Shown: positions 1-64,000 of the stretch, one piece after another
Layout: each line of letters starts with the position of its first letter
Position numbering within the stretch: the stretch's first letter is position 1
Assembly: GCF_003056055.1 (NCBI RefSeq)
Contig: NZ_PYFP01000002.1
Coordinates: 992,001 to 1,056,000 of the forward strand
Source: Glaciimonas sp. PCH181
GTDB taxonomy: Bacteria; Pseudomonadota; Gammaproteobacteria; Burkholderiales; Burkholderiaceae_D
Length of the DNA: 64,000 nt
Direction: 5' to 3'
Position numbers and translations under genes: made by a program
Notes under the pieces: generated by a model
Told to the model about the DNA's origin: nothing
What the model saw: only the letters and a program-made list of their open reading frames with translations
Databases searched by the model: none

Positions 1-602
1 GGGTCATTCGGCGAAGTTACGCCACCACTGGCCATAATCTTGATCTGCGTCGCGCCCATCGTCAGCTCCTCACGCGCCGCCCGCCGCACCGCATCCACGC
101 CGTCAACTACACGCGCAATTGAGCCACTACGGAACGAACAGGCGCACGGCTCAAACTGATCGCTGCGCGGACGGAAATCGCCATGACCACCCGTTTGCGA
201 TAGCGCCTTGCCTGCAGGAAATATGCGGGGCGACGCAATTAATGCCGTATCCGCCGCCTGCGCCAGCGCCCAATCTGCGCCACCGGCATCACGCACCGTG
301 GTGAACCCGCGCTGAAGCATTCCTTCGAGAATAGGCAGCGCCTTGATCAACGCCAAGGCATTTGGCATGTTTGCCATCAGCCCGAGATTCACATGCGATG
401 CCATCACATGGACGTGACAATCGATCAATCCCGGCATCACGGTCTGACCGTGAAGATCGATCACCGTATCATCCGTATCGGGCATTAATGCTGCCGCCAC
501 TTCAACGATGGTCCGATCCTTTATCCGGATGTTCATTCCCGCCAGCAACTGCCCTTGGTGCAGGTCCAAAACGGCAGCGTTCCTCAAAAAATATTTACCC
601 AT
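1..602 (-). CDS. Amidohydrolase family protein (partial, C-terminus beyond the window)
   Basis: The minus-strand frame starts with ATG at 602-600 and stays open to base 1, so about 200 N-terminal residues are present. It begins MGKYFLRNAAVLD and then shows the hallmarks of the imidazolonepropionase/COG1228 class of metal-dependent amidohydrolases: the metal-binding HVHV segment after MPGLIDC (about residues 60-66), TTVRDAGG (about 95), and IKIMASGG near the window edge, which carries the lysine that is usually carboxylated. Family knowledge says such enzymes hydrolyse cyclic amides or Xaa-Pro type bonds in the cytoplasm; the substrate cannot be read here. It is divergent from the LuxR-type regulator at 752, which may control it. 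The missing C-terminal half should hold the remaining His and Asp ligands. Confidence 0.85.
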   Translation of the reverse strand, partial: MGKYFLRNAAVLDLHQGQLLAGMNIRIKDRTIVEVAAALMPDTDDTVIDLHGQTVMPGLIDCHVHVMASHVNLGLMANMPNALALIKALPILEGMLQRGFTTVRDAGGADWALAQAADTALIASPRIFPAGKALSQTGGHGDFRPRSDQFEPCACSFRSGSIARVVDGVDAVRRAAREELTMGATQIKIMASGGVTSPND

Positions 603-628
603 AATTACCCTTACGCTTAATGTCTTAA

Positions 629-680
629 TACTATAAGTGTCGTATAATAATAAGTCCATATTTGCCGGACACTTAAGTGT
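629..680. promoter_or_regulatory. Candidate operator: palindrome plus related half-site between divergent genes
   Basis: A perfect 12-bp palindrome, ACACTTAAGTGT, lies at 669-680, and a related element with the same right half (ATAAGTGT) lies at 633-640, in the 149-bp gap between the divergent amidohydrolase (start 602) and the PAS-LuxR gene (start 752). Position and symmetry suggest a regulator-binding site, perhaps for the adjacent LuxR-type protein. Binding is inferred only. Confidence 0.4.
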
Positions 681-751
681 TCGGGCGTATTTTCGACTGG
701 GTTTTCGGTCAGGTTTTCGACCGAGTTTCGGCTCTATACCGGAGTATCAAA

Positions 752-1327
752 ATGCCAAAAAAAAGTCCCTCCCCCGATCACGAAATCGACTACAAAGCGG
801 CGTTTTATAACGCCCCGGTAGGGCAAGCGATTGGGCGTAATCGGATCATTGTTGATTGCAATCAATCGTTCGCGGAAATATTTGGCGTACTGCGCGAAGA
901 ATTGATTGGCAATTCATTCCAGTCACTTTATCCAACCCAAGTCGATTTTGATAAAACCGGCGATCGCATCGCGCCCTTCCTCGCGTCACATGGAAAATAC
1001 GCCGATGATCGCGTCATGAAACGCGCCAACGGCGAGCTGATCTGGGTCCACGTCAGCGGCTATACCTACACCAGAGATGACCCACATCGTGAGACTCTTT
1101 GGGCCTTTGCCGACCTGTCCAAACAAAGGGATGTCAACTCGGAAAATCGCGGTTCGATGACGCCACGTGAACGCGATATCGCCGCCTTGCTGATTGAAGG
1201 ACGCACCGGAAAAGAAATCGGCAAAGCCTTGGGCATCAGCCCCAGAACCGTCGATATCTATCGGACCCGGTTGCTACGCAAATATGATGTCAAAACAACT
1301 GTAGAACTTGTTAAGAAATTGCTCTGA
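752..1327 (+). CDS. PAS domain LuxR-type transcriptional regulator
   Basis: The protein has two parts. Residues about 10-125 form a PAS fold (FYNAPVGQAIG, NQSFAEIFG, ELIGNSFQSLYP, RANGELIWVHVSG), a small-molecule or redox sensing module. Residues about 130-191 are a LuxR/GerE helix-turn-helix with the typical LTPRE-like start MTPRERDIAALL, then GKEIGKALGISPRTV and a C-terminal recognition helix. The ATG at 752 is preferred because CCGGAG lies just upstream. A GTG at 677 would add 25 residues but starts inside the 669-680 palindrome and encodes an unusual Phe/Val/Arg-rich leader. This is the solo-regulator architecture common next to catabolic genes, so it probably controls the divergent amidohydrolase or itself. 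The ligand is unknown. Confidence 0.85.
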   Translation: MPKKSPSPDHEIDYKAAFYNAPVGQAIGRNRIIVDCNQSFAEIFGVLREELIGNSFQSLYPTQVDFDKTGDRIAPFLASHGKYADDRVMKRANGELIWVHVSGYTYTRDDPHRETLWAFADLSKQRDVNSENRGSMTPRERDIAALLIEGRTGKEIGKALGISPRTVDIYRTRLLRKYDVKTTVELVKKLL

Positions 1328-1645
1328 GCAAGACAATTCATCGACGACAATCAAGCAAAAATCAGAACAAAATTCACAATAGAATTCACAACTACAACGG
1401 CGTTACCAATGGCGAATCACCTGTCTGCGGAACGTCGTTTTGCATAATTTTCAAAAAGCCATCCTTGGTTTTTAGCATTCTCTTGCAGCCTCAATATTAA
1501 AACCACTTGCGTCAAACCAGAAAACGAAATGCAATCGAAAACGGCCTTCAGTTCAAAATAATGTGCTGTTTTGACTGGCGTTTTCGCTGCGCTTTGAATG
1601 TGATGATTACCTATACTTTCATCATAAACATTCAAGGATTTTCAA
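1328..1645. other. Intergenic region without recognised gene
   Basis: Between the LuxR-type gene and the aminotransferase there are about 320 bases of AT-rich DNA. No frame resembles a protein family. The aminotransferase promoter probably lies in its 3' half; AAGGA around 1633 serves as ribosome binding site for the ATG at 1646. Confidence 0.5.
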
Positions 1646-3035
1646 ATGGACACGCAACACCTTATCGACATGGATCGCGACCACTGGATACACCCGGTAG
1701 CCGCCTGGCGTAAGCAGCAACAGCAGGGAGCGCAGGGGGTGACGATCCTGCGGTCGGCCAAAGGCGCGTACCTGACCGACATCGACGGTCATACTCTGCT
1801 AGATGGATTTTCCGGGCTTTGGTGCGTCAATCTGGGATACGGTCACGAAAGTATCGTGCGTGCCGCCACCGAACAAATGCAGCGTCTGCCGTATGCCACC
1901 GGCTACTTTAACTATGGCTCCGAGCCTGCCATCGAACTTGCCGCCAAACTGGCACAACTCGCGCCCGGCGATCTGGATCATGTATTTTTTACGATGGGCG
2001 GTTCTGACGCCGTCGACACCACGGTGCGCTTGATTTCTTACTATTTCAATTCAATCGGCAAGCCGGAAAAGAAACAATGTATTTCGCTGCAACGCGGCTA
2101 TCACGGCTCCAGCGCCATCGGCTCCGGACTGACCGCATTGGCGGCTTTCCATCGCAACTTTGACGTGCCGCTGCCGACCCAGCACACCATCTCTTCGCCT
2201 TATCCTTATCGCAATCCAGTCGGCACTGACGCCGCCACCATCATTGCGGCATCGGTACAAGAATTACGCAACAAAGTAGCGGAAATCGGTGCCGATCGCG
2301 TCGCCGCTTTTTTTTTGCGAGCCGGTGCAAGGCTCCGGCGGCGTCATCGTGCCGCCCAAAGGCTGGCTGGCAGCGATGCGTCAAGCATGTACCGAGCTAG
2401 ACATACTGTTCGTCGCAGACGAAGTCATCACCGGCTTCGGACGCACCGGACCGCTCTTTGCATGCGAATCAGAAAACGTGACGCCTGACTTCATGACCGT
2501 CGCTAAAGGCCTGACCTCCGGCTACAGTCCGATGGGCGCGGTATTTGTCTCAGACAAAATTCATCGTGCAATAGCCGACGCGAACCCGACGGATATGTTA
2601 GTCGGTCACGGCTTCACCTATTCTGGTCATCCAGTCAGCGCCGCCGTCGGTCTTGCCGCGCTGCATCTGTATCAAAAAGGCGGAATGCTGGCGAACGGAC
2701 AAAAAGTCGGGGCCTATTTCGAACAGCGCTTGCAGGAATTATCCCGTCATCCGTTAGTCGGCGATGTGCGTAGCCGCGGCATGTTGGCGGCAGTTGAATT
2801 AACGACCGACAAAGCACGCAAAACCAAACCCGACAAAGCGTTAAAAATCGGCGAACGTCTGGGGCAAGCCGGGTATCGCAACCAACTCATTTTCCGCGCA
2901 TTTGCAGACGACATCATTGGCTTTGCCCCGCCGTTGTGTTGCACCAATTCTGATATCGATTTGCTGATGGAACGTTTCCAGAAATCGTTAGATGACATGC
3001 TAAGCATCGATGAAATTTGTCGTGCCGTTAGCTAA
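1646..3035 (+). pseudogene. Class III aminotransferase, frameshifted at a run of nine T
   Basis: Two overlapping frames together give one complete PLP-dependent class III (omega-amino acid type) transaminase of about 460 residues. The first frame covers the N-terminal part, including GFSGLWCVNLGYGH and the SDAVDTTVRL segment, and reads to about 2316. The second frame continues with FFCEPVQGSGGVIVPPKGW, then the cofactor motifs VADEVITGFGRTG and VAKGLTSGYSPMG, whose lysine binds PLP. The change of frame falls in a run of nine T at 2308-2316; eight T would restore AFFCEPVQG. All catalytic segments are otherwise intact. The gene is therefore newly broken, affected by a sequencing error, or rescued by slippage on the homopolymer. 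It lies upstream of another class III transaminase and probably fed the same amine or beta-alanine type pathway. Confidence 0.8.
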
Positions 3036-3161
3036 TTTCAAGCATTGCCAATGACGATTTTTTGCTCTCACTTCACGCTCTCAATCGAAGCGCACAGATA
3101 ACCTCCAGCGCTTCGAAGACGTTTAATTGTTGATAACCTTCCTACTAGAAAGACACTAGAT

Positions 3162-4463
3162 ATGAACGCCGATCCTATAACATCCAACGATCTTCTTACA
3201 CGTCGCACACAGAACGTCCCACGCGGCCTGCTTACCGCGCATCCCATTGTCATTTCACGCGGCGAAGGCGCGCATGTCTGGACCACCGACGGTCGCAAAT
3301 ATATCGATCTTGTCGCTGGCATCGGCGTCCTCAATGTCGGGCACAACCATCCGCGCGTCGTGGCCGCTGTCAAACGTCAGTTGGACTTGCTTTCTCATAC
3401 CTGTTTTCAAGTCGGCGCTTACGAGCCCTACATCGAACTAGCATCGCGCCTGAATACGCTGGTCGGTGGATCAGTGCCGCACAAAACCGTGTTCTTAACC
3501 ACCGGCGCAGAAGCCACAGAAAATGCCATCAAGATCGCACGCGGTTATACCAATCGCCCGGGCGTTATCGCTTTCCGTGGCGGCTTCCATGGTCGCACGT
3601 TAATGGGTATGTCGCTGACCGGGATGAGCGAGCCATACAAGCAAAATTTCGGCCCGTTCGCCCCCGACATTTATCACGTCCCGTTCCCAGATGCCTACCG
3701 TGGCGTCACGTCCGAGATCGCCCTAGCCGCATTGAAAGAAGTGTTCGCAACCAACATCGCCGCCAACCGTGTCGCAGCAATTATTATTGAGCCAGTGCAA
3801 GGCGACGGAGGATTTTTACCGGCCCCCGATGATTTCATGCAAGCGCTACGAAAAATTACCGAAGAGCACGGCATTCTGCTGATCGCTGACGAGATTCAAA
3901 CCGGATTCGGCCGCACCGGAAAAATGTTTGGATTCCAGCATTCTGGCATTACCCCGGATTTGGTGACACTGGCAAAAAGTCTGGCCGGTGGTTTGCCGTT
4001 GTCAGCGGTGACTGGCAAAGCCGACATCATGGATGGCCCAACGCCGGGCGGCCTCGGCGGCACGTATGGCGGCAACCCGCTATCTTGCGCAGCCGGTTTA
4101 GCGGTATTGGATATTTTTGAAGAAGAAAACCTGCTCGAACGCGGTCTTCAATTAGGTCAGCGCATGCTGAATGGCTTCAACAAATTACAAGAAAAATACC
4201 CGCAAATTGGCGAAGTACGCGGCTTAGGTGCCATGCTGGCAATCGAATTCGTAAAAGATGCCACATCCAAAGAACCCGACCCGGCCATGGCGCAACGCGT
4301 GATGGAACGCGCACGTGAAAACCGTGTTTTAGTCATCAAATGCGGCGTCCATCGCAACGTTGTTCGCAGCCTGATTCCGCTGGTGGCCGATGACGCAACA
4401 GTGGACGAAGCCATCCATGCACTGGATAAGGCCATCGGCGAAGCAATCGGCACGGCAAACTAA
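3162..4463 (+). CDS. gabT: 4-aminobutyrate aminotransferase-like class III transaminase
   Basis: A complete 433-residue class III transaminase. Visible motifs are LVAGIGVLNVGHNHP near residue 45, TTGAEATENAIKIARG near 110 (PLP phosphate and ring contacts), IIIEPVQGDGG near 207, LLIADEIQTGFGRTG near 238 and TLAKSLAGGLPLSAV near 270, where the lysine forms the Schiff base. Length and motif wording fit GabT (4-aminobutyrate to succinate semialdehyde, with 2-oxoglutarate as acceptor), although related omega-amino acid transaminases cannot be excluded. It follows the frameshifted transaminase by 126 bp and precedes a large FAD/Fe-S dehydrogenase on the same strand. The start is supported by alignment to the family; the upstream AGAAAG is only a weak ribosome binding site. 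Confidence 0.85.
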   Translation: MNADPITSNDLLTRRTQNVPRGLLTAHPIVISRGEGAHVWTTDGRKYIDLVAGIGVLNVGHNHPRVVAAVKRQLDLLSHTCFQVGAYEPYIELASRLNTLVGGSVPHKTVFLTTGAEATENAIKIARGYTNRPGVIAFRGGFHGRTLMGMSLTGMSEPYKQNFGPFAPDIYHVPFPDAYRGVTSEIALAALKEVFATNIAANRVAAIIIEPVQGDGGFLPAPDDFMQALRKITEEHGILLIADEIQTGFGRTGKMFGFQHSGITPDLVTLAKSLAGGLPLSAVTGKADIMDGPTPGGLGGTYGGNPLSCAAGLAVLDIFEEENLLERGLQLGQRMLNGFNKLQEKYPQIGEVRGLGAMLAIEFVKDATSKEPDPAMAQRVMERARENRVLVIKCGVHRNVVRSLIPLVADDATVDEAIHALDKAIGEAIGTAN

Positions 4464-4598
4464 AGCTGATCGTTTTTTGTAAGGGTGCAAAACCTGCACC
4501 CCGCCATCCAAAGATTGATCGGCAGTGGCAAAGAGACGGCAACAATCGTTGACAGTCTCAAGCCCTGCCGAACATCACTCAACACTTTATTCCACACT

Positions 4599-7502
4599 AT
4601 GACTTCGCCATCCGCTATCGATATTAATCGTCTACTGAAACTACAAGACCGACTAAAGCGTAGTACGACAGCGGAGGTGCGGTTTGATGCAGGAACGCGT
4701 GCCGTCTATGCGTCGGAGGCATCCAATTATCGCCAGATACCGATAGGCGTCGTCATCCCGCGTTCCATCGATGATTTTGTACAAACCGTTGCAGAATGCG
4801 CAGCCGCTGATCTGCCCATTCTGGCGCGAGGTGCAGGCACTTCGATGTGCGGTCAATCGGTGAATGCCGCCGTCATCATTGACCACTCAAAATACCTGAC
4901 CAACATTATTGACATTGATCCGATACGTCGCGTGGCGAAGGTTGAACCGGGCGTCATTTGCGATCAGCTAAATCACGCCGCCGCCAAACTCGGCCTGACA
5001 TTCGGTCCCGATCCCGCCTCCCACAGCCGCTGCACGATAGGCGGCATGATCGGCAACAATTCTTGTGGCGCGCATTCCGTCATGGCAGGAAAAACCGTCG
5101 AAAATATTGAACGGCTGGAAATTTTGACCTATGACGGCGAACGATTTTGGGTTGGTCCAACCGATGACGACACTTACGCTGAACATCTACAGGCAGGCGG
5201 ACGCCGGGCGCAGATTGTCGCAGCACTTAAAACGCTATCCGAAAAATATGCGGATGATATCCGCCAAGGATTTCCGCAAATTAAACGCCGTGTTTCCGGC
5301 TACAACCTCGATCAACTTCTTCCTGAAAACGGTTTTAACATTGCCAGAGCGCTGGTTGGCGTAGAAGGAAGTTGCGTTTCCGTCCTGCAGGCGGAAACTT
5401 TGCTAGTCAGCAATCCGGCGGCGCGGACGTTAGTCGTATTCGGTTTCTCCGACATCTATTTCGCCGCCGACGCCGTGCCCCAGTTATTACCCTTTAATCC
5501 AATTGCGATGGAGGGCCTCGATGAAGGCATTATCGGCGGCCTGCGCGATCGCGGATTGCGCCTGGCCGATATTGCCGAGCTGCCAAAAGGCCAGGCGTGG
5601 CTGATGGTGGAATTCGGCGGAACCTCCGTCGAAAATGCACAACAAGCAGCCGAAGCCGCTGCACAAATCGCCTCGCAACTACAGGGAGACGCAACCGCCC
5701 GCGTCGTCCTGGACAAAGCATTAATGCGCCGCATCTGGACTATCCGCGAAACCGGCGCATCGGCCACCTCGCTAGCGGATAATGCAGCTGATACCGATCC
5801 TGTTGTGGGCTGGGAAGATGCCGCCGTTGAGCCAGCGCTTTTAGGTGCATATCTACGCGAATTTTCAGCGTTAGTCGCCCGTTATGGCTACAAGACCAAT
5901 CTGTATGGCCATTTCGGCGACGGTTGCGTCCATTCCCGCATTACTTTCGATTTAAAGTCAGATCTGGGCGTGGCCATCTGGCGCAATTTTCTAGAAGAAG
6001 CGGCACACCTTGTCGTCAAATATGGCGGCTCGTTATCAGGCGAGCATGGCGATGGTCAGGCCAAAGGCGAGTTCTTAAATATCATGTATTCGCCCGCTGT
6101 AATGGCCGCTTTCGCAGACTTTAAAAACATCTGGGATCCAAAAAATAAAATGAATCCCGGCAAACTGATTCATGCGATGCCGGTCGATAGCAATTTGCGC
6201 CTCGGCCCGGACTACGAACGCCGCAATATTCTCACCGAATTTAACTACAACGGCGATGCAGTCACAGGATTCGCCCGCGCCACCGAACGCTGTATCGGCA
6301 TGGGAAAATGCCGCTCGCTCGAAGGCGGGACGATGTGCCCCAGCTTCAAAGCCACGCGTGAAGAAAAATACTCTACACGCGGTCGTGCCAGATTATTTTT
6401 TGAGCTGCTAAAAGGCGAAGTCATTCAAGACAGTTGGGACAGCAAAGACGTCAAGGATTCGCTAGACCTTTGCCTCAGTTGCAAAGGATGCAAAACCGAT
6501 TGCCCGACCAATGTGGATATTGCCCGCTATAAAGCAGAATTTCTTGCCCAACATTATAGGAACCGAAGACGGCCCGTGATGGACTTGATGATCGGTCGCA
6601 TTGGCGATTGGCTGCCGCGCGCGCAATCCTTCAGCGCGTTGATGAACCTGGCGATGTCTATACGTCCTCTGCGGTTGATCGCACAATATTCCGTTGGCCT
6701 CACATCGAACATCGTTTTTCCCAGAATCGCCCGTAAGAACTTTCGATCCGGCAAAACCGCCGTTCGACTTCAGCAAGATAACGGCGGGGACACACATGCA
6801 CGCTCCGTCCTCCTGTGGACCGATACATTCAATAGCGGTTTTACGCCCGCCGTGCTCGAAGCCGCCACAGCGGTGCTTGAACGTGCCGACTATAAAGTCC
6901 ACCTTCTCTCCAGGCAAATATGCTGCGGCCGCCCGTATTACGACGCTGGCATGCTGGATCGGGCACGCACCAATCTGCACGCGATCATCGCCCAGTTATC
7001 TCCCTATTTAGCGAAAAAAATCCCGGTGATCGTCCTGGAACCAAGCTGCCTGTCGGTGTTTAGAGATGAAATGGTCGCCATGCTTCCCGGCAATGACGAA
7101 GCAAAGCAACTCTCCACATCGGTGCAGACATTGGCAGAATTTTTGTTCATGCACGGCGTCGACATACCAAAGACAAAAAACCCGATTCGGGTGCATGGAC
7201 ATTGTCATCAAAAGGCTTGCGGCGGCATGACGGCAGAAAAGACGCTATTGGCGTCGGCCCAAACGGATGCATCGATTTTAGAGACCGGTTGTTGCGGCAT
7301 GGCAGGCGCTTATGGCTATCATGAAAAAACTGCCGCCGTCGCCCGACGTATAGGCGAACTCGAACTAAAACCACAGATCGACAGGTGCGCTGACGATACG
7401 CTGTTTATCGCAGACGGATTTAGTTGCCGTTCGCAGATAAAAAATCTCAGCAATAAAAAAGCCTACCATTTTGCGGAGTGGCTCAATGATGCGCAACGAT
7501 AA
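4599..7502 (+). CDS. FAD/Fe-S 2-hydroxyacid dehydrogenase (Dld/YdiJ-like fusion)
   Basis: About 967 residues joining three modules. The N-terminal FAD-binding PCMH domain shows GAGTSMCGQS and TIGGMIGNNSCGAHS. The FAD-oxidase C-terminal domain shows YGHFGDGCVHSRITFD and LSGEHGDGQAKGEF. The second half carries two iron-sulfur cysteine groups (CIGMGKC...GTMCPS, and CLSCKGCKTDCP) and two CCG-type motifs (QICCGRPYYDAG; HCHQKACGG with ETGCCGMAGAYG). Family knowledge: such fusions oxidise D-lactate, D-2-hydroxyglutarate or similar 2-hydroxyacids and pass electrons to the respiratory chain. The ATG at 4599 matches the family N-terminus. A GTG at 4485 would add 38 atypical residues and sits in a GGGTGCA/TGCACCC hairpin (4483-4501). 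The stop overlaps the start of the next gene, so they are probably co-translated. Confidence 0.85.
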   Translation: MTSPSAIDINRLLKLQDRLKRSTTAEVRFDAGTRAVYASEASNYRQIPIGVVIPRSIDDFVQTVAECAAADLPILARGAGTSMCGQSVNAAVIIDHSKYLTNIIDIDPIRRVAKVEPGVICDQLNHAAAKLGLTFGPDPASHSRCTIGGMIGNNSCGAHSVMAGKTVENIERLEILTYDGERFWVGPTDDDTYAEHLQAGGRRAQIVAALKTLSEKYADDIRQGFPQIKRRVSGYNLDQLLPENGFNIARALVGVEGSCVSVLQAETLLVSNPAARTLVVFGFSDIYFAADAVPQLLPFNPIAMEGLDEGIIGGLRDRGLRLADIAELPKGQAWLMVEFGGTSVENAQQAAEAAAQIASQLQGDATARVVLDKALMRRIWTIRETGASATSLADNAADTDPVVGWEDAAVEPALLGAYLREFSALVARYGYKTNLYGHFGDGCVHSRITFDLKSDLGVAIWRNFLEEAAHLVVKYGGSLSGEHGDGQAKGEFLNIMYSPAVMAAFADFKNIWDPKNKMNPGKLIHAMPVDSNLRLGPDYERRNILTEFNYNGDAVTGFARATERCIGMGKCRSLEGGTMCPSFKATREEKYSTRGRARLFFELLKGEVIQDSWDSKDVKDSLDLCLSCKGCKTDCPTNVDIARYKAEFLAQHYRNRRRPVMDLMIGRIGDWLPRAQSFSALMNLAMSIRPLRLIAQYSVGLTSNIVFPRIARKNFRSGKTAVRLQQDNGGDTHARSVLLWTDTFNSGFTPAVLEAATAVLERADYKVHLLSRQICCGRPYYDAGMLDRARTNLHAIIAQLSPYLAKKIPVIVLEPSCLSVFRDEMVAMLPGNDEAKQLSTSVQTLAEFLFMHGVDIPKTKNPIRVHGHCHQKACGGMTAEKTLLASAQTDASILETGCCGMAGAYGYHEKTAAVARRIGELELKPQIDRCADDTLFIADGFSCRSQIKNLSNKKAYHFAEWLNDAQR

Positions 7503-7992
7503 ATATGATGGTCCCGCGAACGATGCATTGGTCGAATTTTTGCCAATCTACAAATCGCTTCAGAACAGCATTCTGCGCTTTACGGAAGTCCTTGTCCTGC
7601 TAGTGGTTTCCGGCCCGGAAGCCATCACACTAGAAGAAATCGCACGCAGAACCCGCCGCCGCAAGAGCGATTTAAAAGAAGTAATCCAATCCCTTTTAGC
7701 GCACGGTCAAATTAAGCCGCATTGCTTGCATCCCGACAGTTGGGAACTGACCTGTCATCCAAGCGAAGTCACGCTAGAAAGCGTGTTGATGTGCGCGATT
7801 GCCTATCAAGACTTCGGCAAGTTTCGACCAGCATCACAATTGCATGGAGTTGACGCGCTTCTGGTATCGGCATTCATGTCGATTAGTCAGAGTATTCAGA
7901 GGACGTTGGGGCAGTTTTCTTTGGATCAAATACCTTCGACTGCGAAGAGTTCTTTGCCTTCGGCGGCTAAGACGCATCATTTTTCTATTTGA
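7486..7992 (+). CDS. Rrf2-like winged-helix protein without Fe-S cysteines
   Basis: About 168 residues overlapping the 3' end of the dehydrogenase by 17 bp; GGAG upstream supports the ATG pair at 7486/7489. The central part resembles a winged helix of the Rrf2/BadM kind: AITLEEIARRTRRRKSDLKEVIQSLLAHGQIKP is a plausible helix-turn-helix, and WELTCHPSEVTLESVLMCAI parallels the Rrf2 phrase where a Gly-Gly-Tyr wing leads into a P-E-x-I-T-L helix. The three clustered cysteines that bind Fe-S in IscR/NsrR are absent. The C-terminal tail is Ser/Thr-rich and low in complexity. Overlap with the dehydrogenase suggests a local redox or substrate regulator, but family assignment is by motif only. Confidence 0.55.
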   Translation: MMRNDKYDGPANDALVEFLPIYKSLQNSILRFTEVLVLLVVSGPEAITLEEIARRTRRRKSDLKEVIQSLLAHGQIKPHCLHPDSWELTCHPSEVTLESVLMCAIAYQDFGKFRPASQLHGVDALLVSAFMSISQSIQRTLGQFSLDQIPSTAKSSLPSAAKTHHFSI

Positions 7993-8069
7993 GTGCGGTT
8001 AAAAGAACGCTGTTCGACCTCAAATCACTTAGCAATATTTCTTTTTGGAAACATCGCGAATAGTAGTGC

Positions 8070-8555
8070 CTACACCCCATCCAACGCAGCCACCAACGCG
8101 GGAACCGCCTCAAAAAGATCGGCCGTAAGGCCATAATCGGCCACGCTAAATATCGGTGCTTCCGGGTCTTTGTTAATCGCCACGATTACTTTAGAATCTC
8201 GCATCCCTGCCAGATGCTGAATCGCGCCGGAGATGCCGACCGCTACATATAATTGCGGGGCGACGATCTTGCCGGTCTGTCCGACTTGATAATCGTTCGG
8301 CACGTAACCTGCATCGACTGCGGCACGGGATGCACCCAACGCTGCGCCGAGTTTGTCGGCTAGTGGCTCCAACACTTTTTTGTAGTTCTCGCCGCTGCCC
8401 AGACCGCGCCCGCCCGAGACGATGACGGCGGCTGAGGTCAGTTCAGGATGGTTGAGTGTCATCACATCGCGGCTGATAAACGCTGACATACCCTGATCGG
8501 CTGCGGCATCGATTTGCGCAATGCTAGCATTTCCAAACCGAGGGCGGCCAGCCAA
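8070..8555 (-). pseudogene. etfA: Electron transfer flavoprotein alpha subunit, 3' remnant
   Basis: The minus-strand frame encodes the C-terminal FAD domain of Etf[63 protein letters not shown] and a normal C-terminus after [21 protein letters not shown]. The N-terminal half (about 150 residues) is missing: going upstream the frame runs through unrelated residues to a TAG at 8586-8588, and the next gene ends at 8601. The only possible start is a TTG at 8555. No etfB lies nearby. This is a deletion or recombination scar, with the conserved FAD loop still intact. Confidence 0.85.
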
Positions 8556-8600
8556 CCGAATTGCCCGCCCTCCTCCAAAATCACACTATAAACCCCAACT

Positions 8601-9902
8601 TTATCGCCGATGTACCGACGTGCACAACGTCAACAACCCACCCGCCAATACACATCCCGCCAACATATACACACCGCTATCAAGCGAGCCGGTAATCCCC
8701 TTAATCCACCCCATCAACGATGGCCCCACAAACCCCGACAAATTACCAAACGAATTAATCAACGCAATCCCCGCTGCAGCCGCCGCGCCGCCTAAATACG
8801 CCGTCGGCATATTCCAAAACAACGGCAACACACTCATAATCCCCATCGTCGCAATCGACAACCCTACCAACGCGATCGGCACATTCGCGCTGAACTTCAC
8901 GCTGATCACAAACCCAATCGCCCCAATCACAGCCGGAATCGCAATATGCCAGCGATGCTCGCCACGCCGGTCCGCACTGCGCGCCACCAAAATCATCGCA
9001 ATCACACCCGCAGCCCACGGCAATGCACTCAACAAACCAATATCCAGCGCATCCTTTACGCCAGCGGCCTTAATAATCGTCGGCAACCAAAAACTGATCC
9101 CGTACAGCGAAAATACAAACAGAAAATAAATCGCCGCCAGCAACCATGTCCGACCGCTGGCAAAAGCCTTGCCAGTTGCAGAATGCGTTTTAGTCGCTTC
9201 TTCCTTCTGCAATAACGCTATCACTTCGCGCTTTTGCGCATCCGTCAGCCACTTTGCATCTTCAACACTGTCATCCAGATAGCGCAACAAAAAGAAACCG
9301 GCAATGACCGTCGGCAAGCCTTCAATCAAAAACATCCATTGCCATCCCGCCAAACCCGCAATGCCGTTGGTATCGCGCAAAATCCAGCCAGATAAAGGCC
9401 CGCCAATCACACCCGCCAACGGAATCGCTGTCAAAAATAATGATGTAGCGCGACCGCGCCGGTCAGCCGGATACCAGCGGGTGAGGTAATAAATAATGCC
9501 GGGGAAAAATCCCGCTTCTGCCACACCTAGCAAAAAACGCAATACATAAAACGATGTCGTGCCCTGCACAAACATCATCGCCGCCGACAACAAACCCCAG
9601 GTAATCAGGATACGCGCCAGCCAACGTCGTGCACCGACCTTGTGCATGATGATATTGCTGGGCACTTCGAAGAAAAAATAACCCAGGAAAAATACTCCCG
9701 CACCCATCCCATAAATGGCGTCGCTGAATTGCAGATCGCCCAGCATTTGCAGTTTAGCGAAACCGATATTGACCCGATCCAGATACGACAGGATGTAGCA
9801 GAACAGCAGAAATGGAATCAGCCGCAGCGTGATTTTTTTATAGGTCAGATCGATGCTGGACGTCGCGTCAAAACGTACGCCGTCTACGGTAGTGTCATTC
9901 AT
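8601..9902 (-). CDS. MFS transporter, anion:cation symporter (ACS) type
   Basis: A 433-residue inner membrane carrier with about 12 hydrophobic helices. The N-terminal region reads LIPFLLFCYILSYLDRVNIGFA, the ACS-family signature with DRVNIG in helix 1, followed by YGMGAGVFFLGYFFFEVPSN, VGARRWLARI and TRWYPADRRGRATSLF, typical of tartrate, glucarate, phthalate or 4-hydroxyphenylacetate permeases. It imports an organic acid anion with protons. It is 76 bp downstream of an FAD-linked dehydrogenase on the same strand, which suggests uptake plus first oxidation of a 2-hydroxy acid. The etfA fragment follows it directly. Confidence 0.88.
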   Translation of the reverse strand: MNDTTVDGVRFDATSSIDLTYKKITLRLIPFLLFCYILSYLDRVNIGFAKLQMLGDLQFSDAIYGMGAGVFFLGYFFFEVPSNIIMHKVGARRWLARILITWGLLSAAMMFVQGTTSFYVLRFLLGVAEAGFFPGIIYYLTRWYPADRRGRATSLFLTAIPLAGVIGGPLSGWILRDTNGIAGLAGWQWMFLIEGLPTVIAGFFLLRYLDDSVEDAKWLTDAQKREVIALLQKEEATKTHSATGKAFASGRTWLLAAIYFLFVFSLYGISFWLPTIIKAAGVKDALDIGLLSALPWAAGVIAMILVARSADRRGEHRWHIAIPAVIGAIGFVISVKFSANVPIALVGLSIATMGIMSVLPLFWNMPTAYLGGAAAAAGIALINSFGNLSGFVGPSLMGWIKGITGSLDSGVYMLAGCVLAGGLLTLCTSVHRR

Positions 9903-9978
9903 TTTCGTCTCCGATACGGTCTCTCAATAGAGCCGGATTTTATAGTGGTGATGGGTGTTGATTGCAGCGATACCGCGT

Positions 9979-11400
9979 TTAATTCAGTGCAAATATTTTT
10001 CCGGGATTGAGTAAATTTTGTGGATCTAGCGCCCGTTTTATCGCCCGCATCACGTCCAGCGCATCATCGCCGTGTTCAGTCTGAAGAAACCCCATTTTAT
10101 GCATGCCGATCCCGTGCTCGCCGGTGCACGTGCCTTCCATCGCCAGCGCGCGCGCCACAATGTTGGCGTTAATCCGCTCGGCCTCTATCCGTTCTTCTGG
10201 CTTGTTAGGATCGACCAAAATGATGACGTGAAAATTACCGTCGCCGACGTGGCCGACTATCGGGCAAGGCAACGATGACGCCTGAATATCGACATCGGTG
10301 GCGGTCACGCATTCGGCCAGCCGTGAAATCGGCACACACACGTCGGTAACGACGGCGACGCAACCGGGCTTGAGTTGCAAGACGGCGAAGTAGGCGTTAT
10401 GCCGTGCATTCCACAATTTTTTTCGGTCTTCTGGATGGGTCGCCCATTCAAAATCATGACCACCGTTTTCTACGACGATTTGCTGTACCGTTTCGGCCTG
10501 TTCTTTGACGCCGTTGTCGCTGCCGTGGAATTCAAAAAATAAGGTCGGCATCTCTGCCAATGTCAGCTTGTCATGCAGATTGATCGCCTTGATCGATAAC
10601 GCATCGACAAATTCAACGCGGGCAATCGGCACGCCCATCTGGATCGTTTCGATGACAGTCTGCACTGCGGCGGCCATCGTCGGAAAAGCGCAGACGGCGG
10701 CAGAGATCGCTTCCGGCTGCGGATACACCCGCAGCGTAATTTCAGTAATGATGCCCAGTGTGCCTTCGCTGCCGATATACACGCGCGTCAAATCGTAGCC
10801 AGCGGAGGATTTTCTGGCACGGGTGCCGGTGTGGATGATCTTGCCTTCGGGCGTGACCACGGTCAGGGCCAATACATTTTCGCGCATGGTTTGATAGCGC
10901 ACCGCGTTGGTGCCCGATGCGCGGGTGGCGCACATGCCGCCGATGGAGGCGTCCGCGCCCGGATCGATCGGGAAAAACAGCCCGCTATGTTTAATTTCTT
11001 CGTTCAATTGCTTGCGTAATACACCCGCTTGCACCGTGACGGTTAAATCCTCGGGATGGACGGCAATAACTTCGTTCATGCCGCTAAGATCGAGACTGAC
11101 GCCGCCGTGCGGGGCCAAAAAATGGCCTTCTATCGACGTGCCAGCGCCGAAAGGAATCAGCGGCACGCCGTGTTCCGCGCATAAACGCATGATGGCGGCG
11201 ACTTCCTCGGTGGTCTTGGCGAAGGCGACTGCATCAGGCGGGATGATGCCGAACGGCGATTCGTCCTTGCCGTGATGCTCGCGTACCGGCAGCGATAGCG
11301 TGAATCGGGTGGCGAGCAAGGCGGTCATTGCTGCGCAAAATGGAACGGGTAAAATTCTGGCGCTCAAGGGCCTGGTTGGCAAATCTGTCATGGTATTCAT
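9979..11400 (-). CDS. FAD-linked 2-hydroxyacid dehydrogenase (GlcD/D-LDH type)
   Basis: A 473-residue protein of the GlcD/Dld family. The FAD-binding half shows PFGAGTSIEGHF near residue 100, DPGADASIGGMCATRASGTNA near 145 and YIGSEGTLGIITEITLRVYP near 210. The C-terminal half shows PIVGHVGDGNFHV and GTCTGEHGIGMHKMGFL with the usual catalytic or metal-binding histidines, ending LDPQNLLNPGKIFAL. Family knowledge: oxidation of glycolate, D-lactate or related acids with transfer to quinone or cytochrome. A GGAG precedes the ATG at 11400. It is probably the first gene of an operon with the ACS carrier and is divergent from a Nac-like LysR gene with a candidate binding box between them. Confidence 0.88.
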   Translation of the reverse strand: MNTMTDLPTRPLSARILPVPFCAAMTALLATRFTLSLPVREHHGKDESPFGIIPPDAVAFAKTTEEVAAIMRLCAEHGVPLIPFGAGTSIEGHFLAPHGGVSLDLSGMNEVIAVHPEDLTVTVQAGVLRKQLNEEIKHSGLFFPIDPGADASIGGMCATRASGTNAVRYQTMRENVLALTVVTPEGKIIHTGTRARKSSAGYDLTRVYIGSEGTLGIITEITLRVYPQPEAISAAVCAFPTMAAAVQTVIETIQMGVPIARVEFVDALSIKAINLHDKLTLAEMPTLFFEFHGSDNGVKEQAETVQQIVVENGGHDFEWATHPEDRKKLWNARHNAYFAVLQLKPGCVAVVTDVCVPISRLAECVTATDVDIQASSLPCPIVGHVGDGNFHVIILVDPNKPEERIEAERINANIVARALAMEGTCTGEHGIGMHKMGFLQTEHGDDALDVMRAIKRALDPQNLLNPGKIFALN

Positions 11401-11497
11401 GGCGTGTCTCCGTGGTTTTGCGGTGCCGAACGCTGGTGGTTCTTTGGCATGGTTTGCATGTAAGAACAGGTTACTGTGGAACCAAGTAGCGGTGGTA

Positions 11498-11512
11498 ATA
11501 TCGATTGCATAT
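11498..11512. promoter_or_regulatory. ATA-N9-TAT box, candidate LysR (Nac-type) operator
   Basis: The bases ATA, then nine bases, then TAT occur at 11498-11512 in the intergenic region between the divergent dehydrogenase and LysR genes. This spacing is the known core for Nac and CysB relatives, and the neighbouring LysR protein resembles Nac. It is a short motif, so its function rests on position. Confidence 0.4.
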
Positions 11513-11639
11513 CCATCGTTCTCGTTTCCAGATACCTGCGCTGCGATAACCTGAAACCTGGTAGGGATATTGGCAATCTACCCATTGAAAATAGCAGGTC
11601 GGGCAAGCATTACAGATGCGGACCCCAGGCCTCGGAGAC

Positions 11640-12611
11640 ATGCAATTGGAAATCAGACAAATCAAATATTTTCTGGCGGTGGTCGATAGCGGCAGCGTTT
11701 CGCGTGCGGCGGGACGGTTATTTGTGGCGCAATCGGCGCTGAGTAAGCAGATATCCGATCTGGAAACCGATCTGGATGTGCAATTGTTGCATCGCACCCG
11801 CAGCGGCGTTTTTCCGACAGAGAGCGGCAAAGTGTTCTATGAATATGGCAAAGCAATCCTGAAACAGATTGGCGACGCCCGCGAAGCCGTGCATTTCTCC
11901 AGCGAGGCCATCGTCGGCAATGTCGTGGTCGGCGTACCGCAAAGCGCGTCGGTGGCATTGGCCCTGCCGCTGATTAATGCAGTGCAAGTGCGCTTACCCA
12001 ACGTCTCGCTGCATATTAATGAAGAATTGACCGGCAATTTGCTGGAACAACTTTGGCAGGGGCGCGTCGATCTGGCGGTGTTTACGTCGAATATTCAGTT
12101 GCAGGGATTTACATTCAAACCGATAGCGCAAGAAGATTTTTATCTGGTGAAGCCAGCCAAAGGTAAAAAAACCGGTAGCTGCGAGGCAGGCGATGTCTCG
12201 CTGGAAGAGGCATTGTCGGGATCGCTGATGCTGTCCGGCTTGCAGCACAGCCATTGCATCCGCAGTATTATCGAAGAAACGGTGAGCAAACAAGGTCTGC
12301 AAATGCCGGCGCTGTTTGCGGAAATCAACTCCGTTCACATTCTCAAAATCGCGGTCGAGGCGGGTCAGGGCAATACCATCATGCCGCTGGCACTGGTGCA
12401 GCAAGAAGTGATGCAGGGGCGGTTGAAGGCCAAGCGCATCAATCCGGCCCAGATATCGCGGACGTTGGGTATTTGCATGTCCAATAATATCCCGGCGACA
12501 AACGCGAAACAGGCCGTGGCGGCATTGATTACGCGTTTGGTCGGCGAGCTTTCTGAGAGCGGGAAGTGGCCATCATTGCGCACCCACGATCTGATCGATG
12601 ATGCGCCTTGA
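11640..12611 (+). CDS. LysR-type regulator, Nac/Cbl-like
   Basis: 323 residues starting MQLEIRQIKYF. The N-terminal winged helix reads KYFLAVVDSGSVSRAAGRLFVAQSALSKQISDLE, followed by LLHRTRSGVFPTESGKVF, very close in wording to the nitrogen assimilation control protein Nac. The effector domain follows from about residue 90 (VVGVPQSASVALALPLI). The ATG at 11640 has GGAG eight bases upstream and starts exactly where LysR proteins start; an upstream ATG at 11616 would add eight residues. It is divergent from the FAD dehydrogenase/ACS transporter pair, the usual arrangement for a LysR regulator and its target operon. The inducer is unknown. Confidence 0.88.
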   Translation: MQLEIRQIKYFLAVVDSGSVSRAAGRLFVAQSALSKQISDLETDLDVQLLHRTRSGVFPTESGKVFYEYGKAILKQIGDAREAVHFSSEAIVGNVVVGVPQSASVALALPLINAVQVRLPNVSLHINEELTGNLLEQLWQGRVDLAVFTSNIQLQGFTFKPIAQEDFYLVKPAKGKKTGSCEAGDVSLEEALSGSLMLSGLQHSHCIRSIIEETVSKQGLQMPALFAEINSVHILKIAVEAGQGNTIMPLALVQQEVMQGRLKAKRINPAQISRTLGICMSNNIPATNAKQAVAALITRLVGELSESGKWPSLRTHDLIDDAP

Positions 12612-12667
12612 TTCGCCTTAACGCGACTGCTAAGCCGCTGCGCCGCTATCCTCGCTCTCTTCTCTGC

Positions 12668-13186
12668 TTAAGGTTTCCTTTTAGCGGCGGTCACGGTCAC
12701 TTCGACTAACCAGCCGGGTGGGACTAGCCGGATCACTTGCGCGCGCGTGCGGATCGGCACATTTGGCTGCGCTTTTGTGCCAAAGAACTTGTTATAGACC
12801 GAAGAAAATCCTTCAAAATCTGCCTCTCCTTTTTGATTCGGATCACCCACAATCAAAGCCTGCATGCTGACAACGTCCGCCATGATGTAGCCCTTTTTCT
12901 CCAAGGTGTGCTTGATCTGATTCAGCACGCTGAGGGTCTGGGTTTCAGTATTGCCATACGAGGCCACCGTATCCGCGGGCGCATTTTTATCTGCCACCAT
13001 CGGCCCCACACCGCTTAACAGAATCTGGTCTGCCGTCCCCCGCACTTCAATGGACTCTGCAAATTCACGCGCCCAAGGTTCTGTCATGGAGGCAGGATTA
13101 TTGTGACGAATGATGACGTCGTTGGCTTGACTTGGCATGGCTATAAATATCGCTAAGAGTGGGAAAAAAAGTCGATGCAATTGCAT
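12668..13186 (-). CDS. RidA/YjgF family protein with signal peptide
   Basis: 172 residues. The first about 21 (MQLHRLFFPLLAIFIAMPSQA) look like a cleavable signal peptide, so this Rid protein is probably periplasmic, unlike cytoplasmic RidA. The Rid fold follows: QILLSGVGPMVADKN, TETQTLSVLNQIKHTLEKKGYIMADVVSMQALIVG, and PIRTRAQVIRLVPPGWLVEVTVTA, which contains the arginine that in RidA contacts the enamine/imine carboxylate. Family knowledge: hydrolysis of reactive imines from amine oxidation; exported members are poorly characterised. It stands alone on the minus strand, convergent with the Nac-like gene. Confidence 0.8.
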   Translation of the reverse strand: MQLHRLFFPLLAIFIAMPSQANDVIIRHNNPASMTEPWAREFAESIEVRGTADQILLSGVGPMVADKNAPADTVASYGNTETQTLSVLNQIKHTLEKKGYIMADVVSMQALIVGDPNQKGEADFEGFSSVYNKFFGTKAQPNVPIRTRAQVIRLVPPGWLVEVTVTAAKRKP

Positions 13187-13656
13187 AGTTTACTTCCTTT
13201 ACATGACAGTGGGACGGGAGGACAACTGACGTCGGTTCAGCGTTGCATTGAACCAGCACGTCTACGCAGAATAAAGCGCCTGCGCGTCATCGACCAATCA
13301 CTTAACGTCACTTATACATGCGTGCCGGTCATGCATCGCGATGGTGCTGATCACATCTTAATTGGTGCAATACGGGTGCAGATTCGGTCCAAAAAAATAC
13401 ATGATTCTGACTCATGCTCTGCGGTTAACAAGTCATTTGTCCGATCTTTTTCCGTCGCCGATGATGCATCACGACGAACAACAATAAAGAGACGGACGGG
13501 CTGCTGCGGAACTTGCGAATAGCTTCCCACGCGGGTCGCAAAAATCACGGTTTTATCCGTGCTTCATCCCCTTCAAACGTCGTCGTGCACTTGCCTTAAA
13601 CCGACGCAGATTGTCTGCGGTTTTTTTCGTTTCACATTCAATTAGGGAGACAAATT
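13187..13656. other. Intergenic region with leader of the Tsx-like gene
   Basis: No protein family was recognised in these 470 bases. The right part probably holds the promoter and leader of the channel gene at 13657, with a 5-bp hairpin (CACGG/CCGTG, 13546-13561) and an intrinsic terminator (13598-13627). The left part holds the RidA promoter. Confidence 0.5.
13598..13627 (+). terminator. Intrinsic terminator in the 5' leader of the Tsx-like gene
   Basis: CGCAGA-TTG-TCTGCG forms a tight stem-loop (13605-13619) followed by G and seven T, with A-rich sequence before it. It ends 30 bases before the GTG start at 13657 and no plus-strand gene lies upstream. It may be an attenuator: CGTCG at 13578-13585 could pair with CGACG at 13602-13606 and compete with the terminator stem. 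Confidence 0.65.
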
Positions 13657-14481
13657 GTGAAAAGCATCATTGCTGCATCAATCATTCTGGGATGTTCACC
13701 CATGCTGGCAACCAGCGTCTGGGCGGCTGACTGGAGCGATACGTCGATGAATATCAATTACGGGACAGATTACCGCGAGCCTGCAAATGACCAGAAGATC
13801 GCCAAAACCGTATTGGAAATTACGCACGCCAGCGGCTATAAATACGGCAGTAATTATTTCGATTTTCAGTTCCTTAAATCCGATAGCCAGGACCCTTCCG
13901 CAGGCGTGGGCAATACCGATGGCGCGGCCGAGGTCTATGCGGTCTATCGAAATCAGTTAAGCATGGGCGCGGTGAGCGACCGTAAATTGTCGTTTGGGCC
14001 TGTGAAGGATGTATCGCTGACGACCGGTTTTGATATTGGCACCAAAAATACCGGCTTCGGTTCGCGGCCCATCAAACTGATCGTCGGACCAACGTTGAAT
14101 TTTGCAGTCGATAACGGTTTTCTGGATTTCACCGTGGCGATGGTGCATGAGACTAACAATAATGGGATCGTCGGCAAGAGCGTCCACTTCGACAATACCT
14201 ATCAATTGTGTGCGGCATGGAGCAAGGCGTTTAGCCTCGGCATACCGGTCGTTTTTAAAGGCTACGCAGTGCATACGGGCAAAAAAGGAAAAGACGGCTT
14301 TGGCGTAGAAACCGCTGCGGAAACCGTCTTACACGCGTTAGTGATGTTTGATATCGGCTCGCTGGCAGGCCATAAGGATGCCGTCTATGCAGGCGTCGGG
14401 GTCGATCATTATACGAATAAGTTTGGCGAGAGCAAGGCCAATCAAACCACGCCAATCGCCCAGTTAGAAGTGCATTTTTAA
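13657..14481 (+). CDS. Tsx-like nucleoside-type outer membrane channel
   Basis: 274 residues starting at GTG with GGGAGA upstream. Residues 1-23 are a signal peptide ending SVWAA. The mature part is rich in short beta strands with alternating aromatics (NINYGTDYREP, YGSNYFDFQFLKSD, GAAEVYAVYRNQLS) and ends LEVHF with the C-terminal Phe typical of outer membrane barrels. Strand wording and length fit the OmpNucTsx/channel-forming Tsx family, which passes nucleosides and small molecules through the outer membrane. A terminator in the leader and one after the gene mark it as a separately controlled unit. It lies next to an ABC importer operon and may supply its substrate; that link is inference. 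Confidence 0.75.
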   Translation: MKSIIAASIILGCSPMLATSVWAADWSDTSMNINYGTDYREPANDQKIAKTVLEITHASGYKYGSNYFDFQFLKSDSQDPSAGVGNTDGAAEVYAVYRNQLSMGAVSDRKLSFGPVKDVSLTTGFDIGTKNTGFGSRPIKLIVGPTLNFAVDNGFLDFTVAMVHETNNNGIVGKSVHFDNTYQLCAAWSKAFSLGIPVVFKGYAVHTGKKGKDGFGVETAAETVLHALVMFDIGSLAGHKDAVYAGVGVDHYTNKFGESKANQTTPIAQLEVHF

Positions 14482-14520
14482 GAGAGTATGGCAGCCCGAT
14501 TTTCGCGGGTATCAGCAATG

Positions 14521-14558
14521 AAAAAGTGACCATCCCGAAAGGGAATGATCACTTTTTT
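14521..14558. terminator. Bidirectional terminator
   Basis: AAAAAGTGA...CCC-GAAA-GGG...TCACTTTTTT forms a long stem with a GAAA tetraloop and a few mismatches, with A and T tracts on the two sides. It serves the channel gene on the plus strand and the operon ending at 14611 on the minus strand. Confidence 0.8.
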
Positions 14559-14610
14559 ATGCGACATACAAAAGCTAGATCAACGCAAAAAATGAACCAC
14601 AATCGCAGAC

Positions 14611-15411
14611 TTAGGCCTTATCCAAAAATCGCAGTACGGCTGCATTAAATGCCTGTGCACTATCCACATTTGGAAGATGCGATCCGCCTTTTATCACTTC
14701 AAATAGTGCACCAGGAATCTTGTCGGCGATTGCCTGATTGTCGACAGGCGTCAGCATTTTATCTTCGCTACCGACCAGCACTAACGTCGGTTGGGTAATA
14801 CCGTTTAATGCATTTTCAATGTTGTATTCCACCAGTCCATCGCAGACATATGCATATGAGCTGCCGCTGGCTTTTTGTGCGTTGATCACCCACTCTTTAA
14901 AAGCGGCGTCACCGTCGGCAGAGCTTCTGAAGGCTTCATTGACCAACATCGGCCAAGTCTTTTTCAGGCGGTTGAGCGGTCCATCCTCTGCCAAAAAATC
15001 CGCCGTCCATCCGGCCAACATTTTCTGATGCGGCTCTGAATCAAAACGTGCAGCGGTATCGGCCACGATTAAACGCTTCACCCGTTGTGGATAGCGCAGC
15101 GCAAATGTCATTGCCACCATCCCGCCTAAAGACACACCGCATAAATGCGCGGTGGCGATACCCATATCATCCAGCAACGCCGCCATAGTGGCTGCCAGCG
15201 CGTCTACCGTCATTTTTTGCTGCAAAGGCGCGGAGTCGCCATGGCCTGGCAGGTCGGGCACAATAACCCGATATCCCTGCTGCACCAGACTGTCAATTTG
15301 ACCGGCCCATGATCGATGGAAATTGGTGATCCCGTGTATCAGCAAGACGGGTTCGCCTTGACCAACATCTTTCACGTATAAATCTGCACCCAGTATTTGT
15401 TTGATCGTCAT
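14611..15411 (-). CDS. Alpha/beta hydrolase (3-oxoadipate enol-lactonase-like)
   Basis: 266 residues with the alpha/beta hydrolase fold: oxyanion segment LLIHGITNFHRSW near residue 23, PDLPGHGDSAP near 53, nucleophile elbow CGVSLGGMVAM near 91, an acid residue near VGSEDKMLTP (about 220) and the catalytic histidine in GGSHLPNVD near 245. The wording resembles PcaD, but relatives hydrolyse many esters, lactones and C-C bonds. It is the last gene of the minus-strand operon that begins at 26251, five bases after the malic enzyme gene, so it probably acts late in the same pathway. Confidence 0.8.
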   Translation of the reverse strand: MTIKQILGADLYVKDVGQGEPVLLIHGITNFHRSWAGQIDSLVQQGYRVIVPDLPGHGDSAPLQQKMTVDALAATMAALLDDMGIATAHLCGVSLGGMVAMTFALRYPQRVKRLIVADTAARFDSEPHQKMLAGWTADFLAEDGPLNRLKKTWPMLVNEAFRSSADGDAAFKEWVINAQKASGSSYAYVCDGLVEYNIENALNGITQPTLVLVGSEDKMLTPVDNQAIADKIPGALFEVIKGGSHLPNVDSAQAFNAAVLRFLDKA

Positions 15412-15416
15412 TTTTC

Positions 15417-16745
15417 TTAGTCCTCATTAACCATCATCAGCACTGCATCATTCGTTACCTTTTGAACCGGCGTTCCCGCCAGTCGTCGTGCGAGATCGGT
15501 CAATGCGCAAGTATATGCCAGGCTATCTTGCAACGGCAGGCGGGCGACGCCGCTGTCCATCGCGGCGCTGGCGACCGCTGTCGCAATCTGCGGCAACAAC
15601 CGTTGATCAAAAACATCTGGAATCAGATAATCCGCCAAAGCGCGCCCGCCGGGCGTGACTTGGGATGACGCGCTGTAGGCCAGATCGGCGATGGTGCGCG
15701 CTGCGGCGGATAACATGGCGGTATTGATTGTGCTGGCGCGCACATCCAGCGCGGCCCGAAAAACATACGGAAAGCACAGCACGTTATTCACCTGATTCGG
15801 AAAATCCGAGCGCCCGGTACAGACAATCGCATCCGGTCGGGCAGCGCGCGCCAGCTGCGGCATGATTTCGGGGATCGGATTAGCAAGCGCCATGATCAAA
15901 GGCTGCGGATGCATCCCGACAATGTCGTCCGGTTGCAGCGCATTTGCCTTCGATACGCCGAGGAAAACATCGGCATCTTGCAATGCTTGTTTCAGTGTCA
16001 TTGAGGATGGTTGATCGCTGTTTTGTGCATAGCGAGCTTTCTCTTCGCTAAGATCAAAGCGACTGGCCGATAGCAGGCCTTTTGAATCGAATACCCATAT
16101 ATTTTCTCGCGCAACACCTTGCACTACCAGCATATCGAGGCAGGCTATCGCGGCGGCACCGGCACCATTACACACCAGGCGGATCTCGCCGATGGCGCGT
16201 TTAGTCAGCCGCAAGGCATTGATTACCGCTGCCGTGACGACGACTGCCGTACCGTGCTGATCGTCATGAAATACGGGAATAGAAAGCTGCGCCCGCAACG
16301 CCCTTTCGATATGAAAACATTCTGGCGCTTTGATATCTTCCAGATTGATGCCGCCGAAGGTCGGCGCAATGCGGGTGATGGTCTCAATCAGGCGATCAGG
16401 GTCATTTTCATCAATTTCGATGTCGAATACATCGATATCGGCGAAGCGTTTAAAAAGAATACCCTTACCTTCCATCACTGGCTTGGCCGCGTGCGGCCCG
16501 ATGTTGCCATAGCCCAATACAGCGGTACCATTCGAGATGACACCGACCAGATTGGCTTTGGCGGTGTAGCGGTAACTGTTCTCGACATCAGCGTGAATGG
16601 CTTCGCAAGCAGCGCCAACGCCGGGCGAATACGCCAGCGCCAGGTCTTCTTTCGACTGTACCGATTTGGTCGCGACGACCGCAATTTTTCCTGGCCTGCC
16701 TTGCTCATGGAAAGCTAACGCGCTTGCCTTAAATACTGCATCCAT
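15417..16745 (-). CDS. NAD(P)-dependent malic enzyme (short form)
   Basis: 442 residues, covering the malic enzyme catalytic and NAD-binding domains without the phosphotransacetylase-like extension of MaeB. Visible are [13 protein letters not shown] near residue 33, TNGTAV-like [14 protein letters not shown] near 70, [23 protein letters not shown] and [13 protein letters not shown] (metal and substrate binding), and [14 protein letters not shown] for the nucleotide. It decarboxylates malate to pyruvate. Within this operon it would drain C4 acid produced by amidase and aspartate dehydrogenase steps. It sits 21 bp after the amidase gene and 5 bp before the hydrolase gene. Confidence 0.9.
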
Positions 16746-16766
16746 CGTGATGGTCTTTCTCGTGAC

Positions 16767-18173
16767 TTAACTATTATTAGAGGATGGCGGCAATTGCATA
16801 TGCCAATCGGTCGCCGCTTGATACGCCGCGCCGCAGCGCAATACCGCCAGCTCAGCCCAAGGCTTGCCGATAAATTGCAAGCCGACCGGCAATCCTTGCG
16901 AAGTAAAACCCACTGGCACTGACAATGCAGGCAGACCGAGATAACTGATACAGCGGTTTGAACGTAGAAAAGCCGTCGTAGTTTTAACGCTTTCTTTTGG
17001 ATCGGTCGACAACAGCGCGATCATCGGCGTTGCCAGCGTAACTGTGGGGGCGACCAGCACATCGACATCGGCAAAGGCGCTGTCGAAAAATGCACGCAAT
17101 GCGCCCGCCCGATACGCTTGGGCAAGCCGATAATCTTCTGCTGTCGGTGCCATCGCCATTTCCAGCCGCAACCGTGTAGACGGTGAAAATTTCTGCGGTG
17201 CAGTCCGCAATAGTCCGGCGTAAGCCTCACGTACTTCCATCCACGTAATCACCGCAGCGGCAGCGTCGCAATCCTCCAGACCGGACAAAAATTGCTCCTT
17301 GAGATTGACGCCTAGCCGCTCAATCACTCTCAACGCCTGCGATATGACGGCCCCGGTTTCTGCATCTTGCATCGTAAAAAATGGATGGCAGCAAATACCG
17401 ATTTTGAGGTTATTAACAGAGCCATCTATTCCCTCGATCAGCGCCCGAGAAGATCGAAGCCTCGGCGATGCGTGACGATCCAATGCATCTGTCACCAACG
17501 CGCAATCACGCACCGTGCGGGCAATCACACCAACCGTATCTTGCGACGGCGAAAGCGGCACCATACCGGAAGTACGCAATCGCCCAAAAGTTGGCTTGAA
17601 CCCAACCACGCCGCACAGCGCCGCCGGAATCCGCGTTGAGCCAGCCGTGTCGGAGCCAATCGCAAAAGGCACCGCGCGCGCCGCCACTGCTGCTGCGGCA
17701 CCGCTAGATGATCCGCCGGTAATAAAGCGGTCATCCCACGGATTGCGGCAATCGCCATGATGGTCATTTAAGCCGGTTGCGCCATAGCTGCATTCATCTA
17801 GCGTCGTTGCGCCCAGTGCGATGGCGTCTGCACTGTCAAGGGCGGTCAATGCCGATCCGCTGCCGAATGCGACGGGTAATTCAGAAAACAATGACCCCGC
17901 AGCCGGATGGCGCGATGACGTGACGAAAACATCTTTGTGCACATAAGGCACGCCCCATAACAAACCTGCGGGACGACCGCTGGCGCGCTGTGCGTTAAGA
18001 CTTGCGGCTTGCTTTAACGCCGCCGTTTCGTCTAAGGCGACGAAGCAGTTGGTCTGCGCATCGACTGCTCTGCTGCGTTGCGCCATCGCGGCGACAACAT
18101 CGGTTGGATCAACAACACCGGCAGACAATGCCGCACGCAACTGTTCAACGTTCAGCAGGGAGGGATCAGTCAT
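16767..18173 (-). CDS. Amidase (amidase signature family, AtzE-like)
   Basis: 468 residues with the complete Ser-cisSer-Lys triad context: lysine in PYVHKDVFV near residue 77, the Gly/Ser-rich ITGGSSSGAAAAVAARAVPFAIGSDTAGSTRIPAALCG near 150-185 containing the cis-serine and nucleophile, then GVVGFKPTFGRL. It hydrolyses an amide to acid and ammonia in the cytoplasm. It overlaps by 8 bp an AtzG-like small gene, the same pairing as in cyanurate and biuret pathways where AtzG stabilises the amidase AtzE; this supports a heteromeric enzyme. The substrate here is unknown, perhaps a half-amide released by the deacetylase-fold hydrolase upstream. Confidence 0.88.
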   Translation of the reverse strand: MTDPSLLNVEQLRAALSAGVVDPTDVVAAMAQRSRAVDAQTNCFVALDETAALKQAASLNAQRASGRPAGLLWGVPYVHKDVFVTSSRHPAAGSLFSELPVAFGSGSALTALDSADAIALGATTLDECSYGATGLNDHHGDCRNPWDDRFITGGSSSGAAAAVAARAVPFAIGSDTAGSTRIPAALCGVVGFKPTFGRLRTSGMVPLSPSQDTVGVIARTVRDCALVTDALDRHASPRLRSSRALIEGIDGSVNNLKIGICCHPFFTMQDAETGAVISQALRVIERLGVNLKEQFLSGLEDCDAAAAVITWMEVREAYAGLLRTAPQKFSPSTRLRLEMAMAPTAEDYRLAQAYRAGALRAFFDSAFADVDVLVAPTVTLATPMIALLSTDPKESVKTTTAFLRSNRCISYLGLPALSVPVGFTSQGLPVGLQFIGKPWAELAVLRCGAAYQAATDWHMQLPPSSNNS

Positions 18174-18369
18174 CAGATTGCAGAGAAAATAAAGCGTTTT
18201 CGAAAGCGTAAAGATCGCCTTCGGTGGCAGGATTCAATCTACGAACCCGCGCCAGAGTCGGCGCGACGGCTACAACAATTTCTGCGCAACGCGCCGTCGA
18301 TAAGGCTATCCCAAGATGCGCCGCGTTAGCAGCAACATCCTGAGCACAAATGTCAATCACATCAGACAT
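18166..18369 (-). CDS. AtzG-like small subunit (DUF4089)
   Basis: A 67-residue peptide: residues about 10-45 form helices (AANAAHLGIALSTARCAEIVVAVAP) and the C-terminus is PATEGDLYAFENALF, matching DUF4089/AtzG-like proteins. In known systems AtzG forms a complex with the amidase AtzE. It overlaps the RraA-like gene upstream by 8 bp and the amidase downstream by 8 bp, so translation of all three is probably coupled. Assignment rests on length, motif wording and context. Confidence 0.7.
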   Translation of the reverse strand: MSDVIDICAQDVAANAAHLGIALSTARCAEIVVAVAPTLARVRRLNPATEGDLYAFENALFSLQSDD

Positions 18370-19060
18370 GACCGTATTTTGATAATGCGTCAGCTAAGGT
18401 CAATCCGGCCTGAAGATCGATACGAATTTGTCTTTCTTTTTCCGTCAATGCTTCAGCATCGATCAACACTTTTTCGACGATCTTTTGTGGGATCACAATC
18501 GCGCCATCGTCATCCGCCAAAATGAAATCACCAGGATGAACTTGCACCCATTGCGAAGTCGCGCCACGTAGAACAACCGGAATCTGCCATGCGTTGACTT
18601 TCCAGCGACCGATCGATTGCACCGGCGTGCGATAACGTGCAAACAGCGGGAAATCCTGTTCGGCAATCCAGCGGATATCACGAATCCCGCCATCGATCAG
18701 TGAGCCTACGCAACCGCGTTCTTTCATGCCAATCGCGATCAATTCCCCGAAATAGCAGATGCCTTCGCCGTCGCCGCTCCATACCGTGACTTGCCCGGCG
18801 GTAACGCCCTGACAGGCTTTCATTTTGTCGGCATCGCCGCCCTGACCGTAGGGCGTCATTTGCCCACGAATCGTGTACGCCCAACCAGCCAATTTCTTGC
18901 TATCGGCGGGGAAAGGCGAGAACTCCGACGACAAACCCTGATCAAAATAACCGAGGGCATCCAGCACATCGGCGACGTTTGAGGTATCGACGGCGAGATA
19001 GCGCTGACGGATTTCTTCCAGCTCAATCGGACTCCGTGACTTTTCTATTTCGTTACTCAT
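18362..19060 (-). CDS. RraA family protein (HMG/CHA aldolase-like)
   Basis: 232 residues of the RraA/dimethylmenaquinone methyltransferase-like fold. Conserved parts are DTSNVADVLDALGYFDQG near residue 25, CVGSLIDGGIRDIRWIAEQDFPLFARYRTPVQS near 118-150 and VHPGDFILADDDGAIVIP near 182. The GxxxDGxxRD and aspartate positions are those used by 4-hydroxy-4-methyl-2-oxoglutarate/oxaloacetate decarboxylating aldolases of this family. It may cleave or decarboxylate a C4-C6 keto acid in the operon. RNase E inhibition is less likely in this context. Confidence 0.8.
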   Translation of the reverse strand: MSNEIEKSRSPIELEEIRQRYLAVDTSNVADVLDALGYFDQGLSSEFSPFPADSKKLAGWAYTIRGQMTPYGQGGDADKMKACQGVTAGQVTVWSGDGEGICYFGELIAIGMKERGCVGSLIDGGIRDIRWIAEQDFPLFARYRTPVQSIGRWKVNAWQIPVVLRGATSQWVQVHPGDFILADDDGAIVIPQKIVEKVLIDAEALTEKERQIRIDLQAGLTLADALSKYGHV

Positions 19061-19098
19061 TGAATACTCCTGCTAAGTAGGTGAATAAGTGGGTTAAA

Positions 19099-19884
19099 TT
19101 AAATACTTTGAATCATGCCGCCGTCGACGCGGATCACAGAGCCGGTCACAAAAGCGGCACGCTCACTGGCGAGGAAGGCGACCACATCGCCGTATTCTTC
19201 GGGACGCCCATAACGCCCGACCGGAATCGCGCCTGTGCTTTCGATAACGACTTGTTCATAGGTTTTGCCTTCGCGTTTGGCACGACTTTCATCGAGCGAA
19301 CGGATGCGATCGGTCGCGATGCGGCCCGGCAATACCACGTTGACGGTGATCGCATCGCCAGCCACTTCGGCGGCCAAGGTTTTGGACCAACCGACTAAGG
19401 CCATGCGCAAGGTATTCGACATGCCCAGATTGGGGATCGGTGCGATAACGCCTGACGACGTGCTGGTAATGATGCGGCCCCATTTTTTTTGCTGCATCGC
19501 TGGCAATACCTGATCGGTCAAATGCATCAGCGACAAGACCATCGCGTCGAACTGTTTGCGCCAGGTATCGGCAGGCACGTTAGATGCCTTGGATGGCGGC
19601 GGGCCGCCGGAATTGTTCACCAAAATATCGGGATCGCCGACAGCACTTCGCACGCCTTCCAACATCGCGTCGATACTGCGTAAATCGGCCAGATCGGCGA
19701 CAAACGGCACGGCCTTGCCGCCGCGTGCGGAAATGACTTCCAGCGTCTGTGCCAATGCTTGTTCGTTTTGGTCCGAGATGGCGACGATGACGCCTTCTGC
19801 GGCAAGCGCTGCCGCAATCGCGGAGCCAAGTCCACCGCCTGCCGACATCACGAGTGCGGTTTTACCTGCTATGCCTAAATCCAT
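19099..19884 (-). CDS. SDR family oxidoreductase, atypical catalytic motif
   Basis: 261 residues with a Rossmann start MDLGIAGKTALVMSAGGGLGSAIAAALAAEG, NNSGGPPPS at the NAG position, and C-terminal FLASERAAFVTGSVIRVDGGM. The usual Tyr-x3-Lys pair is not seen: after TSTSSGVIAPIPNLG the aligned residues read SNTLR, so Tyr and Lys appear replaced by Ser and Arg. Related proteins with this wording exist among so-called atypical SDRs. Activity as a dehydrogenase is therefore uncertain. It lies between the RraA-like and aspartate dehydrogenase genes in the same operon. Confidence 0.8.
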   Translation of the reverse strand: MDLGIAGKTALVMSAGGGLGSAIAAALAAEGVIVAISDQNEQALAQTLEVISARGGKAVPFVADLADLRSIDAMLEGVRSAVGDPDILVNNSGGPPPSKASNVPADTWRKQFDAMVLSLMHLTDQVLPAMQQKKWGRIITSTSSGVIAPIPNLGMSNTLRMALVGWSKTLAAEVAGDAITVNVVLPGRIATDRIRSLDESRAKREGKTYEQVVIESTGAIPVGRYGRPEEYGDVVAFLASERAAFVTGSVIRVDGGMIQSI

Positions 19885-19931
19885 GTTGTTTCTCCTGTGA
19901 TTGTCGTTCTGCTTGCTGGTCGCATAAATGA

Positions 19932-20747
19932 TTAAGTGCCGACCCGAATCGGGCTGCGCAATTTACGCAGCGCGGCCAACACGCTTTGTGCTGTGATACG
20001 GCCAGTTTTCGGATTTTCTGTCGGGATGTTTTGAATGCTCATCGAGAACGACGCCGCATCGGAATCAACTTCGATGACGTGCGTGTTGCGCGTCAATGCC
20101 GGGTCAGCCCAGATTTCTAGCTGCGTCTGATCCGGGCCGATCCCAGCCAGCGCCAGTGCGACCACAACATTCAGATTGGCCGGAAAACCCTTAGCCGCTT
20201 CACGTGCCGTGCCTGAAAAAATCTGGATCGGCGAGGTGATATCGTCAATGTTGATTTTGTTGGCGACCAAAAATGGAGCGCCGACCAGACCGCGTACTGG
20301 CTTACGGGTAATCATTCTGACTGAATGAATACTCCCTTCTGCCGCAGCCGTTACTGCATCTAATCCGAGCAGCGCGCCAGTCGGCACGATGATCTGGCCG
20401 CCATGCTCACGCGCCAGGTCGATCAAATCCATGCGATCCAGCAAAGCGCCGACACTCAGTACAATTAGGGTTTTTCCTGCGCGCAAGACTGGCTCGGCGA
20501 TTTCTGGCAGCAGCTCTGCTGGTGCGCATTCCACGACTACGTCAACTGCCTCTGCTAGCTCTTCCAGCGTCAGAATCTTGATGTCTCCCTTCAGGCCTTG
20601 CAATATACCTGCGGTTTTTTTAACGTCGCGCACGCTGACCGCGCTGAGTTTCAATCCAAAGATGCCGTCATCCAGACGCTTGACCAGTGTCTTTCCCACA
20701 GCGCCTAATCCAACAATCCCGACGGTTAAGTCTTTTTTATGTGACAT
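19932..20747 (-). CDS. L-aspartate dehydrogenase-like (NadX family)
   Basis: 271 residues. An N-terminal Rossmann domain (VGIVGLGAVGKTLVKRLDDG) is followed by VVECAPAELLPEIAEPVL near residue 70, IIVPTGALLGLDAVTAAAEG near 119 and FPANLNVVVALALAGIGPDQT near 190, the NadX/aspartate dehydrogenase pattern in which the Asn and the following His region bind substrate. It interconverts aspartate and oxaloacetate/iminoaspartate with NAD(P). In this operon it would turn an aminated C4 product into oxaloacetate rather than serve NAD synthesis, because no nadA/nadC genes accompany it. Confidence 0.82.
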   Translation of the reverse strand: MSHKKDLTVGIVGLGAVGKTLVKRLDDGIFGLKLSAVSVRDVKKTAGILQGLKGDIKILTLEELAEAVDVVVECAPAELLPEIAEPVLRAGKTLIVLSVGALLDRMDLIDLAREHGGQIIVPTGALLGLDAVTAAAEGSIHSVRMITRKPVRGLVGAPFLVANKINIDDITSPIQIFSGTAREAAKGFPANLNVVVALALAGIGPDQTQLEIWADPALTRNTHVIEVDSDAASFSMSIQNIPTENPKTGRITAQSVLAALRKLRSPIRVGT

Positions 20748-20777
20748 GATGCTTTCCCTCTTTTAATAGTTGACGAC

Positions 20778-21674
20778 CTATCGACCCTGCCCTCCTGCTG
20801 GCTGGTCATGATCGATAAAATGTTGTGCGATGGCGCCCGTTGTGGTGAACCAAATTTTGTCGCGATGCTGTGCGATATGTTCCATGGCGCGGCGGAAATG
20901 GCGCAGCCGATACGGTTGTCCGATCAAAAATGCGTGGATCGATATCCCAAAAACCAGCGGCTGGTCAGCGCTCTGTTCCAGCATTTCATCGAAGTTATCG
21001 ATGATCATGTTGGCAAACCCTTCCGCCGTCGTATCGTGCAAAGCGATGGCCGGAATGTCATTGACTTCATGCGGATACGGCACACTCAGCAAACGCCCGT
21101 TGCGGGTGTTGATCCAGACCGGCTGATCATCCAGCGGCCAGTCGAGGATGTAGCTGTACCCAGCCTCTTGCAGCAGATCGGGCGTCAAATTACTAGGATT
21201 GACACCGGGGCTGAGCCATCCGGCGGGCGCACGCCCTTCGTGCTGCGTAATGGCATCGGTCACCTCTTGAATCAGCACGCGCTCTTCTGCTTCAGAGAAA
21301 TTATTTTGATGTTCAGAGTTGGTGCGACCATGCCCCAGAATCTCATCGCCCCGCGCTCTTAGCGCTTCCAACACTTGCGGGCAATGGTCATAGCAAGCTG
21401 AATTCAGCAGCACCGACAGTGGCAGGCCTAGCCGATTGCACAGATCGATAATCCGCCAGACGCCGACCCGATTGCCGTACTCGCGCCAGGCCCAGTTATA
21501 CGTATTGGGATGGGCAATACCGGGCGAATAAGAAAGTCCCAATCCTTCGTTATAGGCAAAATGTTCCAGGTTCAGGCACAGATGCACGGCGAGTCGTTTC
21601 TCACCGGGCCAGTTGAACTGAGGACGTTCGGTAATGGCCGAATACGGGAAGCGATTATGAGAAGTAAGCATCAC
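20778..21674 (-). CDS. Polysaccharide deacetylase-fold hydrolase (PuuE/imidase-like)
   Basis: 298 residues of the NodB-like fold used by the PuuE allantoinase and cyclic imide hydrolase group. It starts MMLTSHNRFPYSAI; GVWRIIDLCNRLGLPLSVLLNSACYDHCPQVLEALRARGDEILGHGRTNSEHQN carries the region where true deacetylases hold their metal histidines, and PAGWLSPGVNPSNLTPDLLQEAGYSYILDWPLDDQP is typical of PuuE-like members. Context (ABC importer, amidase with AtzG-like partner, aspartate dehydrogenase) favours ring opening of a nitrogen heterocycle such as an imide or ureide over sugar deacetylation. The substrate is inferred. Confidence 0.78.
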   Translation of the reverse strand: MMLTSHNRFPYSAITERPQFNWPGEKRLAVHLCLNLEHFAYNEGLGLSYSPGIAHPNTYNWAWREYGNRVGVWRIIDLCNRLGLPLSVLLNSACYDHCPQVLEALRARGDEILGHGRTNSEHQNNFSEAEERVLIQEVTDAITQHEGRAPAGWLSPGVNPSNLTPDLLQEAGYSYILDWPLDDQPVWINTRNGRLLSVPYPHEVNDIPAIALHDTTAEGFANMIIDNFDEMLEQSADQPLVFGISIHAFLIGQPYRLRHFRRAMEHIAQHRDKIWFTTTGAIAQHFIDHDQPAGGQGR

Positions 21675-21723
21675 ACTGACCTTTCTGGTTCAAAATTCTT
21701 AAGGTTATTGGATAGCACGCGGT

Positions 21724-22689
21724 TTAGGGTCTATAGCTGGTTGGCGCAGTCAAAAGACTCAGATCAAGCGTAGCAAGATTGTCTTTTGTCACCAGAATAG
21801 CCGGTGTTTCCACCACTGCTTGCGTCGGCTTTTTGGTAGCCGCCAGCACTGCCTGGCGCAAGGCTTCGCGGCCCTGCGTGACGATTTGCTGGGCGGAGGT
21901 ACAGACCAGCTCGCCATCTTTCAGCATTTGCTGCGCGGTCGGACTTAAATTAGATGCAGTGATTTTGATGACTTGTTCTTTCTTTGCCGATTTCACTGCC
22001 AGCCACGCACCGGCAGCCGTATCGTCGATGGCGTTATAGACGCCGTTGATTTCTGGAAAGCGTTGAATCCAGTCATCGACTAAATTGATCGCACCGTTGC
22101 GGGTGACCGATTTACGCGATTCTGCGATGACTTTGATCGCCGGAAACTCTTTGTTCATGGTTTCCATAAAACCGCGCCGCCGGGTATCGGCCCAGGTCTG
22201 GCCTTGTTGCTGCGCGATCATCGCCACTGCGCCCTTGCCGCCCAGTGTTTTACCCAGACATTCGGCTTGCAAACGGCCCATGTCGTAGTGGTCTGCACCG
22301 ACTTTAGAGGCGAGGCCGACTGAATTCGGGATGCTGGACAAACCGACTACCGGAATGCCTTTACCAATCGCATTTTCAACCACCGGATTGACCGCCTGAC
22401 CATTGGTAGCACCGACGATGATGGCGTCGACTTTGCGCTCCATCAAATCCTGAATCTGCGATATCTGGACATTCACGTTGGCGTCGCCACCGGCGTTAAG
22501 TTTGACCAGCGTGACGCCCAGCTTTTTGGCTTCGCTTTCTACGCCATAGGTCATCGATATCCAGAATGACGAGGCCAGTTCCGGCGTCGCATAACCGATC
22601 GTTATTTTCTGTTGCGCCCAGCTGGGGCTGGCGGCGAATGTACTCAGTGCACCTATTGCCAATAACGTCGTGAAGACAATCTTTTTCAT
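21724..22689 (-). CDS. ABC importer substrate-binding protein (sugar/nucleoside type)
   Basis: 321 residues. Residues 1-25 (MKKIVFTTLLAIGALSTFAASPSWA) form a signal peptide. The mature protein is a type I periplasmic binding protein: ITIGYATPELASSFWISMTYGVESEAKKLG, ISQIQDLMERKVDAIIVGATNGQAVNPVVENAIGKGIPVVGLS and INGVYNAIDDTAAGAWLAVKSA follow the RbsB/TorT-like pattern. It captures the ligand in the periplasm for the two permeases and the double ATPase encoded just upstream in the operon. The ligand is not identifiable from sequence. Confidence 0.87.
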   Translation of the reverse strand: MKKIVFTTLLAIGALSTFAASPSWAQQKITIGYATPELASSFWISMTYGVESEAKKLGVTLVKLNAGGDANVNVQISQIQDLMERKVDAIIVGATNGQAVNPVVENAIGKGIPVVGLSSIPNSVGLASKVGADHYDMGRLQAECLGKTLGGKGAVAMIAQQQGQTWADTRRRGFMETMNKEFPAIKVIAESRKSVTRNGAINLVDDWIQRFPEINGVYNAIDDTAAGAWLAVKSAKKEQVIKITASNLSPTAQQMLKDGELVCTSAQQIVTQGREALRQAVLAATKKPTQAVVETPAILVTKDNLATLDLSLLTAPTSYRP

Positions 22690-22738
22690 GTCAATCTCTC
22701 CTGTGGGTATGCGTTATAAATGAGCGTTGCAAACAAAA

Positions 22739-23725
22739 TTAATGGAATTTCCGAACGATATAGTCGAGCGCACCAGCCGACACCAGCACCACGCCTAAAA
22801 CCATTTCCGATACAAACGGCGATGAACCCAGCAAATTCAGTCCATTCAACAAGGCCTGAATAAACACCGCGCCAATCAAGGCCTGCCATACCGAGCCAGT
22901 GCCGCCGCTTAACGCAATGCCGCCAATCACGCAGGCCGCAATCGCTTGCAGTTCCATGCCAGCACCTTCAATAGCGACCGCAGAGCCGCTACGTGCCAGC
23001 AGAAACATGCCTGCCAGTCCAGCCAAGCCACCGCATAAAGAATAGGCAATCACGCTAGAGCTGCGGACCGGCACGCCGACCAGATTCGCCGCTTCAGGAT
23101 TGCCGCCGACCATATACAGCCAGCGACCAAATGGCAGTCGTTTGGTAACCGCCCAGATCAGTAGGCCAGCACCGGAAGCGATCCAGATCAGCGATGGAAT
23201 ATGCAGCAAACCGGAATAACCGAGCGATTGCAGAAAGCTGTCCGACGGCAGCGATATCACCTCCGCATCGCCAACCAGCGCCGTCGCCAGGCCACGCACG
23301 ATTAGCGTAGTGCCAAGCGTTACGATGATCGGCTGCAAGCCTTGACAGGCGATCAGATAACCGTTGATCGCGCCGACGATAAGGCCGGTGCCAACGCCGA
23401 AAATGATGGCATTTTCCTCACCGAAGGGCGCTACCGCTTGCACCGCGACGACCGATGACAACGCGGCGACTGCGCCTACCGAGATATCAAAACCCCGCGT
23501 GATGATGACCAGCATCTGGCCTAGCGCTAATACAAACAAAATACTGCTTTGTGAAAAGATGTTCGCAAAGTTGTTGAAACTTAAAAATCCCGGCGAGATC
23601 ACGCTCATGATCAGCACCAACACCACGCAGGCAAAGGGACCAGTCAATTCACGCGCTTTTGGACGTCGCCATTGTGCGGTGAGCGGTGCTGCGCCAACGC
23701 GCTTTTTGCTTAATTGCAGAGTCAT
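22739..23725 (-). CDS. ABC importer permease (RbsC type), second copy
   Basis: 328 residues with about 8-10 membrane segments: FACVVLVLIMSVISPGFLSFNNF near the N-terminus, LGQMLVIITRGFDISVGAVAALSSVVAV near 68, the BPD_transp_2 segment GLQPIIVTLGTTLIVRGLATALV and LQAIAACVIGGIALSGGTGSVWQALIGAVF, the RbsC EAA-like region. It forms a heterodimeric channel with the neighbouring permease, with which it shares one base at a TAATG junction. Confidence 0.88.
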   Translation of the reverse strand: MTLQLSKKRVGAAPLTAQWRRPKARELTGPFACVVLVLIMSVISPGFLSFNNFANIFSQSSILFVLALGQMLVIITRGFDISVGAVAALSSVVAVQAVAPFGEENAIIFGVGTGLIVGAINGYLIACQGLQPIIVTLGTTLIVRGLATALVGDAEVISLPSDSFLQSLGYSGLLHIPSLIWIASGAGLLIWAVTKRLPFGRWLYMVGGNPEAANLVGVPVRSSSVIAYSLCGGLAGLAGMFLLARSGSAVAIEGAGMELQAIAACVIGGIALSGGTGSVWQALIGAVFIQALLNGLNLLGSSPFVSEMVLGVVLVSAGALDYIVRKFH

Positions 23726-24723
23726 TACAGCGCTCCCGATGTTGCATTGTTTGTGGCAATATTTTCAGCGACGGTCGCCACATTGCGGCGGTTAGCAGCA
23801 GCCCAGCGCATCCCCCAGCGTTGCACCAATACAGAACCGACAATCAACGCCCCCAACAGGATGTTTTGCAGATAGCTGGGAAAGTTAAGCAGCACCAGCG
23901 CATTCACAAACATCGACAGAATAAATACACCGATCACGGCATGGACCGGGCCGCCCTGACCGCCGCTGAGCGGGATACCGCCGATGGCACACGCGGCAAT
24001 CGCTTCAAATGGCAGTTCGGGATACAGATTAGGCTGACCGGACCCCAGCCGCGAGGTCAGAATAGCCCCGGCGAGCGCCACTAAGACCGCATTGATCAGG
24101 TAAGCCTGCATGATCCGCAACGGCACCGGAATCCCGACCAGACGGGCGGCGTCCGGGTTGCTGCCGATCAGATAGCACTCTCGCCCAAAAGTCGTGAATT
24201 GCATCACCACCAAACCGATCAGGCATGCCGCAATCGCCAGCCAGACGATGCTGGGCAAACCCAGCATTTGCGAATTTGCCAAACCGGATAAATCGATTCC
24301 GGTTGGTGCTTCTAACGGTGCGCCGCCGACGATCACACTGCAAAATCCATGCACCGCAATCATCGTGCCGAGCGTCACCAGAAATGCGGGCAATTTCAGA
24401 AAGCCGATCAACGCGCCATTGACCAATCCCAGCAGCAGCACTGCCAGCATGCCGATACCAAACGCGGGAACGATGCCCAAGCTGGGAACGCACAAGACCG
24501 TCGCCACGCTAAAAATCGCCACCCCGGACCCGATAGAAAAGTCCAGACCGCGTATCACGATCACCGCGCCCTGCCCGATTGCCACCAGAATCAGGACGGC
24601 AGCAACTTTGCCCAGATTGAGAAAGTTGGATGCCGTTCCAAAACGTGGCACCGCGATCAGACAAACGACAAATAACGCCAGACAAACCCATACCGATACC
24701 GGCCATTGTTTAATGCTACGCAT
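23725..24723 (-). CDS. ABC importer permease (RbsC type), first copy
   Basis: About 332 residues starting MRSIKQWPVSVWVCLALF. It has the same fold as its partner: LILVAIGQGAVIVIRGLDFSIGSGVAI, LPAFLVTLGTMIAVHGFCSVIVGG and FEAIAACAIGGIPLSGGQGGPVHAVIGVF. The ATG at 24723 is preferred because GGAGCC lies upstream and it overlaps the ATPase stop (TAG at 24718-24716) by 8 bp, giving translational coupling. A longer frame from 24810 would lie entirely inside the ATPase gene. Confidence 0.87.
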   Translation of the reverse strand: MRSIKQWPVSVWVCLALFVVCLIAVPRFGTASNFLNLGKVAAVLILVAIGQGAVIVIRGLDFSIGSGVAIFSVATVLCVPSLGIVPAFGIGMLAVLLLGLVNGALIGFLKLPAFLVTLGTMIAVHGFCSVIVGGAPLEAPTGIDLSGLANSQMLGLPSIVWLAIAACLIGLVVMQFTTFGRECYLIGSNPDAARLVGIPVPLRIMQAYLINAVLVALAGAILTSRLGSGQPNLYPELPFEAIAACAIGGIPLSGGQGGPVHAVIGVFILSMFVNALVLLNFPSYLQNILLGALIVGSVLVQRWGMRWAAANRRNVATVAENIATNNATSGAL

Positions 24724-26251
24724 GTTGGCTCCCGGTGTGGTTGGTTGCATCCTGTCCACCGCTGATACAGGCGAGGATTTCCGAAGGATCGGCGCCGCGT
24801 TTAAAGACATCCGCCAAGCGCCCGTTGCGCATCACATACACCCGATGCGACAGCATCATGACTTCTTCGATATCGCTGGAGGCGACCACCACCGAAATAC
24901 CGGTGCGGGCGGCGGCGATAATGGCGTCGTGGATCGCATCGCGTGCATGCACGTCGACGCCCCGGGTTGGTTCCAGAAGAATCAACAGCTTCATATCCGG
25001 CAGTAAAAGATTGCGGATAATCAACAATTTTTGCTGATTGCCGCCACTTAACGCGCTGATCACGGCGCTGGGATCGCTCGGCTTGACGCGAAGATCTTCA
25101 AACAGTTTTTTAGAGGCATTCACCTCGATCCGATTCGACAAAAAAGAACCAACCGAAATCGCTGTATACGCAGAGGCAACCGCGTTGATCGCACAGCTCA
25201 AACCGGGAAAAATGCCATCCGCGGTACGATCTGCGGGTACTAAACCAACCCCGATCTGCTTAAAGCGGCGGCGCGAGGTCTGGGCGATATCCACTCCATC
25301 CACTTGTATCGTGCCTGCGCTGGATATGCGCGCACCGCCAAGGACCTCGCCCACTTCTAGTGCACCGGAACCAATCAGACCAGCGATGCCGATGATCTCG
25401 CCGCACGCTACGTTGAGCGATAAATCCTCGAACGCTGCGCCGCATTTCAGCCCGGCTACGTGCAGGCGCTGTTTTCCGGCAACGGGCAATTCGCGCTCGG
25501 CCCGTAACGCTACCGGGCCGACCATTGCCTCGACGATAGCGTGATGGCTCAATGACGTGGTCGGAACCGCATCCAGCACGGTGCAGCCGTCGCGCAAGAC
25601 CGTCACGGCGTCACAAATTTGCGTGATTTCACTCAATTTGTGGCTGATAAAAATGATGCCTTTTCCCTCTTGTTTCAAGCTATTAATTGCCGCAAACAAA
25701 CGCTCTGCTTCATGCGCATTCAGCGCAGCGGTCGGCTCATCCAGCAACAGCACCTGACAATTGCGCGCAACACCGCGGGTAATCTCCAACAGTTGCCGCT
25801 CGGCCATCGATAGCTGACTGACCATTTGCGCTGGATCGATTAACAGACCCATGCGTTTGGCGATCTCTAAATAAGTCGCTAAGGCGATCGGGGCCTTGCG
25901 CTTCCATAACGGACTTTCTCGTGCAGCATCAAACGCGTTCAGATTGTCCGCCACAGTCATTTCAGGAAACAACGTGGAATGTTGATACACGGGAATAATT
26001 CCGGCAGCGATAGCGTCGCGGACCGAATGAAATACTACCGGTGCGCCGGTCAATGCGATGGTGCCAGCATCCGGTTGCAAGGCGCCCACCAGCATTTTTA
26101 CCAGCGTGCTTTTGCCTGCACCATTTTCGCCCATCAGGGCGTGAACCTGCCCGGCTTGCACCGTTAAATCAGCGCTGCGCAAGGCGCAAGTTGCGCCAAA
26201 TCGCTTAGATAATCCGCGCGCCGAAAGCAGCGTATGTTGCGTCGTAGCCAT
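24716..26251 (-). CDS. ABC importer ATPase with two nucleotide-binding domains (RbsA type)
   Basis: 511 residues. The first domain has Walker A GENGAGKST near residue 42, signature LSMAERQLLE near 145 and Walker B VLLLDEPTAALN near 165. The second, as usual in RbsA proteins, has a degenerate Walker A (GLIGSGALEVGEVL near 290) and the signature ALSGGNQQK near 398. An oddity is its Walker B: KLLILLEPTRGVD, where the aspartate before Glu is replaced by Leu (codon CTG). Only the first site may hydrolyse ATP normally. It is the first gene of the minus-strand operon, 238 bp from the divergent LysR gene. Confidence 0.9.
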   Translation of the reverse strand: MATTQHTLLSARGLSKRFGATCALRSADLTVQAGQVHALMGENGAGKSTLVKMLVGALQPDAGTIALTGAPVVFHSVRDAIAAGIIPVYQHSTLFPEMTVADNLNAFDAARESPLWKRKAPIALATYLEIAKRMGLLIDPAQMVSQLSMAERQLLEITRGVARNCQVLLLDEPTAALNAHEAERLFAAINSLKQEGKGIIFISHKLSEITQICDAVTVLRDGCTVLDAVPTTSLSHHAIVEAMVGPVALRAERELPVAGKQRLHVAGLKCGAAFEDLSLNVACGEIIGIAGLIGSGALEVGEVLGGARISSAGTIQVDGVDIAQTSRRRFKQIGVGLVPADRTADGIFPGLSCAINAVASAYTAISVGSFLSNRIEVNASKKLFEDLRVKPSDPSAVISALSGGNQQKLLIIRNLLLPDMKLLILLEPTRGVDVHARDAIHDAIIAAARTGISVVVASSDIEEVMMLSHRVYVMRNGRLADVFKRGADPSEILACISGGQDATNHTGSQHA

Positions 26252-26438
26252 GGTGTCTCTCTATTTGTAATTTTTCAATAAAATAACGTCGATTCGGAGG
26301 TAATACTGTTCTGCCGCGCACCAGATCGGCCCAATCCGGCCGCTAGCAAAAAGCGGTCCCGATCGACAATTATTGTTATTCGTTGAGATGAATCATGGAC
26401 GCCCGCAAAAGATCAGACAACTGACTTGTTCCTACGCA

Positions 26439-26459
26439 TGCATCAGTTTTAATCATGCA
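26439..26459. promoter_or_regulatory. LysR box (TGCAT-N11-ATGCA)
   Basis: TGCAT at 26439-26443 and ATGCA at 26455-26459 are exact inverted arms with 11 bases between them, giving a T-N11-A core. The site ends 30 bases before the LysR start codon and lies between the divergent LysR and ABC operons, where an autoregulatory and activating LysR site is expected. Confidence 0.55.
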
Positions 26460-26489
26460 TATCCGGCGCGGAATGCGCTATCCTGAATC

Positions 26490-27440
26490 ATGAAAAGATC
26501 CCTTCCGCCGTTGATGTCCCTGCGTGCTTTTGAAGCCGCTGCCCGTCACATGAGTTTCACCGTGGCGGCAGACGAATTGTGCATAACCCAGAGCGCAGTC
26601 AGCCGCCACATCAAAAATCTGGAAGAACACTATCGGCTGAAACTGTTCAACCGCCTGACCCGCGAAATCGCCTTAACCGAAGAAGGCATTTTGTTGTTTA
26701 GCGCGGTGCAAAAAGCCTTTGATCAGATCGATGCAGTCTCGCGCACACTGACCAAAACCAAACCCACGCGAGGCTTAATCCTCAATATTCTGCCCACACT
26801 GGCATCCACCTGGTTAATGCCCAGACTGGTACGCTTCACGCAAATGCATCAGAACGTAGAGGTCCGGTTAATCACGTCTATCGAGCCGGTCGCTTTTGAT
26901 CGCGACAAAGTCGACGTCGCCATCCGGGTCGGCAAACTGCCAGCGCAACGCCACAAAGACGGTGCGCCCAGAATCGATCTGGTGATGACGAATGAATGGA
27001 AGGGATTAGGTGCCGACAAGTTGTTTCCGGATGTATTGGTGCCGGTCTGTCGTCCAGATTTATTAAAAGATCAGCGCACGATCAAACCAGCCGCGTTACC
27101 CTTTCTGCCACTGATCCATACCGACTCCCGCGCGCATGCATGGGAAGACTGGTTCGGCGCGTTAAACGTCGCCTATCAACCCTCCGCACGGGTACTGCAC
27201 TTCGGGCATTTCTTTATGTCGGTACGGGCAGCCATGGACGGCAAAGGCGTGGCGCTGGTGCCCAGCGTACTGGTCAGCGACGATATCCAGGCAGGCCGCC
27301 TGATCGTGGCCGTGACGGAACGTGTGTCCAGCGATGGCGATTACTATCTGCTGTACAAAAAAGAACGCGCCAAAGATCGGGCGATCGCGGTATTTCGTGA
27401 ATGGCTGATGTCGGAAGTAACGGAATTGCAAAGCCCTTGA
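26490..27440 (+). CDS. LysR-type regulator, GcvA-like
   Basis: 316 residues. The DNA-binding domain reads LPPLMSLRAFEAAARHMSFTVAADELCITQSAVSRHIKNLEEHYRLKLFNRLTREIALTEEG, the GcvA-type pattern. The effector domain includes RGLILNILPTLASTWLMPRL near residue 92 and ends VFREWLMSEVTELQSP. It is divergent from the 12-gene ABC/amidase operon, which it probably controls through the box at 26439-26459. Its last 291 bp plus 76 bp of downstream sequence occur again, 97% identical, at 43746-44112; the copy here belongs to the full-length gene. The repeat marks the left edge of the catabolic island. Confidence 0.9.
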   Translation: MKRSLPPLMSLRAFEAAARHMSFTVAADELCITQSAVSRHIKNLEEHYRLKLFNRLTREIALTEEGILLFSAVQKAFDQIDAVSRTLTKTKPTRGLILNILPTLASTWLMPRLVRFTQMHQNVEVRLITSIEPVAFDRDKVDVAIRVGKLPAQRHKDGAPRIDLVMTNEWKGLGADKLFPDVLVPVCRPDLLKDQRTIKPAALPFLPLIHTDSRAHAWEDWFGALNVAYQPSARVLHFGHFFMSVRAAMDGKGVALVPSVLVSDDIQAGRLIVAVTERVSSDGDYYLLYKKERAKDRAIAVFREWLMSEVTELQSP

Positions 27441-27516
27441 AGTCGGTTTATCCACGCCTGCGCAAAGCTTCAAAACCTTTCGGCTCCCAATCACGTATTG
27501 TCTATAACAAGCCGGT
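27150..27516. repeat. Left 367-bp direct repeat bounding the catabolic island
   Basis: This stretch (3' end of the LysR gene plus 76 bp) is repeated in the same orientation at 43746-44112. I count 12 mismatches and no gaps. In the coding part seven codons differ and six are synonymous, so both copies appear to have evolved as functional gene ends. Homology stops abruptly at GCCGGT on the right and at TGGTT on the left. Confidence 0.92.
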
Positions 27517-27614
27517 CCTGTGCGCGAATGGGACGTGGATTAGCCTCGCTTAAGCTGCAGGCAACATCACATTAACTTGGTGATACTAACCATTTTTTTG
27601 CGATAAAACGAAAC

Positions 27615-27642
27615 GGCTTCGCAGTTTTTCTCTGACGAAGCC
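27615..27642 (-). terminator. Probable terminator of the porin operon
   Basis: GGCTTCG (27615-27621) and CGAAGCC (27636-27642) form a 7-bp stem. On the minus strand it is followed by GTTTCGTTTTAT, a T-rich tail, 20 bases beyond the porin stop. Confidence 0.55.
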
Positions 27643-27661
27643 ACTATCGCCATTACAGAGA

Positions 27662-28798
27662 TTAAAAACTGTGGCGCATACCTACGCGGATAAGCGCCTG
27701 GCTATTCGTTGATGACGCTGACAAGCCCTGAATCTGTGCTGCGGGCCCGCCATTTCCACCGGCGATAAACGGATCGCCGCCAGCGCGCTGAAAAACGCCT
27801 TCAGTGTATAAAGTGGTGCGCTTAGACAGGAAGTAATCTGCCAGTACACCGAATTGATTAAACTTTGAATTGGTCACCCCAGGACGACCGCTGATATCGA
27901 CTGTAGTGTAGGTATAGGCGAACGAAAGCATCAGCGTTGGCGCGACCAAATACCGAGCGTTCAATTCATAGTTATTAAAATTATTGTTAATCCCGCTGGT
28001 CAGCGTCGGCCCGACATTGTTGTACCTGGAGCCAGACCAAGCTGCGCCCAAAAGCGCCGGGCCTATCTGATAGCTGCCACCCAAGCCATACATCCGTGCG
28101 CGTGAGGCCGTCACCGGCGCATCTGGCGCAGTGCCTGCCGGATTCGGATTGGTGGTGCTGGCGCCGCCATTATCCAGTTCGAGATAACCTACGCCCAATT
28201 TGAGTGGACCATTTTCATATTTTGCGCCGGCACCCCAGGCTCGGTCATTTCCAAAAGCACCGCTCTGATTACTAAATGCGTACATTACGCTTGAACTAAA
28301 ACCGCCATAGGTATTACTTGCATACTTGACGGCGTTGTTAAAGCGAATCGTGTTAGCAGCGTTGTCGTTATCAAACGGATGCGTAAAATAGATACCGGTA
28401 AAGCCGGCATTCGAAGTCAATGGTGCAAAATTCCCCACCAACGGATCATATTGACGGCCAGCTGTCAGCGTACCCCATTGCGTACTTTGCAGGCCGACAA
28501 ATGCTTGCCGTCCGAAAAGTTTGCCGCCTTGACCAAGTGCCCCGGTGCCTGGATCAAATCCGGTTTCCAGGATAAAAATCGTTTTCAGCCCACCACCGAG
28601 ATCTTCTGAACCTTTAAATCCCAAGCGACTCGCTTGTACGCCAACACTGGTAAGTTGCACGTTCGTATTGCCCTTTTGATTGGTGGAGTAAGTGATGCCC
28701 TCGTCGAGCACCCCGTAGATGATTACGTTAGTTTGCGCAGAGGCAAAATTTGCAGTGCAAGCGACCATTATTGCGGAACTAGCTAATACTTTTTTCAT
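27662..28798 (-). CDS. General bacterial porin (Omp32/OmpC-like)
   Basis: 378 residues. A signal peptide (MKKVLASSAIMVACTANFASA) is followed by NVIIYGVLDEGITYSTNQ, the standard opening of betaproteobacterial trimeric porins. GSEDLGGGLKTIFILETGFDPGTG and FGRQAFVGLQSTQWGTLTAGRQYDP are the conserved strands before the constriction loop. The chain ends ALIRVGMRHSF with a terminal Phe. It admits small anions through the outer membrane. It is the last gene of the minus-strand operon starting at 34340 and probably provides entry for the island substrate. Confidence 0.9.
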   Translation of the reverse strand: MKKVLASSAIMVACTANFASAQTNVIIYGVLDEGITYSTNQKGNTNVQLTSVGVQASRLGFKGSEDLGGGLKTIFILETGFDPGTGALGQGGKLFGRQAFVGLQSTQWGTLTAGRQYDPLVGNFAPLTSNAGFTGIYFTHPFDNDNAANTIRFNNAVKYASNTYGGFSSSVMYAFSNQSGAFGNDRAWGAGAKYENGPLKLGVGYLELDNGGASTTNPNPAGTAPDAPVTASRARMYGLGGSYQIGPALLGAAWSGSRYNNVGPTLTSGINNNFNNYELNARYLVAPTLMLSFAYTYTTVDISGRPGVTNSKFNQFGVLADYFLSKRTTLYTEGVFQRAGGDPFIAGGNGGPAAQIQGLSASSTNSQALIRVGMRHSF

Positions 28799-28937
28799 GA
28801 TTTACACCTGTCTCCGTCAGTTAAAATTATTACCCATTTTTTTACCGCTAACAAATGCGTAAGGCTCGGCCAATGAAAACAGGTTAAAAAATTTGGACGA
28901 AATTGCTTTCATCTAAGCCTTGTTGATTGCTAATTTC

Positions 28938-29711
28938 TTATTGCCCAGTGAAGGATGGCTTTCTGCGCTCTGCGAATGCAGCTGTTCCTTCTTTCACGTC
29001 AGAGGTCGATTGAAGAAGCCTGACCATCGCATCTTCTAACCGGATGCCAACATCCAGACTCATGCCTCGAGATCTGATTGCCAGTTCCTTCGTTGCCTGG
29101 ACCGCGAGCGGTGCATTCGCGACAATTTGCTCGGCTAAGGCTTCGGCTTCAGCGAGGAGCCGAGCTGGCTCAACAATGCGATTGATCAACCCTCTTCGTT
29201 CGGCTGTTTCAGCGTCAAAGGGTTTTCCGGTCAGCAGAAGTTCCATTGCTATCGCGCTGGGGAGTTCTTGCATCAGCCGTTGCGTTCCTCCGCAGCTCGC
29301 CAGAACGCCCCATCGAACTTCAGGCGTACCGAATGTGGCGTGGGGAACGCTGATCCGAATGTCTGTGGCGAGCAGAAGCGTCATTCCACCACCCAGACAA
29401 TGGCCGTTGACTGCTCCGATGACTGGCTTCCAGATATCGATTCCGCGATCGGGACGCAAACCGGCCTGGCTGGTCCAGGTGTCGGATATGGGCGGTGGTT
29501 CAGGGATGTATTCCCTTAGGTCAGCTCCGGCGCAGAAAGCCCGCTCTCCAGCACCCGTTAAGATAGCAACGCGTATGTCCTTGTTATCCCGAACTTCCCT
29601 CCACGCCGAGGCGAGGTCATCGAGCATTGCGTGGGTCAAGGCGTTAAGCCGTTCGGGACGGTTGAGCGTGATGGTCGCAATACTTTGCGTAACTTCAAAT
29701 TTGATAGTCAT
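28938..29711 (-). CDS. Enoyl-CoA hydratase/isomerase (crotonase family)
   Basis: 257 residues: ITLNRPERLNALTHAM near residue 12, GERAFCAGADLREY near 55 (oxyanion hole), GAVNGHCLGGGMTLLLATDIRI near 100 and FGTPEVRWGVLASCGGTQRL near 128. Both glutamates of true hydratases are in place, in TPEV and in AMELLLTG. It should hydrate an enoyl-CoA, although crotonase relatives also do retro-aldol or ring reactions. It lies between the CoA ligase and porin genes, so it probably acts on the product of that ligase. Confidence 0.88.
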   Translation of the reverse strand: MTIKFEVTQSIATITLNRPERLNALTHAMLDDLASAWREVRDNKDIRVAILTGAGERAFCAGADLREYIPEPPPISDTWTSQAGLRPDRGIDIWKPVIGAVNGHCLGGGMTLLLATDIRISVPHATFGTPEVRWGVLASCGGTQRLMQELPSAIAMELLLTGKPFDAETAERRGLINRIVEPARLLAEAEALAEQIVANAPLAVQATKELAIRSRGMSLDVGIRLEDAMVRLLQSTSDVKEGTAAFAERRKPSFTGQ

Positions 29712-29769
29712 AATTTTCTCAATATTTTTTGCGCCAGCCGAGCTGCAGACGCAGTTTTCAATTCACACG

Positions 29770-31338
29770 TCATTGCGCGCTGCGATCCCATGTTCGATGC
29801 TCTGTTTTCATGGATCGAAGTTCCTCTTTTTTAGCTCTGAAAGTATGCGTTTTCGGGATCTCTGAAACCGATACAATGTAGCGAGGCAGCATGAAGCGCG
29901 GCACCCTGGCGGATAGAAACTCGATCAATCCGACGGGGTCTATATCCTCTCCATTTTTTGTTACGACAAATACCTTGATATCTTCTTCGCCCCATTCGGA
30001 AGGAACGCCGATGGCTGCTGATTCGGCCACGTCTGGATGTGCATTGACCTCCATCTCGACCTCTGTCGAAGACACGTTCTCACCACGTCGGCGGATAGCG
30101 TATTTCATCCGATCAACAAAGAAATAGTTGCCTTCGGCGTCGCATTTAAATGCGTCTCCGGTATGCAGCCATTGATTGCGCCAGACTTCGGTCGTCGCAG
30201 CGGGGCGGTTCCAGTAACCAGACATGAGTTCCCAAGGGTGCTCGGTGCGGATTAACAGCTCACCCACGGTCCCCACCGGAACTTCCTCGTCGTGATCATC
30301 GACGATACGACATTGCACGCCGGGTCTCGGACGACCGCAGCTGTCGCCGGGGCCGAGTTGCCATCCGGTTACGATTGGACAACTGGTTTCAGTCATATTG
30401 AAAGCGGTACACAGCCGGACGCCAAAGCGTTCCATGAAGGTATTCGGATTGGATGGAAGCGGGCACACATAGACGTTGCGCAAAGGATGCTTTTTATCCT
30501 CAGCACTAGGCGGTTGCGCTTCCAGAAATAGGATGGTGGAGCCAACCAGCATCGTTGTGGTACATCCGAAGCGCTTGATGTCGTCCCAGAACTGGCTGGT
30601 ACTGAAGGTTTCTCTGAGAACCAAGGTTGCATTGGCCATCGCCGTGCCAACGACGCTTAATTTCCCGCTGACATGATAAAGTTGCCAGGGACAGTACCAA
30701 ATGTCCTCCGACGTCAGATCTTCAATGGGAATACACCATCGCGCCGTTTCAATCAATTGGCGCCAGGACATCATTACCCCTTTTGATGGCCCTGTAGTGC
30801 CGGATGTGTAGACAATACAGGCGAGGTCATGCGAAGCCAATTGGGGCAGCGCAAGCGGCGGCAGTTCGCATTTTGTCAGCGGAACGCGCAAATCAAAAAA
30901 CGAATTACCAGTCTCCGGCAGATCGCCGACCACGATGATCGTTTCGACGTTGGGTATGTCGGATTTAATTTCCTCGAACCTATCCAGATAGCGTGCATGA
31001 ACCACCAGGCATCGCGCGCCACAATCGTTGACAACATGGCTTAGCATATTGCCGAGGTATCCGGAATTGATAGGAACCTCGACGGCGCTCAGACGTGCAA
31101 TCGCCATCCATACGGTGATCGATTCAACGCTGTTTGGCAGCATGACGAGTACATTTGAAGATGCTCCTACGCCCGCTCGACTCAGTGTCTCAGTCCAGGT
31201 TCGAACATTGCCCTCCATTGCGGCATAGGTGACAGCCTCGCCATCGACTGTGCGGATGAACGTAGTTTCAGGGTGAGAGCTTGCCCTGTCAGCCAGGATA
31301 TTTGGAAGCGATTGGCATATCGAATCGGTTTGGAGCAT
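29770..31338 (-). CDS. AMP-dependent acyl-CoA ligase (CaiC/benzoate-ligase-like)
   Basis: 522 residues of the ANL superfamily. The P-loop is IVYTSGTTGPSKGVMMSW near residue 175, the A5 region is TAFNMTETSCPIV near 305, and the hinge is YFFVDRMKYAIRRRGENVS near 415. The A10 region reads IPKTHTFRAKKEELR: the lysine that normally follows Gly/Gln (PKTxTxK) is Arg here, although lysines follow closely. That lysine positions the carboxylate for adenylation, so the change deserves notice. It should activate a carboxylic acid to its CoA ester in the cytoplasm. Operon neighbours are an ACMSD-fold amidohydrolase upstream and a crotonase downstream. Confidence 0.85.
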   Translation of the reverse strand: MLQTDSICQSLPNILADRASSHPETTFIRTVDGEAVTYAAMEGNVRTWTETLSRAGVGASSNVLVMLPNSVESITVWMAIARLSAVEVPINSGYLGNMLSHVVNDCGARCLVVHARYLDRFEEIKSDIPNVETIIVVGDLPETGNSFFDLRVPLTKCELPPLALPQLASHDLACIVYTSGTTGPSKGVMMSWRQLIETARWCIPIEDLTSEDIWYCPWQLYHVSGKLSVVGTAMANATLVLRETFSTSQFWDDIKRFGCTTTMLVGSTILFLEAQPPSAEDKKHPLRNVYVCPLPSNPNTFMERFGVRLCTAFNMTETSCPIVTGWQLGPGDSCGRPRPGVQCRIVDDHDEEVPVGTVGELLIRTEHPWELMSGYWNRPAATTEVWRNQWLHTGDAFKCDAEGNYFFVDRMKYAIRRRGENVSSTEVEMEVNAHPDVAESAAIGVPSEWGEEDIKVFVVTKNGEDIDPVGLIEFLSARVPRFMLPRYIVSVSEIPKTHTFRAKKEELRSMKTEHRTWDRSAQ

Positions 31339-31463
31339 GGTCTATTTTCCAATATCAAAAAATTTGGGCGCAAAGGGACCCTTGCAGTACGAGTGAGAAA
31401 ATTAGCGATATCGCATTTTGCTTGTTACGACTACAAGTGAAACTCAGTGAAGCTTGGTGACGT

Positions 31464-32462
31464 TTAGCGTTCGAGCAGCGCAATCACATTTCCGCGTGCG
31501 ACCAGTTCCCGCTGATCGGCTGGCAAGGAGTCCAGAACAGGGAAAGACCGGCGACCTTCAGGATCGCCGATGTCGAAGGGATAGTCCGTTCCAAACACCA
31601 CGCGATTCGCACCCATTTTTTCGATGAGGAAACGGTTACTATCTTCGCTCAAGGTACACGTGTCGTAATAAAGATCTTTCAAGTATGCGCTGGGTGCCTT
31701 GGTGATATATTTTCGGCAGTAAGGATCTGCCTCCCAGCCGGTAGCCTCGTAAGCTGCGTCGAGACGGCCACTCAGAAAGGCCAGATTTCCGCCTCCATGC
31801 GCCAGAATGAGCTTTAATGCGGGATGTCGCTCGAAGAATCCCTCGAATATCATGCGGGTAACCGCCAAGGTTGTTTCATGCGGAAAGCCAACCAGCACGT
31901 GGTTCAAATAATGGCCGTAGCGCTCGGTATGCATCTCCGTGGGATGCATGAAAAGCATAATACCTAAGCGTTCCACCATCTCGAATACGGGACTAAAAAT
32001 GGCATCGTCCAGCGGACGACCTCCTGCGGTCGAAGGAATCATCGCCGCACGCATGCCATAGTCCTCGACGGCGCGTTTTAATTCATCCGCAGCACGATCA
32101 GGTTCGCCCAACGCCAGCACTGCCATGGCTTCGAGCAATCCCTCGCCGTCTTGAGCGACCTCGGCTGATTGCTTGTTCAATGCGCGAGAAAGCGCGACGT
32201 TGGCTGCGCTTCCTTTCCAAGACAGAAGGAATGGCTGTGGACCAAAGAACTGCTTTTCGATCTTGCGCTTGCGCATGCCGTCGAGACGATAGGGCATGTC
32301 GTAAAGATGCTTATCTAGTGTGCTCTTATTTCGCTCATCGCCCGGGTGCCGGACCTGAAAAAGCCCCCCCTCTTTGCTACACTGCAACCCAGCAATTGGC
32401 GTGCGGGCGAGATCGTGAAGAAAGCGCTCCGAAAATGCGTGTCCGTGAACGTCTATAACCAT
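31464..32462 (-). CDS. ACMSD-type amidohydrolase/decarboxylase
   Basis: 333 residues from the ATG at 32462, which has a strong GGAGG nine bases upstream; a longer frame to 32516 lacks this. All metal ligands of the amidohydrolase_2 family are visible: MVIDVHGHAF at the start (HxH), LGIMLFMHPTE near 165, LKLILAHGGGNLAFLSGR near 215 and NRVVFGTDYPFDIG near 290. Characterised relatives (ACMSD, gamma-resorcylate and 5-carboxyvanillate decarboxylases) remove CO2 from aromatic or muconate-type acids, with zinc or manganese. It follows the TetR gene by 347 bp and precedes a CoA ligase, so it may decarboxylate a precursor before CoA activation. Confidence 0.85.
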   Translation of the reverse strand: MVIDVHGHAFSERFLHDLARTPIAGLQCSKEGGLFQVRHPGDERNKSTLDKHLYDMPYRLDGMRKRKIEKQFFGPQPFLLSWKGSAANVALSRALNKQSAEVAQDGEGLLEAMAVLALGEPDRAADELKRAVEDYGMRAAMIPSTAGGRPLDDAIFSPVFEMVERLGIMLFMHPTEMHTERYGHYLNHVLVGFPHETTLAVTRMIFEGFFERHPALKLILAHGGGNLAFLSGRLDAAYEATGWEADPYCRKYITKAPSAYLKDLYYDTCTLSEDSNRFLIEKMGANRVVFGTDYPFDIGDPEGRRSFPVLDSLPADQRELVARGNVIALLER

Positions 32463-32809
32463 CTTAACCTCCGATACATTAGAATATTTATGAAAGATTC
32501 CAGTGAGCTCTAGCAATTTTTATATGCTATGTACTATGAATTAAAGATCACAAAACGATGACTGTGATGCGTTGCTGGAAACTGCGAAAGTAAACACTAG
32601 CGCTAAGAAAGCGTGCTGAGCGCACATGCTAGTACGCGCTCTTAGCGAGGAACTCGCCACACCCAGACAGGTTGGCAAGTATGCAAAGCGACATCAAGTC
32701 GATGCGTTTGTTCGGGCGGAACGAGTCCCCGGCTCTCAACTTGTGGTGAGAGACCTTCATCTATGCAGCACGAAGTTATCGTGCCTCCGATGTAAACTCT
32801 ATTGCCGTC
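32463..32809. other. Intergenic region with a long inverted repeat
   Basis: These 347 bases separate the amidohydrolase from the TetR gene, both on the minus strand. CGCTAAGA (32601-32608) and TCTTAGCG (32640-32647) flank partly paired AAGCGTGCT/AGTACGCGC arms and could form a long hairpin without a T tract. No protein family was recognised. A separate promoter for the amidohydrolase is possible. Confidence 0.45.
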
Positions 32810-33427
32810 TTATGTGAAAATTCCCCGTTCAATCAGCTTTCGATATGCGTCTCTAACGAAGCTTGGAATCGGTCTAACCTTTCCATCTGAATAGGCGTAC
32901 TCCTGGCCCAGAGAGGCACGAATGCCCATTAAGATCGCCACGATTGCATCGAGTTCGTTCTCATCGTAGCCTTTGATGTTGCCATTCTTGTGTGCTCTGC
33001 GGAGAGTAGATTTATAATTCCCCGTGATGTTTTCGAAGTGCTTCTTATATCCTTCCGGGGCAAAAATCTGTGCCTCGTTAAGGACGCGATAGAACTGAGG
33101 TTTCTTTAACAGAAACTTAAAGAAGGCGTCGAATCGCTGCATTTCTCGCTCAATTGCATCTTCCGCTGTTACCTCGCCGGAGATAAAGTCGAGCATCATT
33201 TCACCCATCGCCACGAGGACTTGATTCAATATGTCGTCTCGGGATTCGAAGTAGTTATAGAAGGTACCTTGAGCGACGTTGGCCAGGTCGGTGATCTTTG
33301 CGATCGATGCATCGGCGTAACCATATTTCCCGATAATATCCATTGCCGCCTCCAACAAATTCTGTCGTACCTGTACCGACTTCTCGGCGCGGGTGAAGCG
33401 CTTACCTGATTCTTTTGTCTTCAACAT
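32810..33427 (-). CDS. TetR family transcriptional regulator of the island
   Basis: 205 residues. The N-terminal DNA-binding domain reads RQNLLEAAMDIIGKYGYADASIAKITDLANVAQGTFYNYFESRDDIL, the canonical TetR helix-turn-helix. The C-terminal ligand domain is helical, with FDAFFKFLLKKPQFYRVLNEAQIF, similar to regulators of aromatic and acyl-CoA catabolism. It is the only regulator inside the island and lies 49 bp after the MaoC-like gene. Three copies of a 21-bp dyad occur at the island promoters, one of them controlling the operon that contains this gene, so it is the natural candidate repressor, autoregulated and released by a CoA ester or acid. Confidence 0.88.
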   Translation of the reverse strand: MLKTKESGKRFTRAEKSVQVRQNLLEAAMDIIGKYGYADASIAKITDLANVAQGTFYNYFESRDDILNQVLVAMGEMMLDFISGEVTAEDAIEREMQRFDAFFKFLLKKPQFYRVLNEAQIFAPEGYKKHFENITGNYKSTLRRAHKNGNIKGYDENELDAIVAILMGIRASLGQEYAYSDGKVRPIPSFVRDAYRKLIERGIFT

Positions 33428-33476
33428 AGTCAGTGCTCTTTCGACTTACTCAAAAAGTAACGTAGTGGAAGTGACG

Positions 33477-34340
33477 TCAACGAAATTCCGCAATTCCATG
33501 TGTTAGCGCCAGGTTTCCTGAGGCGTTTCTTACGGCAAACGCCACTTCCCGTCCGTCAGGTGAATCGGATGTATGTTCAATTGTGATGGGCAGTCCCGGG
33601 ATAACAGGCGCCTTAAAGCGCACAGCTATTCGGGCAAGGCGACCAGGATCGCCATCGGCGTAGAAATCAATCAGCTTCTGCGCTGTCAGCGCCCAAGTTG
33701 CTGAGCCGTGCAGAATAATATCGTCTAAGCGATTCTGCTTGGCGAAAGACTTTTCAGTATGGATTGGATTCCAAATTTGGGAACACTCGGAATAGAGGTG
33801 AGGATACAAGCGCTGAATCGGCAGCGTAATGCGATCGAAGCCCGCTGGCACTTCGGCATCCGGCCGCAAGAGAGGCGACTCTTCTTCGCAACGATCATCA
33901 CCGTCAACAGATGTATTCAAGAAGATACCCCCCCACCAACTCGACACCATCGGTTGTGCTGTCACAGCATCCACGGTTTCAAGCTTAAGCGCTACATAGG
34001 CCCCGGCGCGCGTCTGGCGAACTGCTGCAATCCGACCGGTGGTACGCAATGATTGCCCCTGCTTGATCAAAGCATGGAAACGCGAATCTTGTAACACATG
34101 GACAGAACCAAGCGCTTCTTCTGGGCTGGAGAAATCTCCCAATTCACTCCACCAACCGCTTACCACTGGCCACTCGAGGCAGACTGCGAACGGCGGGGGC
34201 GCCACAACTTCCGACGTTAGGTCATTGGTATAGCAGTCTTTAATAGCCCCAAGCACGGCCGCATAAGCTTGCACGCGCCGCAATGTTGCGACTACCTCGG
34301 ATTGACCGGCAGTCCGGCCCACAATGCTTGATGAAATCAT
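33477..34340 (-). CDS. MaoC/FAS1-like acyl-CoA dehydratase
   Basis: 287 residues with two hot-dog halves. The N-terminal half starts MISSSIVGRTAGQSEVVATL and contains VAPPPFAVCLEWPVVSGWW, as in FAS1-like dehydratase domains. The C-terminal half has SQIWNPIHTEKSFAKQNRLDDIILHG, which carries the Asn/Asp-x4-His hydratase motif. Length and wording resemble itaconyl-CoA and mesaconyl-C4-CoA hydratases. It should hydrate or dehydrate a beta-hydroxyacyl-CoA. It is the first gene of the minus-strand operon MaoC-TetR-amidohydrolase-ligase-crotonase-porin, with promoter and operator at 34478-34505. A broken second copy of its 5' end lies at 40974-41102 in opposite orientation. Confidence 0.8.
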   Translation of the reverse strand: MISSSIVGRTAGQSEVVATLRRVQAYAAVLGAIKDCYTNDLTSEVVAPPPFAVCLEWPVVSGWWSELGDFSSPEEALGSVHVLQDSRFHALIKQGQSLRTTGRIAAVRQTRAGAYVALKLETVDAVTAQPMVSSWWGGIFLNTSVDGDDRCEEESPLLRPDAEVPAGFDRITLPIQRLYPHLYSECSQIWNPIHTEKSFAKQNRLDDIILHGSATWALTAQKLIDFYADGDPGRLARIAVRFKAPVIPGLPITIEHTSDSPDGREVAFAVRNASGNLALTHGIAEFR

Positions 34341-34527
34341 GTTATCTACCGTTGTTGGGATCAGTCACGACCACGGCTTCTTTGGCGCCTTGACCCTCTG
34401 ACAAATCATTTTTTTAAACTCGAATCCTGGTGAGTGCAATACCACGCCTACTTCGCAAGCGGCAGGCGCTCCCCACCATTAAATGAATGATGACTCATAA
34501 ATCAATTTTAAGCAAGCATTTATGTCG
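34263..34527. repeat. Inverted repeat, left copy (MaoC 5' end plus upstream region)
   Basis: The first about 78 bp of the MaoC-like gene and 187 bp upstream match 40787-41051 in reverse orientation, with no net gap (paired coordinates add to 75314). The distal 45 bp (34483-34527) carries only two mismatches; the rest is more diverged. It includes operator A. Confidence 0.85.
34478..34505 (-). promoter_or_regulatory. Promoter and TetR-type operator A of the MaoC operon
   Basis: On the minus strand TTGATT (34505-34500) and TTTAAT (34483-34478) are separated by 16 bases. A 21-bp dyad at 34484-34504, of form TGAAT-N2-TGACTCA-N2-AATCA, fills the spacer and overlaps the -35 element, the classical position for a repressor. 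The same dyad is found at 40810-40830 and 40432-40452. Confidence 0.6.
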
Positions 34528-34559
34528 CAATTTAACGCTAGAATATTCGTCGCGTTGTC

Positions 34560-34890
34560 GTTCAGCTGGACATCACGTATTTGTCGACGCAGGGCATCGG
34601 AATCTATTTTTATCTGTACCTGTTTCGGGATATATACAACCGCAAGATCGTCGGCTGGCAGATCCATGAAACGGAAAAGCGAGGTGCGCTATAAGGATCC
34701 CGGCTTTCCTTACATCACGTGGCATATCTTCGGCCACAACGGATAAGGGGATAGGTGATTGATCACATATCCCCTTCAGCGAAAGCATCTTCAAAACGCT
34801 CAAGTACCGTCCAGCCTATCCGCGCGGGCCATTCGAAAGCCTCATGGCCGCAAAGCAGAGAGTCGGGACGTTCGTCTCTTGGCAGGTCTT
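34560..34890 (+). pseudogene. IS3-family transposase (OrfB) remnant
   Basis: Translated pieces match the DDE integrase core of IS3-type transposases: QLDITYLSTQGIGIYFYLYLFRDIYNRKIVGWQIHETE (about 34563-34680, then a stop) and, in another frame, PFSESIFKTLKYRPAYPRGPFES followed by LMAAKQRVGTF (about 34770-34865). The middle of the gene is deleted and a 32-bp inverted repeat (AAGGGGATA...TATCCCCTT, 34745-34776) sits between the pieces. No IS ends or target duplication are recognisable. It lies next to the 3' end of the first MFS gene and beside the inverted repeat. Confidence 0.75.
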
Positions 34891-36275
34891 CAATCCGACA
34901 TTGACATTCCTGCCGTTAGCTCGCGGTTAGGCATTTCTCTATCCTTTTTTTGCAATCTGCGACTGAAATAAATGAGCGCAAAGGTGGCCAGCCCGGCAAT
35001 GAGCTCCGGCAGGACAGATAAACGAAAGACATTCTGGGACGACACCTCCATGGAAAGAAGTATGCCGCCCAAGGTAGGACCGACGATACCGCCGATCCTA
35101 CCCATTGCAAGTCCCCAACCTATGCCGGTTGCCCGAATCGCGGTCGGATAGAGCTCAGCAGCATTTGCCACAAAGCCGATCATACCTGCCACGACGCATG
35201 CTCCCGCAACGAGCGCGAGTAAGCAGAGCATGACCACCGATCCGCTTGAAATACTAATTAAATAAACAAATAGAGAGCCCGTTACAAATGCTGTCCCCAA
35301 CACTACCGACGGCTGGAACCGATCGATTAGTCGACCCAAAACGATTGAGCCGAGCGGCGTGCCCAACTGAAACGCGACGGCCACCATGAATGATTTATGT
35401 TGATCAAGCCCTACGTCTCGCAGCATCGAGGGAAGCCATGAGAGCATGAAATAAATGACGAGATAGCCGAAAGCAAATGTAATCCACAGCAAAACGGTAA
35501 TTGGCGCTCGTCCTTCCGTGAATAACTTCCCAAGAGGCTGACTTCCATTTTTTTCCTGCTGGCTAGCAGAGAAAATCGGCGTATCGCTCTCTTTCAGAAA
35601 CGGAAATATCACCTTGATTGTTTTTAAGACGTCCTTCCTCGGCTTCTCCTTCGCGACTAGAAAGGAGATTGATTCCGGCAGAAAAACTGCGATCACACAA
35701 GCGAGGATGGCGGTTGCACATCCTCCAACAAAGAATACCGACGACCAATGAAAGTGAACGGTAAGTTGATCGGTTACGAGAGCAGCCAACGCACCACCCA
35801 CAGAAAAAAAGCAATACATCAACATCACGGTTGTTACGCGAACACGCTTTGCAACGCTTTCCGACGTCATGGCAATCGCGATGGGAAGCGTTGCTCCGAG
35901 TCCTATGCCCGTTATCACGCGCAAAACGAGCAGTTCTTGAACAGAACTGGCGAATGTCGTCAGGAACATCGCAACGCTAGTCCAAAGCAGGCTACCGAGC
36001 AGAGCCGGTCGTCGACCAAAACGATCTGAGATGAATCCCACCAAAATCGAGCCAATCAGCATGCCGACCAGACCGGCAGAGAAGACGCTCCCTAAGGCGA
36101 GTCGGTTGATGTGCAGCTCGGCAGACAATAACGGCGCCACAAAGGACATTACCTGCGTGTCGTAGCCATCAATCATTGTTGCCATGGCACATAAAAAAGC
36201 AATGAGCAACTGTCCCCGTGTAAAGGATTGCTTACTCATGAATTCCTGAATATCTATGCTTGCACCATATTTCAC
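34890..36275 (-). CDS. MFS transporter, aromatic acid:H+ symporter (AAHS) type, copy 1
   Basis: 461 residues. It opens MKYGASIDIQEFMSKQSF and continues QLLIAFLCAMATMIDGYDTQVMSFVAPLL, the AAHS helix 1 with the DGYD motif essential in PcaK. GSILVGFISDRFGRRPALL is the MFS loop 2-3 signature and AELYPTAIRATGIGWGLAMGRIGGIVGPTLGG is the conserved segment near helix 11. It takes up an aromatic or cyclic carboxylate with protons. It is a close paralogue of the gene at 36642, with a broken amidohydrolase fragment between the two, so a transporter-containing unit was duplicated in tandem. Confidence 0.88.
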   Translation of the reverse strand: MKYGASIDIQEFMSKQSFTRGQLLIAFLCAMATMIDGYDTQVMSFVAPLLSAELHINRLALGSVFSAGLVGMLIGSILVGFISDRFGRRPALLGSLLWTSVAMFLTTFASSVQELLVLRVITGIGLGATLPIAIAMTSESVAKRVRVTTVMLMYCFFSVGGALAALVTDQLTVHFHWSSVFFVGGCATAILACVIAVFLPESISFLVAKEKPRKDVLKTIKVIFPFLKESDTPIFSASQQEKNGSQPLGKLFTEGRAPITVLLWITFAFGYLVIYFMLSWLPSMLRDVGLDQHKSFMVAVAFQLGTPLGSIVLGRLIDRFQPSVVLGTAFVTGSLFVYLISISSGSVVMLCLLALVAGACVVAGMIGFVANAAELYPTAIRATGIGWGLAMGRIGGIVGPTLGGILLSMEVSSQNVFRLSVLPELIAGLATFALIYFSRRLQKKDREMPNRELTAGMSMSD

Positions 36276-36412
36276 TTTGTCACCTCCATTATTAGAAAAG
36301 GTCTGGCCTCCTCCGGTTCTGAGCTTTTTTATAACCGTTCAGGCATATTCTGAACACGCATCGTAGATGTGCATCAACTAGCGCTAAGACGCGGTCCAAG
36401 AACAAGCTCAGC

Positions 36413-36611
36413 GTTATCTCAGCGTTGAGCTGATCGGGATACTCTGCGTTGTTAGCCGCAGTAGCCGCGACTTTCCTTAAGACCCCTCAATTTCCCATAT
36501 CCGTCGGCGCGTCTGAGCCGAGCATCAACTTCGCTAGGTCGCCATACTTCAAGCGCAATGCAAGTGAAGTCGCCGAGTGCATCACAGTGTCGAAATACAG
36601 TGACTTAAACA
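36413..36611 (-). pseudogene. Amidohydrolase 3' remnant (duplicate of the gene at 38156-39166)
   Basis: Reading the minus strand gives LYFDTVMHSATSLALRLKYG and KLMLGSDAPTDMGN, then a TGA, after which VLRKVAATAANNAEYPDQLNAE continues. This matches the C-terminal region of the ACMSD-type gene at 38156-39166 (its 38200-38394 segment), with many substitutions and an in-frame stop. The rest of the copy is deleted. It sits between the two MFS paralogues, where an intact copy would be expected after tandem duplication. Confidence 0.85.
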
Positions 36612-36641
36612 GGCGCATCCATGGGGGTGCTTTATTTAATT

Positions 36642-37988
36642 TTAAGAATTCAGCTCACGCTTTTTCAATCTACGACTGAAGTAGAAAAGAGCAAACGTTG
36701 CTATCCCGGCGATGAGTTGCGGAACGATTGCCAATCTAAATACATTCTCGGCTGAAACATTGATGGAAAGGAGCAGTCCGGCAACAGTGGGCCCGACGAT
36801 ACCGCCGATCCGTCCCATTGCAAGACCCCAACCCAAGCCTGTGGAACGGATGGCCGTTGGATAAAGTCCGGCGGCAATTGCGACAAAGCCGATCATGCCT
36901 GCAACTATGCACGCTCCCGCGACTAATGCGATAAGACACAACAGGGCGATCGAACCGGGCGAAACACTAATTAAATAGATGAACAAGCACGCTGTGACAA
37001 ATGCGGTGCCCAATACTAAGGCAGGCTCAAAACGATCCATTAGTCTGCCCAACAGAAACGAACCAATTGGCGTCCCAAACTGGAATGCAACGGCCACTAC
37101 AAATGATTGATGCAGATTCAGGCCTCGCGCTAGCAGCAAGGAAGGGAGCCACGAGAGCATGAAGTAGATGACAAGATAGCCGAAGGCAAATGTAGTCCAC
37201 AGTAAAACGGTGATCGGCGCTCTTCCTTCTGTGAATAGCTTTTTAACCGGTTGTTTTCCATCTTTTTCCTTCAAACTAGTGGTGAAGATCGGCGTATCGT
37301 GTTCCGTGAGTGACGGCGATATCCTCATGATGGTCTTTAAGACGTCGCGCCTCGGCTTCTCTTTTGCCACCATAAACTGGATCGACTCTGAAAGATAAAC
37401 CGCCATTGCACAAGCGACGAGTGCGGTGACGACTCCTCCAAATACGAACACTGCGGGCCAGCGAAAGTGCGCTGTAAGTTGCTCAGTTACCACCGCAGAC
37501 GCCGCACCACCCACTGAAAAGAAGCAGTACATCAACATAACAGTTGTGACCCGAACTTTAGTCGCGACGCTTTCAGATGTCAGGGCAACCGCAACAGGAA
37601 GCGTCCCGCCAATCCCAATACCGGTGATCAAACGCATGATGAGCAATTCTTGAACTGAGCTAGCGAATGCCGTCAGAAGCATTGAGGCGCTGGTCAACAG
37701 CATGCATGCCAGCAGCGCAGGTCGTCGACCAAAACGATCCGAAATGAACGCGGCCAGAATGGACCCAATTAACATTCCGAAGACACCAGCAGAGAAGACA
37801 ATTCCCATGTCGAGTCGGGCAATTTTCATTTCCGCAGACAATAATGGGGCGACAAAAGATATTACTTTCGTGTCAAACCCATCAATCATTGCTGCCATGG
37901 CACACAGAAAGGCAATCATAAATTGTCCTTTCGAAAAGGACTGCTTACTTAAAAAATCCTGGATGTCTATAGTTGCGCCATATTTCAT
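36642..37988 (-). CDS. MFS transporter, AAHS type, copy 2
   Basis: 448 residues, beginning MKYGATIDIQDFLSKQSF and FMIAFLCAMAAMIDGFDTKVISFVAPLL. The DGFD motif, FISDRFGRRPALL and LYPTAIRSTGLGWGLAMGRIGG are all present, so it should be functional. It resembles copy 1 along its whole length but differs in the cytoplasmic loop and C-terminus. Copy 2 keeps the presumed original neighbour: the intact amidohydrolase gene ends 167 bp upstream. The two carriers may import different members of a substrate group. Confidence 0.88.
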   Translation of the reverse strand: MKYGATIDIQDFLSKQSFSKGQFMIAFLCAMAAMIDGFDTKVISFVAPLLSAEMKIARLDMGIVFSAGVFGMLIGSILAAFISDRFGRRPALLACMLLTSASMLLTAFASSVQELLIMRLITGIGIGGTLPVAVALTSESVATKVRVTTVMLMYCFFSVGGAASAVVTEQLTAHFRWPAVFVFGGVVTALVACAMAVYLSESIQFMVAKEKPRRDVLKTIMRISPSLTEHDTPIFTTSLKEKDGKQPVKKLFTEGRAPITVLLWTTFAFGYLVIYFMLSWLPSLLLARGLNLHQSFVVAVAFQFGTPIGSFLLGRLMDRFEPALVLGTAFVTACLFIYLISVSPGSIALLCLIALVAGACIVAGMIGFVAIAAGLYPTAIRSTGLGWGLAMGRIGGIVGPTVAGLLLSINVSAENVFRLAIVPQLIAGIATFALFYFSRRLKKRELNS

Positions 37989-38155
37989 TTTCTAATCTCC
38001 ATTGTTAGACAGCTAACCGGTCGCAATCCGGCCTTCAATTCCTTCATGCGCGGCATAGACAAGGAGGCGTCTTTTGAATGACGCTTTTTCACTCCTCGAT
38101 TTGTGATTTTTTTCAGATCCGGCAACGCATCTTCCGAGCGTGCGATGTCAATCGA

Positions 38156-39166
38156 TTAGGTATGCACGTCGCGTGGTGCTGCGAATAAATTCCGCGCAGT
38201 CTCTGCATTAATCTGATCGACATACTTAGAATTGAAAATAGCGGACGTTGCGAATTTCTGTAACATTCCTAAATTTCCCATATCCGCTGGCGCGTCCGAA
38301 CCCAGCATTAACTTGGCGGGGTCGCAGTACTGCCAGAGCAATTCAAGTGAAGTGATCGAGTGCATCACCGTGTCAAAATACAGTGACTTAAACGCTTCGG
38401 TAGGCGATCGTGCGCAACGCTCCTGTTGCTGGAGATTGTTCTGCCATGCAGCCTCCCATCGACCAAGTAGTATCGCGCTGGTACCTCCTCCATGTGCGAA
38501 TCCGATTTTGAGATCGGGCAGCGTGTCGAGAAAATCACTAAAAATGACGGATTCAATCGCAAAGGCTGTGCTGGTCGGCAATCCGACGAGGTTTCTCAAA
38601 TAGGCGAATTCGAGAGCCTGTTCGCCGACCTGCTGTTGCGTGAGCGGATGCACAAAAACGAAGATCCCAAGCTTTTCGGCTTCGCGGAAAAAAGGCCGCA
38701 ATTCCTCAGAAGAAAGCGCTCTCCCGTTGATAAATGTGCCGATCTCGACTGCCCTGATCGACAAATCTTTCGCCATGCGGTGAAGCTCGCGACACGCCAG
38801 ATCGACATCCTGTAGCGGGACGGTGCCCATGGCATAAAAGCGACCCGGGTGCTTCACGGTAAATTCAGCGTAGCTGTCGTTAATAATTTGCGCCAACTCT
38901 AGAGCGCGAACCGGGGTATCGCCGTAGTGGAAAAGAAAAGTCGGCGGTGAAATAACGTGGGCAGAAATGCCATTGCGATCCATGTGTTCAAGGATATGGA
39001 TCGGATCGAACCAAATAGGAGACAGGGCGAACGTCACGCCGGCGGTCTCAATCGAAGGCCGATCGGAGTGAGCGCCGCTGACACGTAACGACGAAACGTC
39101 CGCTCTTGCCTCTAATTCATGAAGATACTGCAATGGAATCACGTGAGTGTGGGCGTCTATGATCAT
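38156..39166 (-). CDS. ACMSD-type amidohydrolase/decarboxylase, intact metal site
   Basis: 336 residues. MIIDAHTHVIP provides the HxH pair, LGIFVFVHPLTQQ the second histidine (about residue 178), LKIGFAHGGGTSAILLGRWEAAW the third (about 230) and KLMLGSDAPADMGNLG the aspartate (about 293). The fold belongs to amidohydrolase_2, whose known members decarboxylate ACMS, gamma-resorcylate or related acids. It overlaps the preceding gene by four bases (ATGA), so both are translationally coupled: the upstream product is a paralogue without metal ligands. The two may form one heteromeric enzyme. A broken duplicate of its 3' end lies at 36413-36611. Confidence 0.88.
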   Translation of the reverse strand: MIIDAHTHVIPLQYLHELEARADVSSLRVSGAHSDRPSIETAGVTFALSPIWFDPIHILEHMDRNGISAHVISPPTFLFHYGDTPVRALELAQIINDSYAEFTVKHPGRFYAMGTVPLQDVDLACRELHRMAKDLSIRAVEIGTFINGRALSSEELRPFFREAEKLGIFVFVHPLTQQQVGEQALEFAYLRNLVGLPTSTAFAIESVIFSDFLDTLPDLKIGFAHGGGTSAILLGRWEAAWQNNLQQQERCARSPTEAFKSLYFDTVMHSITSLELLWQYCDPAKLMLGSDAPADMGNLGMLQKFATSAIFNSKYVDQINAETARNLFAAPRDVHT

Positions 39167-40098
39167 AGCGATTTACCTCCACCGTATAGTCTTGCGGCAT
39201 TATTTTGCGTATAGAGCAAGGCTTGATTTTCGCTGTCGGATTCCCCAAACGTTCTACGGGCGCGATCAAGCTCGCCATCAAGGGAGCGCTCAGCGCTAGC
39301 GAATACGATTTGTTGCGGCCCAATGCTGTTAATGGCAGCGGTTAGCGCCGCGTTGTCCAGCGTGCTTGCATCGAAAAACACGTTATTAAGATAACGGGAC
39401 GGAGGGTGAGGTATAAGCGCCTGACATTCGCGCCGAACGCGATAACCATGATCCCACCGCGAGATCAAGGAAGGGGCAGCGCCTCCGCCCTGATCCAGAA
39501 ACACCAGAAGCTCAGGCAGTTGCTCAAAGTGACCGCGGAAAATCAGCCGAGCCAAACAGATCGCGAGATCCACCGACACCCCTACATTCTCTTGCTGGCG
39601 CTGGTCGATCTGCGGGCCGCCGTCGCCGAGTCCCTCGGAATAAATAAAAACCGGCTTCCTGTGACGCGCAGCAAAAGAGAGAAGCGGCTGAAACTCGGCA
39701 TCGTCGATACGCTTTCCTGAATAGCTGGTCGGGACGGCAACACCGTGAAATCCATGCTCCATTGCCTGCTGAAATGCGGCAGCGCCAAATTCACCATCGT
39801 CCAAATCAAGTAACGCCAGCGCAGCGAGACGGCCGCATGAAATGTCCACCATTTCTTTGAGCGCACTATTGCAGTGGCGCAGTCGGTCTCTGTCATTGCC
39901 GCAACTTTTTACCAAAGCGCGCGGCGCACACAGAACCTGCATTGCCACACCGCACCGGTCCAACTCAGCGAGCCGAAGTTCTACCGCCTTTTCTAACGCA
40001 TGGCGATCTGATCCGGAGCGATCCCATCCATACAAGTCATAAGGCATATCGCCTGACCGGGCATCAATGACTCCTTTCGACGCAACGTTACTTTCCAT
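39163..40098 (-). CDS. Amidohydrolase_2-fold protein lacking all metal ligands (pseudoenzyme)
   Basis: About 311 residues from the ATG at 40098 (MESNVASKGVIDARSGDM). Secondary-structure landmarks of the ACMSD family are clear: GVAMQVLCAPRALV, GFHGVAVPTSYSGKRIDDAEFQPLLSFA, LARLIFRGHFEQLPELLVFLDQGGGAAPSLISRWDHGY, RYLNNVFFDASTLDNAALTAAI and QIVFASAERS, ending ARLYGGG. Every metal position has changed: the HxH strand is IDARSG, FxHP is FIYSEG, AHGGG is DQGGG and GTD/GSD is ASAE. It cannot bind the metal as its neighbour does. It is first in the minus-strand unit and overlaps the intact paralogue by ATGA, suggesting a regulatory or structural partner. Longer frames to 40302 encode implausible Cys-rich sequence. 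Confidence 0.75.
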   Translation of the reverse strand: MESNVASKGVIDARSGDMPYDLYGWDRSGSDRHALEKAVELRLAELDRCGVAMQVLCAPRALVKSCGNDRDRLRHCNSALKEMVDISCGRLAALALLDLDDGEFGAAAFQQAMEHGFHGVAVPTSYSGKRIDDAEFQPLLSFAARHRKPVFIYSEGLGDGGPQIDQRQQENVGVSVDLAICLARLIFRGHFEQLPELLVFLDQGGGAAPSLISRWDHGYRVRRECQALIPHPPSRYLNNVFFDASTLDNAALTAAINSIGPQQIVFASAERSLDGELDRARRTFGESDSENQALLYTQNNAARLYGGGKSL

Positions 40099-40786
40099 GA
40101 TTTTTCCCAATTCATACGATACCGTTCTTGGCGAAACAGTCGCGTGCGCAAACCACCAAGAGCTACTAAAAATCTTAATGAAAGAACCACTCCGCTTAGC
40201 TAAACTGCACGCGCCGGAACGGCAGACGATTTCACATACACAAGCACATTCTTTAGTACAGATCCTCCAACAGCTTTTAAAATACTTCGGACAGTTGCGC
40301 ATTTAAAGATCGGCGTTTTTTTTCGTCAGCTCGACGTTTCCGACACCAGCACCGTCCGAAGTTACCCCACTCACTACTTCGGCTTAAGTTGCTAGCTTCG
40401 CAAGTCCACCACACGCATTTTCCTCCATTTACGAATAATGATTCACAATTCATTTAATGTCAACAGCAAAAATTACGCGTCCGTACCGACTTTATTCGGA
40501 AGGATTTTTGCGGCGTCGGATTGTGCTCAATAGGCAGCTCAAGCAGGGGAAAATTGCGGCTTAGAATTACTGTCGTGCCTCATCGGAATGGCCGCGTGCA
40601 GCCCGCAGACATATCGGCTGCAGCAACATTACCGGCGGTGCTTGCTGCAGCACAGAGCATGGAGAAGCGTTGAATATCGCAGCATCCCTCTTGATTCCGC
40701 GCATCAAACGACTTAACTTCCAACATGGGCGGGTGCCTTCCATGCCGCGATCAATGACAGCTCTACAGATACTCCAGAGTCGATGA
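40099..40786. other. Non-coding region upstream of the pseudoenzyme operon
   Basis: Nearly 700 bases without a recognisable gene. It contains promoter and operator C (40432-40463) and, to the right, sequence of no recognised family up to the inverted repeat at 40787. A short open frame at 40567-40827 on the minus strand begins inside the repeat and looks accidental. Confidence 0.5.
40432..40463 (-). promoter_or_regulatory. Promoter and TetR-type operator C of the pseudoenzyme-amidohydrolase-MFS unit
   Basis: On the minus strand TTGACA (40463-40458), 17 bases and CATTAT (40440-40435) form a strong sigma70-like promoter. A dyad of the form TGAAT-N2-TGAATCA-N2-ATTCG at 40432-40452 covers the -10 and spacer and matches operators A and B. 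It drives transcription toward the gene starting at 40098, leaving a leader of about 330 bases. Confidence 0.55.
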
Positions 40787-41051
40787 CGACATAAATGCTT
40801 GCCTAAAATTGATTTATGAGTCACCATTCATATATAGATGCGAAGCGCCTGCTGCTACAGATTGATCTGTAGCGTTGCGCCGATCAGGATGCTAGTTTTC
40901 AAAATTGATTTATTAGAGGATCAAGGCATCAAAAAAGCCGCGGTCTGTACTGATTCCACCAACGGTAAAAAAGATGATTTCAGCAAGCATTACGGGCCGG
41001 ACTGCCGGTCAATCTGAGGCAGTCGCAACATTGCAGCACGTCCAAGCGTGT
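40787..41051. repeat. Inverted repeat, right copy
   Basis: Reverse-oriented partner of 34263-34527 without net gap. It holds operator B, its promoter and the beginning of a MaoC-like gene facing right. The two copies enclose 6.26 kb with the IS3 remnant, both MFS genes, the amidohydrolases and the remnant. Confidence 0.85.
40809..40836 (+). promoter_or_regulatory. Promoter and TetR-type operator B of the ligase operon
   Basis: TTGATT (40809-40814), 16 bases and TATATA (40831-40836) form a plus-strand promoter. The 21-bp dyad at 40810-40830 (complement reads TGAAT-N2-TGACTCA-N2-AATCA) lies between and over the -35, exactly as at operator A. Transcription would run through the MaoC remnant into the CoA ligase and citrate-synthase-like genes. 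Confidence 0.6.
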
Positions 41052-41102
41052 GCGACAGCTTGCAGCACAGTTCCGCGCTGGGGGAGCCATCTTGAAGATT
41101 AG
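40974..41102 (+). pseudogene. MaoC-like gene, 5' remnant
   Basis: The frame starts MISASITGRTAGQSEAVATLQHVQA, nearly the N-terminus of the MaoC/FAS1-like protein encoded at 33477-34340, then loses similarity and ends at TAG 41100-41102 after 42 codons. The rest of the gene is gone and a CoA ligase starts 51 bp further on. It may now act only as a leader peptide between promoter B and the ligase. Confidence 0.8.
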
Positions 41103-41153
41103 AACCACTTCAATTTCGCCATTCGCCTAAACTTCTCACGAATCAATTCAAAC

Positions 41154-42719
41154 ATGTCTCAACATCAAGAATTTGGCCAGACCGACTGGTCCTTTGCAGA
41201 ATTACTAACCAAGGAATCGCATCGTCTGGCATTCCGTTGCGGCGAAACTTCAGCAACCCGCGCTGAGCTTCACATCGCTGCACGACGAGCAGCCGCTTAC
41301 CTTAGCCACCTGGGCTTGAAGCGTGGCGATGTTTTGGCATTGTGGCTGCCTGATGGCGGAACGTGGCTGCAGTTTCTGTTTGGCGCAGCTACCTTGGGAG
41401 TGCTCGTAATACCAATCAGCACGCGATACCGTTCGCAGGATGCGCATCACGTTATACAAACGTCGGGAGCAAAAGCCATTGTTTTGATGCCGAACTTCCT
41501 TGGGTTCGATTACCTCGGCACGGCGCGCAGCATACAGAGTCTATCCCCCGATCTGAAACACATCATCGAGATCGCATATCCAGACGACCTGTTCCCGATC
41601 GATCCCGCGCTTCCATCAGCGCCCCCAACCGGTACGCCAAGCGATGCGCTATGCACCTTCGGCACCTCTGGAACAACAGGACGTTCCAAGCTTGCGGTTC
41701 ACGATCAACTAGGCGTCCTTCGTCATGGGGAGAATGTGGCGCACGCCATTGATCTACGCGTTGGCGACGTAATGCTGTGTGCCTTATCCTTATATGGCGT
41801 AATGGGTTTCGTACAAGCAATCAGTGCACTGGCTGGCGGCGCAACGTGTCTTTTCCTTCCAGTTTTCAATGCTGAAGCAGCCACAACGCTCATCGAAACT
41901 CATCACGTCACACATTTTTTTGGCTCCGACGGAATGCTCTCATCGGTGCTTGATGAAAAAGGTAGATCGCTAGCCACCTGGCGCCGCGGAGGCTTCGCTG
42001 ATTTTACCGGGCTAGCCGCCAAGATTGTCGAGCAAGCAGAGCGAGAACTAGGCCTACACCTTGTGGCTATCTACGGATCCTCTGAAAGTTTTGGTCTTAC
42101 CAGCGCCCAACTGCCAACAGACACGCAGGCACAACGAGCGATCCCCGGTGGCATACCGATCTCACCTGAGATCGAATTTCGAGTTGCCGATCTTCAAGGC
42201 GGTCAAATGCTGTCAGACGGACAGCAAGGCGAGTTGCAACTTCGCGGCTATAACGTCATGACAGGCTATCTGAACAACCCCTCGGCGAGCGATTCCGCTT
42301 TTACATCTGACGGATGGTTTCGCACAGGAGATCTGGGTTACACAGCAGAAAGACGTTTCGTTTATTTATCGCGACTCTCCGATGGCTTACGGCTGCGCGG
42401 CTATTTGGTCAATCCCGTCGAAATCGAAGATTACCTATCTATACATGAAGACGTTTTAGATGCGCAAGTTGTCGGGGTGAACCAAGTCGGTGAAGGCGAC
42501 CTCGCCATCGCATTCGTTCGTTGCCGGCGTCCCGCCGTCACAGAAGACGCGCTTCTAGCCTATTGCAAATCAGGGATGGCAGCCTATAAGGTCCCACGTC
42601 GCATTCTGTTCGTATCTGAATATCCAACCGTACAGGGACCCAACGGCACCAAAATATTGAAGAAAGAATTGCGCGAGATCGCCCGAATCGCTGTAGAGAA
42701 ACCGGGTAATCAGGCTTGA
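41154..42719 (+). CDS. AMP-dependent acyl-CoA ligase, benzoate-CoA ligase-like
   Basis: 521 residues of the ANL superfamily. The P-loop is CTFGTSGTTGRSKLAVHDQ near residue 170, LVAIYGSSESFGL near 302 is the A5 motif, and GWFRTGDLGYTAERRFVYLSRLSDGLRLRGYLVNPVEIEDYL near 390-425 the hinge region. The A10 region GPNGTKILKKELRE keeps the catalytic lysine. It converts a carboxylic acid to its CoA ester. It is the first intact gene behind promoter B and is followed 185 bp later by a citrate-synthase-like gene. It differs clearly from the island's other ligase (29770-31338), so two different acids or two steps may be activated. Confidence 0.87.
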   Translation: MSQHQEFGQTDWSFAELLTKESHRLAFRCGETSATRAELHIAARRAAAYLSHLGLKRGDVLALWLPDGGTWLQFLFGAATLGVLVIPISTRYRSQDAHHVIQTSGAKAIVLMPNFLGFDYLGTARSIQSLSPDLKHIIEIAYPDDLFPIDPALPSAPPTGTPSDALCTFGTSGTTGRSKLAVHDQLGVLRHGENVAHAIDLRVGDVMLCALSLYGVMGFVQAISALAGGATCLFLPVFNAEAATTLIETHHVTHFFGSDGMLSSVLDEKGRSLATWRRGGFADFTGLAAKIVEQAERELGLHLVAIYGSSESFGLTSAQLPTDTQAQRAIPGGIPISPEIEFRVADLQGGQMLSDGQQGELQLRGYNVMTGYLNNPSASDSAFTSDGWFRTGDLGYTAERRFVYLSRLSDGLRLRGYLVNPVEIEDYLSIHEDVLDAQVVGVNQVGEGDLAIAFVRCRRPAVTEDALLAYCKSGMAAYKVPRRILFVSEYPTVQGPNGTKILKKELREIARIAVEKPGNQA

Positions 42720-42904
42720 TTTTTCATTAGAAAATCGCCAGGCAGATCAGCGCAATTAAATACCAATCTCGTGGGCAACGTTAACGAAAGTTGTCGTCCA
42801 CGGTATCGACTTCTGAGATAAAGATTCTAAAGACGAAGCTGCGCACGATGGTCGCAGTTAAGTTATCCCTTTCATCAAGCTTACAAGAAGAAGGATCCAA
42901 AATT

Positions 42905-43687
42905 ATGAAAGATGCACAAGTAAAATCCGATATCGCATGGGCGAACCCGTCAAAAGTCGTGGTTCACGGGCTTGATCTGTGTGACGAAATTGTAGGGAAA
43001 ATCGATTTTGGACAGATGACTTTCCTGCAGCTGTTCGGTCGTCTTCCAGACGCCCGTGAGTTGCAGATGTTCAATGCAATGATGGTTGTTCTCGTTGAAC
43101 ATGGCATCACGCCGTCGTCCCTCGCCACACGGTTCACGTATTGCGGCGCTCCAGAAGCGGTTCAGGCAGCGGTCGCCGCAGGACTGCTCGGGCTTGGTTC
43201 GGTGTTCGTGGGCTCGCTCGACAACGCAGCCAGACTGCTTCAGGAGACGATCCCCTTCAACACATCGCTGTCCGACCCGAAGGCGAAGGCAGTCGAAATT
43301 GTGACCAGCTATCGCGCCCGCAAGGAAATTATCCCCGGAATCGGTCACCCCTTCCACAAGCCTATCGATCCGCGTAGCGTAGTACTGTTTAAAGTCGCAA
43401 GGGAAACCGGATATTACGGACCATATGTTGAATTAATGGACGCGATTGGCAAGGAAGCCACCCTCCAATCGGGGCGGCCCCTTCCATTGAACGTAACTGG
43501 GGCGATGGCTGCCGTTGCCTCGGAGATGGGGATTAACTGGAAGATTTGTCGCGGTCTCGCTGTCGCCGCGAGAGCAGTCGGACTGGTGGGACACGTGTTG
43601 GAAGAGATGCGCCAACCCATGGCAGAGACGCTCTATTTGCGCATCGAACACGAGGCGACGAAACATATGCACGAAGAGCAAACCTGA
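42905..43687 (+). CDS. Citrate synthase-fold protein (citryl-CoA lyase-like)
   Basis: 260 residues from the ATG at 42905, which has AAGGA upstream; longer frames from 42791 add unlikely sequence. It matches the short citryl-CoA lyase class: VHGLDLCDEIVGKIDFGQMTFLQLFGRLP at the start, IIPGIGHPFHKPIDPRSVVLF near residue 155 with the CS-type histidine and arginine, and GINWKICRGLAVAARAVGLVGHVLEEM at the end. The segment LPLNVTGAMAAVASEMG occupies the position where relatives have LNxDG, so the catalytic aspartate appears as Thr. It may cleave or form a 3-hydroxyacyl-CoA carbon bond. It is the last gene of the island before the right direct repeat. Confidence 0.78.
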   Translation: MKDAQVKSDIAWANPSKVVVHGLDLCDEIVGKIDFGQMTFLQLFGRLPDARELQMFNAMMVVLVEHGITPSSLATRFTYCGAPEAVQAAVAAGLLGLGSVFVGSLDNAARLLQETIPFNTSLSDPKAKAVEIVTSYRARKEIIPGIGHPFHKPIDPRSVVLFKVARETGYYGPYVELMDAIGKEATLQSGRPLPLNVTGAMAAVASEMGINWKICRGLAVAARAVGLVGHVLEEMRQPMAETLYLRIEHEATKHMHEEQT

Positions 43688-43745
43688 TGTCTCCTCCGCC
43701 TGCTAGCGAACTACATGCTGGTAGGCTGAGACGATCGAGCCACTG

Positions 43746-44036
43746 TGGTTTGGCGCGTTAAACGTCGCCTATCAACCCTCCGCACGGGTACTGCACTTCG
43801 GGCATTTCTTTATGTCGGTACGGGCAGCCATGGACGGCAAAGGCGTGGCGCTGGTGCCCAGCGTACTGGTCAGCGACGATATCCAGGCAGGCCGCCTGAT
43901 CGTGGCCGTGACGGAGCGCGTATCCAGCGATGGCGATTACTATCTGCTGTACAAAAAAGAACGCGCCAAAGATCGGGCGATCGCAGTATTTCGTGAATGG
44001 CTGATGTCGGAAGTAACGGAATTGCAAAGTATTTGA
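43746..44036 (+). pseudogene. LysR gene 3' fragment
   Basis: Within the right direct repeat, the frame encodes NVAYQPSARVLHFGHFF...VAVTERVSSDGDYYLLYKKE and ends VTELQSI, the C-terminal third of the LysR protein at 26490-27440. The helix-turn-helix part is absent, so it cannot act as a regulator. Codon differences from the intact gene are almost all synonymous. Confidence 0.9.
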
Positions 44037-44112
44037 AGTCGGTTTATCCACGCCTGCGCAAAGCTTCAAAACCTTTCGGCTCGCAATCACGTATCGACAA
44101 TAACAAGCCGGT
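43746..44112. repeat. Right 367-bp direct repeat bounding the island
   Basis: Same-orientation copy of 27150-27516 with 12 mismatches. It holds the last 97 codons of a GcvA-like LysR gene (to the stop at 44034-44036) plus 76 bp. The sequence after 44112 differs from that after 27516 and probably represents the original chromosomal neighbour of the LysR gene. Confidence 0.92.
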
Positions 44113-44462
44113 GCCGTGCCGTTGGTCGAAGGGCGCAGATAGACTTTCCTGATGCAATTCCGAGAATTCCTGACGTAATCGGCGCAGCTTGACTTGCAGT
44201 TGTGCTGTCGCAGCAAACGCTGCAGACATTCTGCCTCTGTGATTTGATAAACGGCGCTGATATTCATCAGCGACCAATGGCTCAGCACGCATAACGCCGT
44301 CAGCAGCGACGTCATGTCGGAGACCAACTCCTGCTCTTGTTGCAAGGTCAGATGACTTAAGCGCGGCTCGTCTGCCGCCGCTTCTTGCACCAGTTCTGCC
44401 AGCGACATATCCAGCAAGGTTGTCAAAACGCTTCCCTGCCAATCGCGGGGTATCCACGCCAT
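43758..44462 (-). CDS. Hypothetical protein, probably chimeric reading frame
   Basis: A 234-codon minus-strand frame. The first about 115 residues (MAWIPRDWQGSVLTTLLDMSLAELVQEAAADEPRL and a Leu/Gln/Glu-rich helix, then a Cys-rich part) belong to no family I recognise. The remainder runs antisense through the LysR fragment of the direct repeat, so it is not an evolved protein sequence. It may be a native gene whose 3' end was replaced, or no gene at all. A weak GCGGA lies before the start. Confidence 0.25.
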   Translation of the reverse strand: MAWIPRDWQGSVLTTLLDMSLAELVQEAAADEPRLSHLTLQQEQELVSDMTSLLTALCVLSHWSLMNISAVYQITEAECLQRLLRQHNCKSSCADYVRNSRNCIRKVYLRPSTNGTAPACYCRYVIASRKVLKLCAGVDKPTSNTLQFRYFRHQPFTKYCDRPIFGAFFFVQQIVIAIAGYALRHGHDQAACLDIVADQYAGHQRHAFAVHGCPYRHKEMPEVQYPCGGLIGDV

Positions 44463-44872
44463 TGGATATGTTCCGCAAAAATTTAGAACAAATATGGGAA
44501 TCCGGGGAGATTTCAGAAAAGAAAAATAGCGTCAACGAAGTCATCATTTTTTTGTAATGCTGATGCCGTCATTGGTGCGGTGTTGTTGCCATTTCTGGCC
44601 TGCTTTTAAGCAATATTGCAGCGTGGAATCACGTTTTTTTTGTCCATTAGAGATAATTATCAAACCTGTTTCCGCATAGGAAATATATATTTTTTGACAA
44701 CCCTTTACTTACTTTTTATCATCGTCTACTCTGCATTCGTGGGGAGGGAAATGTTAAATAATCGTCAACACGGGAAGCACTTCCCGCACTAGCGAAAACC
44801 CTACAAAGCTGAAGTGACATGGATCGAATTCTTAACGGATTCGTTTTTTCTATTCAAAAAAAGGGGCTCATC
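44463..44872. other. Upstream region of the Tad/Flp locus
   Basis: About 410 bases of increasingly AT-rich sequence. No gene was recognised. The promoter at 44694-44722 and a leader of about 145 bases precede the pilin. Confidence 0.5.
44694..44722 (+). promoter_or_regulatory. Sigma70-type promoter of the flp/tad operon
   Basis: TTGACA at 44694-44699, a 17-base spacer and TATCAT at 44717-44722 give a near-consensus promoter in an AT-rich stretch, about 150 bases before the flp start. No gene lies between. Confidence 0.65.
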
Positions 44873-45070
44873 ATGCAAGGCATCAAAAACTTTTTCATGC
44901 AAGAAGACGGTGCTGCAGCCATTGAATATGGTCTGCTAGCTGCTTTAATCGCTGCGGTGATTATCACCATCGTGGCGACATTGGGTAAAACAATCTGTGG
45001 CGTGTTCACTGGCATTAATACCGCACTTACCAGCACGACCCACACTTACACCTATGCAGCTTGTACCTAA
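44873..45070 (+). CDS. flp: Flp pilin
   Basis: 65 residues from the ATG at 44873, with AAGGGG upstream; the frame extends further left but without pilin-like sequence. The short basic leader and processing motif are followed by AAIEYGLLAALIAAVIITIVATLG: the Glu-Tyr pair after the cleavage site and the hydrophobic helix define Flp/Fap class IVb pilins. It is cut by the prepilin peptidase CpaA and polymerised by the CpaF/TadB/TadC machine into adhesive pili. It is the first gene of the Tad locus. A strong hairpin immediately after it (45081-45110) probably raises its mRNA level relative to downstream genes. Confidence 0.95.
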   Translation: MQGIKNFFMQEDGAAAIEYGLLAALIAAVIITIVATLGKTICGVFTGINTALTSTTHTYTYAACT

Positions 45071-45080
45071 AAGCCACCTT

Positions 45081-45110
45081 CTCCCGCTCACCGCTAAGAG
45101 TGAGCGGGAG
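45081..45110 (+). terminator. Strong hairpin after flp (mRNA stabiliser or partial terminator)
   Basis: CTCCCGCTCAC (45081-45091) and GTGAGCGGGAG (45100-45110) pair perfectly over 11 bp with an 8-base loop. There is no T tract, so it is more likely a 3'-end stabiliser or a leaky terminator that lets pilin RNA exceed tad RNA. Confidence 0.6.
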
Positions 45111-45254
45111 GTCATTGGCGGCAGTACCGAGTTTCAACAGTAAAGCGATAGCGTGGCATTAGGGATGGCGCGTTATTGACATAAAAAATAGCAATGCCGA
45201 GCCGTATTGCAGCATGTTTGATATGGCTTCTTGAAGTAAAAAAGGGGAATCACC

Positions 45255-45443
45255 ATGCAAAGCGTCAAACACTTTCACCTGCAAGATGACAGCGCCGCAG
45301 CCATTGCACATGGCTTGCGGACTGGTTTTTTGATCGCCGTCATTTACTGCGCCATTACACCTTCCATCGGGCAGCTAATACAAGCCGCGACGGGACATCC
45401 TCATCAATTTCATCCGGTTCAGCAGAGTGACGATTTCAGATAG
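45255..45443 (+). CDS. Degenerate second Flp-type pilin
   Basis: 62 residues with a clear AAAAGGGG ribosome binding site. The N-terminus MQSVKHFHLQDDSAAAIAHGLRTGFLIAVIYCAI parallels the true pilin MQGIKNFFMQEDGAAAIEYGLLAALIAAVI, so it is a paralogue. The Glu-Tyr pair needed for processing and assembly is replaced by Ala-His, Arg and Thr enter the hydrophobic helix, and the tail is His-rich. It is either a decaying copy or a diverged minor component. It lies between flp and cpaA. Confidence 0.65.
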   Translation: MQSVKHFHLQDDSAAAIAHGLRTGFLIAVIYCAITPSIGQLIQAATGHPHQFHPVQQSDDFR

Positions 45444-45609
45444 TCCATAGCACTGCGCGGCCTGCACTTGTAGCCCGGCTCGACTACTCGCCATTCAGAC
45501 CTCAACACGCCTGTGGGCGGGACTTTTATCGCGATCAAAAAGATGGCGTGACCTGTTACGGCCACGCGTAGCCAACACCTGACGTTGCCACTTCATTGCA
45601 GAGGAAGAA

Positions 45610-46224
45610 ATGAACCATCTGACCCCCGCTCTGGTTGCCGCTCTAGTCAACATGCTGTTATGCGCATTGTTGTTGGGCGCGGTCTGGACCGATGTAAAAA
45701 GTCACCGTATTCCTAACCGTCTGGTGTTTATTGGCGCTGGTCTGGGCTTGTTGCTGAATAGCGTTTTACCGGAAGGCACCGGCTTCGTCAGCGGACTTCC
45801 CGGGGCGCTGGGTTTCTGGAAAGCATCGGAAGGACTGGCGTTGGGCCTGATCGTTTTTTTGCCGATGTATATGTTGCGTGCGATGGGGGCGGGTGACGTG
45901 AAGCTGATGGCGATGGTCGGTGCGTTTGTGGGGCCGAACGCGTTGATTGGCACCATCATTCTGACCTTTCTTATCGGCGGCGCGCTATCGATCCTGACAG
46001 CACTGCGTCTGGGCACGCTGGATCGGTTGGTCGATAACTTGCGCACGATGGTCATGGGCAGCATTTTCAAGGCCGTTTTACATGAAATGCCGACACTGGA
46101 CAGCGCGTCGATTTCTGCTGGAAAACTGCCTTACGGCGTGGCGATTGCCGCCGGAACGTTAAGTTATTTTGGAATGATCTATAGCGGCCATGTTGGCTTT
46201 CTTCATGCACTTAGCGTCTTTTAA
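45610..46224 (+). CDS. cpaA: Prepilin peptidase CpaA/TadV (A24 family)
   Basis: 204 residues with about six membrane helices. The two catalytic aspartates are in GAVWTDVKSHRIPNRLVF (about residue 27) and MGAGDVKLMAMVGAF (about 98), the aspartyl protease A24 signature. It lacks the N-terminal methylase domain, as usual for TadV/CpaA. It cleaves the leader of Flp and the TadE/TadF pseudopilins in the inner membrane. AGAGGAAGAA precedes the ATG. Confidence 0.93.
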   Translation: MNHLTPALVAALVNMLLCALLLGAVWTDVKSHRIPNRLVFIGAGLGLLLNSVLPEGTGFVSGLPGALGFWKASEGLALGLIVFLPMYMLRAMGAGDVKLMAMVGAFVGPNALIGTIILTFLIGGALSILTALRLGTLDRLVDNLRTMVMGSIFKAVLHEMPTLDSASISAGKLPYGVAIAAGTLSYFGMIYSGHVGFLHALSVF

Positions 46225-46261
46225 CCGCCTGCAAAACCACCATCAATCAATAGGGGGGTTC

Positions 46262-47608
46262 ATGAACACAATCAGTTTGGTGGACATCGCAAACGCCACG
46301 GCAGCCAGCGATCAACTGACCATGCCGCAGCCGCCACGCACTGTGGAAGATACCGGTTTGCCGCTGCTGTTTCTGTCCGAATTATTGTGCAAAATTCTGT
46401 ACTTACGCGGCAGAGTCAGTCTTGCGGATTTGTCCATCCACGTCAAACTGCCGGTGAGCGTGCTCGATAGCGTGCTGCTTTTTATGCGCACCGAACATCT
46501 GTGCGCGGTAATGAGCCGCGATGACAATAGCGCCAGCACGATTTATCAACTGTCCGACACCGGACGGAATCGCACCGTTGAGTATTTTCGGCGTAACCAC
46601 TATGCCGGTCCGGCCCCAGTCAGCCTGGAAGCCTATACCGCGCAAGTGCAACGGCAATCGATGCGCCATGTCTGCTATACACGCGAACGGTTGGCGTCGG
46701 GATTTGCCGGTTTTGTGATTCAGGATACGGTGATGGATCAACTAGGGGCGGCAATGAATTCTGGCCGCGCCATCATTATGTATGGTCCGGCAGGCAGCGG
46801 AAAAACCTATATTGCCGAGAATCTGACGCATTTGCTGTCGGACTATATCGCGATCCCGCACGCGTTGATGGTGGATAACGAAGTCATCCAGATTTTTGAT
46901 CCGCATGTTCATCAAGTGATGCCGCAAATTCCTGCATCGGTCACCAATCTTGACCGCAAAAATCAATCCGATAGTCGTTGGGTGGCATGCAAAAGACCGA
47001 TTGCGTTCAGCGGCGGCGAACTGACGCTGGATACGCTAGAGCTGGAATTTGACGACGCCATGCGTTTTTATCAGGCCCCACCGCACGTCAAGGCTAACAA
47101 CGGTTTGTTCGTGATTGACGATCTGGGACGGCAACGGGTGTCACCGCAAGAATTGATGAATCGCTGGATCGTGCCGCTAGGTCGCGGTCACGATTATTTG
47201 TCTTTGCATACCGGCTATAAATTCCAAATTCCGTTTGACGTGATTGTGATTTTTTTATCCAACGAGGCGCCCAGCAATCTGGCCGACGAAGCCTTTTTGC
47301 GCCGTCTTGGTTACAAGATCGAGATCACCGCGCTGACGGAAGAACAGTATCGGCGCGTCTTTCGCGGGGTCTGCGGTGAGTTGGCGATTGGATTTTCTGA
47401 GACGGTATTTCAGTACCTGCTGCATGAATACCATCACAAGGAAAACCGCCCTTTATTGGCCTGTTATCCGCGTGATTTGTTAGGCCAAATCCGAGATTTG
47501 GCGCTGTATGAAGGCAAAGCGCCGGAACTGAACACGCAAGTTCTGGACTGGGCCTGGCATAACTATTTCACGACCGGCCAAAATAAGCAGCGCGATGCAT
47601 TGCTATGA
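46262..47608 (+). CDS. AAA family ATPase of the Tad locus
   Basis: 448 residues from the ATG at 46262, which has AGGGGGG upstream. The N-terminal part looks like a winged helix (SLADLSIHVKLPVSVLDSVLLFMRTEHLCAVM). The ATPase core has Walker A IIMYGPAGSGKTYIAENL near residue 180, Walker B NGLFVIDDLGRQ near 283, sensor-like VIVIFLSNEAPSNLADEAFLRRLGYKIEI near 330 and a C-terminal lid. It is not CpaF or CpaE. Proteins like this occur in some betaproteobacterial tad loci between cpaA and cpaB without a defined role. The arrangement suggests a DNA- or protein-remodelling ATPase that regulates pilus production; function is not established. Confidence 0.8.
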   Translation: MNTISLVDIANATAASDQLTMPQPPRTVEDTGLPLLFLSELLCKILYLRGRVSLADLSIHVKLPVSVLDSVLLFMRTEHLCAVMSRDDNSASTIYQLSDTGRNRTVEYFRRNHYAGPAPVSLEAYTAQVQRQSMRHVCYTRERLASGFAGFVIQDTVMDQLGAAMNSGRAIIMYGPAGSGKTYIAENLTHLLSDYIAIPHALMVDNEVIQIFDPHVHQVMPQIPASVTNLDRKNQSDSRWVACKRPIAFSGGELTLDTLELEFDDAMRFYQAPPHVKANNGLFVIDDLGRQRVSPQELMNRWIVPLGRGHDYLSLHTGYKFQIPFDVIVIFLSNEAPSNLADEAFLRRLGYKIEITALTEEQYRRVFRGVCGELAIGFSETVFQYLLHEYHHKENRPLLACYPRDLLGQIRDLALYEGKAPELNTQVLDWAWHNYFTTGQNKQRDALL

Positions 47609-47669
47609 ATCGCGTGTGTTCGGCAGCCTTTCAATCACTATTTAACTGAAGTCAGTACACGGGGGATGT

Positions 47670-48530
47670 ATGAAAAATACCAGAGCATTTGTGATGATCG
47701 GCATATCGATCCTTATCGCGCTTGTCGCCGTGGTGCTGGCGTCGCGCTGGATTGCCGAGCAAGCTAATTTGAGCACCAATAAAGTCGCCGTGGCGGCAGT
47801 GGATATTAATCTTGGCACGCGTGTTACGCCGGAAATGTTGCGACTGGCAGACTGGCCAGCTGGCAGCGTACCGGCTGGAACCTTCACCGATTTAAAGCTG
47901 CTGGATACCCGCGTGGCGCGAGTCAGCCTGTTGCGGGGCGAGCCATTGATGGAATCCAAACTAGCACCGGAAGGCGCGACCGGCGGTTTGTCAGCGGTGG
48001 TTGCCGATGGCAAACGGGCGATGACGGTGCGTGTAAATGACGTCATCGGTGTAGCCGGTTTTGCACTCCCGGGGAACTTTGTCGACATTCTGGTCAGTAC
48101 GCAGGACGAGGCCACCAAAAACGGCAATAAGGATTTGAATATTTCCAAATTGGTACTAGAGCGGATTCTGGTGTTGGCGGTGGCGCAAGAAGCCGGACGC
48201 GATGAAACCAAACCAAAAGTCGTCAGCGCCGTGACGCTGGAAGTCTCACCCGAGCAGGCAGAAAAGCTGGATCTTGCACGCAGCGTCGGGCAGTTGTCGC
48301 TGGTCTTGCGCAATCAGATCGATCTGAAGCCGACACAGACTGGCGGCGCGACCAAACAAAGCTTGTTGTACACAACTGCAGTCGCGCCGGTGACGCCAAC
48401 GCCTGCACCGCAAAAAGTAGTGGTAATCGTCAAGGCGAAAAAACCGGCCGTTAAAGTCGCCCGCTTGTTGCCCGAAGAGCAGTGCCAGCAAGTTATTACC
48501 GGCACCGGCTATGTCACGCATTGCTATTAA
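47670..48530 (+). CDS. cpaB: Flp pilus assembly protein CpaB/RcpC
   Basis: 286 residues. An N-terminal membrane anchor (FVMIGISILIALVAVVLASRWI) is followed by a SAF domain with VAVAAVDINLGTRVTPEMLRLADWPAGSVPAGTF (about residues 38-72), then RAMTVRVNDVIGVAGFALPGNFVDILVS, the CpaB signature. It sits in the periplasm next to the secretin. The C-terminal tail is lysine-rich and ends with a short Cys-containing segment. The start has GGGGG upstream. Confidence 0.92.
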   Translation: MKNTRAFVMIGISILIALVAVVLASRWIAEQANLSTNKVAVAAVDINLGTRVTPEMLRLADWPAGSVPAGTFTDLKLLDTRVARVSLLRGEPLMESKLAPEGATGGLSAVVADGKRAMTVRVNDVIGVAGFALPGNFVDILVSTQDEATKNGNKDLNISKLVLERILVLAVAQEAGRDETKPKVVSAVTLEVSPEQAEKLDLARSVGQLSLVLRNQIDLKPTQTGGATKQSLLYTTAVAPVTPTPAPQKVVVIVKAKKPAVKVARLLPEEQCQQVITGTGYVTHCY

Positions 48531-48581
48531 AACTGTGCTTCCAGAACGGGGCCATTCAGTCTGAACAACAGGGGAAATACC

Positions 48582-50273
48582 ATGAGCAAAAGTAAGCAAT
48601 CGGTGTCGACCACCACGCACCACCTCAAACCTTATTTGATCGGTGTTGCCGCAGGTGCGCTGATGTCGATGCCGTTAGCGGGTCAGGCGCAAATCTCGGT
48701 CAAGAATAATCTACCGACGCCAACCACAACTGCGGCCAATCCAGCCACACCGAAAGTTGCGCTGAATGCGGTGAATACGCCAGATTCAAACGCCATGCCC
48801 GGAACCAAAACAGATCCGAAAACGGGCGCAAAAACCGGCATGCGTAACCTGCCCGCGCCGGTCTGTGTGGGCGAATTTTCGCAGACAGCAAACGTCAATC
48901 TGCCCGAAGGAAAATCCGGCTTGCTCAACTTGCCACAACTGCATTTACCTGCGCCAGCGTGGTTGCGCACGGTCGGCGATACCGATGTGGTGCAGGTCGA
49001 ACCGATGACATCGCCGACAGCGCGCAGCATGTTTTTTCTGTTCGGCAAAAAGACCGGCTCGACCAATTTGATGTTCCAGACCAAAGAGGGACGTTGCGCG
49101 ATGGTCGAAGTATCGGTCGGTGTAGATACCGCATCGGTGCAGGCGAAATTGCTGCAACTGATGCCGGAAGAAAAGAATATCCGCATCGGTGCGGCAGCAG
49201 ATTCCCTGGTGATCAGCGGATCGGTGGCCGACGCGATGGCGGTTGAACGGGTGATGGCGATTGCCAGTGCGTATGTGCGCAAACCCGGCGCAGCTGCCGG
49301 TGCGCCGGGCGCTGGTGGCGGTGGCGGCGGTGAAAGAATCGTCAATATGTTGTCGATTGCGACGCCGCAGCAGGTGATGCTGGAAGTCAAAGTGGCGGAG
49401 ATTTCAAAAACCATGCTCGATCAGTTAGGGGCAAATTTCTCTGCGGCAATCAGCCGGGGAAGTTGGGCGACCAGTCTGGTGACAAATTTTCTTTCTGGCA
49501 GCAATGGCGTACTTAACGTCACCAAAAGCAACGGCAATAAGGGCGGCATTGATGCACAAAATCAAAACGGTCTGGTAAAAATTCTGGCGGAGCCAACCAT
49601 CATGGCGATCAGCGGGCAAGAAGGCAGCTTTCTGGCCGGTGGCAAAATTTTTATCCCGGTGCCGCAAGGGACCAACGGCGTCGTCACACTGCAAGAAGAA
49701 GAGTTCGGGGTTGGCTTGCGCTTCACGCCGACGGTGCTGGACGGCGGTCGCATCAATCTGAAAGTAGCACCAGAAGTATCCGAACTGTCGACTACCGGGG
49801 CGCGGATTTCAGCTGCTGGAACCGGCGTGACATCGATTCTGCCGCTGATCACGACACGCCGTGCAGCGACTACCGTGCAATTGCTGGATGGGCAGAGTTT
49901 CGCTATCGCCGGGTTGATCAAAAATAATGTCACGCAGAACGTGACAGCGTTTCCGATGCTGGGCGAAATCCCGATTCTTGGCGCGCTATTTCGCAGCAGT
50001 AGTTTTCAGACTGACAAGACCGAACTGGTCTTCATCGTCACGCCGCGTCTGGTAAAACCATTACCGCCAGATTATGCGCTGCCGACCGATCAGTTTGTGG
50101 AGCCGAACCGTGCCGAATTTTTCCTCGGCGGCAAGATGGAAGGATCGGCACCACCAGCCAGAACAGTGCCAGCACCAACTAACGGTGGACCGGTATCGAT
50201 GTCGACGCCTGAGGTCTCATCTTCTGTGCCATCGGTACAGCCCAACGCCCCTTCCGGCTTTGAATTTAAATAA
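48582..50273 (+). CDS. cpaC: Flp pilus secretin CpaC/RcpA
   Basis: 563 residues. A long signal peptide ending AGQAQ is followed by a Pro/Thr-rich stretch, a pilus-type N domain (DVVQVEPMTSPTARSMFFLFGKKTGSTNLM near residue 140), a BON-like part (IRIGAAADSLVISGSVADA) and a Gly-rich loop near residue 245. The secretin domain contains MLEVKVAEISKTMLDQLG, VLDGGRINLKVAPEVSEL and AIAGLIKNNVTQNVTAFPMLGEIPILGALFRSSSF. It forms the outer membrane ring through which Flp pili pass. The Pro/Ser-rich C-terminal tail of about 60 residues is species-specific. Confidence 0.94.
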   Translation: MSKSKQSVSTTTHHLKPYLIGVAAGALMSMPLAGQAQISVKNNLPTPTTTAANPATPKVALNAVNTPDSNAMPGTKTDPKTGAKTGMRNLPAPVCVGEFSQTANVNLPEGKSGLLNLPQLHLPAPAWLRTVGDTDVVQVEPMTSPTARSMFFLFGKKTGSTNLMFQTKEGRCAMVEVSVGVDTASVQAKLLQLMPEEKNIRIGAAADSLVISGSVADAMAVERVMAIASAYVRKPGAAAGAPGAGGGGGGERIVNMLSIATPQQVMLEVKVAEISKTMLDQLGANFSAAISRGSWATSLVTNFLSGSNGVLNVTKSNGNKGGIDAQNQNGLVKILAEPTIMAISGQEGSFLAGGKIFIPVPQGTNGVVTLQEEEFGVGLRFTPTVLDGGRINLKVAPEVSELSTTGARISAAGTGVTSILPLITTRRAATTVQLLDGQSFAIAGLIKNNVTQNVTAFPMLGEIPILGALFRSSSFQTDKTELVFIVTPRLVKPLPPDYALPTDQFVEPNRAEFFLGGKMEGSAPPARTVPAPTNGGPVSMSTPEVSSSVPSVQPNAPSGFEFK

Positions 50274-50283
50274 GGAGACGGAC

Positions 50284-50562
50284 ATGAAAACCCCACGCAC
50301 TTTATTGCGCACTGCATTGATCGGGATCAGCGTTATCGGGCTGACAGCGTGCGCGATGACGCCGCATCTGGATAGCCAATTCGGGAACAGCCTGAACGTG
50401 CTGAAGGCGCAGCAAACCATCGATCCAAACGCATCCAGCAGCAGCAGCCAGGTCAGCATCGACGGTCAGGCCGGACGTGAAGCGGTGAACCGCTATTACA
50501 AGTCGTATCAAACACCTACGCCGCAACCGAGCGTCTTTACGATTGGCATTGGCGGCAGTTAA
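50284..50562 (+). CDS. Small lipoprotein of the Tad locus
   Basis: 92 residues. The N-terminus KTPRTLLRTALIGISVIGLTACAM has a lipobox (LTAC), so it is exported and lipidated. The rest is PHLDSQFGNSLNVLKAQQTIDPN, a Ser-rich linker, and DGQAGREAVNRYYKSYQTPTP, ending in a hydrophobic VFTIGIGG. This pattern is seen in short lipoproteins located between the secretin and cpaE in tad clusters, in the place of CpaD. A role as secretin pilotin is plausible but inferred. The start follows the cpaC stop by 10 bases with AAGGAG. Confidence 0.82.
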   Translation: MKTPRTLLRTALIGISVIGLTACAMTPHLDSQFGNSLNVLKAQQTIDPNASSSSSQVSIDGQAGREAVNRYYKSYQTPTPQPSVFTIGIGGS

Positions 50563-50611
50563 GCGCCGGAGTTAGCCCATCATATTTAACCAGCAAAAAT
50601 GAGCGCATGCC

Positions 50612-51847
50612 ATGAATAAGCCAACACTCTCCATTATTGCTTCAGAAGGCGCGGACAAGTCTGGCACGGAGGATGCGTTACGCATCACTGTGGTATCGCC
50701 CAACAAGCGGCATCTGAAAGATATCGTGCATGCGCTGCAAGAAATCGACAGCACGATTATCGTCTCCGAGGCAGAGGGCAAGCCGCAGCAGCTGGGCGCG
50801 TTCTCTAACAGCCCGGTGCCGAACGTGCTGATCGTCGACTATGAAGCGGCGCAGACAGACGATGACGATCTGGCACCGTTGGAACGGCTGGGGCATATTT
50901 ATCCAAACATGGCGTTCATCGTGTTGTGTGATCAACATACGCCGGATTTTTTGATTCAGGCGATGCGGGCGGGTGTGCGCGAAGTACTGCCGTCGCCGGT
51001 CGATACCGAAACCCTCAGAAACGCGTTGCAACGTGTGCGCCAAAAGCTGGGTTTTGCGCCGACCAGAAAAGGCAAAATACTGGCGTTCATTTCCTGCAAG
51101 GGTGGCAGCGGTGCGACCTTTCTGGCAGCGAATCTGGCGTATGCGCTGGCAACACAGAGCAATAAAAAAGTCGCGTTATTCGATCTTAATTTGCAGTTTG
51201 GCGATGCGTTGCTGTTTCTGTCGGACCAAAAACCGGCGACCACGCTGTCTGACGTGGCGCGCAATATTCATCGACTGGATGCAGCGCTGCTGGCGTCCAG
51301 CATGGTCAATGTCGGGCCGAATCTGAGCGTGCTGGCAGCGCCGGAAGATCCTGCTCTGGGTCAAGAAGTGAAAGCGGAGCATATCGACGCTTTGCTGAAA
51401 CTGGCACGCAATCAATACGATTTTGTGGTGCTGGATGTGGGCCGCCATCTGAATGCGCAAACGATCAAGGCGCTGGACCATGTCGACATGATTTTTGCGG
51501 TGTTGCAAATTACGCTGCCGTTTATCCGCGATGGCAAACGGTTGCTGGATGTTTTTCGGTCGCTGGATTATCCGAAAGACAAAGTACATCTGATCATCAA
51601 TCGCCATGAAAAAGGCGGCGATATCCGCATGGCCGATCTTGAGCAATCGCTAGGCGCAAAGGTATTGCGGACGATTCCGAATCATTACGCGGCGGCGGCA
51701 GCGTCGGTCAATCAGGGCATACCGATTGCCAAACTGACGCGCAATAGTCCGATCACCAAAGCGCTGAATGACTGGAATGAATGGCTGATTCGGTCGCCGG
51801 ATCAGAACGGTGCCAGCTGGATTTCGCGCATGTTGAAGCGTGGATAA
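50612..51847 (+). CDS. cpaE: Pilus localisation ATPase CpaE/TadZ
   Basis: 411 residues. The N-terminal about 130 residues form a receiver-like domain (RITVVSPNKRHLKDIVHALQEI, NVLIVDYEAA). The MinD/ParA-like ATPase follows with a deviant Walker A, ILAFISCKGGSGATFLAANLAYAL near residue 155, and KKVALFDLNLQFGDALLFL near 190. It ends with an interaction region rich in Asn/Trp. Family knowledge: it places the Tad machine at its site in the cell, often a pole. It lies directly upstream of cpaF. Confidence 0.93.
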   Translation: MNKPTLSIIASEGADKSGTEDALRITVVSPNKRHLKDIVHALQEIDSTIIVSEAEGKPQQLGAFSNSPVPNVLIVDYEAAQTDDDDLAPLERLGHIYPNMAFIVLCDQHTPDFLIQAMRAGVREVLPSPVDTETLRNALQRVRQKLGFAPTRKGKILAFISCKGGSGATFLAANLAYALATQSNKKVALFDLNLQFGDALLFLSDQKPATTLSDVARNIHRLDAALLASSMVNVGPNLSVLAAPEDPALGQEVKAEHIDALLKLARNQYDFVVLDVGRHLNAQTIKALDHVDMIFAVLQITLPFIRDGKRLLDVFRSLDYPKDKVHLIINRHEKGGDIRMADLEQSLGAKVLRTIPNHYAAAAASVNQGIPIAKLTRNSPITKALNDWNEWLIRSPDQNGASWISRMLKRG

Positions 51848-51903
51848 GCGCAGCGAACATCTATTAAATACCTCAGGCAGCATCAACCCAAAGGACAGCC
51901 ATC

Positions 51904-53265
51904 ATGTCACTCCGCGACCAACTTGACAGCCACCAAGCCGACGGCATTACCGCGATGCCTGCGTCGATGCATATGCGCTCTATCGACAACCGCGTGTATC
52001 GCGATCTAAAGACCCGGATACACAGCACGTTGCTGGATCGCATTGATCTACAAGTGATGGAAAGTCTGACGCAGCAACAACTGGGCTTTGAACTGAAAAA
52101 TCTGGTGGAGCAATTGCTGGAAGCGGACAGCATCGTGCTCAACGATCTCGAACGCAAAAGCATGGTGCGCGACATTCAATACGAAATGATGGGCTTTGGG
52201 CCGCTGGAATTGTTGATGGCCGATACGACAATTTCCGACATTCTGGTGAACACCTATAAACACGTTTACATCGAACGTTTCGGCAAGCTGGAAAGCACCG
52301 ATATTCGCTTCAACGACAACGCGCATTTAATGAAAATTATCGACAAAATTGTGTCGCGCGTGGGCCGTCGTATCGATGAGTCCAGCCCGATGGTCGATGC
52401 GCGTCTGCCCGATGGTTCGCGGGTGAATGTGATCATTCCGCCGCTGGCGATTGATGGCCCGATCATGTCGATCCGGCGATTTGCCACCAAACCGCTGACG
52501 ATGGATGATTTCGTCTCGTTTCAGAGTCTGATTCCGGCCATGGTGCAAGTGTTGCAGGGCTTGGCAAAAGCTAAACTGAACATGATTATTTCAGGTGGCA
52601 CCGGTAGCGGCAAGACGACCTTGCTCAATGTGCTGTCGAGCTATATCGGCGTGACTGAACGTGTCGTGACCATTGAAGACGCCGCTGAATTGCAGCTGCA
52701 ACAGCCGCACGTCGTGCGACTGGAAACCCGGCCCCCGAATATCGAAGACAAGGGCGAAATCACGCAACGTCTACTGGTAAAAAATGTACTGCGGATGCGC
52801 CCCGACCGCATCATTCTGGGCGAAGTACGCGGGGCCGAGGCCATCGATATGCTGCAAGCGATGAATACCGGCCATGAAGGATCGCTGGCAACCATCCATG
52901 CAAATACCCCACGCGATGCGCTGACCCGGCTGGAAAATATGATCGGACTAGGCGGGATGAATCTGCCATCGAAAATCGCCCGGCATCAAATCAGCACCGC
53001 GATTTCAGTCGTGGTCCAGATCGCGCGTTTATCGGACGGCAAACGCAAACTGGTCAGCATTCAGGAAATAACCGGCATGGAAGGCGATGTGATTACCATG
53101 CAGGAAATTTTTGCCTTCCGCCAAACCGGCGTGACCAGCAACGGTGCTGTAACGGGCCATTTTTGCGCGACCGGCGTGCGCCCGCGCTTTACCGAACGTT
53201 TGCGTATGTATGGCGTGGAATTGCCCGATGCGTTATTTGAGCCATCCCGGATTTATGAGGTGTAG
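51904..53265 (+). CDS. cpaF: Tad secretion ATPase CpaF/TadA
   Basis: 453 residues of the type II/IV secretion ATPase family. Landmarks are [24 protein letters not shown] (N-terminal domain), [15 protein letters not shown], Walker [22 protein letters not shown] near residue 240, the Asp box [13 protein letters not shown], and the Walker B/His region [40 protein letters not shown] near 300-335. It drives both assembly and retraction of Flp pili in the cytoplasm. Confidence 0.95.
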
Positions 53266-53298
53266 AACCGGCAAGGACTGCTTAAATAAGCGGGCCAT

Positions 53299-53346
53299 CA
53301 GATGGGCAAGAAGGTGGCCAATAAGGTGGCCACTAAGATGCCCTAT
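53299..53346. repeat. Short 12-bp tandem repeats before tadB
   Basis: Imperfect copies of AAGGTGGCCAMT start at 53311 and 53323, with weaker copies at 53299 and 53335. They lie in the 98-bp spacer between cpaF and tadB and could encode a short Lys/Val-rich peptide overlapping the tadB start. They are likely a slippage-derived expansion. Confidence 0.5.
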
Positions 53347-53363
53347 AAAACCAGCAGGAGGCT

Positions 53364-54344
53364 ATGGTGGATTATCTGTATATATTTTTTGTAGTAGCCA
53401 TTTTCATCGCAGTGGTGCTGCTGCTTGAGGGCGTGTATGCGACCTGGAATACAACCCGTGGGCCGGTCGCCAAACGCATCTCGCGACGTTTGCAAATCAT
53501 GTCGGCAGGCGCGCATGAAGGACGGCAGGATCTGTCGATCATCAAAAAAAGGCTGCTGAGCGAAACGGCAGGCGCACAACGTTTGCTGCTGAGAGCGCCG
53601 CGGGTTCATCTTCTGGATCGCTTGCTGGAGCAATCCGGCACCACGCTGAACGTCGGGCAGTTTTGCCTCTGGTCGCTGGGAATGGGTCTGGGCGCGCTGG
53701 TGTTGCTGGTATTTTTTCACGTTCCTTTGCTGATCGTATTGCCAGTCGCCATTGCTGCCATCTTCGTGCCGCTGCTGTTCATTTTCAGCAAAAAACAAAA
53801 GCGCATGAAACATATCGAACGCCAGTTGCCTGATGCGCTTGATCTGATGAGCCGGGCCCTGCGCGCCGGACATGCGTTGCCTTCTGCGATCCAGATGGTC
53901 GGCAACGAAATGGCGGCGCCTATTGCCAACGAATTTCGCATCGTTTTCGATGAAGTGAACTATGGGATTTCGATGAAAGATGCGCTAAGAAATCTGTCAA
54001 CACGCGTGCCAAGTACGGATGTCAGCTACTTCGTGGTGGCAGTGTTGATCCAGCGCGAAACCGGCGGCAATCTGACTGAAATCCTTGGCAATATTGCCGG
54101 GATTATTCGCGAACGCCTCAAGCTTTTTGGACAAATACGGGTATTTTCGGCTGAGGGACGGTTGTCCGCCTGGATTCTGAGTTTGCTGCCATTTTGTCTG
54201 GTGGCTTTGCTGAATGTGATCAATCCCGCCTTCATGAAAGTGTTATGGACCGATGAGCTTGGCAGAAAGCTATTGGCGGTGATGCTGGGATTGATGGTGA
54301 TCGGCATTTTTTGGATGCGCAAACTGATCCGTATCCGGGTCTGA
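53364..54344 (+). CDS. tadB: Inner membrane platform protein TadB
   Basis: 326 residues starting MVDYLYIFFVVAIFIAVVLL with AGGAGG upstream. A cytoplasmic loop is followed by two helices (GLGALVLLVFFHVPLLIVLPVAIAAIFVPLLFIF), then the T2SSF domain QLPDALDLMSRALRAGHALPSAIQMVGNEMAAPIANEF and TRVPSTDVSYFVVAVLIQRETGGNLTEILGNIA, and C-terminal helices. It pairs with TadC as the membrane platform that receives energy from CpaF. A tandem 12-bp repeat precedes it. Confidence 0.94.
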   Translation: MVDYLYIFFVVAIFIAVVLLLEGVYATWNTTRGPVAKRISRRLQIMSAGAHEGRQDLSIIKKRLLSETAGAQRLLLRAPRVHLLDRLLEQSGTTLNVGQFCLWSLGMGLGALVLLVFFHVPLLIVLPVAIAAIFVPLLFIFSKKQKRMKHIERQLPDALDLMSRALRAGHALPSAIQMVGNEMAAPIANEFRIVFDEVNYGISMKDALRNLSTRVPSTDVSYFVVAVLIQRETGGNLTEILGNIAGIIRERLKLFGQIRVFSAEGRLSAWILSLLPFCLVALLNVINPAFMKVLWTDELGRKLLAVMLGLMVIGIFWMRKLIRIRV

Positions 54345-54386
54345 ATAAAGTCATCAGTAGCACATAAAAAAGTAAGGGAAAAGGCC

Positions 54387-55331
54387 ATGCCACTCATCCA
54401 AATAATTTATCTGTTGCTGATCTTTTGCGTCGTTTTCGGCTTCTCGATATTGCTGATACGTCAGATCTCGCCCAGCTCGGTGAAGCAGCGTTTGCAACGT
54501 CTTGCGGGGGAAAATGGACCGATTGCAGCAGACTTAAATCCAGAGAATACCTGGATCGCCAGAGTCGTGAAACTGTCTACTCCGCTGGCGAAACTGTCGA
54601 TACCCGAAGAAGGATGGGAACAATCGGCATTGCGTACGCGCTTCATGAATGCCGGTTTTCGCGGTCCACACGTGCAGATCATTTACTTTGGCGCAAAAAC
54701 GCTATTGGCAAGCGCCTTACCGATTTTAGTGTGGCTGACGTTGGTTATTTTCACCGTAAAGCTGACAACCTCGCCGTTACTGCTTTGTCTGTTGGTGGCT
54801 GCCGCGATAGGGTTTTATCTGCCGAATCTGATTCTTTCGAAATTAATCACGTTACGCAAACGTGCCATTTTCGAGTCGTTTCCTGATGCGCTGGATTTGT
54901 TAACGGTGTGCATCGAGGCCGGTCTTGCGATGGACGCCGCCATCGCCCGCGTGGCCGAAGAAATGGCGGGCAATACCCCCGTCATCAGCGAAGAATTCCA
55001 TATCGTGACGCTGGAATTACGGGCAGGCAGCAGCAAAGAAAAAGCGCTGCGCAATCTGGCAATGCGTACCGGCGTGGAAGATGTCGATACGTTGGTCGCG
55101 ATGCTGATTCAGGCGGAGCGCTTCGGGACCAGTATCGCCGATTCGCTGCGAGTCCATTCGGAAAGTCTGCGTATCAAACGGCGCCAGATGGCCGAAGAAT
55201 GCGCGGCAAAAATTGCGCTAAAGCTGTTGTTTCCGCTGATATTTTGTATTTTTCCTGCCCTGCTGCTGGTGCTGCTGGGGCCAGCAGTGATTCAGATTTA
55301 TCGCACTTTGCTGCCGGGACTGGGATCGTAA
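54387..55331 (+). CDS. tadC: Inner membrane platform protein TadC
   Basis: 314 residues with an N-terminal helix (IIYLLLIFCVVFGFSILLI), a central pair of helices and the T2SSF domain FESFPDALDLLTVCIEAGLAMDAAIARVAEEMAGNTPVISEE, then VEDVDTLVAMLIQAERFGTSIADSLRVHSE. The C-terminal helices read LKLLFPLIFCIFPALLLVLLGPAVIQI. It is the partner of TadB. The stop lies 93 bases before the TadE start, the largest gap in this part of the cluster. Confidence 0.94.
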   Translation: MPLIQIIYLLLIFCVVFGFSILLIRQISPSSVKQRLQRLAGENGPIAADLNPENTWIARVVKLSTPLAKLSIPEEGWEQSALRTRFMNAGFRGPHVQIIYFGAKTLLASALPILVWLTLVIFTVKLTTSPLLLCLLVAAAIGFYLPNLILSKLITLRKRAIFESFPDALDLLTVCIEAGLAMDAAIARVAEEMAGNTPVISEEFHIVTLELRAGSSKEKALRNLAMRTGVEDVDTLVAMLIQAERFGTSIADSLRVHSESLRIKRRQMAEECAAKIALKLLFPLIFCIFPALLLVLLGPAVIQIYRTLLPGLGS

Positions 55332-55424
55332 TGGCATGGCCCAATCCGCAGCGGCGGCAACGATGAAATGGGTGAAATTGGTGACATTGATGGATTGGTG
55401 ACATCACACAGACGGGTGAACATC

Positions 55425-55943
55425 ATGATTGCGAAAATGCGCAAAGGCGCACTCAAAAGAGCATTCGAAAAAGGTATCGCGGCAGTTGAGTTTGCGTTGC
55501 TGGCTCCGTTATTCTTTTTTCTGTTGTTCGCCATTATCGATCTCGGCACCATGTTTTGGGTCAACCTGACGATGCAATACGCGGTCCGGGAAGGGGCGCG
55601 CTATGCGATTACGGGACAAAGCAATCTTGATCCCAACGCTGCCGCCCAACAGCGTTATGCCGCCGTCATACAGGAAATAAAAAATAGTTCGATGGGCCTG
55701 TATGACTCGGTCGCGCCGACGATAGCGATTACCAACTACGGCAGCGACGGCAGTTCGCAAAGCAGCCAGACGTATAACGCCAGCGCGCCGTCGCCCACGC
55801 TGTTTGGCGGCCCCGGCGACATCATTGTTCTGCAACTGGTTAATTGCACCTGGTCAAATTTGACCGTACTGAGACCGTTTTTTACCGGCGGAAAATACCA
55901 GTTCAACGTTGCCGCCACGATGCGTAATGAGGCCTTTCAATGA
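55425..55943 (+). CDS. tadE: TadE-like pseudopilin
   Basis: About 172 residues. After a short basic leader (MIAKMRKGALKRAFEKG) comes IAAVEFALLAPLFFFLLFAIIDLGTMFW, the TadE-type processing site with Glu in the helix. The periplasmic part is polar, with VREGARYAITGQSNLDP. It is probably cleaved by CpaA and primes pilus assembly. The ATG at 55425 gives a leader of usual size; a start at 55368 would add 19 residues. It shares four bases (ATGA) with the next pseudopilin gene. Confidence 0.85.
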   Translation: MIAKMRKGALKRAFEKGIAAVEFALLAPLFFFLLFAIIDLGTMFWVNLTMQYAVREGARYAITGQSNLDPNAAAQQRYAAVIQEIKNSSMGLYDSVAPTIAITNYGSDGSSQSSQTYNASAPSPTLFGGPGDIIVLQLVNCTWSNLTVLRPFFTGGKYQFNVAATMRNEAFQ

Positions 55944-56551
55944 AAAACAACCAACGCATCAGCCGTCTGCGTCGTGCGTGCTCTGGCATTGTCGCAGTGG
56001 AATTTGCCCTTATTTTGCCGGTGCTGACACTGTTGTCGATTCCGGTGGTCGATTGTGCACGGGCGATTCAGGCGAATACTATTTTGATCAATATCAGTCG
56101 GGAAGGCGCGAACATCGCTTCACGCGGTGCCTCGTTGACTAGCACGTCTAGCCAGAATCTGATGACGGCGCTGGCCTCCACCGCACCGCCGCTGGATATG
56201 TCGACGCGCGGCATGATTTACATCTCTAAAGTGATGGGGCATCTGCAAGGCGGCGTGGTCAGAAACGTGATTCTGGAACAGTATCGCTGGCAAGGCAGTA
56301 CTGGCTATTTTCCGGCCAGTACGATCTCCACTTGCAGCAATTGGGCCAGCGATGGCAGTTGCAGCAGCATCCCATCCAATCCCGACAGCGCCAGCACGGC
56401 GAATGCGATGACCGGCTTATTGGCGGACGGCGAGGTGGTGTACGCGGTCGAAGCTTTTTACAACTTCAATATGTTCTTCAACGGCTTGAATGTCGGAACC
56501 GGCACGATAGGGCAAATCGGCCCGAATCTCTACGCCGCGACAATCTTCTGA
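55940..56551 (+). CDS. tadF: TadF-like pseudopilin
   Basis: 203 residues: KNNQRISRLRRACSG is the basic leader, then IVAVEFALILPVLTLLSIPVVDCAR, the TadE/TadF pattern. The exported domain contains ISREGANIASRGASLT and two Cys within CSNWASDGSCSS. Translational coupling by ATGA to tadE suggests that the two pseudopilins are made in fixed ratio. Confidence 0.85.
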   Translation: MKNNQRISRLRRACSGIVAVEFALILPVLTLLSIPVVDCARAIQANTILINISREGANIASRGASLTSTSSQNLMTALASTAPPLDMSTRGMIYISKVMGHLQGGVVRNVILEQYRWQGSTGYFPASTISTCSNWASDGSCSSIPSNPDSASTANAMTGLLADGEVVYAVEAFYNFNMFFNGLNVGTGTIGQIGPNLYAATIF

Positions 56552-56570
56552 AATAATTTGGGGAGTTAGC

Positions 56571-57953
56571 ATGAGAACGATCAATCCAGCAAAACCAGCA
56601 AAACTGACCAGACAGAGCGGACAGGTTTTTCTGATCGTCGCCATCTCACTGGTGGTGCTGATGGGCGCGATTGGCCTGGCGATTGATACCGCGTTGGCGT
56701 ACATGACCAAGGCCAAACTCAACGCGGCAATCGATTCGTCCGTGGTCGCCGCAGCAAGAGCGGTGACGCAAGGTGCAACACAGGCTGAGCAGATCGCCAG
56801 CGGCACGCAAGCGGCGCGAGAATTCTTTAACGCTAATTACCCTACCGGCTATCTGGGTACGACCGTTAATTTTACCGATCCGACGTTTGTTTTTAATGGC
56901 GGGCAAGTCACCATTGATGGCAATGCCAGCGCCGCCGTGCCGGTGACGTTTATGCACGTCATGAATTTTCAATTTATGCACGTCGCCGCCTCTGCCCAGA
57001 CGATACGCAAAGATTTAGATTTGGCGTTTGTGATGGATACATCGGGATCGATGTCATCAGTCGCTGCGACGGTCCGGACCAATGCGAAATTGTTTTTGAC
57101 AAAATTCAATCCCCTGCTGGACCGGGTTGCGCTAATCCATTTTTCGTACGGGGCATTTTTGGATGATGCCATCAGGCCGGTCCAAAGAGGCTTCGATATC
57201 GCCACCATGAACAGCCAAATCAGCAAATTAAATTTTGCCGGATTGACCAACTCGCCCGAAGGAATGTGGAATGCACGCAATCAGCTCAACAGCATCGCGT
57301 TGGCGAATCGCTCTAGCCTGAGGGTGATCGTGTTCTTTTCCGACGGCTCACCGAATACGATTGCATCCGTATTCAAGTTCAAGACGCCAGCAGATTGTCT
57401 TACCGCTGGTTCACTCATTACCGGCGATGGCACCGGTACCGGCACGCCCGAAGGCCTATGGAAATATGATCAGCAAAACCAGCTTGCTGCCGGAAAATGT
57501 AATCCGGGTAACCAAATTGTCAAAAACCTGGATCCCGCTGCGCTGCCAAACTTTTATAACGCACATAGTCTGACAGATACGGAATTTCCGATCATTACCA
57601 ACAGTCCGCGTGTGGTCACCAACGATACCAGCACGAATGCAAAAACCTGGACCAATATTAACCGTGCCTCGCGCAATCTATTAGAGGCGATGGCAACCAA
57701 ATCACGCGCCGAAGGTATTTTTGTTTTCACGCTGGGCCTTGGTACTGAACTGATCAATGCCAACGGGCCGCCTCCTAGCGACAAGGGCGAAGACATTCTC
57801 AAATGTATGGCGAATACCGGTGATGCGCTGCCGCGCTGTGTTACTGCCGGGGCGGGCCAGCCAGTCGGTATTTATTGCCATGCAGTGGACGAGAATGCCT
57901 TAGCGCCTTGTTTCGACAAACTGGCATCGGCCATTTTGCGGATTACAAAATAA
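56571..57953 (+). CDS. TadG-like protein with von Willebrand factor A domain
   Basis: 460 residues. The N-terminal helix SGQVFLIVAISLVVLMGAIGLAIDTALAY is the TadG/putative Flp pilus-assembly segment. From about residue 142 a VWA domain follows with the MIDAS motif DLAFVMDTSGSMSSVAATVRTN, and LRVIVFFSDGSPNTI near 250. Six or more Cys (as in DCLTAG, KCNPGN, CMANTGDALPRC, YCHAVDENALAPC) suggest disulfides in the periplasm. It may anchor or stabilise the pilus or bind a surface target. Confidence 0.88.
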   Translation: MRTINPAKPAKLTRQSGQVFLIVAISLVVLMGAIGLAIDTALAYMTKAKLNAAIDSSVVAAARAVTQGATQAEQIASGTQAAREFFNANYPTGYLGTTVNFTDPTFVFNGGQVTIDGNASAAVPVTFMHVMNFQFMHVAASAQTIRKDLDLAFVMDTSGSMSSVAATVRTNAKLFLTKFNPLLDRVALIHFSYGAFLDDAIRPVQRGFDIATMNSQISKLNFAGLTNSPEGMWNARNQLNSIALANRSSLRVIVFFSDGSPNTIASVFKFKTPADCLTAGSLITGDGTGTGTPEGLWKYDQQNQLAAGKCNPGNQIVKNLDPAALPNFYNAHSLTDTEFPIITNSPRVVTNDTSTNAKTWTNINRASRNLLEAMATKSRAEGIFVFTLGLGTELINANGPPPSDKGEDILKCMANTGDALPRCVTAGAGQPVGIYCHAVDENALAPCFDKLASAILRITK

Positions 57954-57998
57954 GCTTGCAGAGCAGTGCAACGAACTCACCCTTTCAGGAGCGCAATC

Positions 57999-59093
57999 AT
58001 GAAGCAAACTGTGCAAAAAGCCATGCAACGGACCTGTTTGCTGCTGCCGTTAGTGTGCAGTACGCCGGTATTGCTGGGATGCAGCAGCTTGACTGGAACG
58101 CACGCAACGCCAGCACCCAATATGCAAACCATGCGCATGGACCCTCTGCTGCGGATTCGTAACTCCGACAGCGGCGCGCGCGGCTTCTATCAATTAGGCC
58201 GCTATCTGCAAGGGCAAAATCGTCTGCAAGCAGCGGAAGACGCCTATCGACAAGCGCTGGCGGCGCTGAATGCCGATTATATTGATGCGCAAAATGCGCT
58301 TGGGACGATTTATTCGGCGCAAGGTAAATTCGACGAAGCCATCGCTGCATTCAACGCGATTCTGGCGAAAAATCCCCAACTCGCGCATGTCCAAAACAAC
58401 CTTGGCTATGCTTTTTATTTGCAAGGTAATTATGCCGGTGCAGTGGCCGCATTCAATCAAGCGCTGGTACTAGAGCCGAATAACCTGCGCACCCGCAATA
58501 ATCTTGCTAAGGCGCAGCAGAAAATGGGCGAACCAGAACCATCGCAATTTGCATCGGGGAATATTTTGTCGAAGCTCGTAACGGTAAACACGTTGACCAG
58601 CGTCAAAAACAATAGCACGCTGCCTGCGTTAACCAGCGGTAAAAGTATCGATCTGGAGGCCCCAACGCAGCTTCCCAGCGTGACGCTCAATACCAGCCGC
58701 AACCCGGTCCAGCCTAAGGAAGCGCAGCAAAGTCCACCGCAAAGTTCGCAACAAAACAAAGGATTTAATTTTGAAGTGACGAATGCCAATGGCATACCTG
58801 ATCTGGCAAGAAAAGTAGCGGAGACGATGGTGCAAAACGGTCTGCCAACAGCCCGACTTTCGAACCTCAAACCGTTTCAGCAAAATCGCACCATAGTTCG
58901 CTATCGGGATGGTTTTTACTATGATGCAGCCCGCGTCGGCCTAAAGCTGCCAGCTGCGCCGTTGCTGGTGCTTGATACGCAAATGCGTAAAGAGACGGAT
59001 GTGCAATTGGTGTTGGGGAAAGATGCCACACCGCGACTAGCCTTGCTCACCACAGCGAAAATTCTTGCAGCAGCAATACCGCAGCTATTTTGA
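57999..59093 (+). CDS. TadD-like TPR lipoprotein with LytR_C domain
   Basis: About 364 residues from the ATG at 57999, which has AGGAG upstream. A signal peptide with lipobox VLLGCSS is followed by TPR repeats (RGFYQLGRYLQGQNRLQAAEDAYRQALAALNADYIDAQNALGTIYSAQGKFDEAIAAFNAIL, and LGYAFYLQGNYAGAVAAFNQAL). A low-complexity linker leads to a C-terminal LytR_C-like domain: FNFEVTNANGIPDLARKVAETM and RTIVRYRDGFYYDAARVGLKLP. TadD is thought to help secretin assembly; the LytR_C part suggests cell-wall contact. It is the last gene of the cluster. Confidence 0.88.
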   Translation: MKQTVQKAMQRTCLLLPLVCSTPVLLGCSSLTGTHATPAPNMQTMRMDPLLRIRNSDSGARGFYQLGRYLQGQNRLQAAEDAYRQALAALNADYIDAQNALGTIYSAQGKFDEAIAAFNAILAKNPQLAHVQNNLGYAFYLQGNYAGAVAAFNQALVLEPNNLRTRNNLAKAQQKMGEPEPSQFASGNILSKLVTVNTLTSVKNNSTLPALTSGKSIDLEAPTQLPSVTLNTSRNPVQPKEAQQSPPQSSQQNKGFNFEVTNANGIPDLARKVAETMVQNGLPTARLSNLKPFQQNRTIVRYRDGFYYDAARVGLKLPAAPLLVLDTQMRKETDVQLVLGKDATPRLALLTTAKILAAAIPQLF

Positions 59094-59225
59094 TGGGGAA
59101 ATCAACTCAGACTGCGTCATGAAAAGCACAAAATATTGTACATTCCAGTGACTTACAGGCTACGGCCGACCAAAGAATCATTCAGAATATTGATACAAGA
59201 AGAGCGCCGCCCAAGCGACTGTCCA

Positions 59226-60623
59226 TCAACAAACCGCCAGCGGCAGCGTGACAATCACCAACGCGCCACGGTTATTGTCATTCATTTGCGCGCGGATTTT
59301 TCCGCCGTGGCGGGTTACTACCGCTTTGGCAATCGATAATCCCAGACCGCTGCCATTTTGGGTCTGGTCGGGTGCGCGGAAAAAACGGTCGAATACCCGT
59401 TCGCGCAGAGCTGGGCCGATGCCGGGGCCGTTATCGCTGACGCTCAACAATACTTCATTGATGCTGCTGTGCAATTGCACTGTGACGGTATCGTGGGGTG
59501 GGCTATATTTGATGGCGTTTTCGATCAGATTATCAATCAATGATTCCAGATCTTCGCGTTTTCCCATAATAAAAACCTCGCTGTCCGAGGTTAGTTCAAG
59601 CTCTACAAACTGTAGGCTTGCCAATGGCGACAACGCTGCCAGCCGGTCTTGCAGCAGTGCATCCAGCATCAATTTTTGCGGCAGGGCGGTATCGTTGGTG
59701 TCGCTGCGCATCAGTTGCAACAACTGCCGCACTAGCCGCGTAGCGCGATTGCTGCTGTTCATGATGCCGTCCAGCAACTCACTGTCGCGCGGGTCTTGCG
59801 TCTTACTTTGCAAGGCTTCTGCGTTGATGCGCATTGCTGCCAGCGGGGTCCGCAATTCGTGGGCCGCATCGGCGATAAAATAGCGTTCGCGTATCGCACC
59901 TTCGTTTACCCGTTGCAGCAAATCGTCAATGCTGTCGACCATGGCCCGAAGCTCCAGATGTTTGGGCTTGAACGACAATGGTCGTAAATCTTCAGGACCG
60001 CGCATGGCAATCTCGCGCACTACTTTGCTCCATGGGCGGAGGCCGAAACGCAATGACAGCCATGCCGGAATCAGCAGGAAAGGCAGGCTAATCAGCAGCG
60101 GCAAAATATAATAGCCATGCGAATTTAAGGTGATAAAAAATTGTAATTTATCGGACGGAACGCTAATCGTGACGCTAATGTCCGAGTTTTTCGAGCGGTC
60201 TGTACGCGCTTTCCAGCGCACGCCGTTGACATGAAAAATTTGTATTGCGTCTGACATCGTCGGCATGACACCGACAGGTGCGCCCTCAGACTGATAAATA
60301 AGGTCTTTACCCTGCCGCACCACCAGCGCGGGGGCGAGTTCAGGGGTTTTCTCAACATCGTACTCTTCGCGCAACGCCAGATCGAGCAAATAGATGGCGT
60401 GATAGCGGCGCTGTGCTGGCGCATCGACCAAATTATCGATGACGTTCAAGACCGCGTTATAGGTCGCCTGGGAGTTCAGCAGATTGTTGGTATTGGCGTT
60501 GGTCGCCAACGAAACGTAGCCGAGTAATAAGCTCCAGATCACCGTCAGCAGCAGCATTTGCGCCATTAGCAGCCGACGTACCAACGTTGGCCTCAACAAA
60601 CGCTTCCACCAAGCCAGGATCAT
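59226..60623 (-). CDS. Sensor histidine kinase (QseC-like)
   Basis: 465 residues. Two membrane helices (LLMAQMLLLTVIWSLLLGYVSLA and YYILPLLISLPFLLIPAWLSLRFGL) flank a periplasmic sensor of about 130 residues with DAPAQRRYHAIYLLDLALREEYD. The HisKA box is FIADAAHELRTPLAAMRINAEAL near residue 248. The ATPase domain has LIDNLIENAIKYSPP, SVSDNGPGIG and GSGLGLSIAKAVVTRHGG. It overlaps the response regulator gene by four bases. The signal is unknown. It is convergent with the Tad operon. Confidence 0.9.
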   Translation of the reverse strand: MILAWWKRLLRPTLVRRLLMAQMLLLTVIWSLLLGYVSLATNANTNNLLNSQATYNAVLNVIDNLVDAPAQRRYHAIYLLDLALREEYDVEKTPELAPALVVRQGKDLIYQSEGAPVGVMPTMSDAIQIFHVNGVRWKARTDRSKNSDISVTISVPSDKLQFFITLNSHGYYILPLLISLPFLLIPAWLSLRFGLRPWSKVVREIAMRGPEDLRPLSFKPKHLELRAMVDSIDDLLQRVNEGAIRERYFIADAAHELRTPLAAMRINAEALQSKTQDPRDSELLDGIMNSSNRATRLVRQLLQLMRSDTNDTALPQKLMLDALLQDRLAALSPLASLQFVELELTSDSEVFIMGKREDLESLIDNLIENAIKYSPPHDTVTVQLHSSINEVLLSVSDNGPGIGPALRERVFDRFFRAPDQTQNGSGLGLSIAKAVVTRHGGKIRAQMNDNNRGALVIVTLPLAVC

Positions 60624-61303
60624 TTACGTTCGCTCCGCGCCGGCGCTTTTTGGTCGATCACATAACCGACGCCGCGCACTGTGCGGATATAGCCGTCACC
60701 GATCTTGCGGCGCAAATTGGCCATATGCACATCCAGCGTGTTGCTGGCATTGCTTTGTCCACCGGGCAGGGCCTGATCTTCCAGATTGCGGCGGGTCATC
60801 ACGCGGTCGATGCGCATCAGTAAGATTTTGAGCAAGGTGTATTCGCTGGCGGTCAGCTCTACTGGTTTGTCTTCTATGCTGACGCGACGGGTCGGCACAT
60901 GCAGACTAAGGCCGCGCAGTTCGAGGGTTTCGCCTTCATAGCCGAAACTACGCCGCGCCAATGCGCGCACCCGGGACAGCAATTCGGCGAGCACAAAGGG
61001 CTTGACCAAATAGTCATCGGCACCGCTGTCGAGACCATGCAGTCGGTCATTAAGGGCATCGCGGGCGCTCATGATGATGATCGGCAAATCTTGCCGATCC
61101 CGGCGCAGGCGCACTAATAACGTCAAGCCGTCGCCATCCGGCAGACCCAGATCGAGCAGTACCAAATCGCAGACATTCGTTTCCAGATGCCGGGCTGCAG
61201 CCTCTAGCTGCCGGACCCAAATTACCTCCATTCCTTGATCGGACAGCGCAATTCGCACGCCGTTACCAAGGTCGAGATCGTCTTCAATTAATAGTATTTT
61301 CAT
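60620..61303 (-). CDS. OmpR-family response regulator (QseB-like)
   Basis: 227 residues. The receiver domain shows KILLIEDDLDLGNG with the acidic pocket, CDLVLLDLGLPDGDG with the phosphorylated Asp (about residue 51), and SARDALNDRLHGLDSGADDYLVKPF with the lysine. The C-terminal winged helix contains ALARRSFG, LTASEYTLLKILLMR and NTLDVHMANLRRKIGDGYIRTVRGVGYV. It is first in the two-gene operon, facing away from the truncated MipA-like gene. Confidence 0.92.
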   Translation of the reverse strand: MKILLIEDDLDLGNGVRIALSDQGMEVIWVRQLEAAARHLETNVCDLVLLDLGLPDGDGLTLLVRLRRDRQDLPIIIMSARDALNDRLHGLDSGADDYLVKPFVLAELLSRVRALARRSFGYEGETLELRGLSLHVPTRRVSIEDKPVELTASEYTLLKILLMRIDRVMTRRNLEDQALPGGQSNASNTLDVHMANLRRKIGDGYIRTVRGVGYVIDQKAPARSERK

Positions 61304-61495
61304 CGTTTTATTAAATCATCGTCGCCTGAAGAATGGCTAAAGAAACGCGGTTACCGGACCAGCCTTTCTCTCTTCAGAAAGGCTTCACGCAAGCCATAGG
61401 TCTTCTTCATATCGCCCAAGGATACTTTGAAACCTGACAGCCAGTAATCGGATTGATGCTGGTCGCGCCTTTTCAATTTATTTCGGACATTGACC

Positions 61496-62150
61496 ATGAC
61501 ACCTTGCAACATCCATTTTAGCCGCCGACCAACATCCCTCAGACTAATAGTAAAACCGTTCAAGCTTGCCATGTTGGCATTGGTTGCGCTGGGTTTTTTA
61601 CACAGCGCCAGCGCGCAAGCTGAAGCCAAACCCCAGAATAAACAAGATAACAAGCAAGAGAACATGCTGACAATAGGCGCCGGTGCGGCCTACGGCCCCC
61701 GCTATTCGGGATCCAATCAAAATAGAGTCGGCCCGGCGCTGTTGCTGGACTATCAGATGCAAAACGGCTTGTTTGCCAGCACCATGCGCGGCCTTGGTTA
61801 CGGCGGCCAGCTTGGCGACCTGCACTATAGCGCAGCGCTGGCGTATCGCGACGGCCGCCGCCAAACTTGCCGATGTAACGTCTAGCGAATATGAACATAT
61901 CGAAGTCAGCGACGTAGAGTGTCTGCTGACCCGCATCAGGGAGCGCATTCCGCATTGCAATCCGCGCTTGCTGACTCGCGCGTTGAAGCTGTACGCGGAA
62001 TTTGCCAGTTTAAATTATGTATTTAGCAATAATAATATCTTGAAAGAAGGCATCCCATCACCGCCGCGATTTACTGACTATCTCGCGTTATGCGTAGCAA
62101 GTACGCGGGATATTCCCATTACACGCCAAATGGAATGGGATTTTAAATAA
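61496..62150 (+). pseudogene. MipA/OmpV-like gene, truncated and joined to an unknown fragment
   Basis: The first frame (61496-61885) encodes a signal peptide (MLALVALGFLHSASAQA within the N-terminus) and the start of a MipA/OmpV barrel: ENMLTIGAGAAYGPRYSGSNQNRVGPALLLDYQMQNGLFAS, then LHYSAALAYRDGRR, where similarity ends and a stop follows. A second frame continues to 62150 with SEYEHIEVSDVECLLTRIRERIPHCNPRLLTRALKLYAEFASLNYVFSNNNILKEG, protein-like but of no family known to me. The scar near 61857 therefore joins two truncated genes. MipA is a scaffolding outer membrane protein often next to two-component genes. Confidence 0.65.
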
Positions 62151-62180
62151 GCAGGAGGACTTGTCAGCGTTTTAAGGGGA

Positions 62181-62206
62181 AAAAGAAGATCGGATGATCT
62201 TCTTTT
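62181..62206 (+). terminator. Intrinsic terminator
   Basis: AAAAGAAGATC and GATCTTCTTTT pair perfectly around a GGAT loop, with a T tract on the right and A on the left. It follows the fused pseudogene at 62150 and could also act on the minus strand for the acetyltransferase. Confidence 0.8.
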
Positions 62207-62307
62207 TTAATGCCGATTTAACGTTTTATCGTCGCGCCGCTGGCAGAGCGACTATCTTTATCCGAGCTGCCAGAGGCTGGCAACGGCCCTGATGATCAGC
62301 GCATCGT

Positions 62308-62907
62308 TTATCCGGCGATCTTTTGTTCCAGCATCATCTTCACTTCCGGCCACTCGGTATCGATGATGCTGAAGCGGATCGAATTACGTTTGCGGCCATC
62401 CGGCATGATGCGTTCATGGCGCACGACACCTTCTAGTTTTGCACCGATGCGCAGAATCGCTGCCCGCGATTTTTCGTTCAGTTCGTCTGTCGTGAACTGC
62501 ACGCGGACGGCGTTCATGACGTCGAATGCATGGCTCAGCAACAGGTACTTGGCTTCGGTATTGATGCCCGAGCGCTGGACTGACTGACTCAGCCAGGTAT
62601 GTCCGATTTCCATCTTTCTATTCGCAGCATCAATTTTCCAGAAACGCGTGCAGCCGACAATCGATCCTGTATCGCGCCTGACGATCACAAATGGCATGAC
62701 CGTCCCAGCCTGTCGGCCTTCCAGTGCTTTGGTGATGTAACTGTCAACTGTTTCGGGCCCCGGAACGACCGTTAATGTCATGTTCCACAATTGACCGTCT
62801 GCCGCAGCGTCTAGCAGTCCGGCCGCATGTTCTGGCTGAAGCGGCAGCAATTCAACGGTCATCCCGACCAGAGTAGGTTGCAAAAATTGCGCAGCGTTGT
62901 CATTCAT
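62308..62907 (-). CDS. GNAT acetyltransferase (RimJ/RimL-like)
   Basis: 199 residues from the ATG at 62907; a longer frame to 63084 carries an unlikely Cys/Trp-rich leader. The fold is of GNAT type: TVELLPLQPEHAAGLLDAAADGQLW, then FVIVRRDTGSIVGCTRFWKIDAANRKMEIGHTWLSQSVQRSGINTEAKYLLLSHAFDVMNAVRVQFTTDELNEKSRAAILRIGAKLEGVVRHERIMPDGRKRNSIRFSII, in the order of the RimJ/RimL acyl-CoA site and the C-terminal strand. It would N-acetylate a protein or small amine with acetyl-CoA. The substrate is unknown. Confidence 0.85.
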   Translation of the reverse strand: MNDNAAQFLQPTLVGMTVELLPLQPEHAAGLLDAAADGQLWNMTLTVVPGPETVDSYITKALEGRQAGTVMPFVIVRRDTGSIVGCTRFWKIDAANRKMEIGHTWLSQSVQRSGINTEAKYLLLSHAFDVMNAVRVQFTTDELNEKSRAAILRIGAKLEGVVRHERIMPDGRKRNSIRFSIIDTEWPEVKMMLEQKIAG

Positions 62908-63185
62908 AGCGTGTCGGCTTCCGTGACAGGAAAGCGCATCATAAAACACCGCAGCACGTTTTATCAATCCAAATGCGACGTAGCACCTACCAGCGCGCCG
63001 CCACCAATACCTTAGGCAGCAATCTTCAATGAACATTGGTGCCATGGTGGATAGACCAGAGACACCGGTTACAGCGCCCTTCATAGGGTTGTATCGCGGC
63101 TTTCGTCAGCCGAATCGCAAAAAATGGCGGTGTATACCAGCTAAACCGGCAAGCTCGCTAAAGTGAATTTGATCTATTTTTCCGA

Positions 63186-63221
63186 TGCTCGTCCTGTTTT
63201 TTTCTTAAAAACAGGACGAGC
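63186..63221 (-). terminator. Terminator of the DUF3445 gene
   Basis: TGCTCGTCCTGTTTT (63186-63200) and AAAACAGGACGAGCA (63207-63221) pair perfectly over 15 bp with a 6-base loop, nine bases after the stop codon of the minus-strand gene. The T run within the arms supports termination in both directions. Confidence 0.8.
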
Positions 63222-63229
63222 ATTCGTCG

Positions 63230-64000
63230 TTAGTTCAGCCCTGACAACAAACCCTTCGGCGGGGACGGCGTGCCATCGTCAAACTGCGAGAGCCAACTAA
63301 TCGCGTGCTCACGAAAACGCGTCAGGCCTTTATAGTCGATCAATTCTGGCGGTAGTCCCTGCAACACCCGATGCATGCGACGTGCCCATGCCGGATTTTG
63401 CACCAGTTCATCAAGGCGAATCAGATACACGCGCACGCCGAACAAAATACCGTTCGAGCGCGGCAGACGGAACAAGGTTTGCAACTCCACCCGCAGATGT
63501 ACTAACTTACCGGCATTTTCAGCGGTGACAGTAGCGCGGTCTGGTCCCCACTTATCATAGTTTTCCGGCGAGGTATCCAGCAATGGATTGATTGTCATAG
63601 TCCAGTTAAGACGACGTACCGGGCGGCCCACTTGCAGCAGCAAAAGGAATTTTAACGCCCGATCAAACACCCCCAATTCATGCGCCAGCGGGACCGGGCC
63701 ATGCCATTCCATAAAATCCATGCCGAGATCGAAATTCAATGACCAATCGGCCTGTGTGGTCACCATACCCGCGTCCATGTAGAGATTGTTGTTGCGCTGA
63801 TCCATGATGACAAAATCGCCCTGCGCCTGGCGCGTGATGTATTCCAGCGGCGGGTATGGCAGCGTCGCGGCATTGCCGAAAAAGAATGTATTCTTGATCT
63901 TCATCAACCGGTTTTCCCAAGTCCATTCATCGCCGTTTTTGGTCAACGAAAAATGCGTCGGATAATCACGCGAAAGCGACTCCATCAGTAGCTCTAACGT
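63230..64000 (-). CDS. DUF3445 heme-dependent oxidative N-demethylase family (N-terminus cut by the window)
   Basis: The minus-strand frame is open to base 64000; the residues upstream of the first ATG (63985) are TLEL and L, which fit the family context ELLMESLSRDYPTHF, so the gene starts outside. Landmarks are MDFMEWHGPVPLAHE, GRPVRRLNWTMTINPLLDTSPENYDKWGPD, LVHLRVELQTLFRLPRSNGILFGVRVYLIRLDEL and DYKGLTRFREHAISWL, the DUF3445/HDOD pattern. Family knowledge: PAS-like heme proteins that oxidatively demethylate secondary amines such as dimethylamine together with partner reductases. No partner is visible here. Confidence 0.82.
   Translation of the reverse strand, partial: TLELLMESLSRDYPTHFSLTKNGDEWTWENRLMKIKNTFFFGNAATLPYPPLEYITRQAQGDFVIMDQRNNNLYMDAGMVTTQADWSLNFDLGMDFMEWHGPVPLAHELGVFDRALKFLLLLQVGRPVRRLNWTMTINPLLDTSPENYDKWGPDRATVTAENAGKLVHLRVELQTLFRLPRSNGILFGVRVYLIRLDELVQNPAWARRMHRVLQGLPPELIDYKGLTRFREHAISWLSQFDDGTPSPPKGLLSGLN

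Follow-up and report, generated by a model that had tools for sequence, protein, structure and literature searches.

How did a block of catabolic genes come to lie between an intact lysR gene and a second, headless copy of that gene's own 3' end? This arrangement occurs in a 64,000-nucleotide stretch of the Glaciimonas sp. PCH181 genome (C2:992001-1056000 of genome G000; the window), with the following features in and around the block, or island.

16767..26251, minus strand: left cluster of amidase, RraA-like, SDR, aspartate-dehydrogenase-like, polysaccharide-deacetylase-like and sugar ABC transporter genes, with lysR as its last member (Pfam; gene order in loci L030-L032)
26490..27440, plus strand: intact lysR, 316 aa (ORF list, Pfam)
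27150..27522, plus strand: left copy of the lysR/hth segment, with the hth tail cut at ~27522 (ungapped alignment, hth comparison)
27448..27522, minus strand: cut C-terminal hth tail of the left copy, with a stop codon (hth comparison)
27523..43745, no strand: apparently inserted catabolic block, ~16.2 kb (repeat alignment, porin flank, hth cut, GC3)
27662..28798, minus strand: porin; together with the 3' flank that starts at 27525 it is 87% identical to G000:C1:35946-37283 (Pfam, second-copy alignment)
28938..34340, minus strand: enoyl-CoA hydratase, CoA ligase, amidohydrolase, TetR regulator and MaoC-like dehydratase (ORF list, family scans)
34890..40302, minus strand: two aromatic-acid-symporter-like MFS carriers and two amidohydrolases (ORF list, family scans)
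41154..43687, plus strand: CoA ligase and citryl-CoA lyase-like enzyme (ORF list, Pfam, family scans)
43746..44118, plus strand: right copy, with the headless lysR 3' end and hth tail (ungapped alignment, hth comparison)
44044..44462, minus strand: decayed hth gene, residues ~53-125 and ~190-244 in two different frames, without the N-terminal part and the middle, spanning 44112/44113 (relatives search, P0055 comparison)
44874..53265, plus strand: Tad/Flp pilus locus to the right of the island, whose flp, prepilin-peptidase-like and ATPase genes have matches in eight family loci retrieved for comparison; its other genes presumably carry cpa-type names (from the ORF list)

The two ends of the island form a direct repeat. 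Positions 27150-27516 align without gaps to 43746-44112 (offset 16596) with 12 mismatches in 367 bp, at left-copy positions 27155, 27320, 27323, 27326, 27389, 27434, 27435, 27436, 27487, 27499, 27501 and 27503. A 97% match with an E value of 9e-175 is not a chance one, and a repeat finder independently returned the same pair (97% over 300 nt), which confirms the repeat described in an earlier note on this DNA. The shared segment is ~373 bp long because weak resemblance continues past 27516, up to ~27522. Only these two sites occur in G000 (5.32 Mb, 6 contigs), where no third copy was found. An assembly artefact is scarcely credible for copies that differ at 12 sites and sit in a 1.67-Mb contig. 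The mismatches are clustered, with six pairs of neighbours no more than 3 bp apart (a count attained by 5e-5 of 20,000 shuffles) and a longest identical run of 164 bp (reached in 0.9% of shuffles); three successive codons that differ at third positions are part of this clustering. The 12 differences are therefore not independent events. Clustering of this type also fits mosaic recombination.

The 76 bp that follow lysR are not plain intergenic DNA: they encode, on the opposite strand, the C-terminal end of a Cro/C1-type regulator whose gene (hth) is convergent with lysR. Pieces of this ~246-aa regulator lie in minus-strand frames 44044-44547 and 43758-44462, and residues 1-117 of the longer frame, used as a query, have seven relatives, one of them named (Herbaspirillum autotrophicum). 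The relative P0055 has a Cro/C1-type HTH domain (Pfam); its residues 53-125 and 190-244 match the remnant at 77% and 91% in two frames, and the remnant is without the N-terminal part and the middle between the matched pieces. The repeat includes the hth stop and last 22 codons. The hth frame of the right copy continues through 44112/44113; in the left copy the match ends at ~27522 and the tail holds a stop codon. Three codons differ between the shared tails and all three change a residue: the right copy carries C at a position where the seven relatives conserve W, and in the left copy T stands for the S of P0055 and a stop for its L. By these residue changes and the stop, both tails have decayed. 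Since hth crosses 44112/44113 on the right and is cut on the left, lysR together with 44113 onward looks like the older arrangement and 27523-43745 looks like an insertion; the right copy probably retains its original neighbour. The earlier view that 44113 onward was originally next to lysR thereby gains new support, although the searches gave no island-free relative. Contig C1 carries a second porin that, with its 3' flank, is 87% identical to 27525-28853, and because the flank known from this C1 copy starts at 27525, the left joint can be placed to ~2 bp. Near this joint, the 8-bp word TCGAAGGG occurs both in the continuation of hth and in the flank of the C1 porin; ACTG is shared near the right joint.

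Whether the right-hand lysR fragment is a displaced allele or a decayed duplicate bears directly on its origin. Seven lysR codons differ between the copies, and codon comparison confirms that six of the differences are synonymous, the seventh being P to I at the last residue (dS 0.091 and dN 0.009 over 95 codons). We simulated decay of a headless copy and divergence of two constrained alleles under four settings (1500 runs each), keeping runs with seven differing codons. At most one amino-acid change occurred in 33, 55, 17 and 40 of 1500 decay runs (1-4%) and in 1195, 1274, 538 and 673 of 1500 runs with two constrained alleles (36-85%), a 17- to 36-fold preference for two alleles that is weakened by the clustering of mismatches. 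Within the repeat, residue-changing codons are 1/7 in lysR versus 3/3 in the hth tail (Fisher p=0.033). A displaced allele is favoured over a decayed duplicate, in an argument carried by only seven clustered codons, so that the earlier assertion that the synonymous differences "mean" a displaced allele was too strong in wording. Illegitimate repair or template switching could alternatively have duplicated 373 bp of the recipient, with copies that were identical at first and diverged later. It would leave the same anatomy, short words common to both sides lie near both joints, and the amino-acid changes and stop of the hth tail are as expected of unconstrained sequence; the scarcity of decay runs with so few amino-acid changes in seven codons and the clustered mismatches speak against such a duplication, which we regard as unlikely.

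The surroundings of lysR were compared with those of its relatives. A scan of an 84,980-species collection with the LysR protein confirmed six loci, of which three are close (Pandoraea capi, Pandoraea anapnoica and Pararobbsia silviterrae, the nearest named relatives, with LysR 67% identical). Because the ten genes from amidase to lysR (16767-27440) have identical order in 3/3 of these loci (L030-L032), lysR closes the left cluster. In L030 the DNA behind lysR holds no relative of any window ORF at the cut-off used. P0001 is a LysR 96% identical to that of the window, and LysR proteins of other genomes reach at most 41% identity over most of their length among the matches listed in a 40-genome protein search. 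With lysR DNA as the query, 1/392 family genomes matched, the window's own. The genus search matched 4/5 genomes including the window's own; in the other three, the match was confined to the transporter part of the query. The Tad ATPase occurs in 1/5 genus genomes (again the window's own) and in 185/392 family genomes. The four other genus genomes are without this lysR and without the Tad ATPase, and two of the four have weak 65-70% matches to island DNA. Eight plasmid records matched, none covering >14% of the query; one plasmid record covered 4% of the island DNA at 74% identity, and island DNA had no match in the phage collection. An island-free allele was found in none of the 5 genus genomes, 392 family genomes (DNA), the 84,980-species collection (lysR protein), plasmids or phages. 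As the other genus genomes lack lysR, the Tad ATPase and mostly the island DNA, the succession of events is read from the hth remnant.

A long-standing association of hth with Tad or lysR was considered too, and was rejected on searches in both directions among the fetched loci of relatives. The seven hth proteins had no match at 1e-3 in eight Tad loci (fetched from 8/185 family genomes with a Tad ATPase match), L077 or L030-L032, and five hth loci of relatives (from 5/269 genomes with an hth match) held nothing related at 1e-10 to lysR or the Tad genes of the window.

Composition changes at both boundaries, without showing foreign origin. Mean GC3 is 0.546 in the island (12 genes), 0.604 in the left cluster (10 genes) and 0.622 in the Tad locus (6 genes); the island differs from its flanks (p=9.6e-5), and the left cluster and Tad locus match each other (p=0.48). 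Compared with 237 background ORFs (mean 0.567), the island shows no difference (p=0.18) and the flanks do (p=1.2e-4). A label of "foreign by composition" was dropped, the island's GC of 0.513 and its GC3 resembling the genome. The tetranucleotide distance of the island is 15.6, which among 20 genome segments would rank after the 18th (14.8) and before the 19th (16.0), and the left cluster is as far out as the island at 15.3. That the left cluster and the Tad locus share GC3 and the island differs from both fits insertion of the island between them. The right side could itself be the newcomer, with the lysR fragment, hth and Tad locus joined to an existing lysR-porin-block locus. In the genus sample the Tad locus, the lysR cluster and the island all count as accessory, and GC3 is like the genome in the island and unlike it in the flanks, as this order would allow; but the left cluster and Tad locus have a common GC3, and the left copy of hth is cut and joined to the porin, which suggests that the left arrangement is itself derived. 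We consider arrival of the right side improbable.

Integrase-type genomic islands and ICEs place their accessory DNA next to a gene whose 3' end they restore. The lysR locus is like them in that the 3' end of the target gene is restored and the displaced end lies at the far side. Restoration and displacement of this kind are typical of site-specific elements, and a genome search for the tyrosine recombinase family PF00589 gave 12 matches, so an element that recognised the lysR 3' end and has since lost its integrase deserves mention. Unlike such islands, the block has no integrase found in or near it and the window has no tRNA, and in place of a short identical att repeat there are 367-373 bp at 97%, a long and imperfect repeat. 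ARAGORN finds no tRNA in the window, and the nearest PF00589 matches on C2 are at ~507,000 and ~1,613,000, with the island at ~1,019,500-1,035,700; no tyrosine-integrase match lies <500 kb from the island on C2 in this genome-wide recombinase search, which covered PF00589 only. Family scans describe the scanned island genes as metabolic, regulatory or transport genes, with no integrase gene found at an end. Outside assigned genes lie 2807 of the 16223 island bases; 20/34 leftover frames (>=40 codons) contained no recombinase or transposase family, one match having an E value of 0.04, below its cut-off. The absence of a recombinase from the Pfam-scanned genes and these 20 frames, the distance of >500 kb to the nearest PF00589 matches and the form of the repeat make a lost site-specific element very unlikely.

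The best explanation of the locus, to which we would give an even chance, is homologous, Campbell-like integration of DNA that carried the 373-bp lysR/hth segment. In the older order, lysR would have been followed by the convergent hth gene and then by the Tad locus. Incoming DNA, probably from a close lineage, would have brought the catabolic block and its own allele of the ~373-bp segment. Recombination by ordinary homology at this segment, by a single crossover with a circle or some equivalent event, would have left a complete lysR with a cut hth tail, the block, and a headless lysR fragment joined to the original hth/Tad side. A single crossover of a circle with the chromosome leaves one whole segment on each side and interrupts a different neighbouring gene at each end; at this locus the segment is present whole at both ends, hth being truncated on the left and lysR on the right. 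The anatomy thus fits the integration of a circular element proposed in the earlier note, but we only infer the circular intermediate, as we do RecA dependence and the donor; direction and mechanism are likewise inferred because no island-free relative was found. Neither an island-free allele nor a circular form turned up, and this counts against the reading, as do the five hth loci and eight Tad loci of relatives in which hth does not stand beside lysR or tad genes, the background-like GC3 of the island, the small number of clustered codons behind the allele argument, and the residue changes at all three differing codons of the hth tail.

The probable block insertion at the end of lysR is a clear example of an event type that is already known, and the mechanism is not new. 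For displacement of rhs C-terminal ends, PMC2935791 proposes homologous recombination with circular intermediates. The products described there are like those found here, with an intact gene, an insert and a headless 3' part as a near-identical direct repeat; that account concerns an rhs gene with non-homologous tips, whereas here the gene is lysR, the 3' ends encode the same residues except the last, and the insert is catabolic. Homology-facilitated illegitimate recombination (HFIR), as outlined in PMC3240628, uses homology at one end and microhomology (3-10 bp) at the other, generally deletes recipient DNA and inserts ~1 kb; the same source mentions ligated circles that integrate by single crossover. 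HFIR as described there generally deletes recipient DNA, whereas here a recipient segment is duplicated around 16 kb and hth lacks some of its parts. In Streptococcus pneumoniae, transformation-made merodiploids (PMC3784515) have duplications of ~100-900 kb, in contrast to ~373 bp here; as here, repeats and homologous exchange duplicate sequence without an active transposase. A far more speculative idea, which we think very unlikely, is that the lysR/hth junction may serve as a plain homology handle, to which circles with a few hundred matching bases would deliver catabolic blocks repeatedly and without a recombinase, like rhs tip exchange, so that every delivery would spare the regulator and add a displaced end. 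The locus illustrates how metabolic genes can become established in a chromosome as a block, with no integrase found and the target regulator still intact. Remains of a neighbouring gene can act as a readable boundary, by which an old arrangement and an insertion are told apart without a relative.

The block contains two CoA ligases, three amidohydrolases, an enoyl-CoA hydratase, a MaoC-like dehydratase, a citryl-CoA lyase-like enzyme, two MFS carriers, a TetR regulator and a porin. This inventory suggests that an aromatic or cyclic acid is taken up and degraded in a CoA-dependent way. The two MFS carriers resemble aromatic-acid symporters with scores below that family's cut-off, and the citryl-CoA lyase-like enzyme is the sole protein of 10 above an NCBIfam cut-off. 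The latter has matches in 20/392 family genomes and is 55% identical in G002, of the same genus. A 19.5-kb stretch of G002 around this gene also matches a LysR (34%), an enoyl-CoA hydratase (31%) and an SDR (25%), and these matches appear to be family-level resemblance only. A closer relative exists for one island amidohydrolase, which P0064 matches at 85%.

The ten-gene cluster to the left of the inserted catabolic block (16767-27440), which includes the intact regulator gene lysR, keeps its gene order in each of the 3 loci compared, which come from Pandoraea and Pararobbsia. Its lysR was not found in the other four genomes of the genus, and the cluster is therefore an accessory unit in its own right.

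Within the catabolic block, the region 34890-39166, with two MFS genes and an amidohydrolase 3' remnant, is an old tandem duplication; the MFS gene pair is 72% alike over 300 nt and the remnant (36400-36610) has a 74% match to 38183-38393. An inverted repeat of 268 bp (79% alike) links 34260-34527, where the maoC operon has its upstream sequence and its opening codons, with 40787-41054, which precedes the CoA ligase operon, and is perhaps a promoter or operator common to both operons. The porin gene and its 3' flank occur in two genomic copies with 87% identity, at 27525-28853 and on another contig of the same genome (C1:35946-37283).

A decayed regulator gene, hth, lies across the 44112/44113 boundary to the right of the block:

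44044-44462, decayed Cro/C1-type regulator

P0055, a relative of the hth protein with a Cro/C1-type HTH domain, has only two matches in the window's own genome (best E 2.7e-29); their positions are not among the matches listed, and both are taken to be the hth pieces at 44044-44462.

Two overlapping frames at 1646-3035 apparently represent one aminotransferase-like gene, split as if by a frameshift. Behind flp, a second, apparently decayed flp-like stretch (45255-45440) weakly matches L069, a locus from a family relative.
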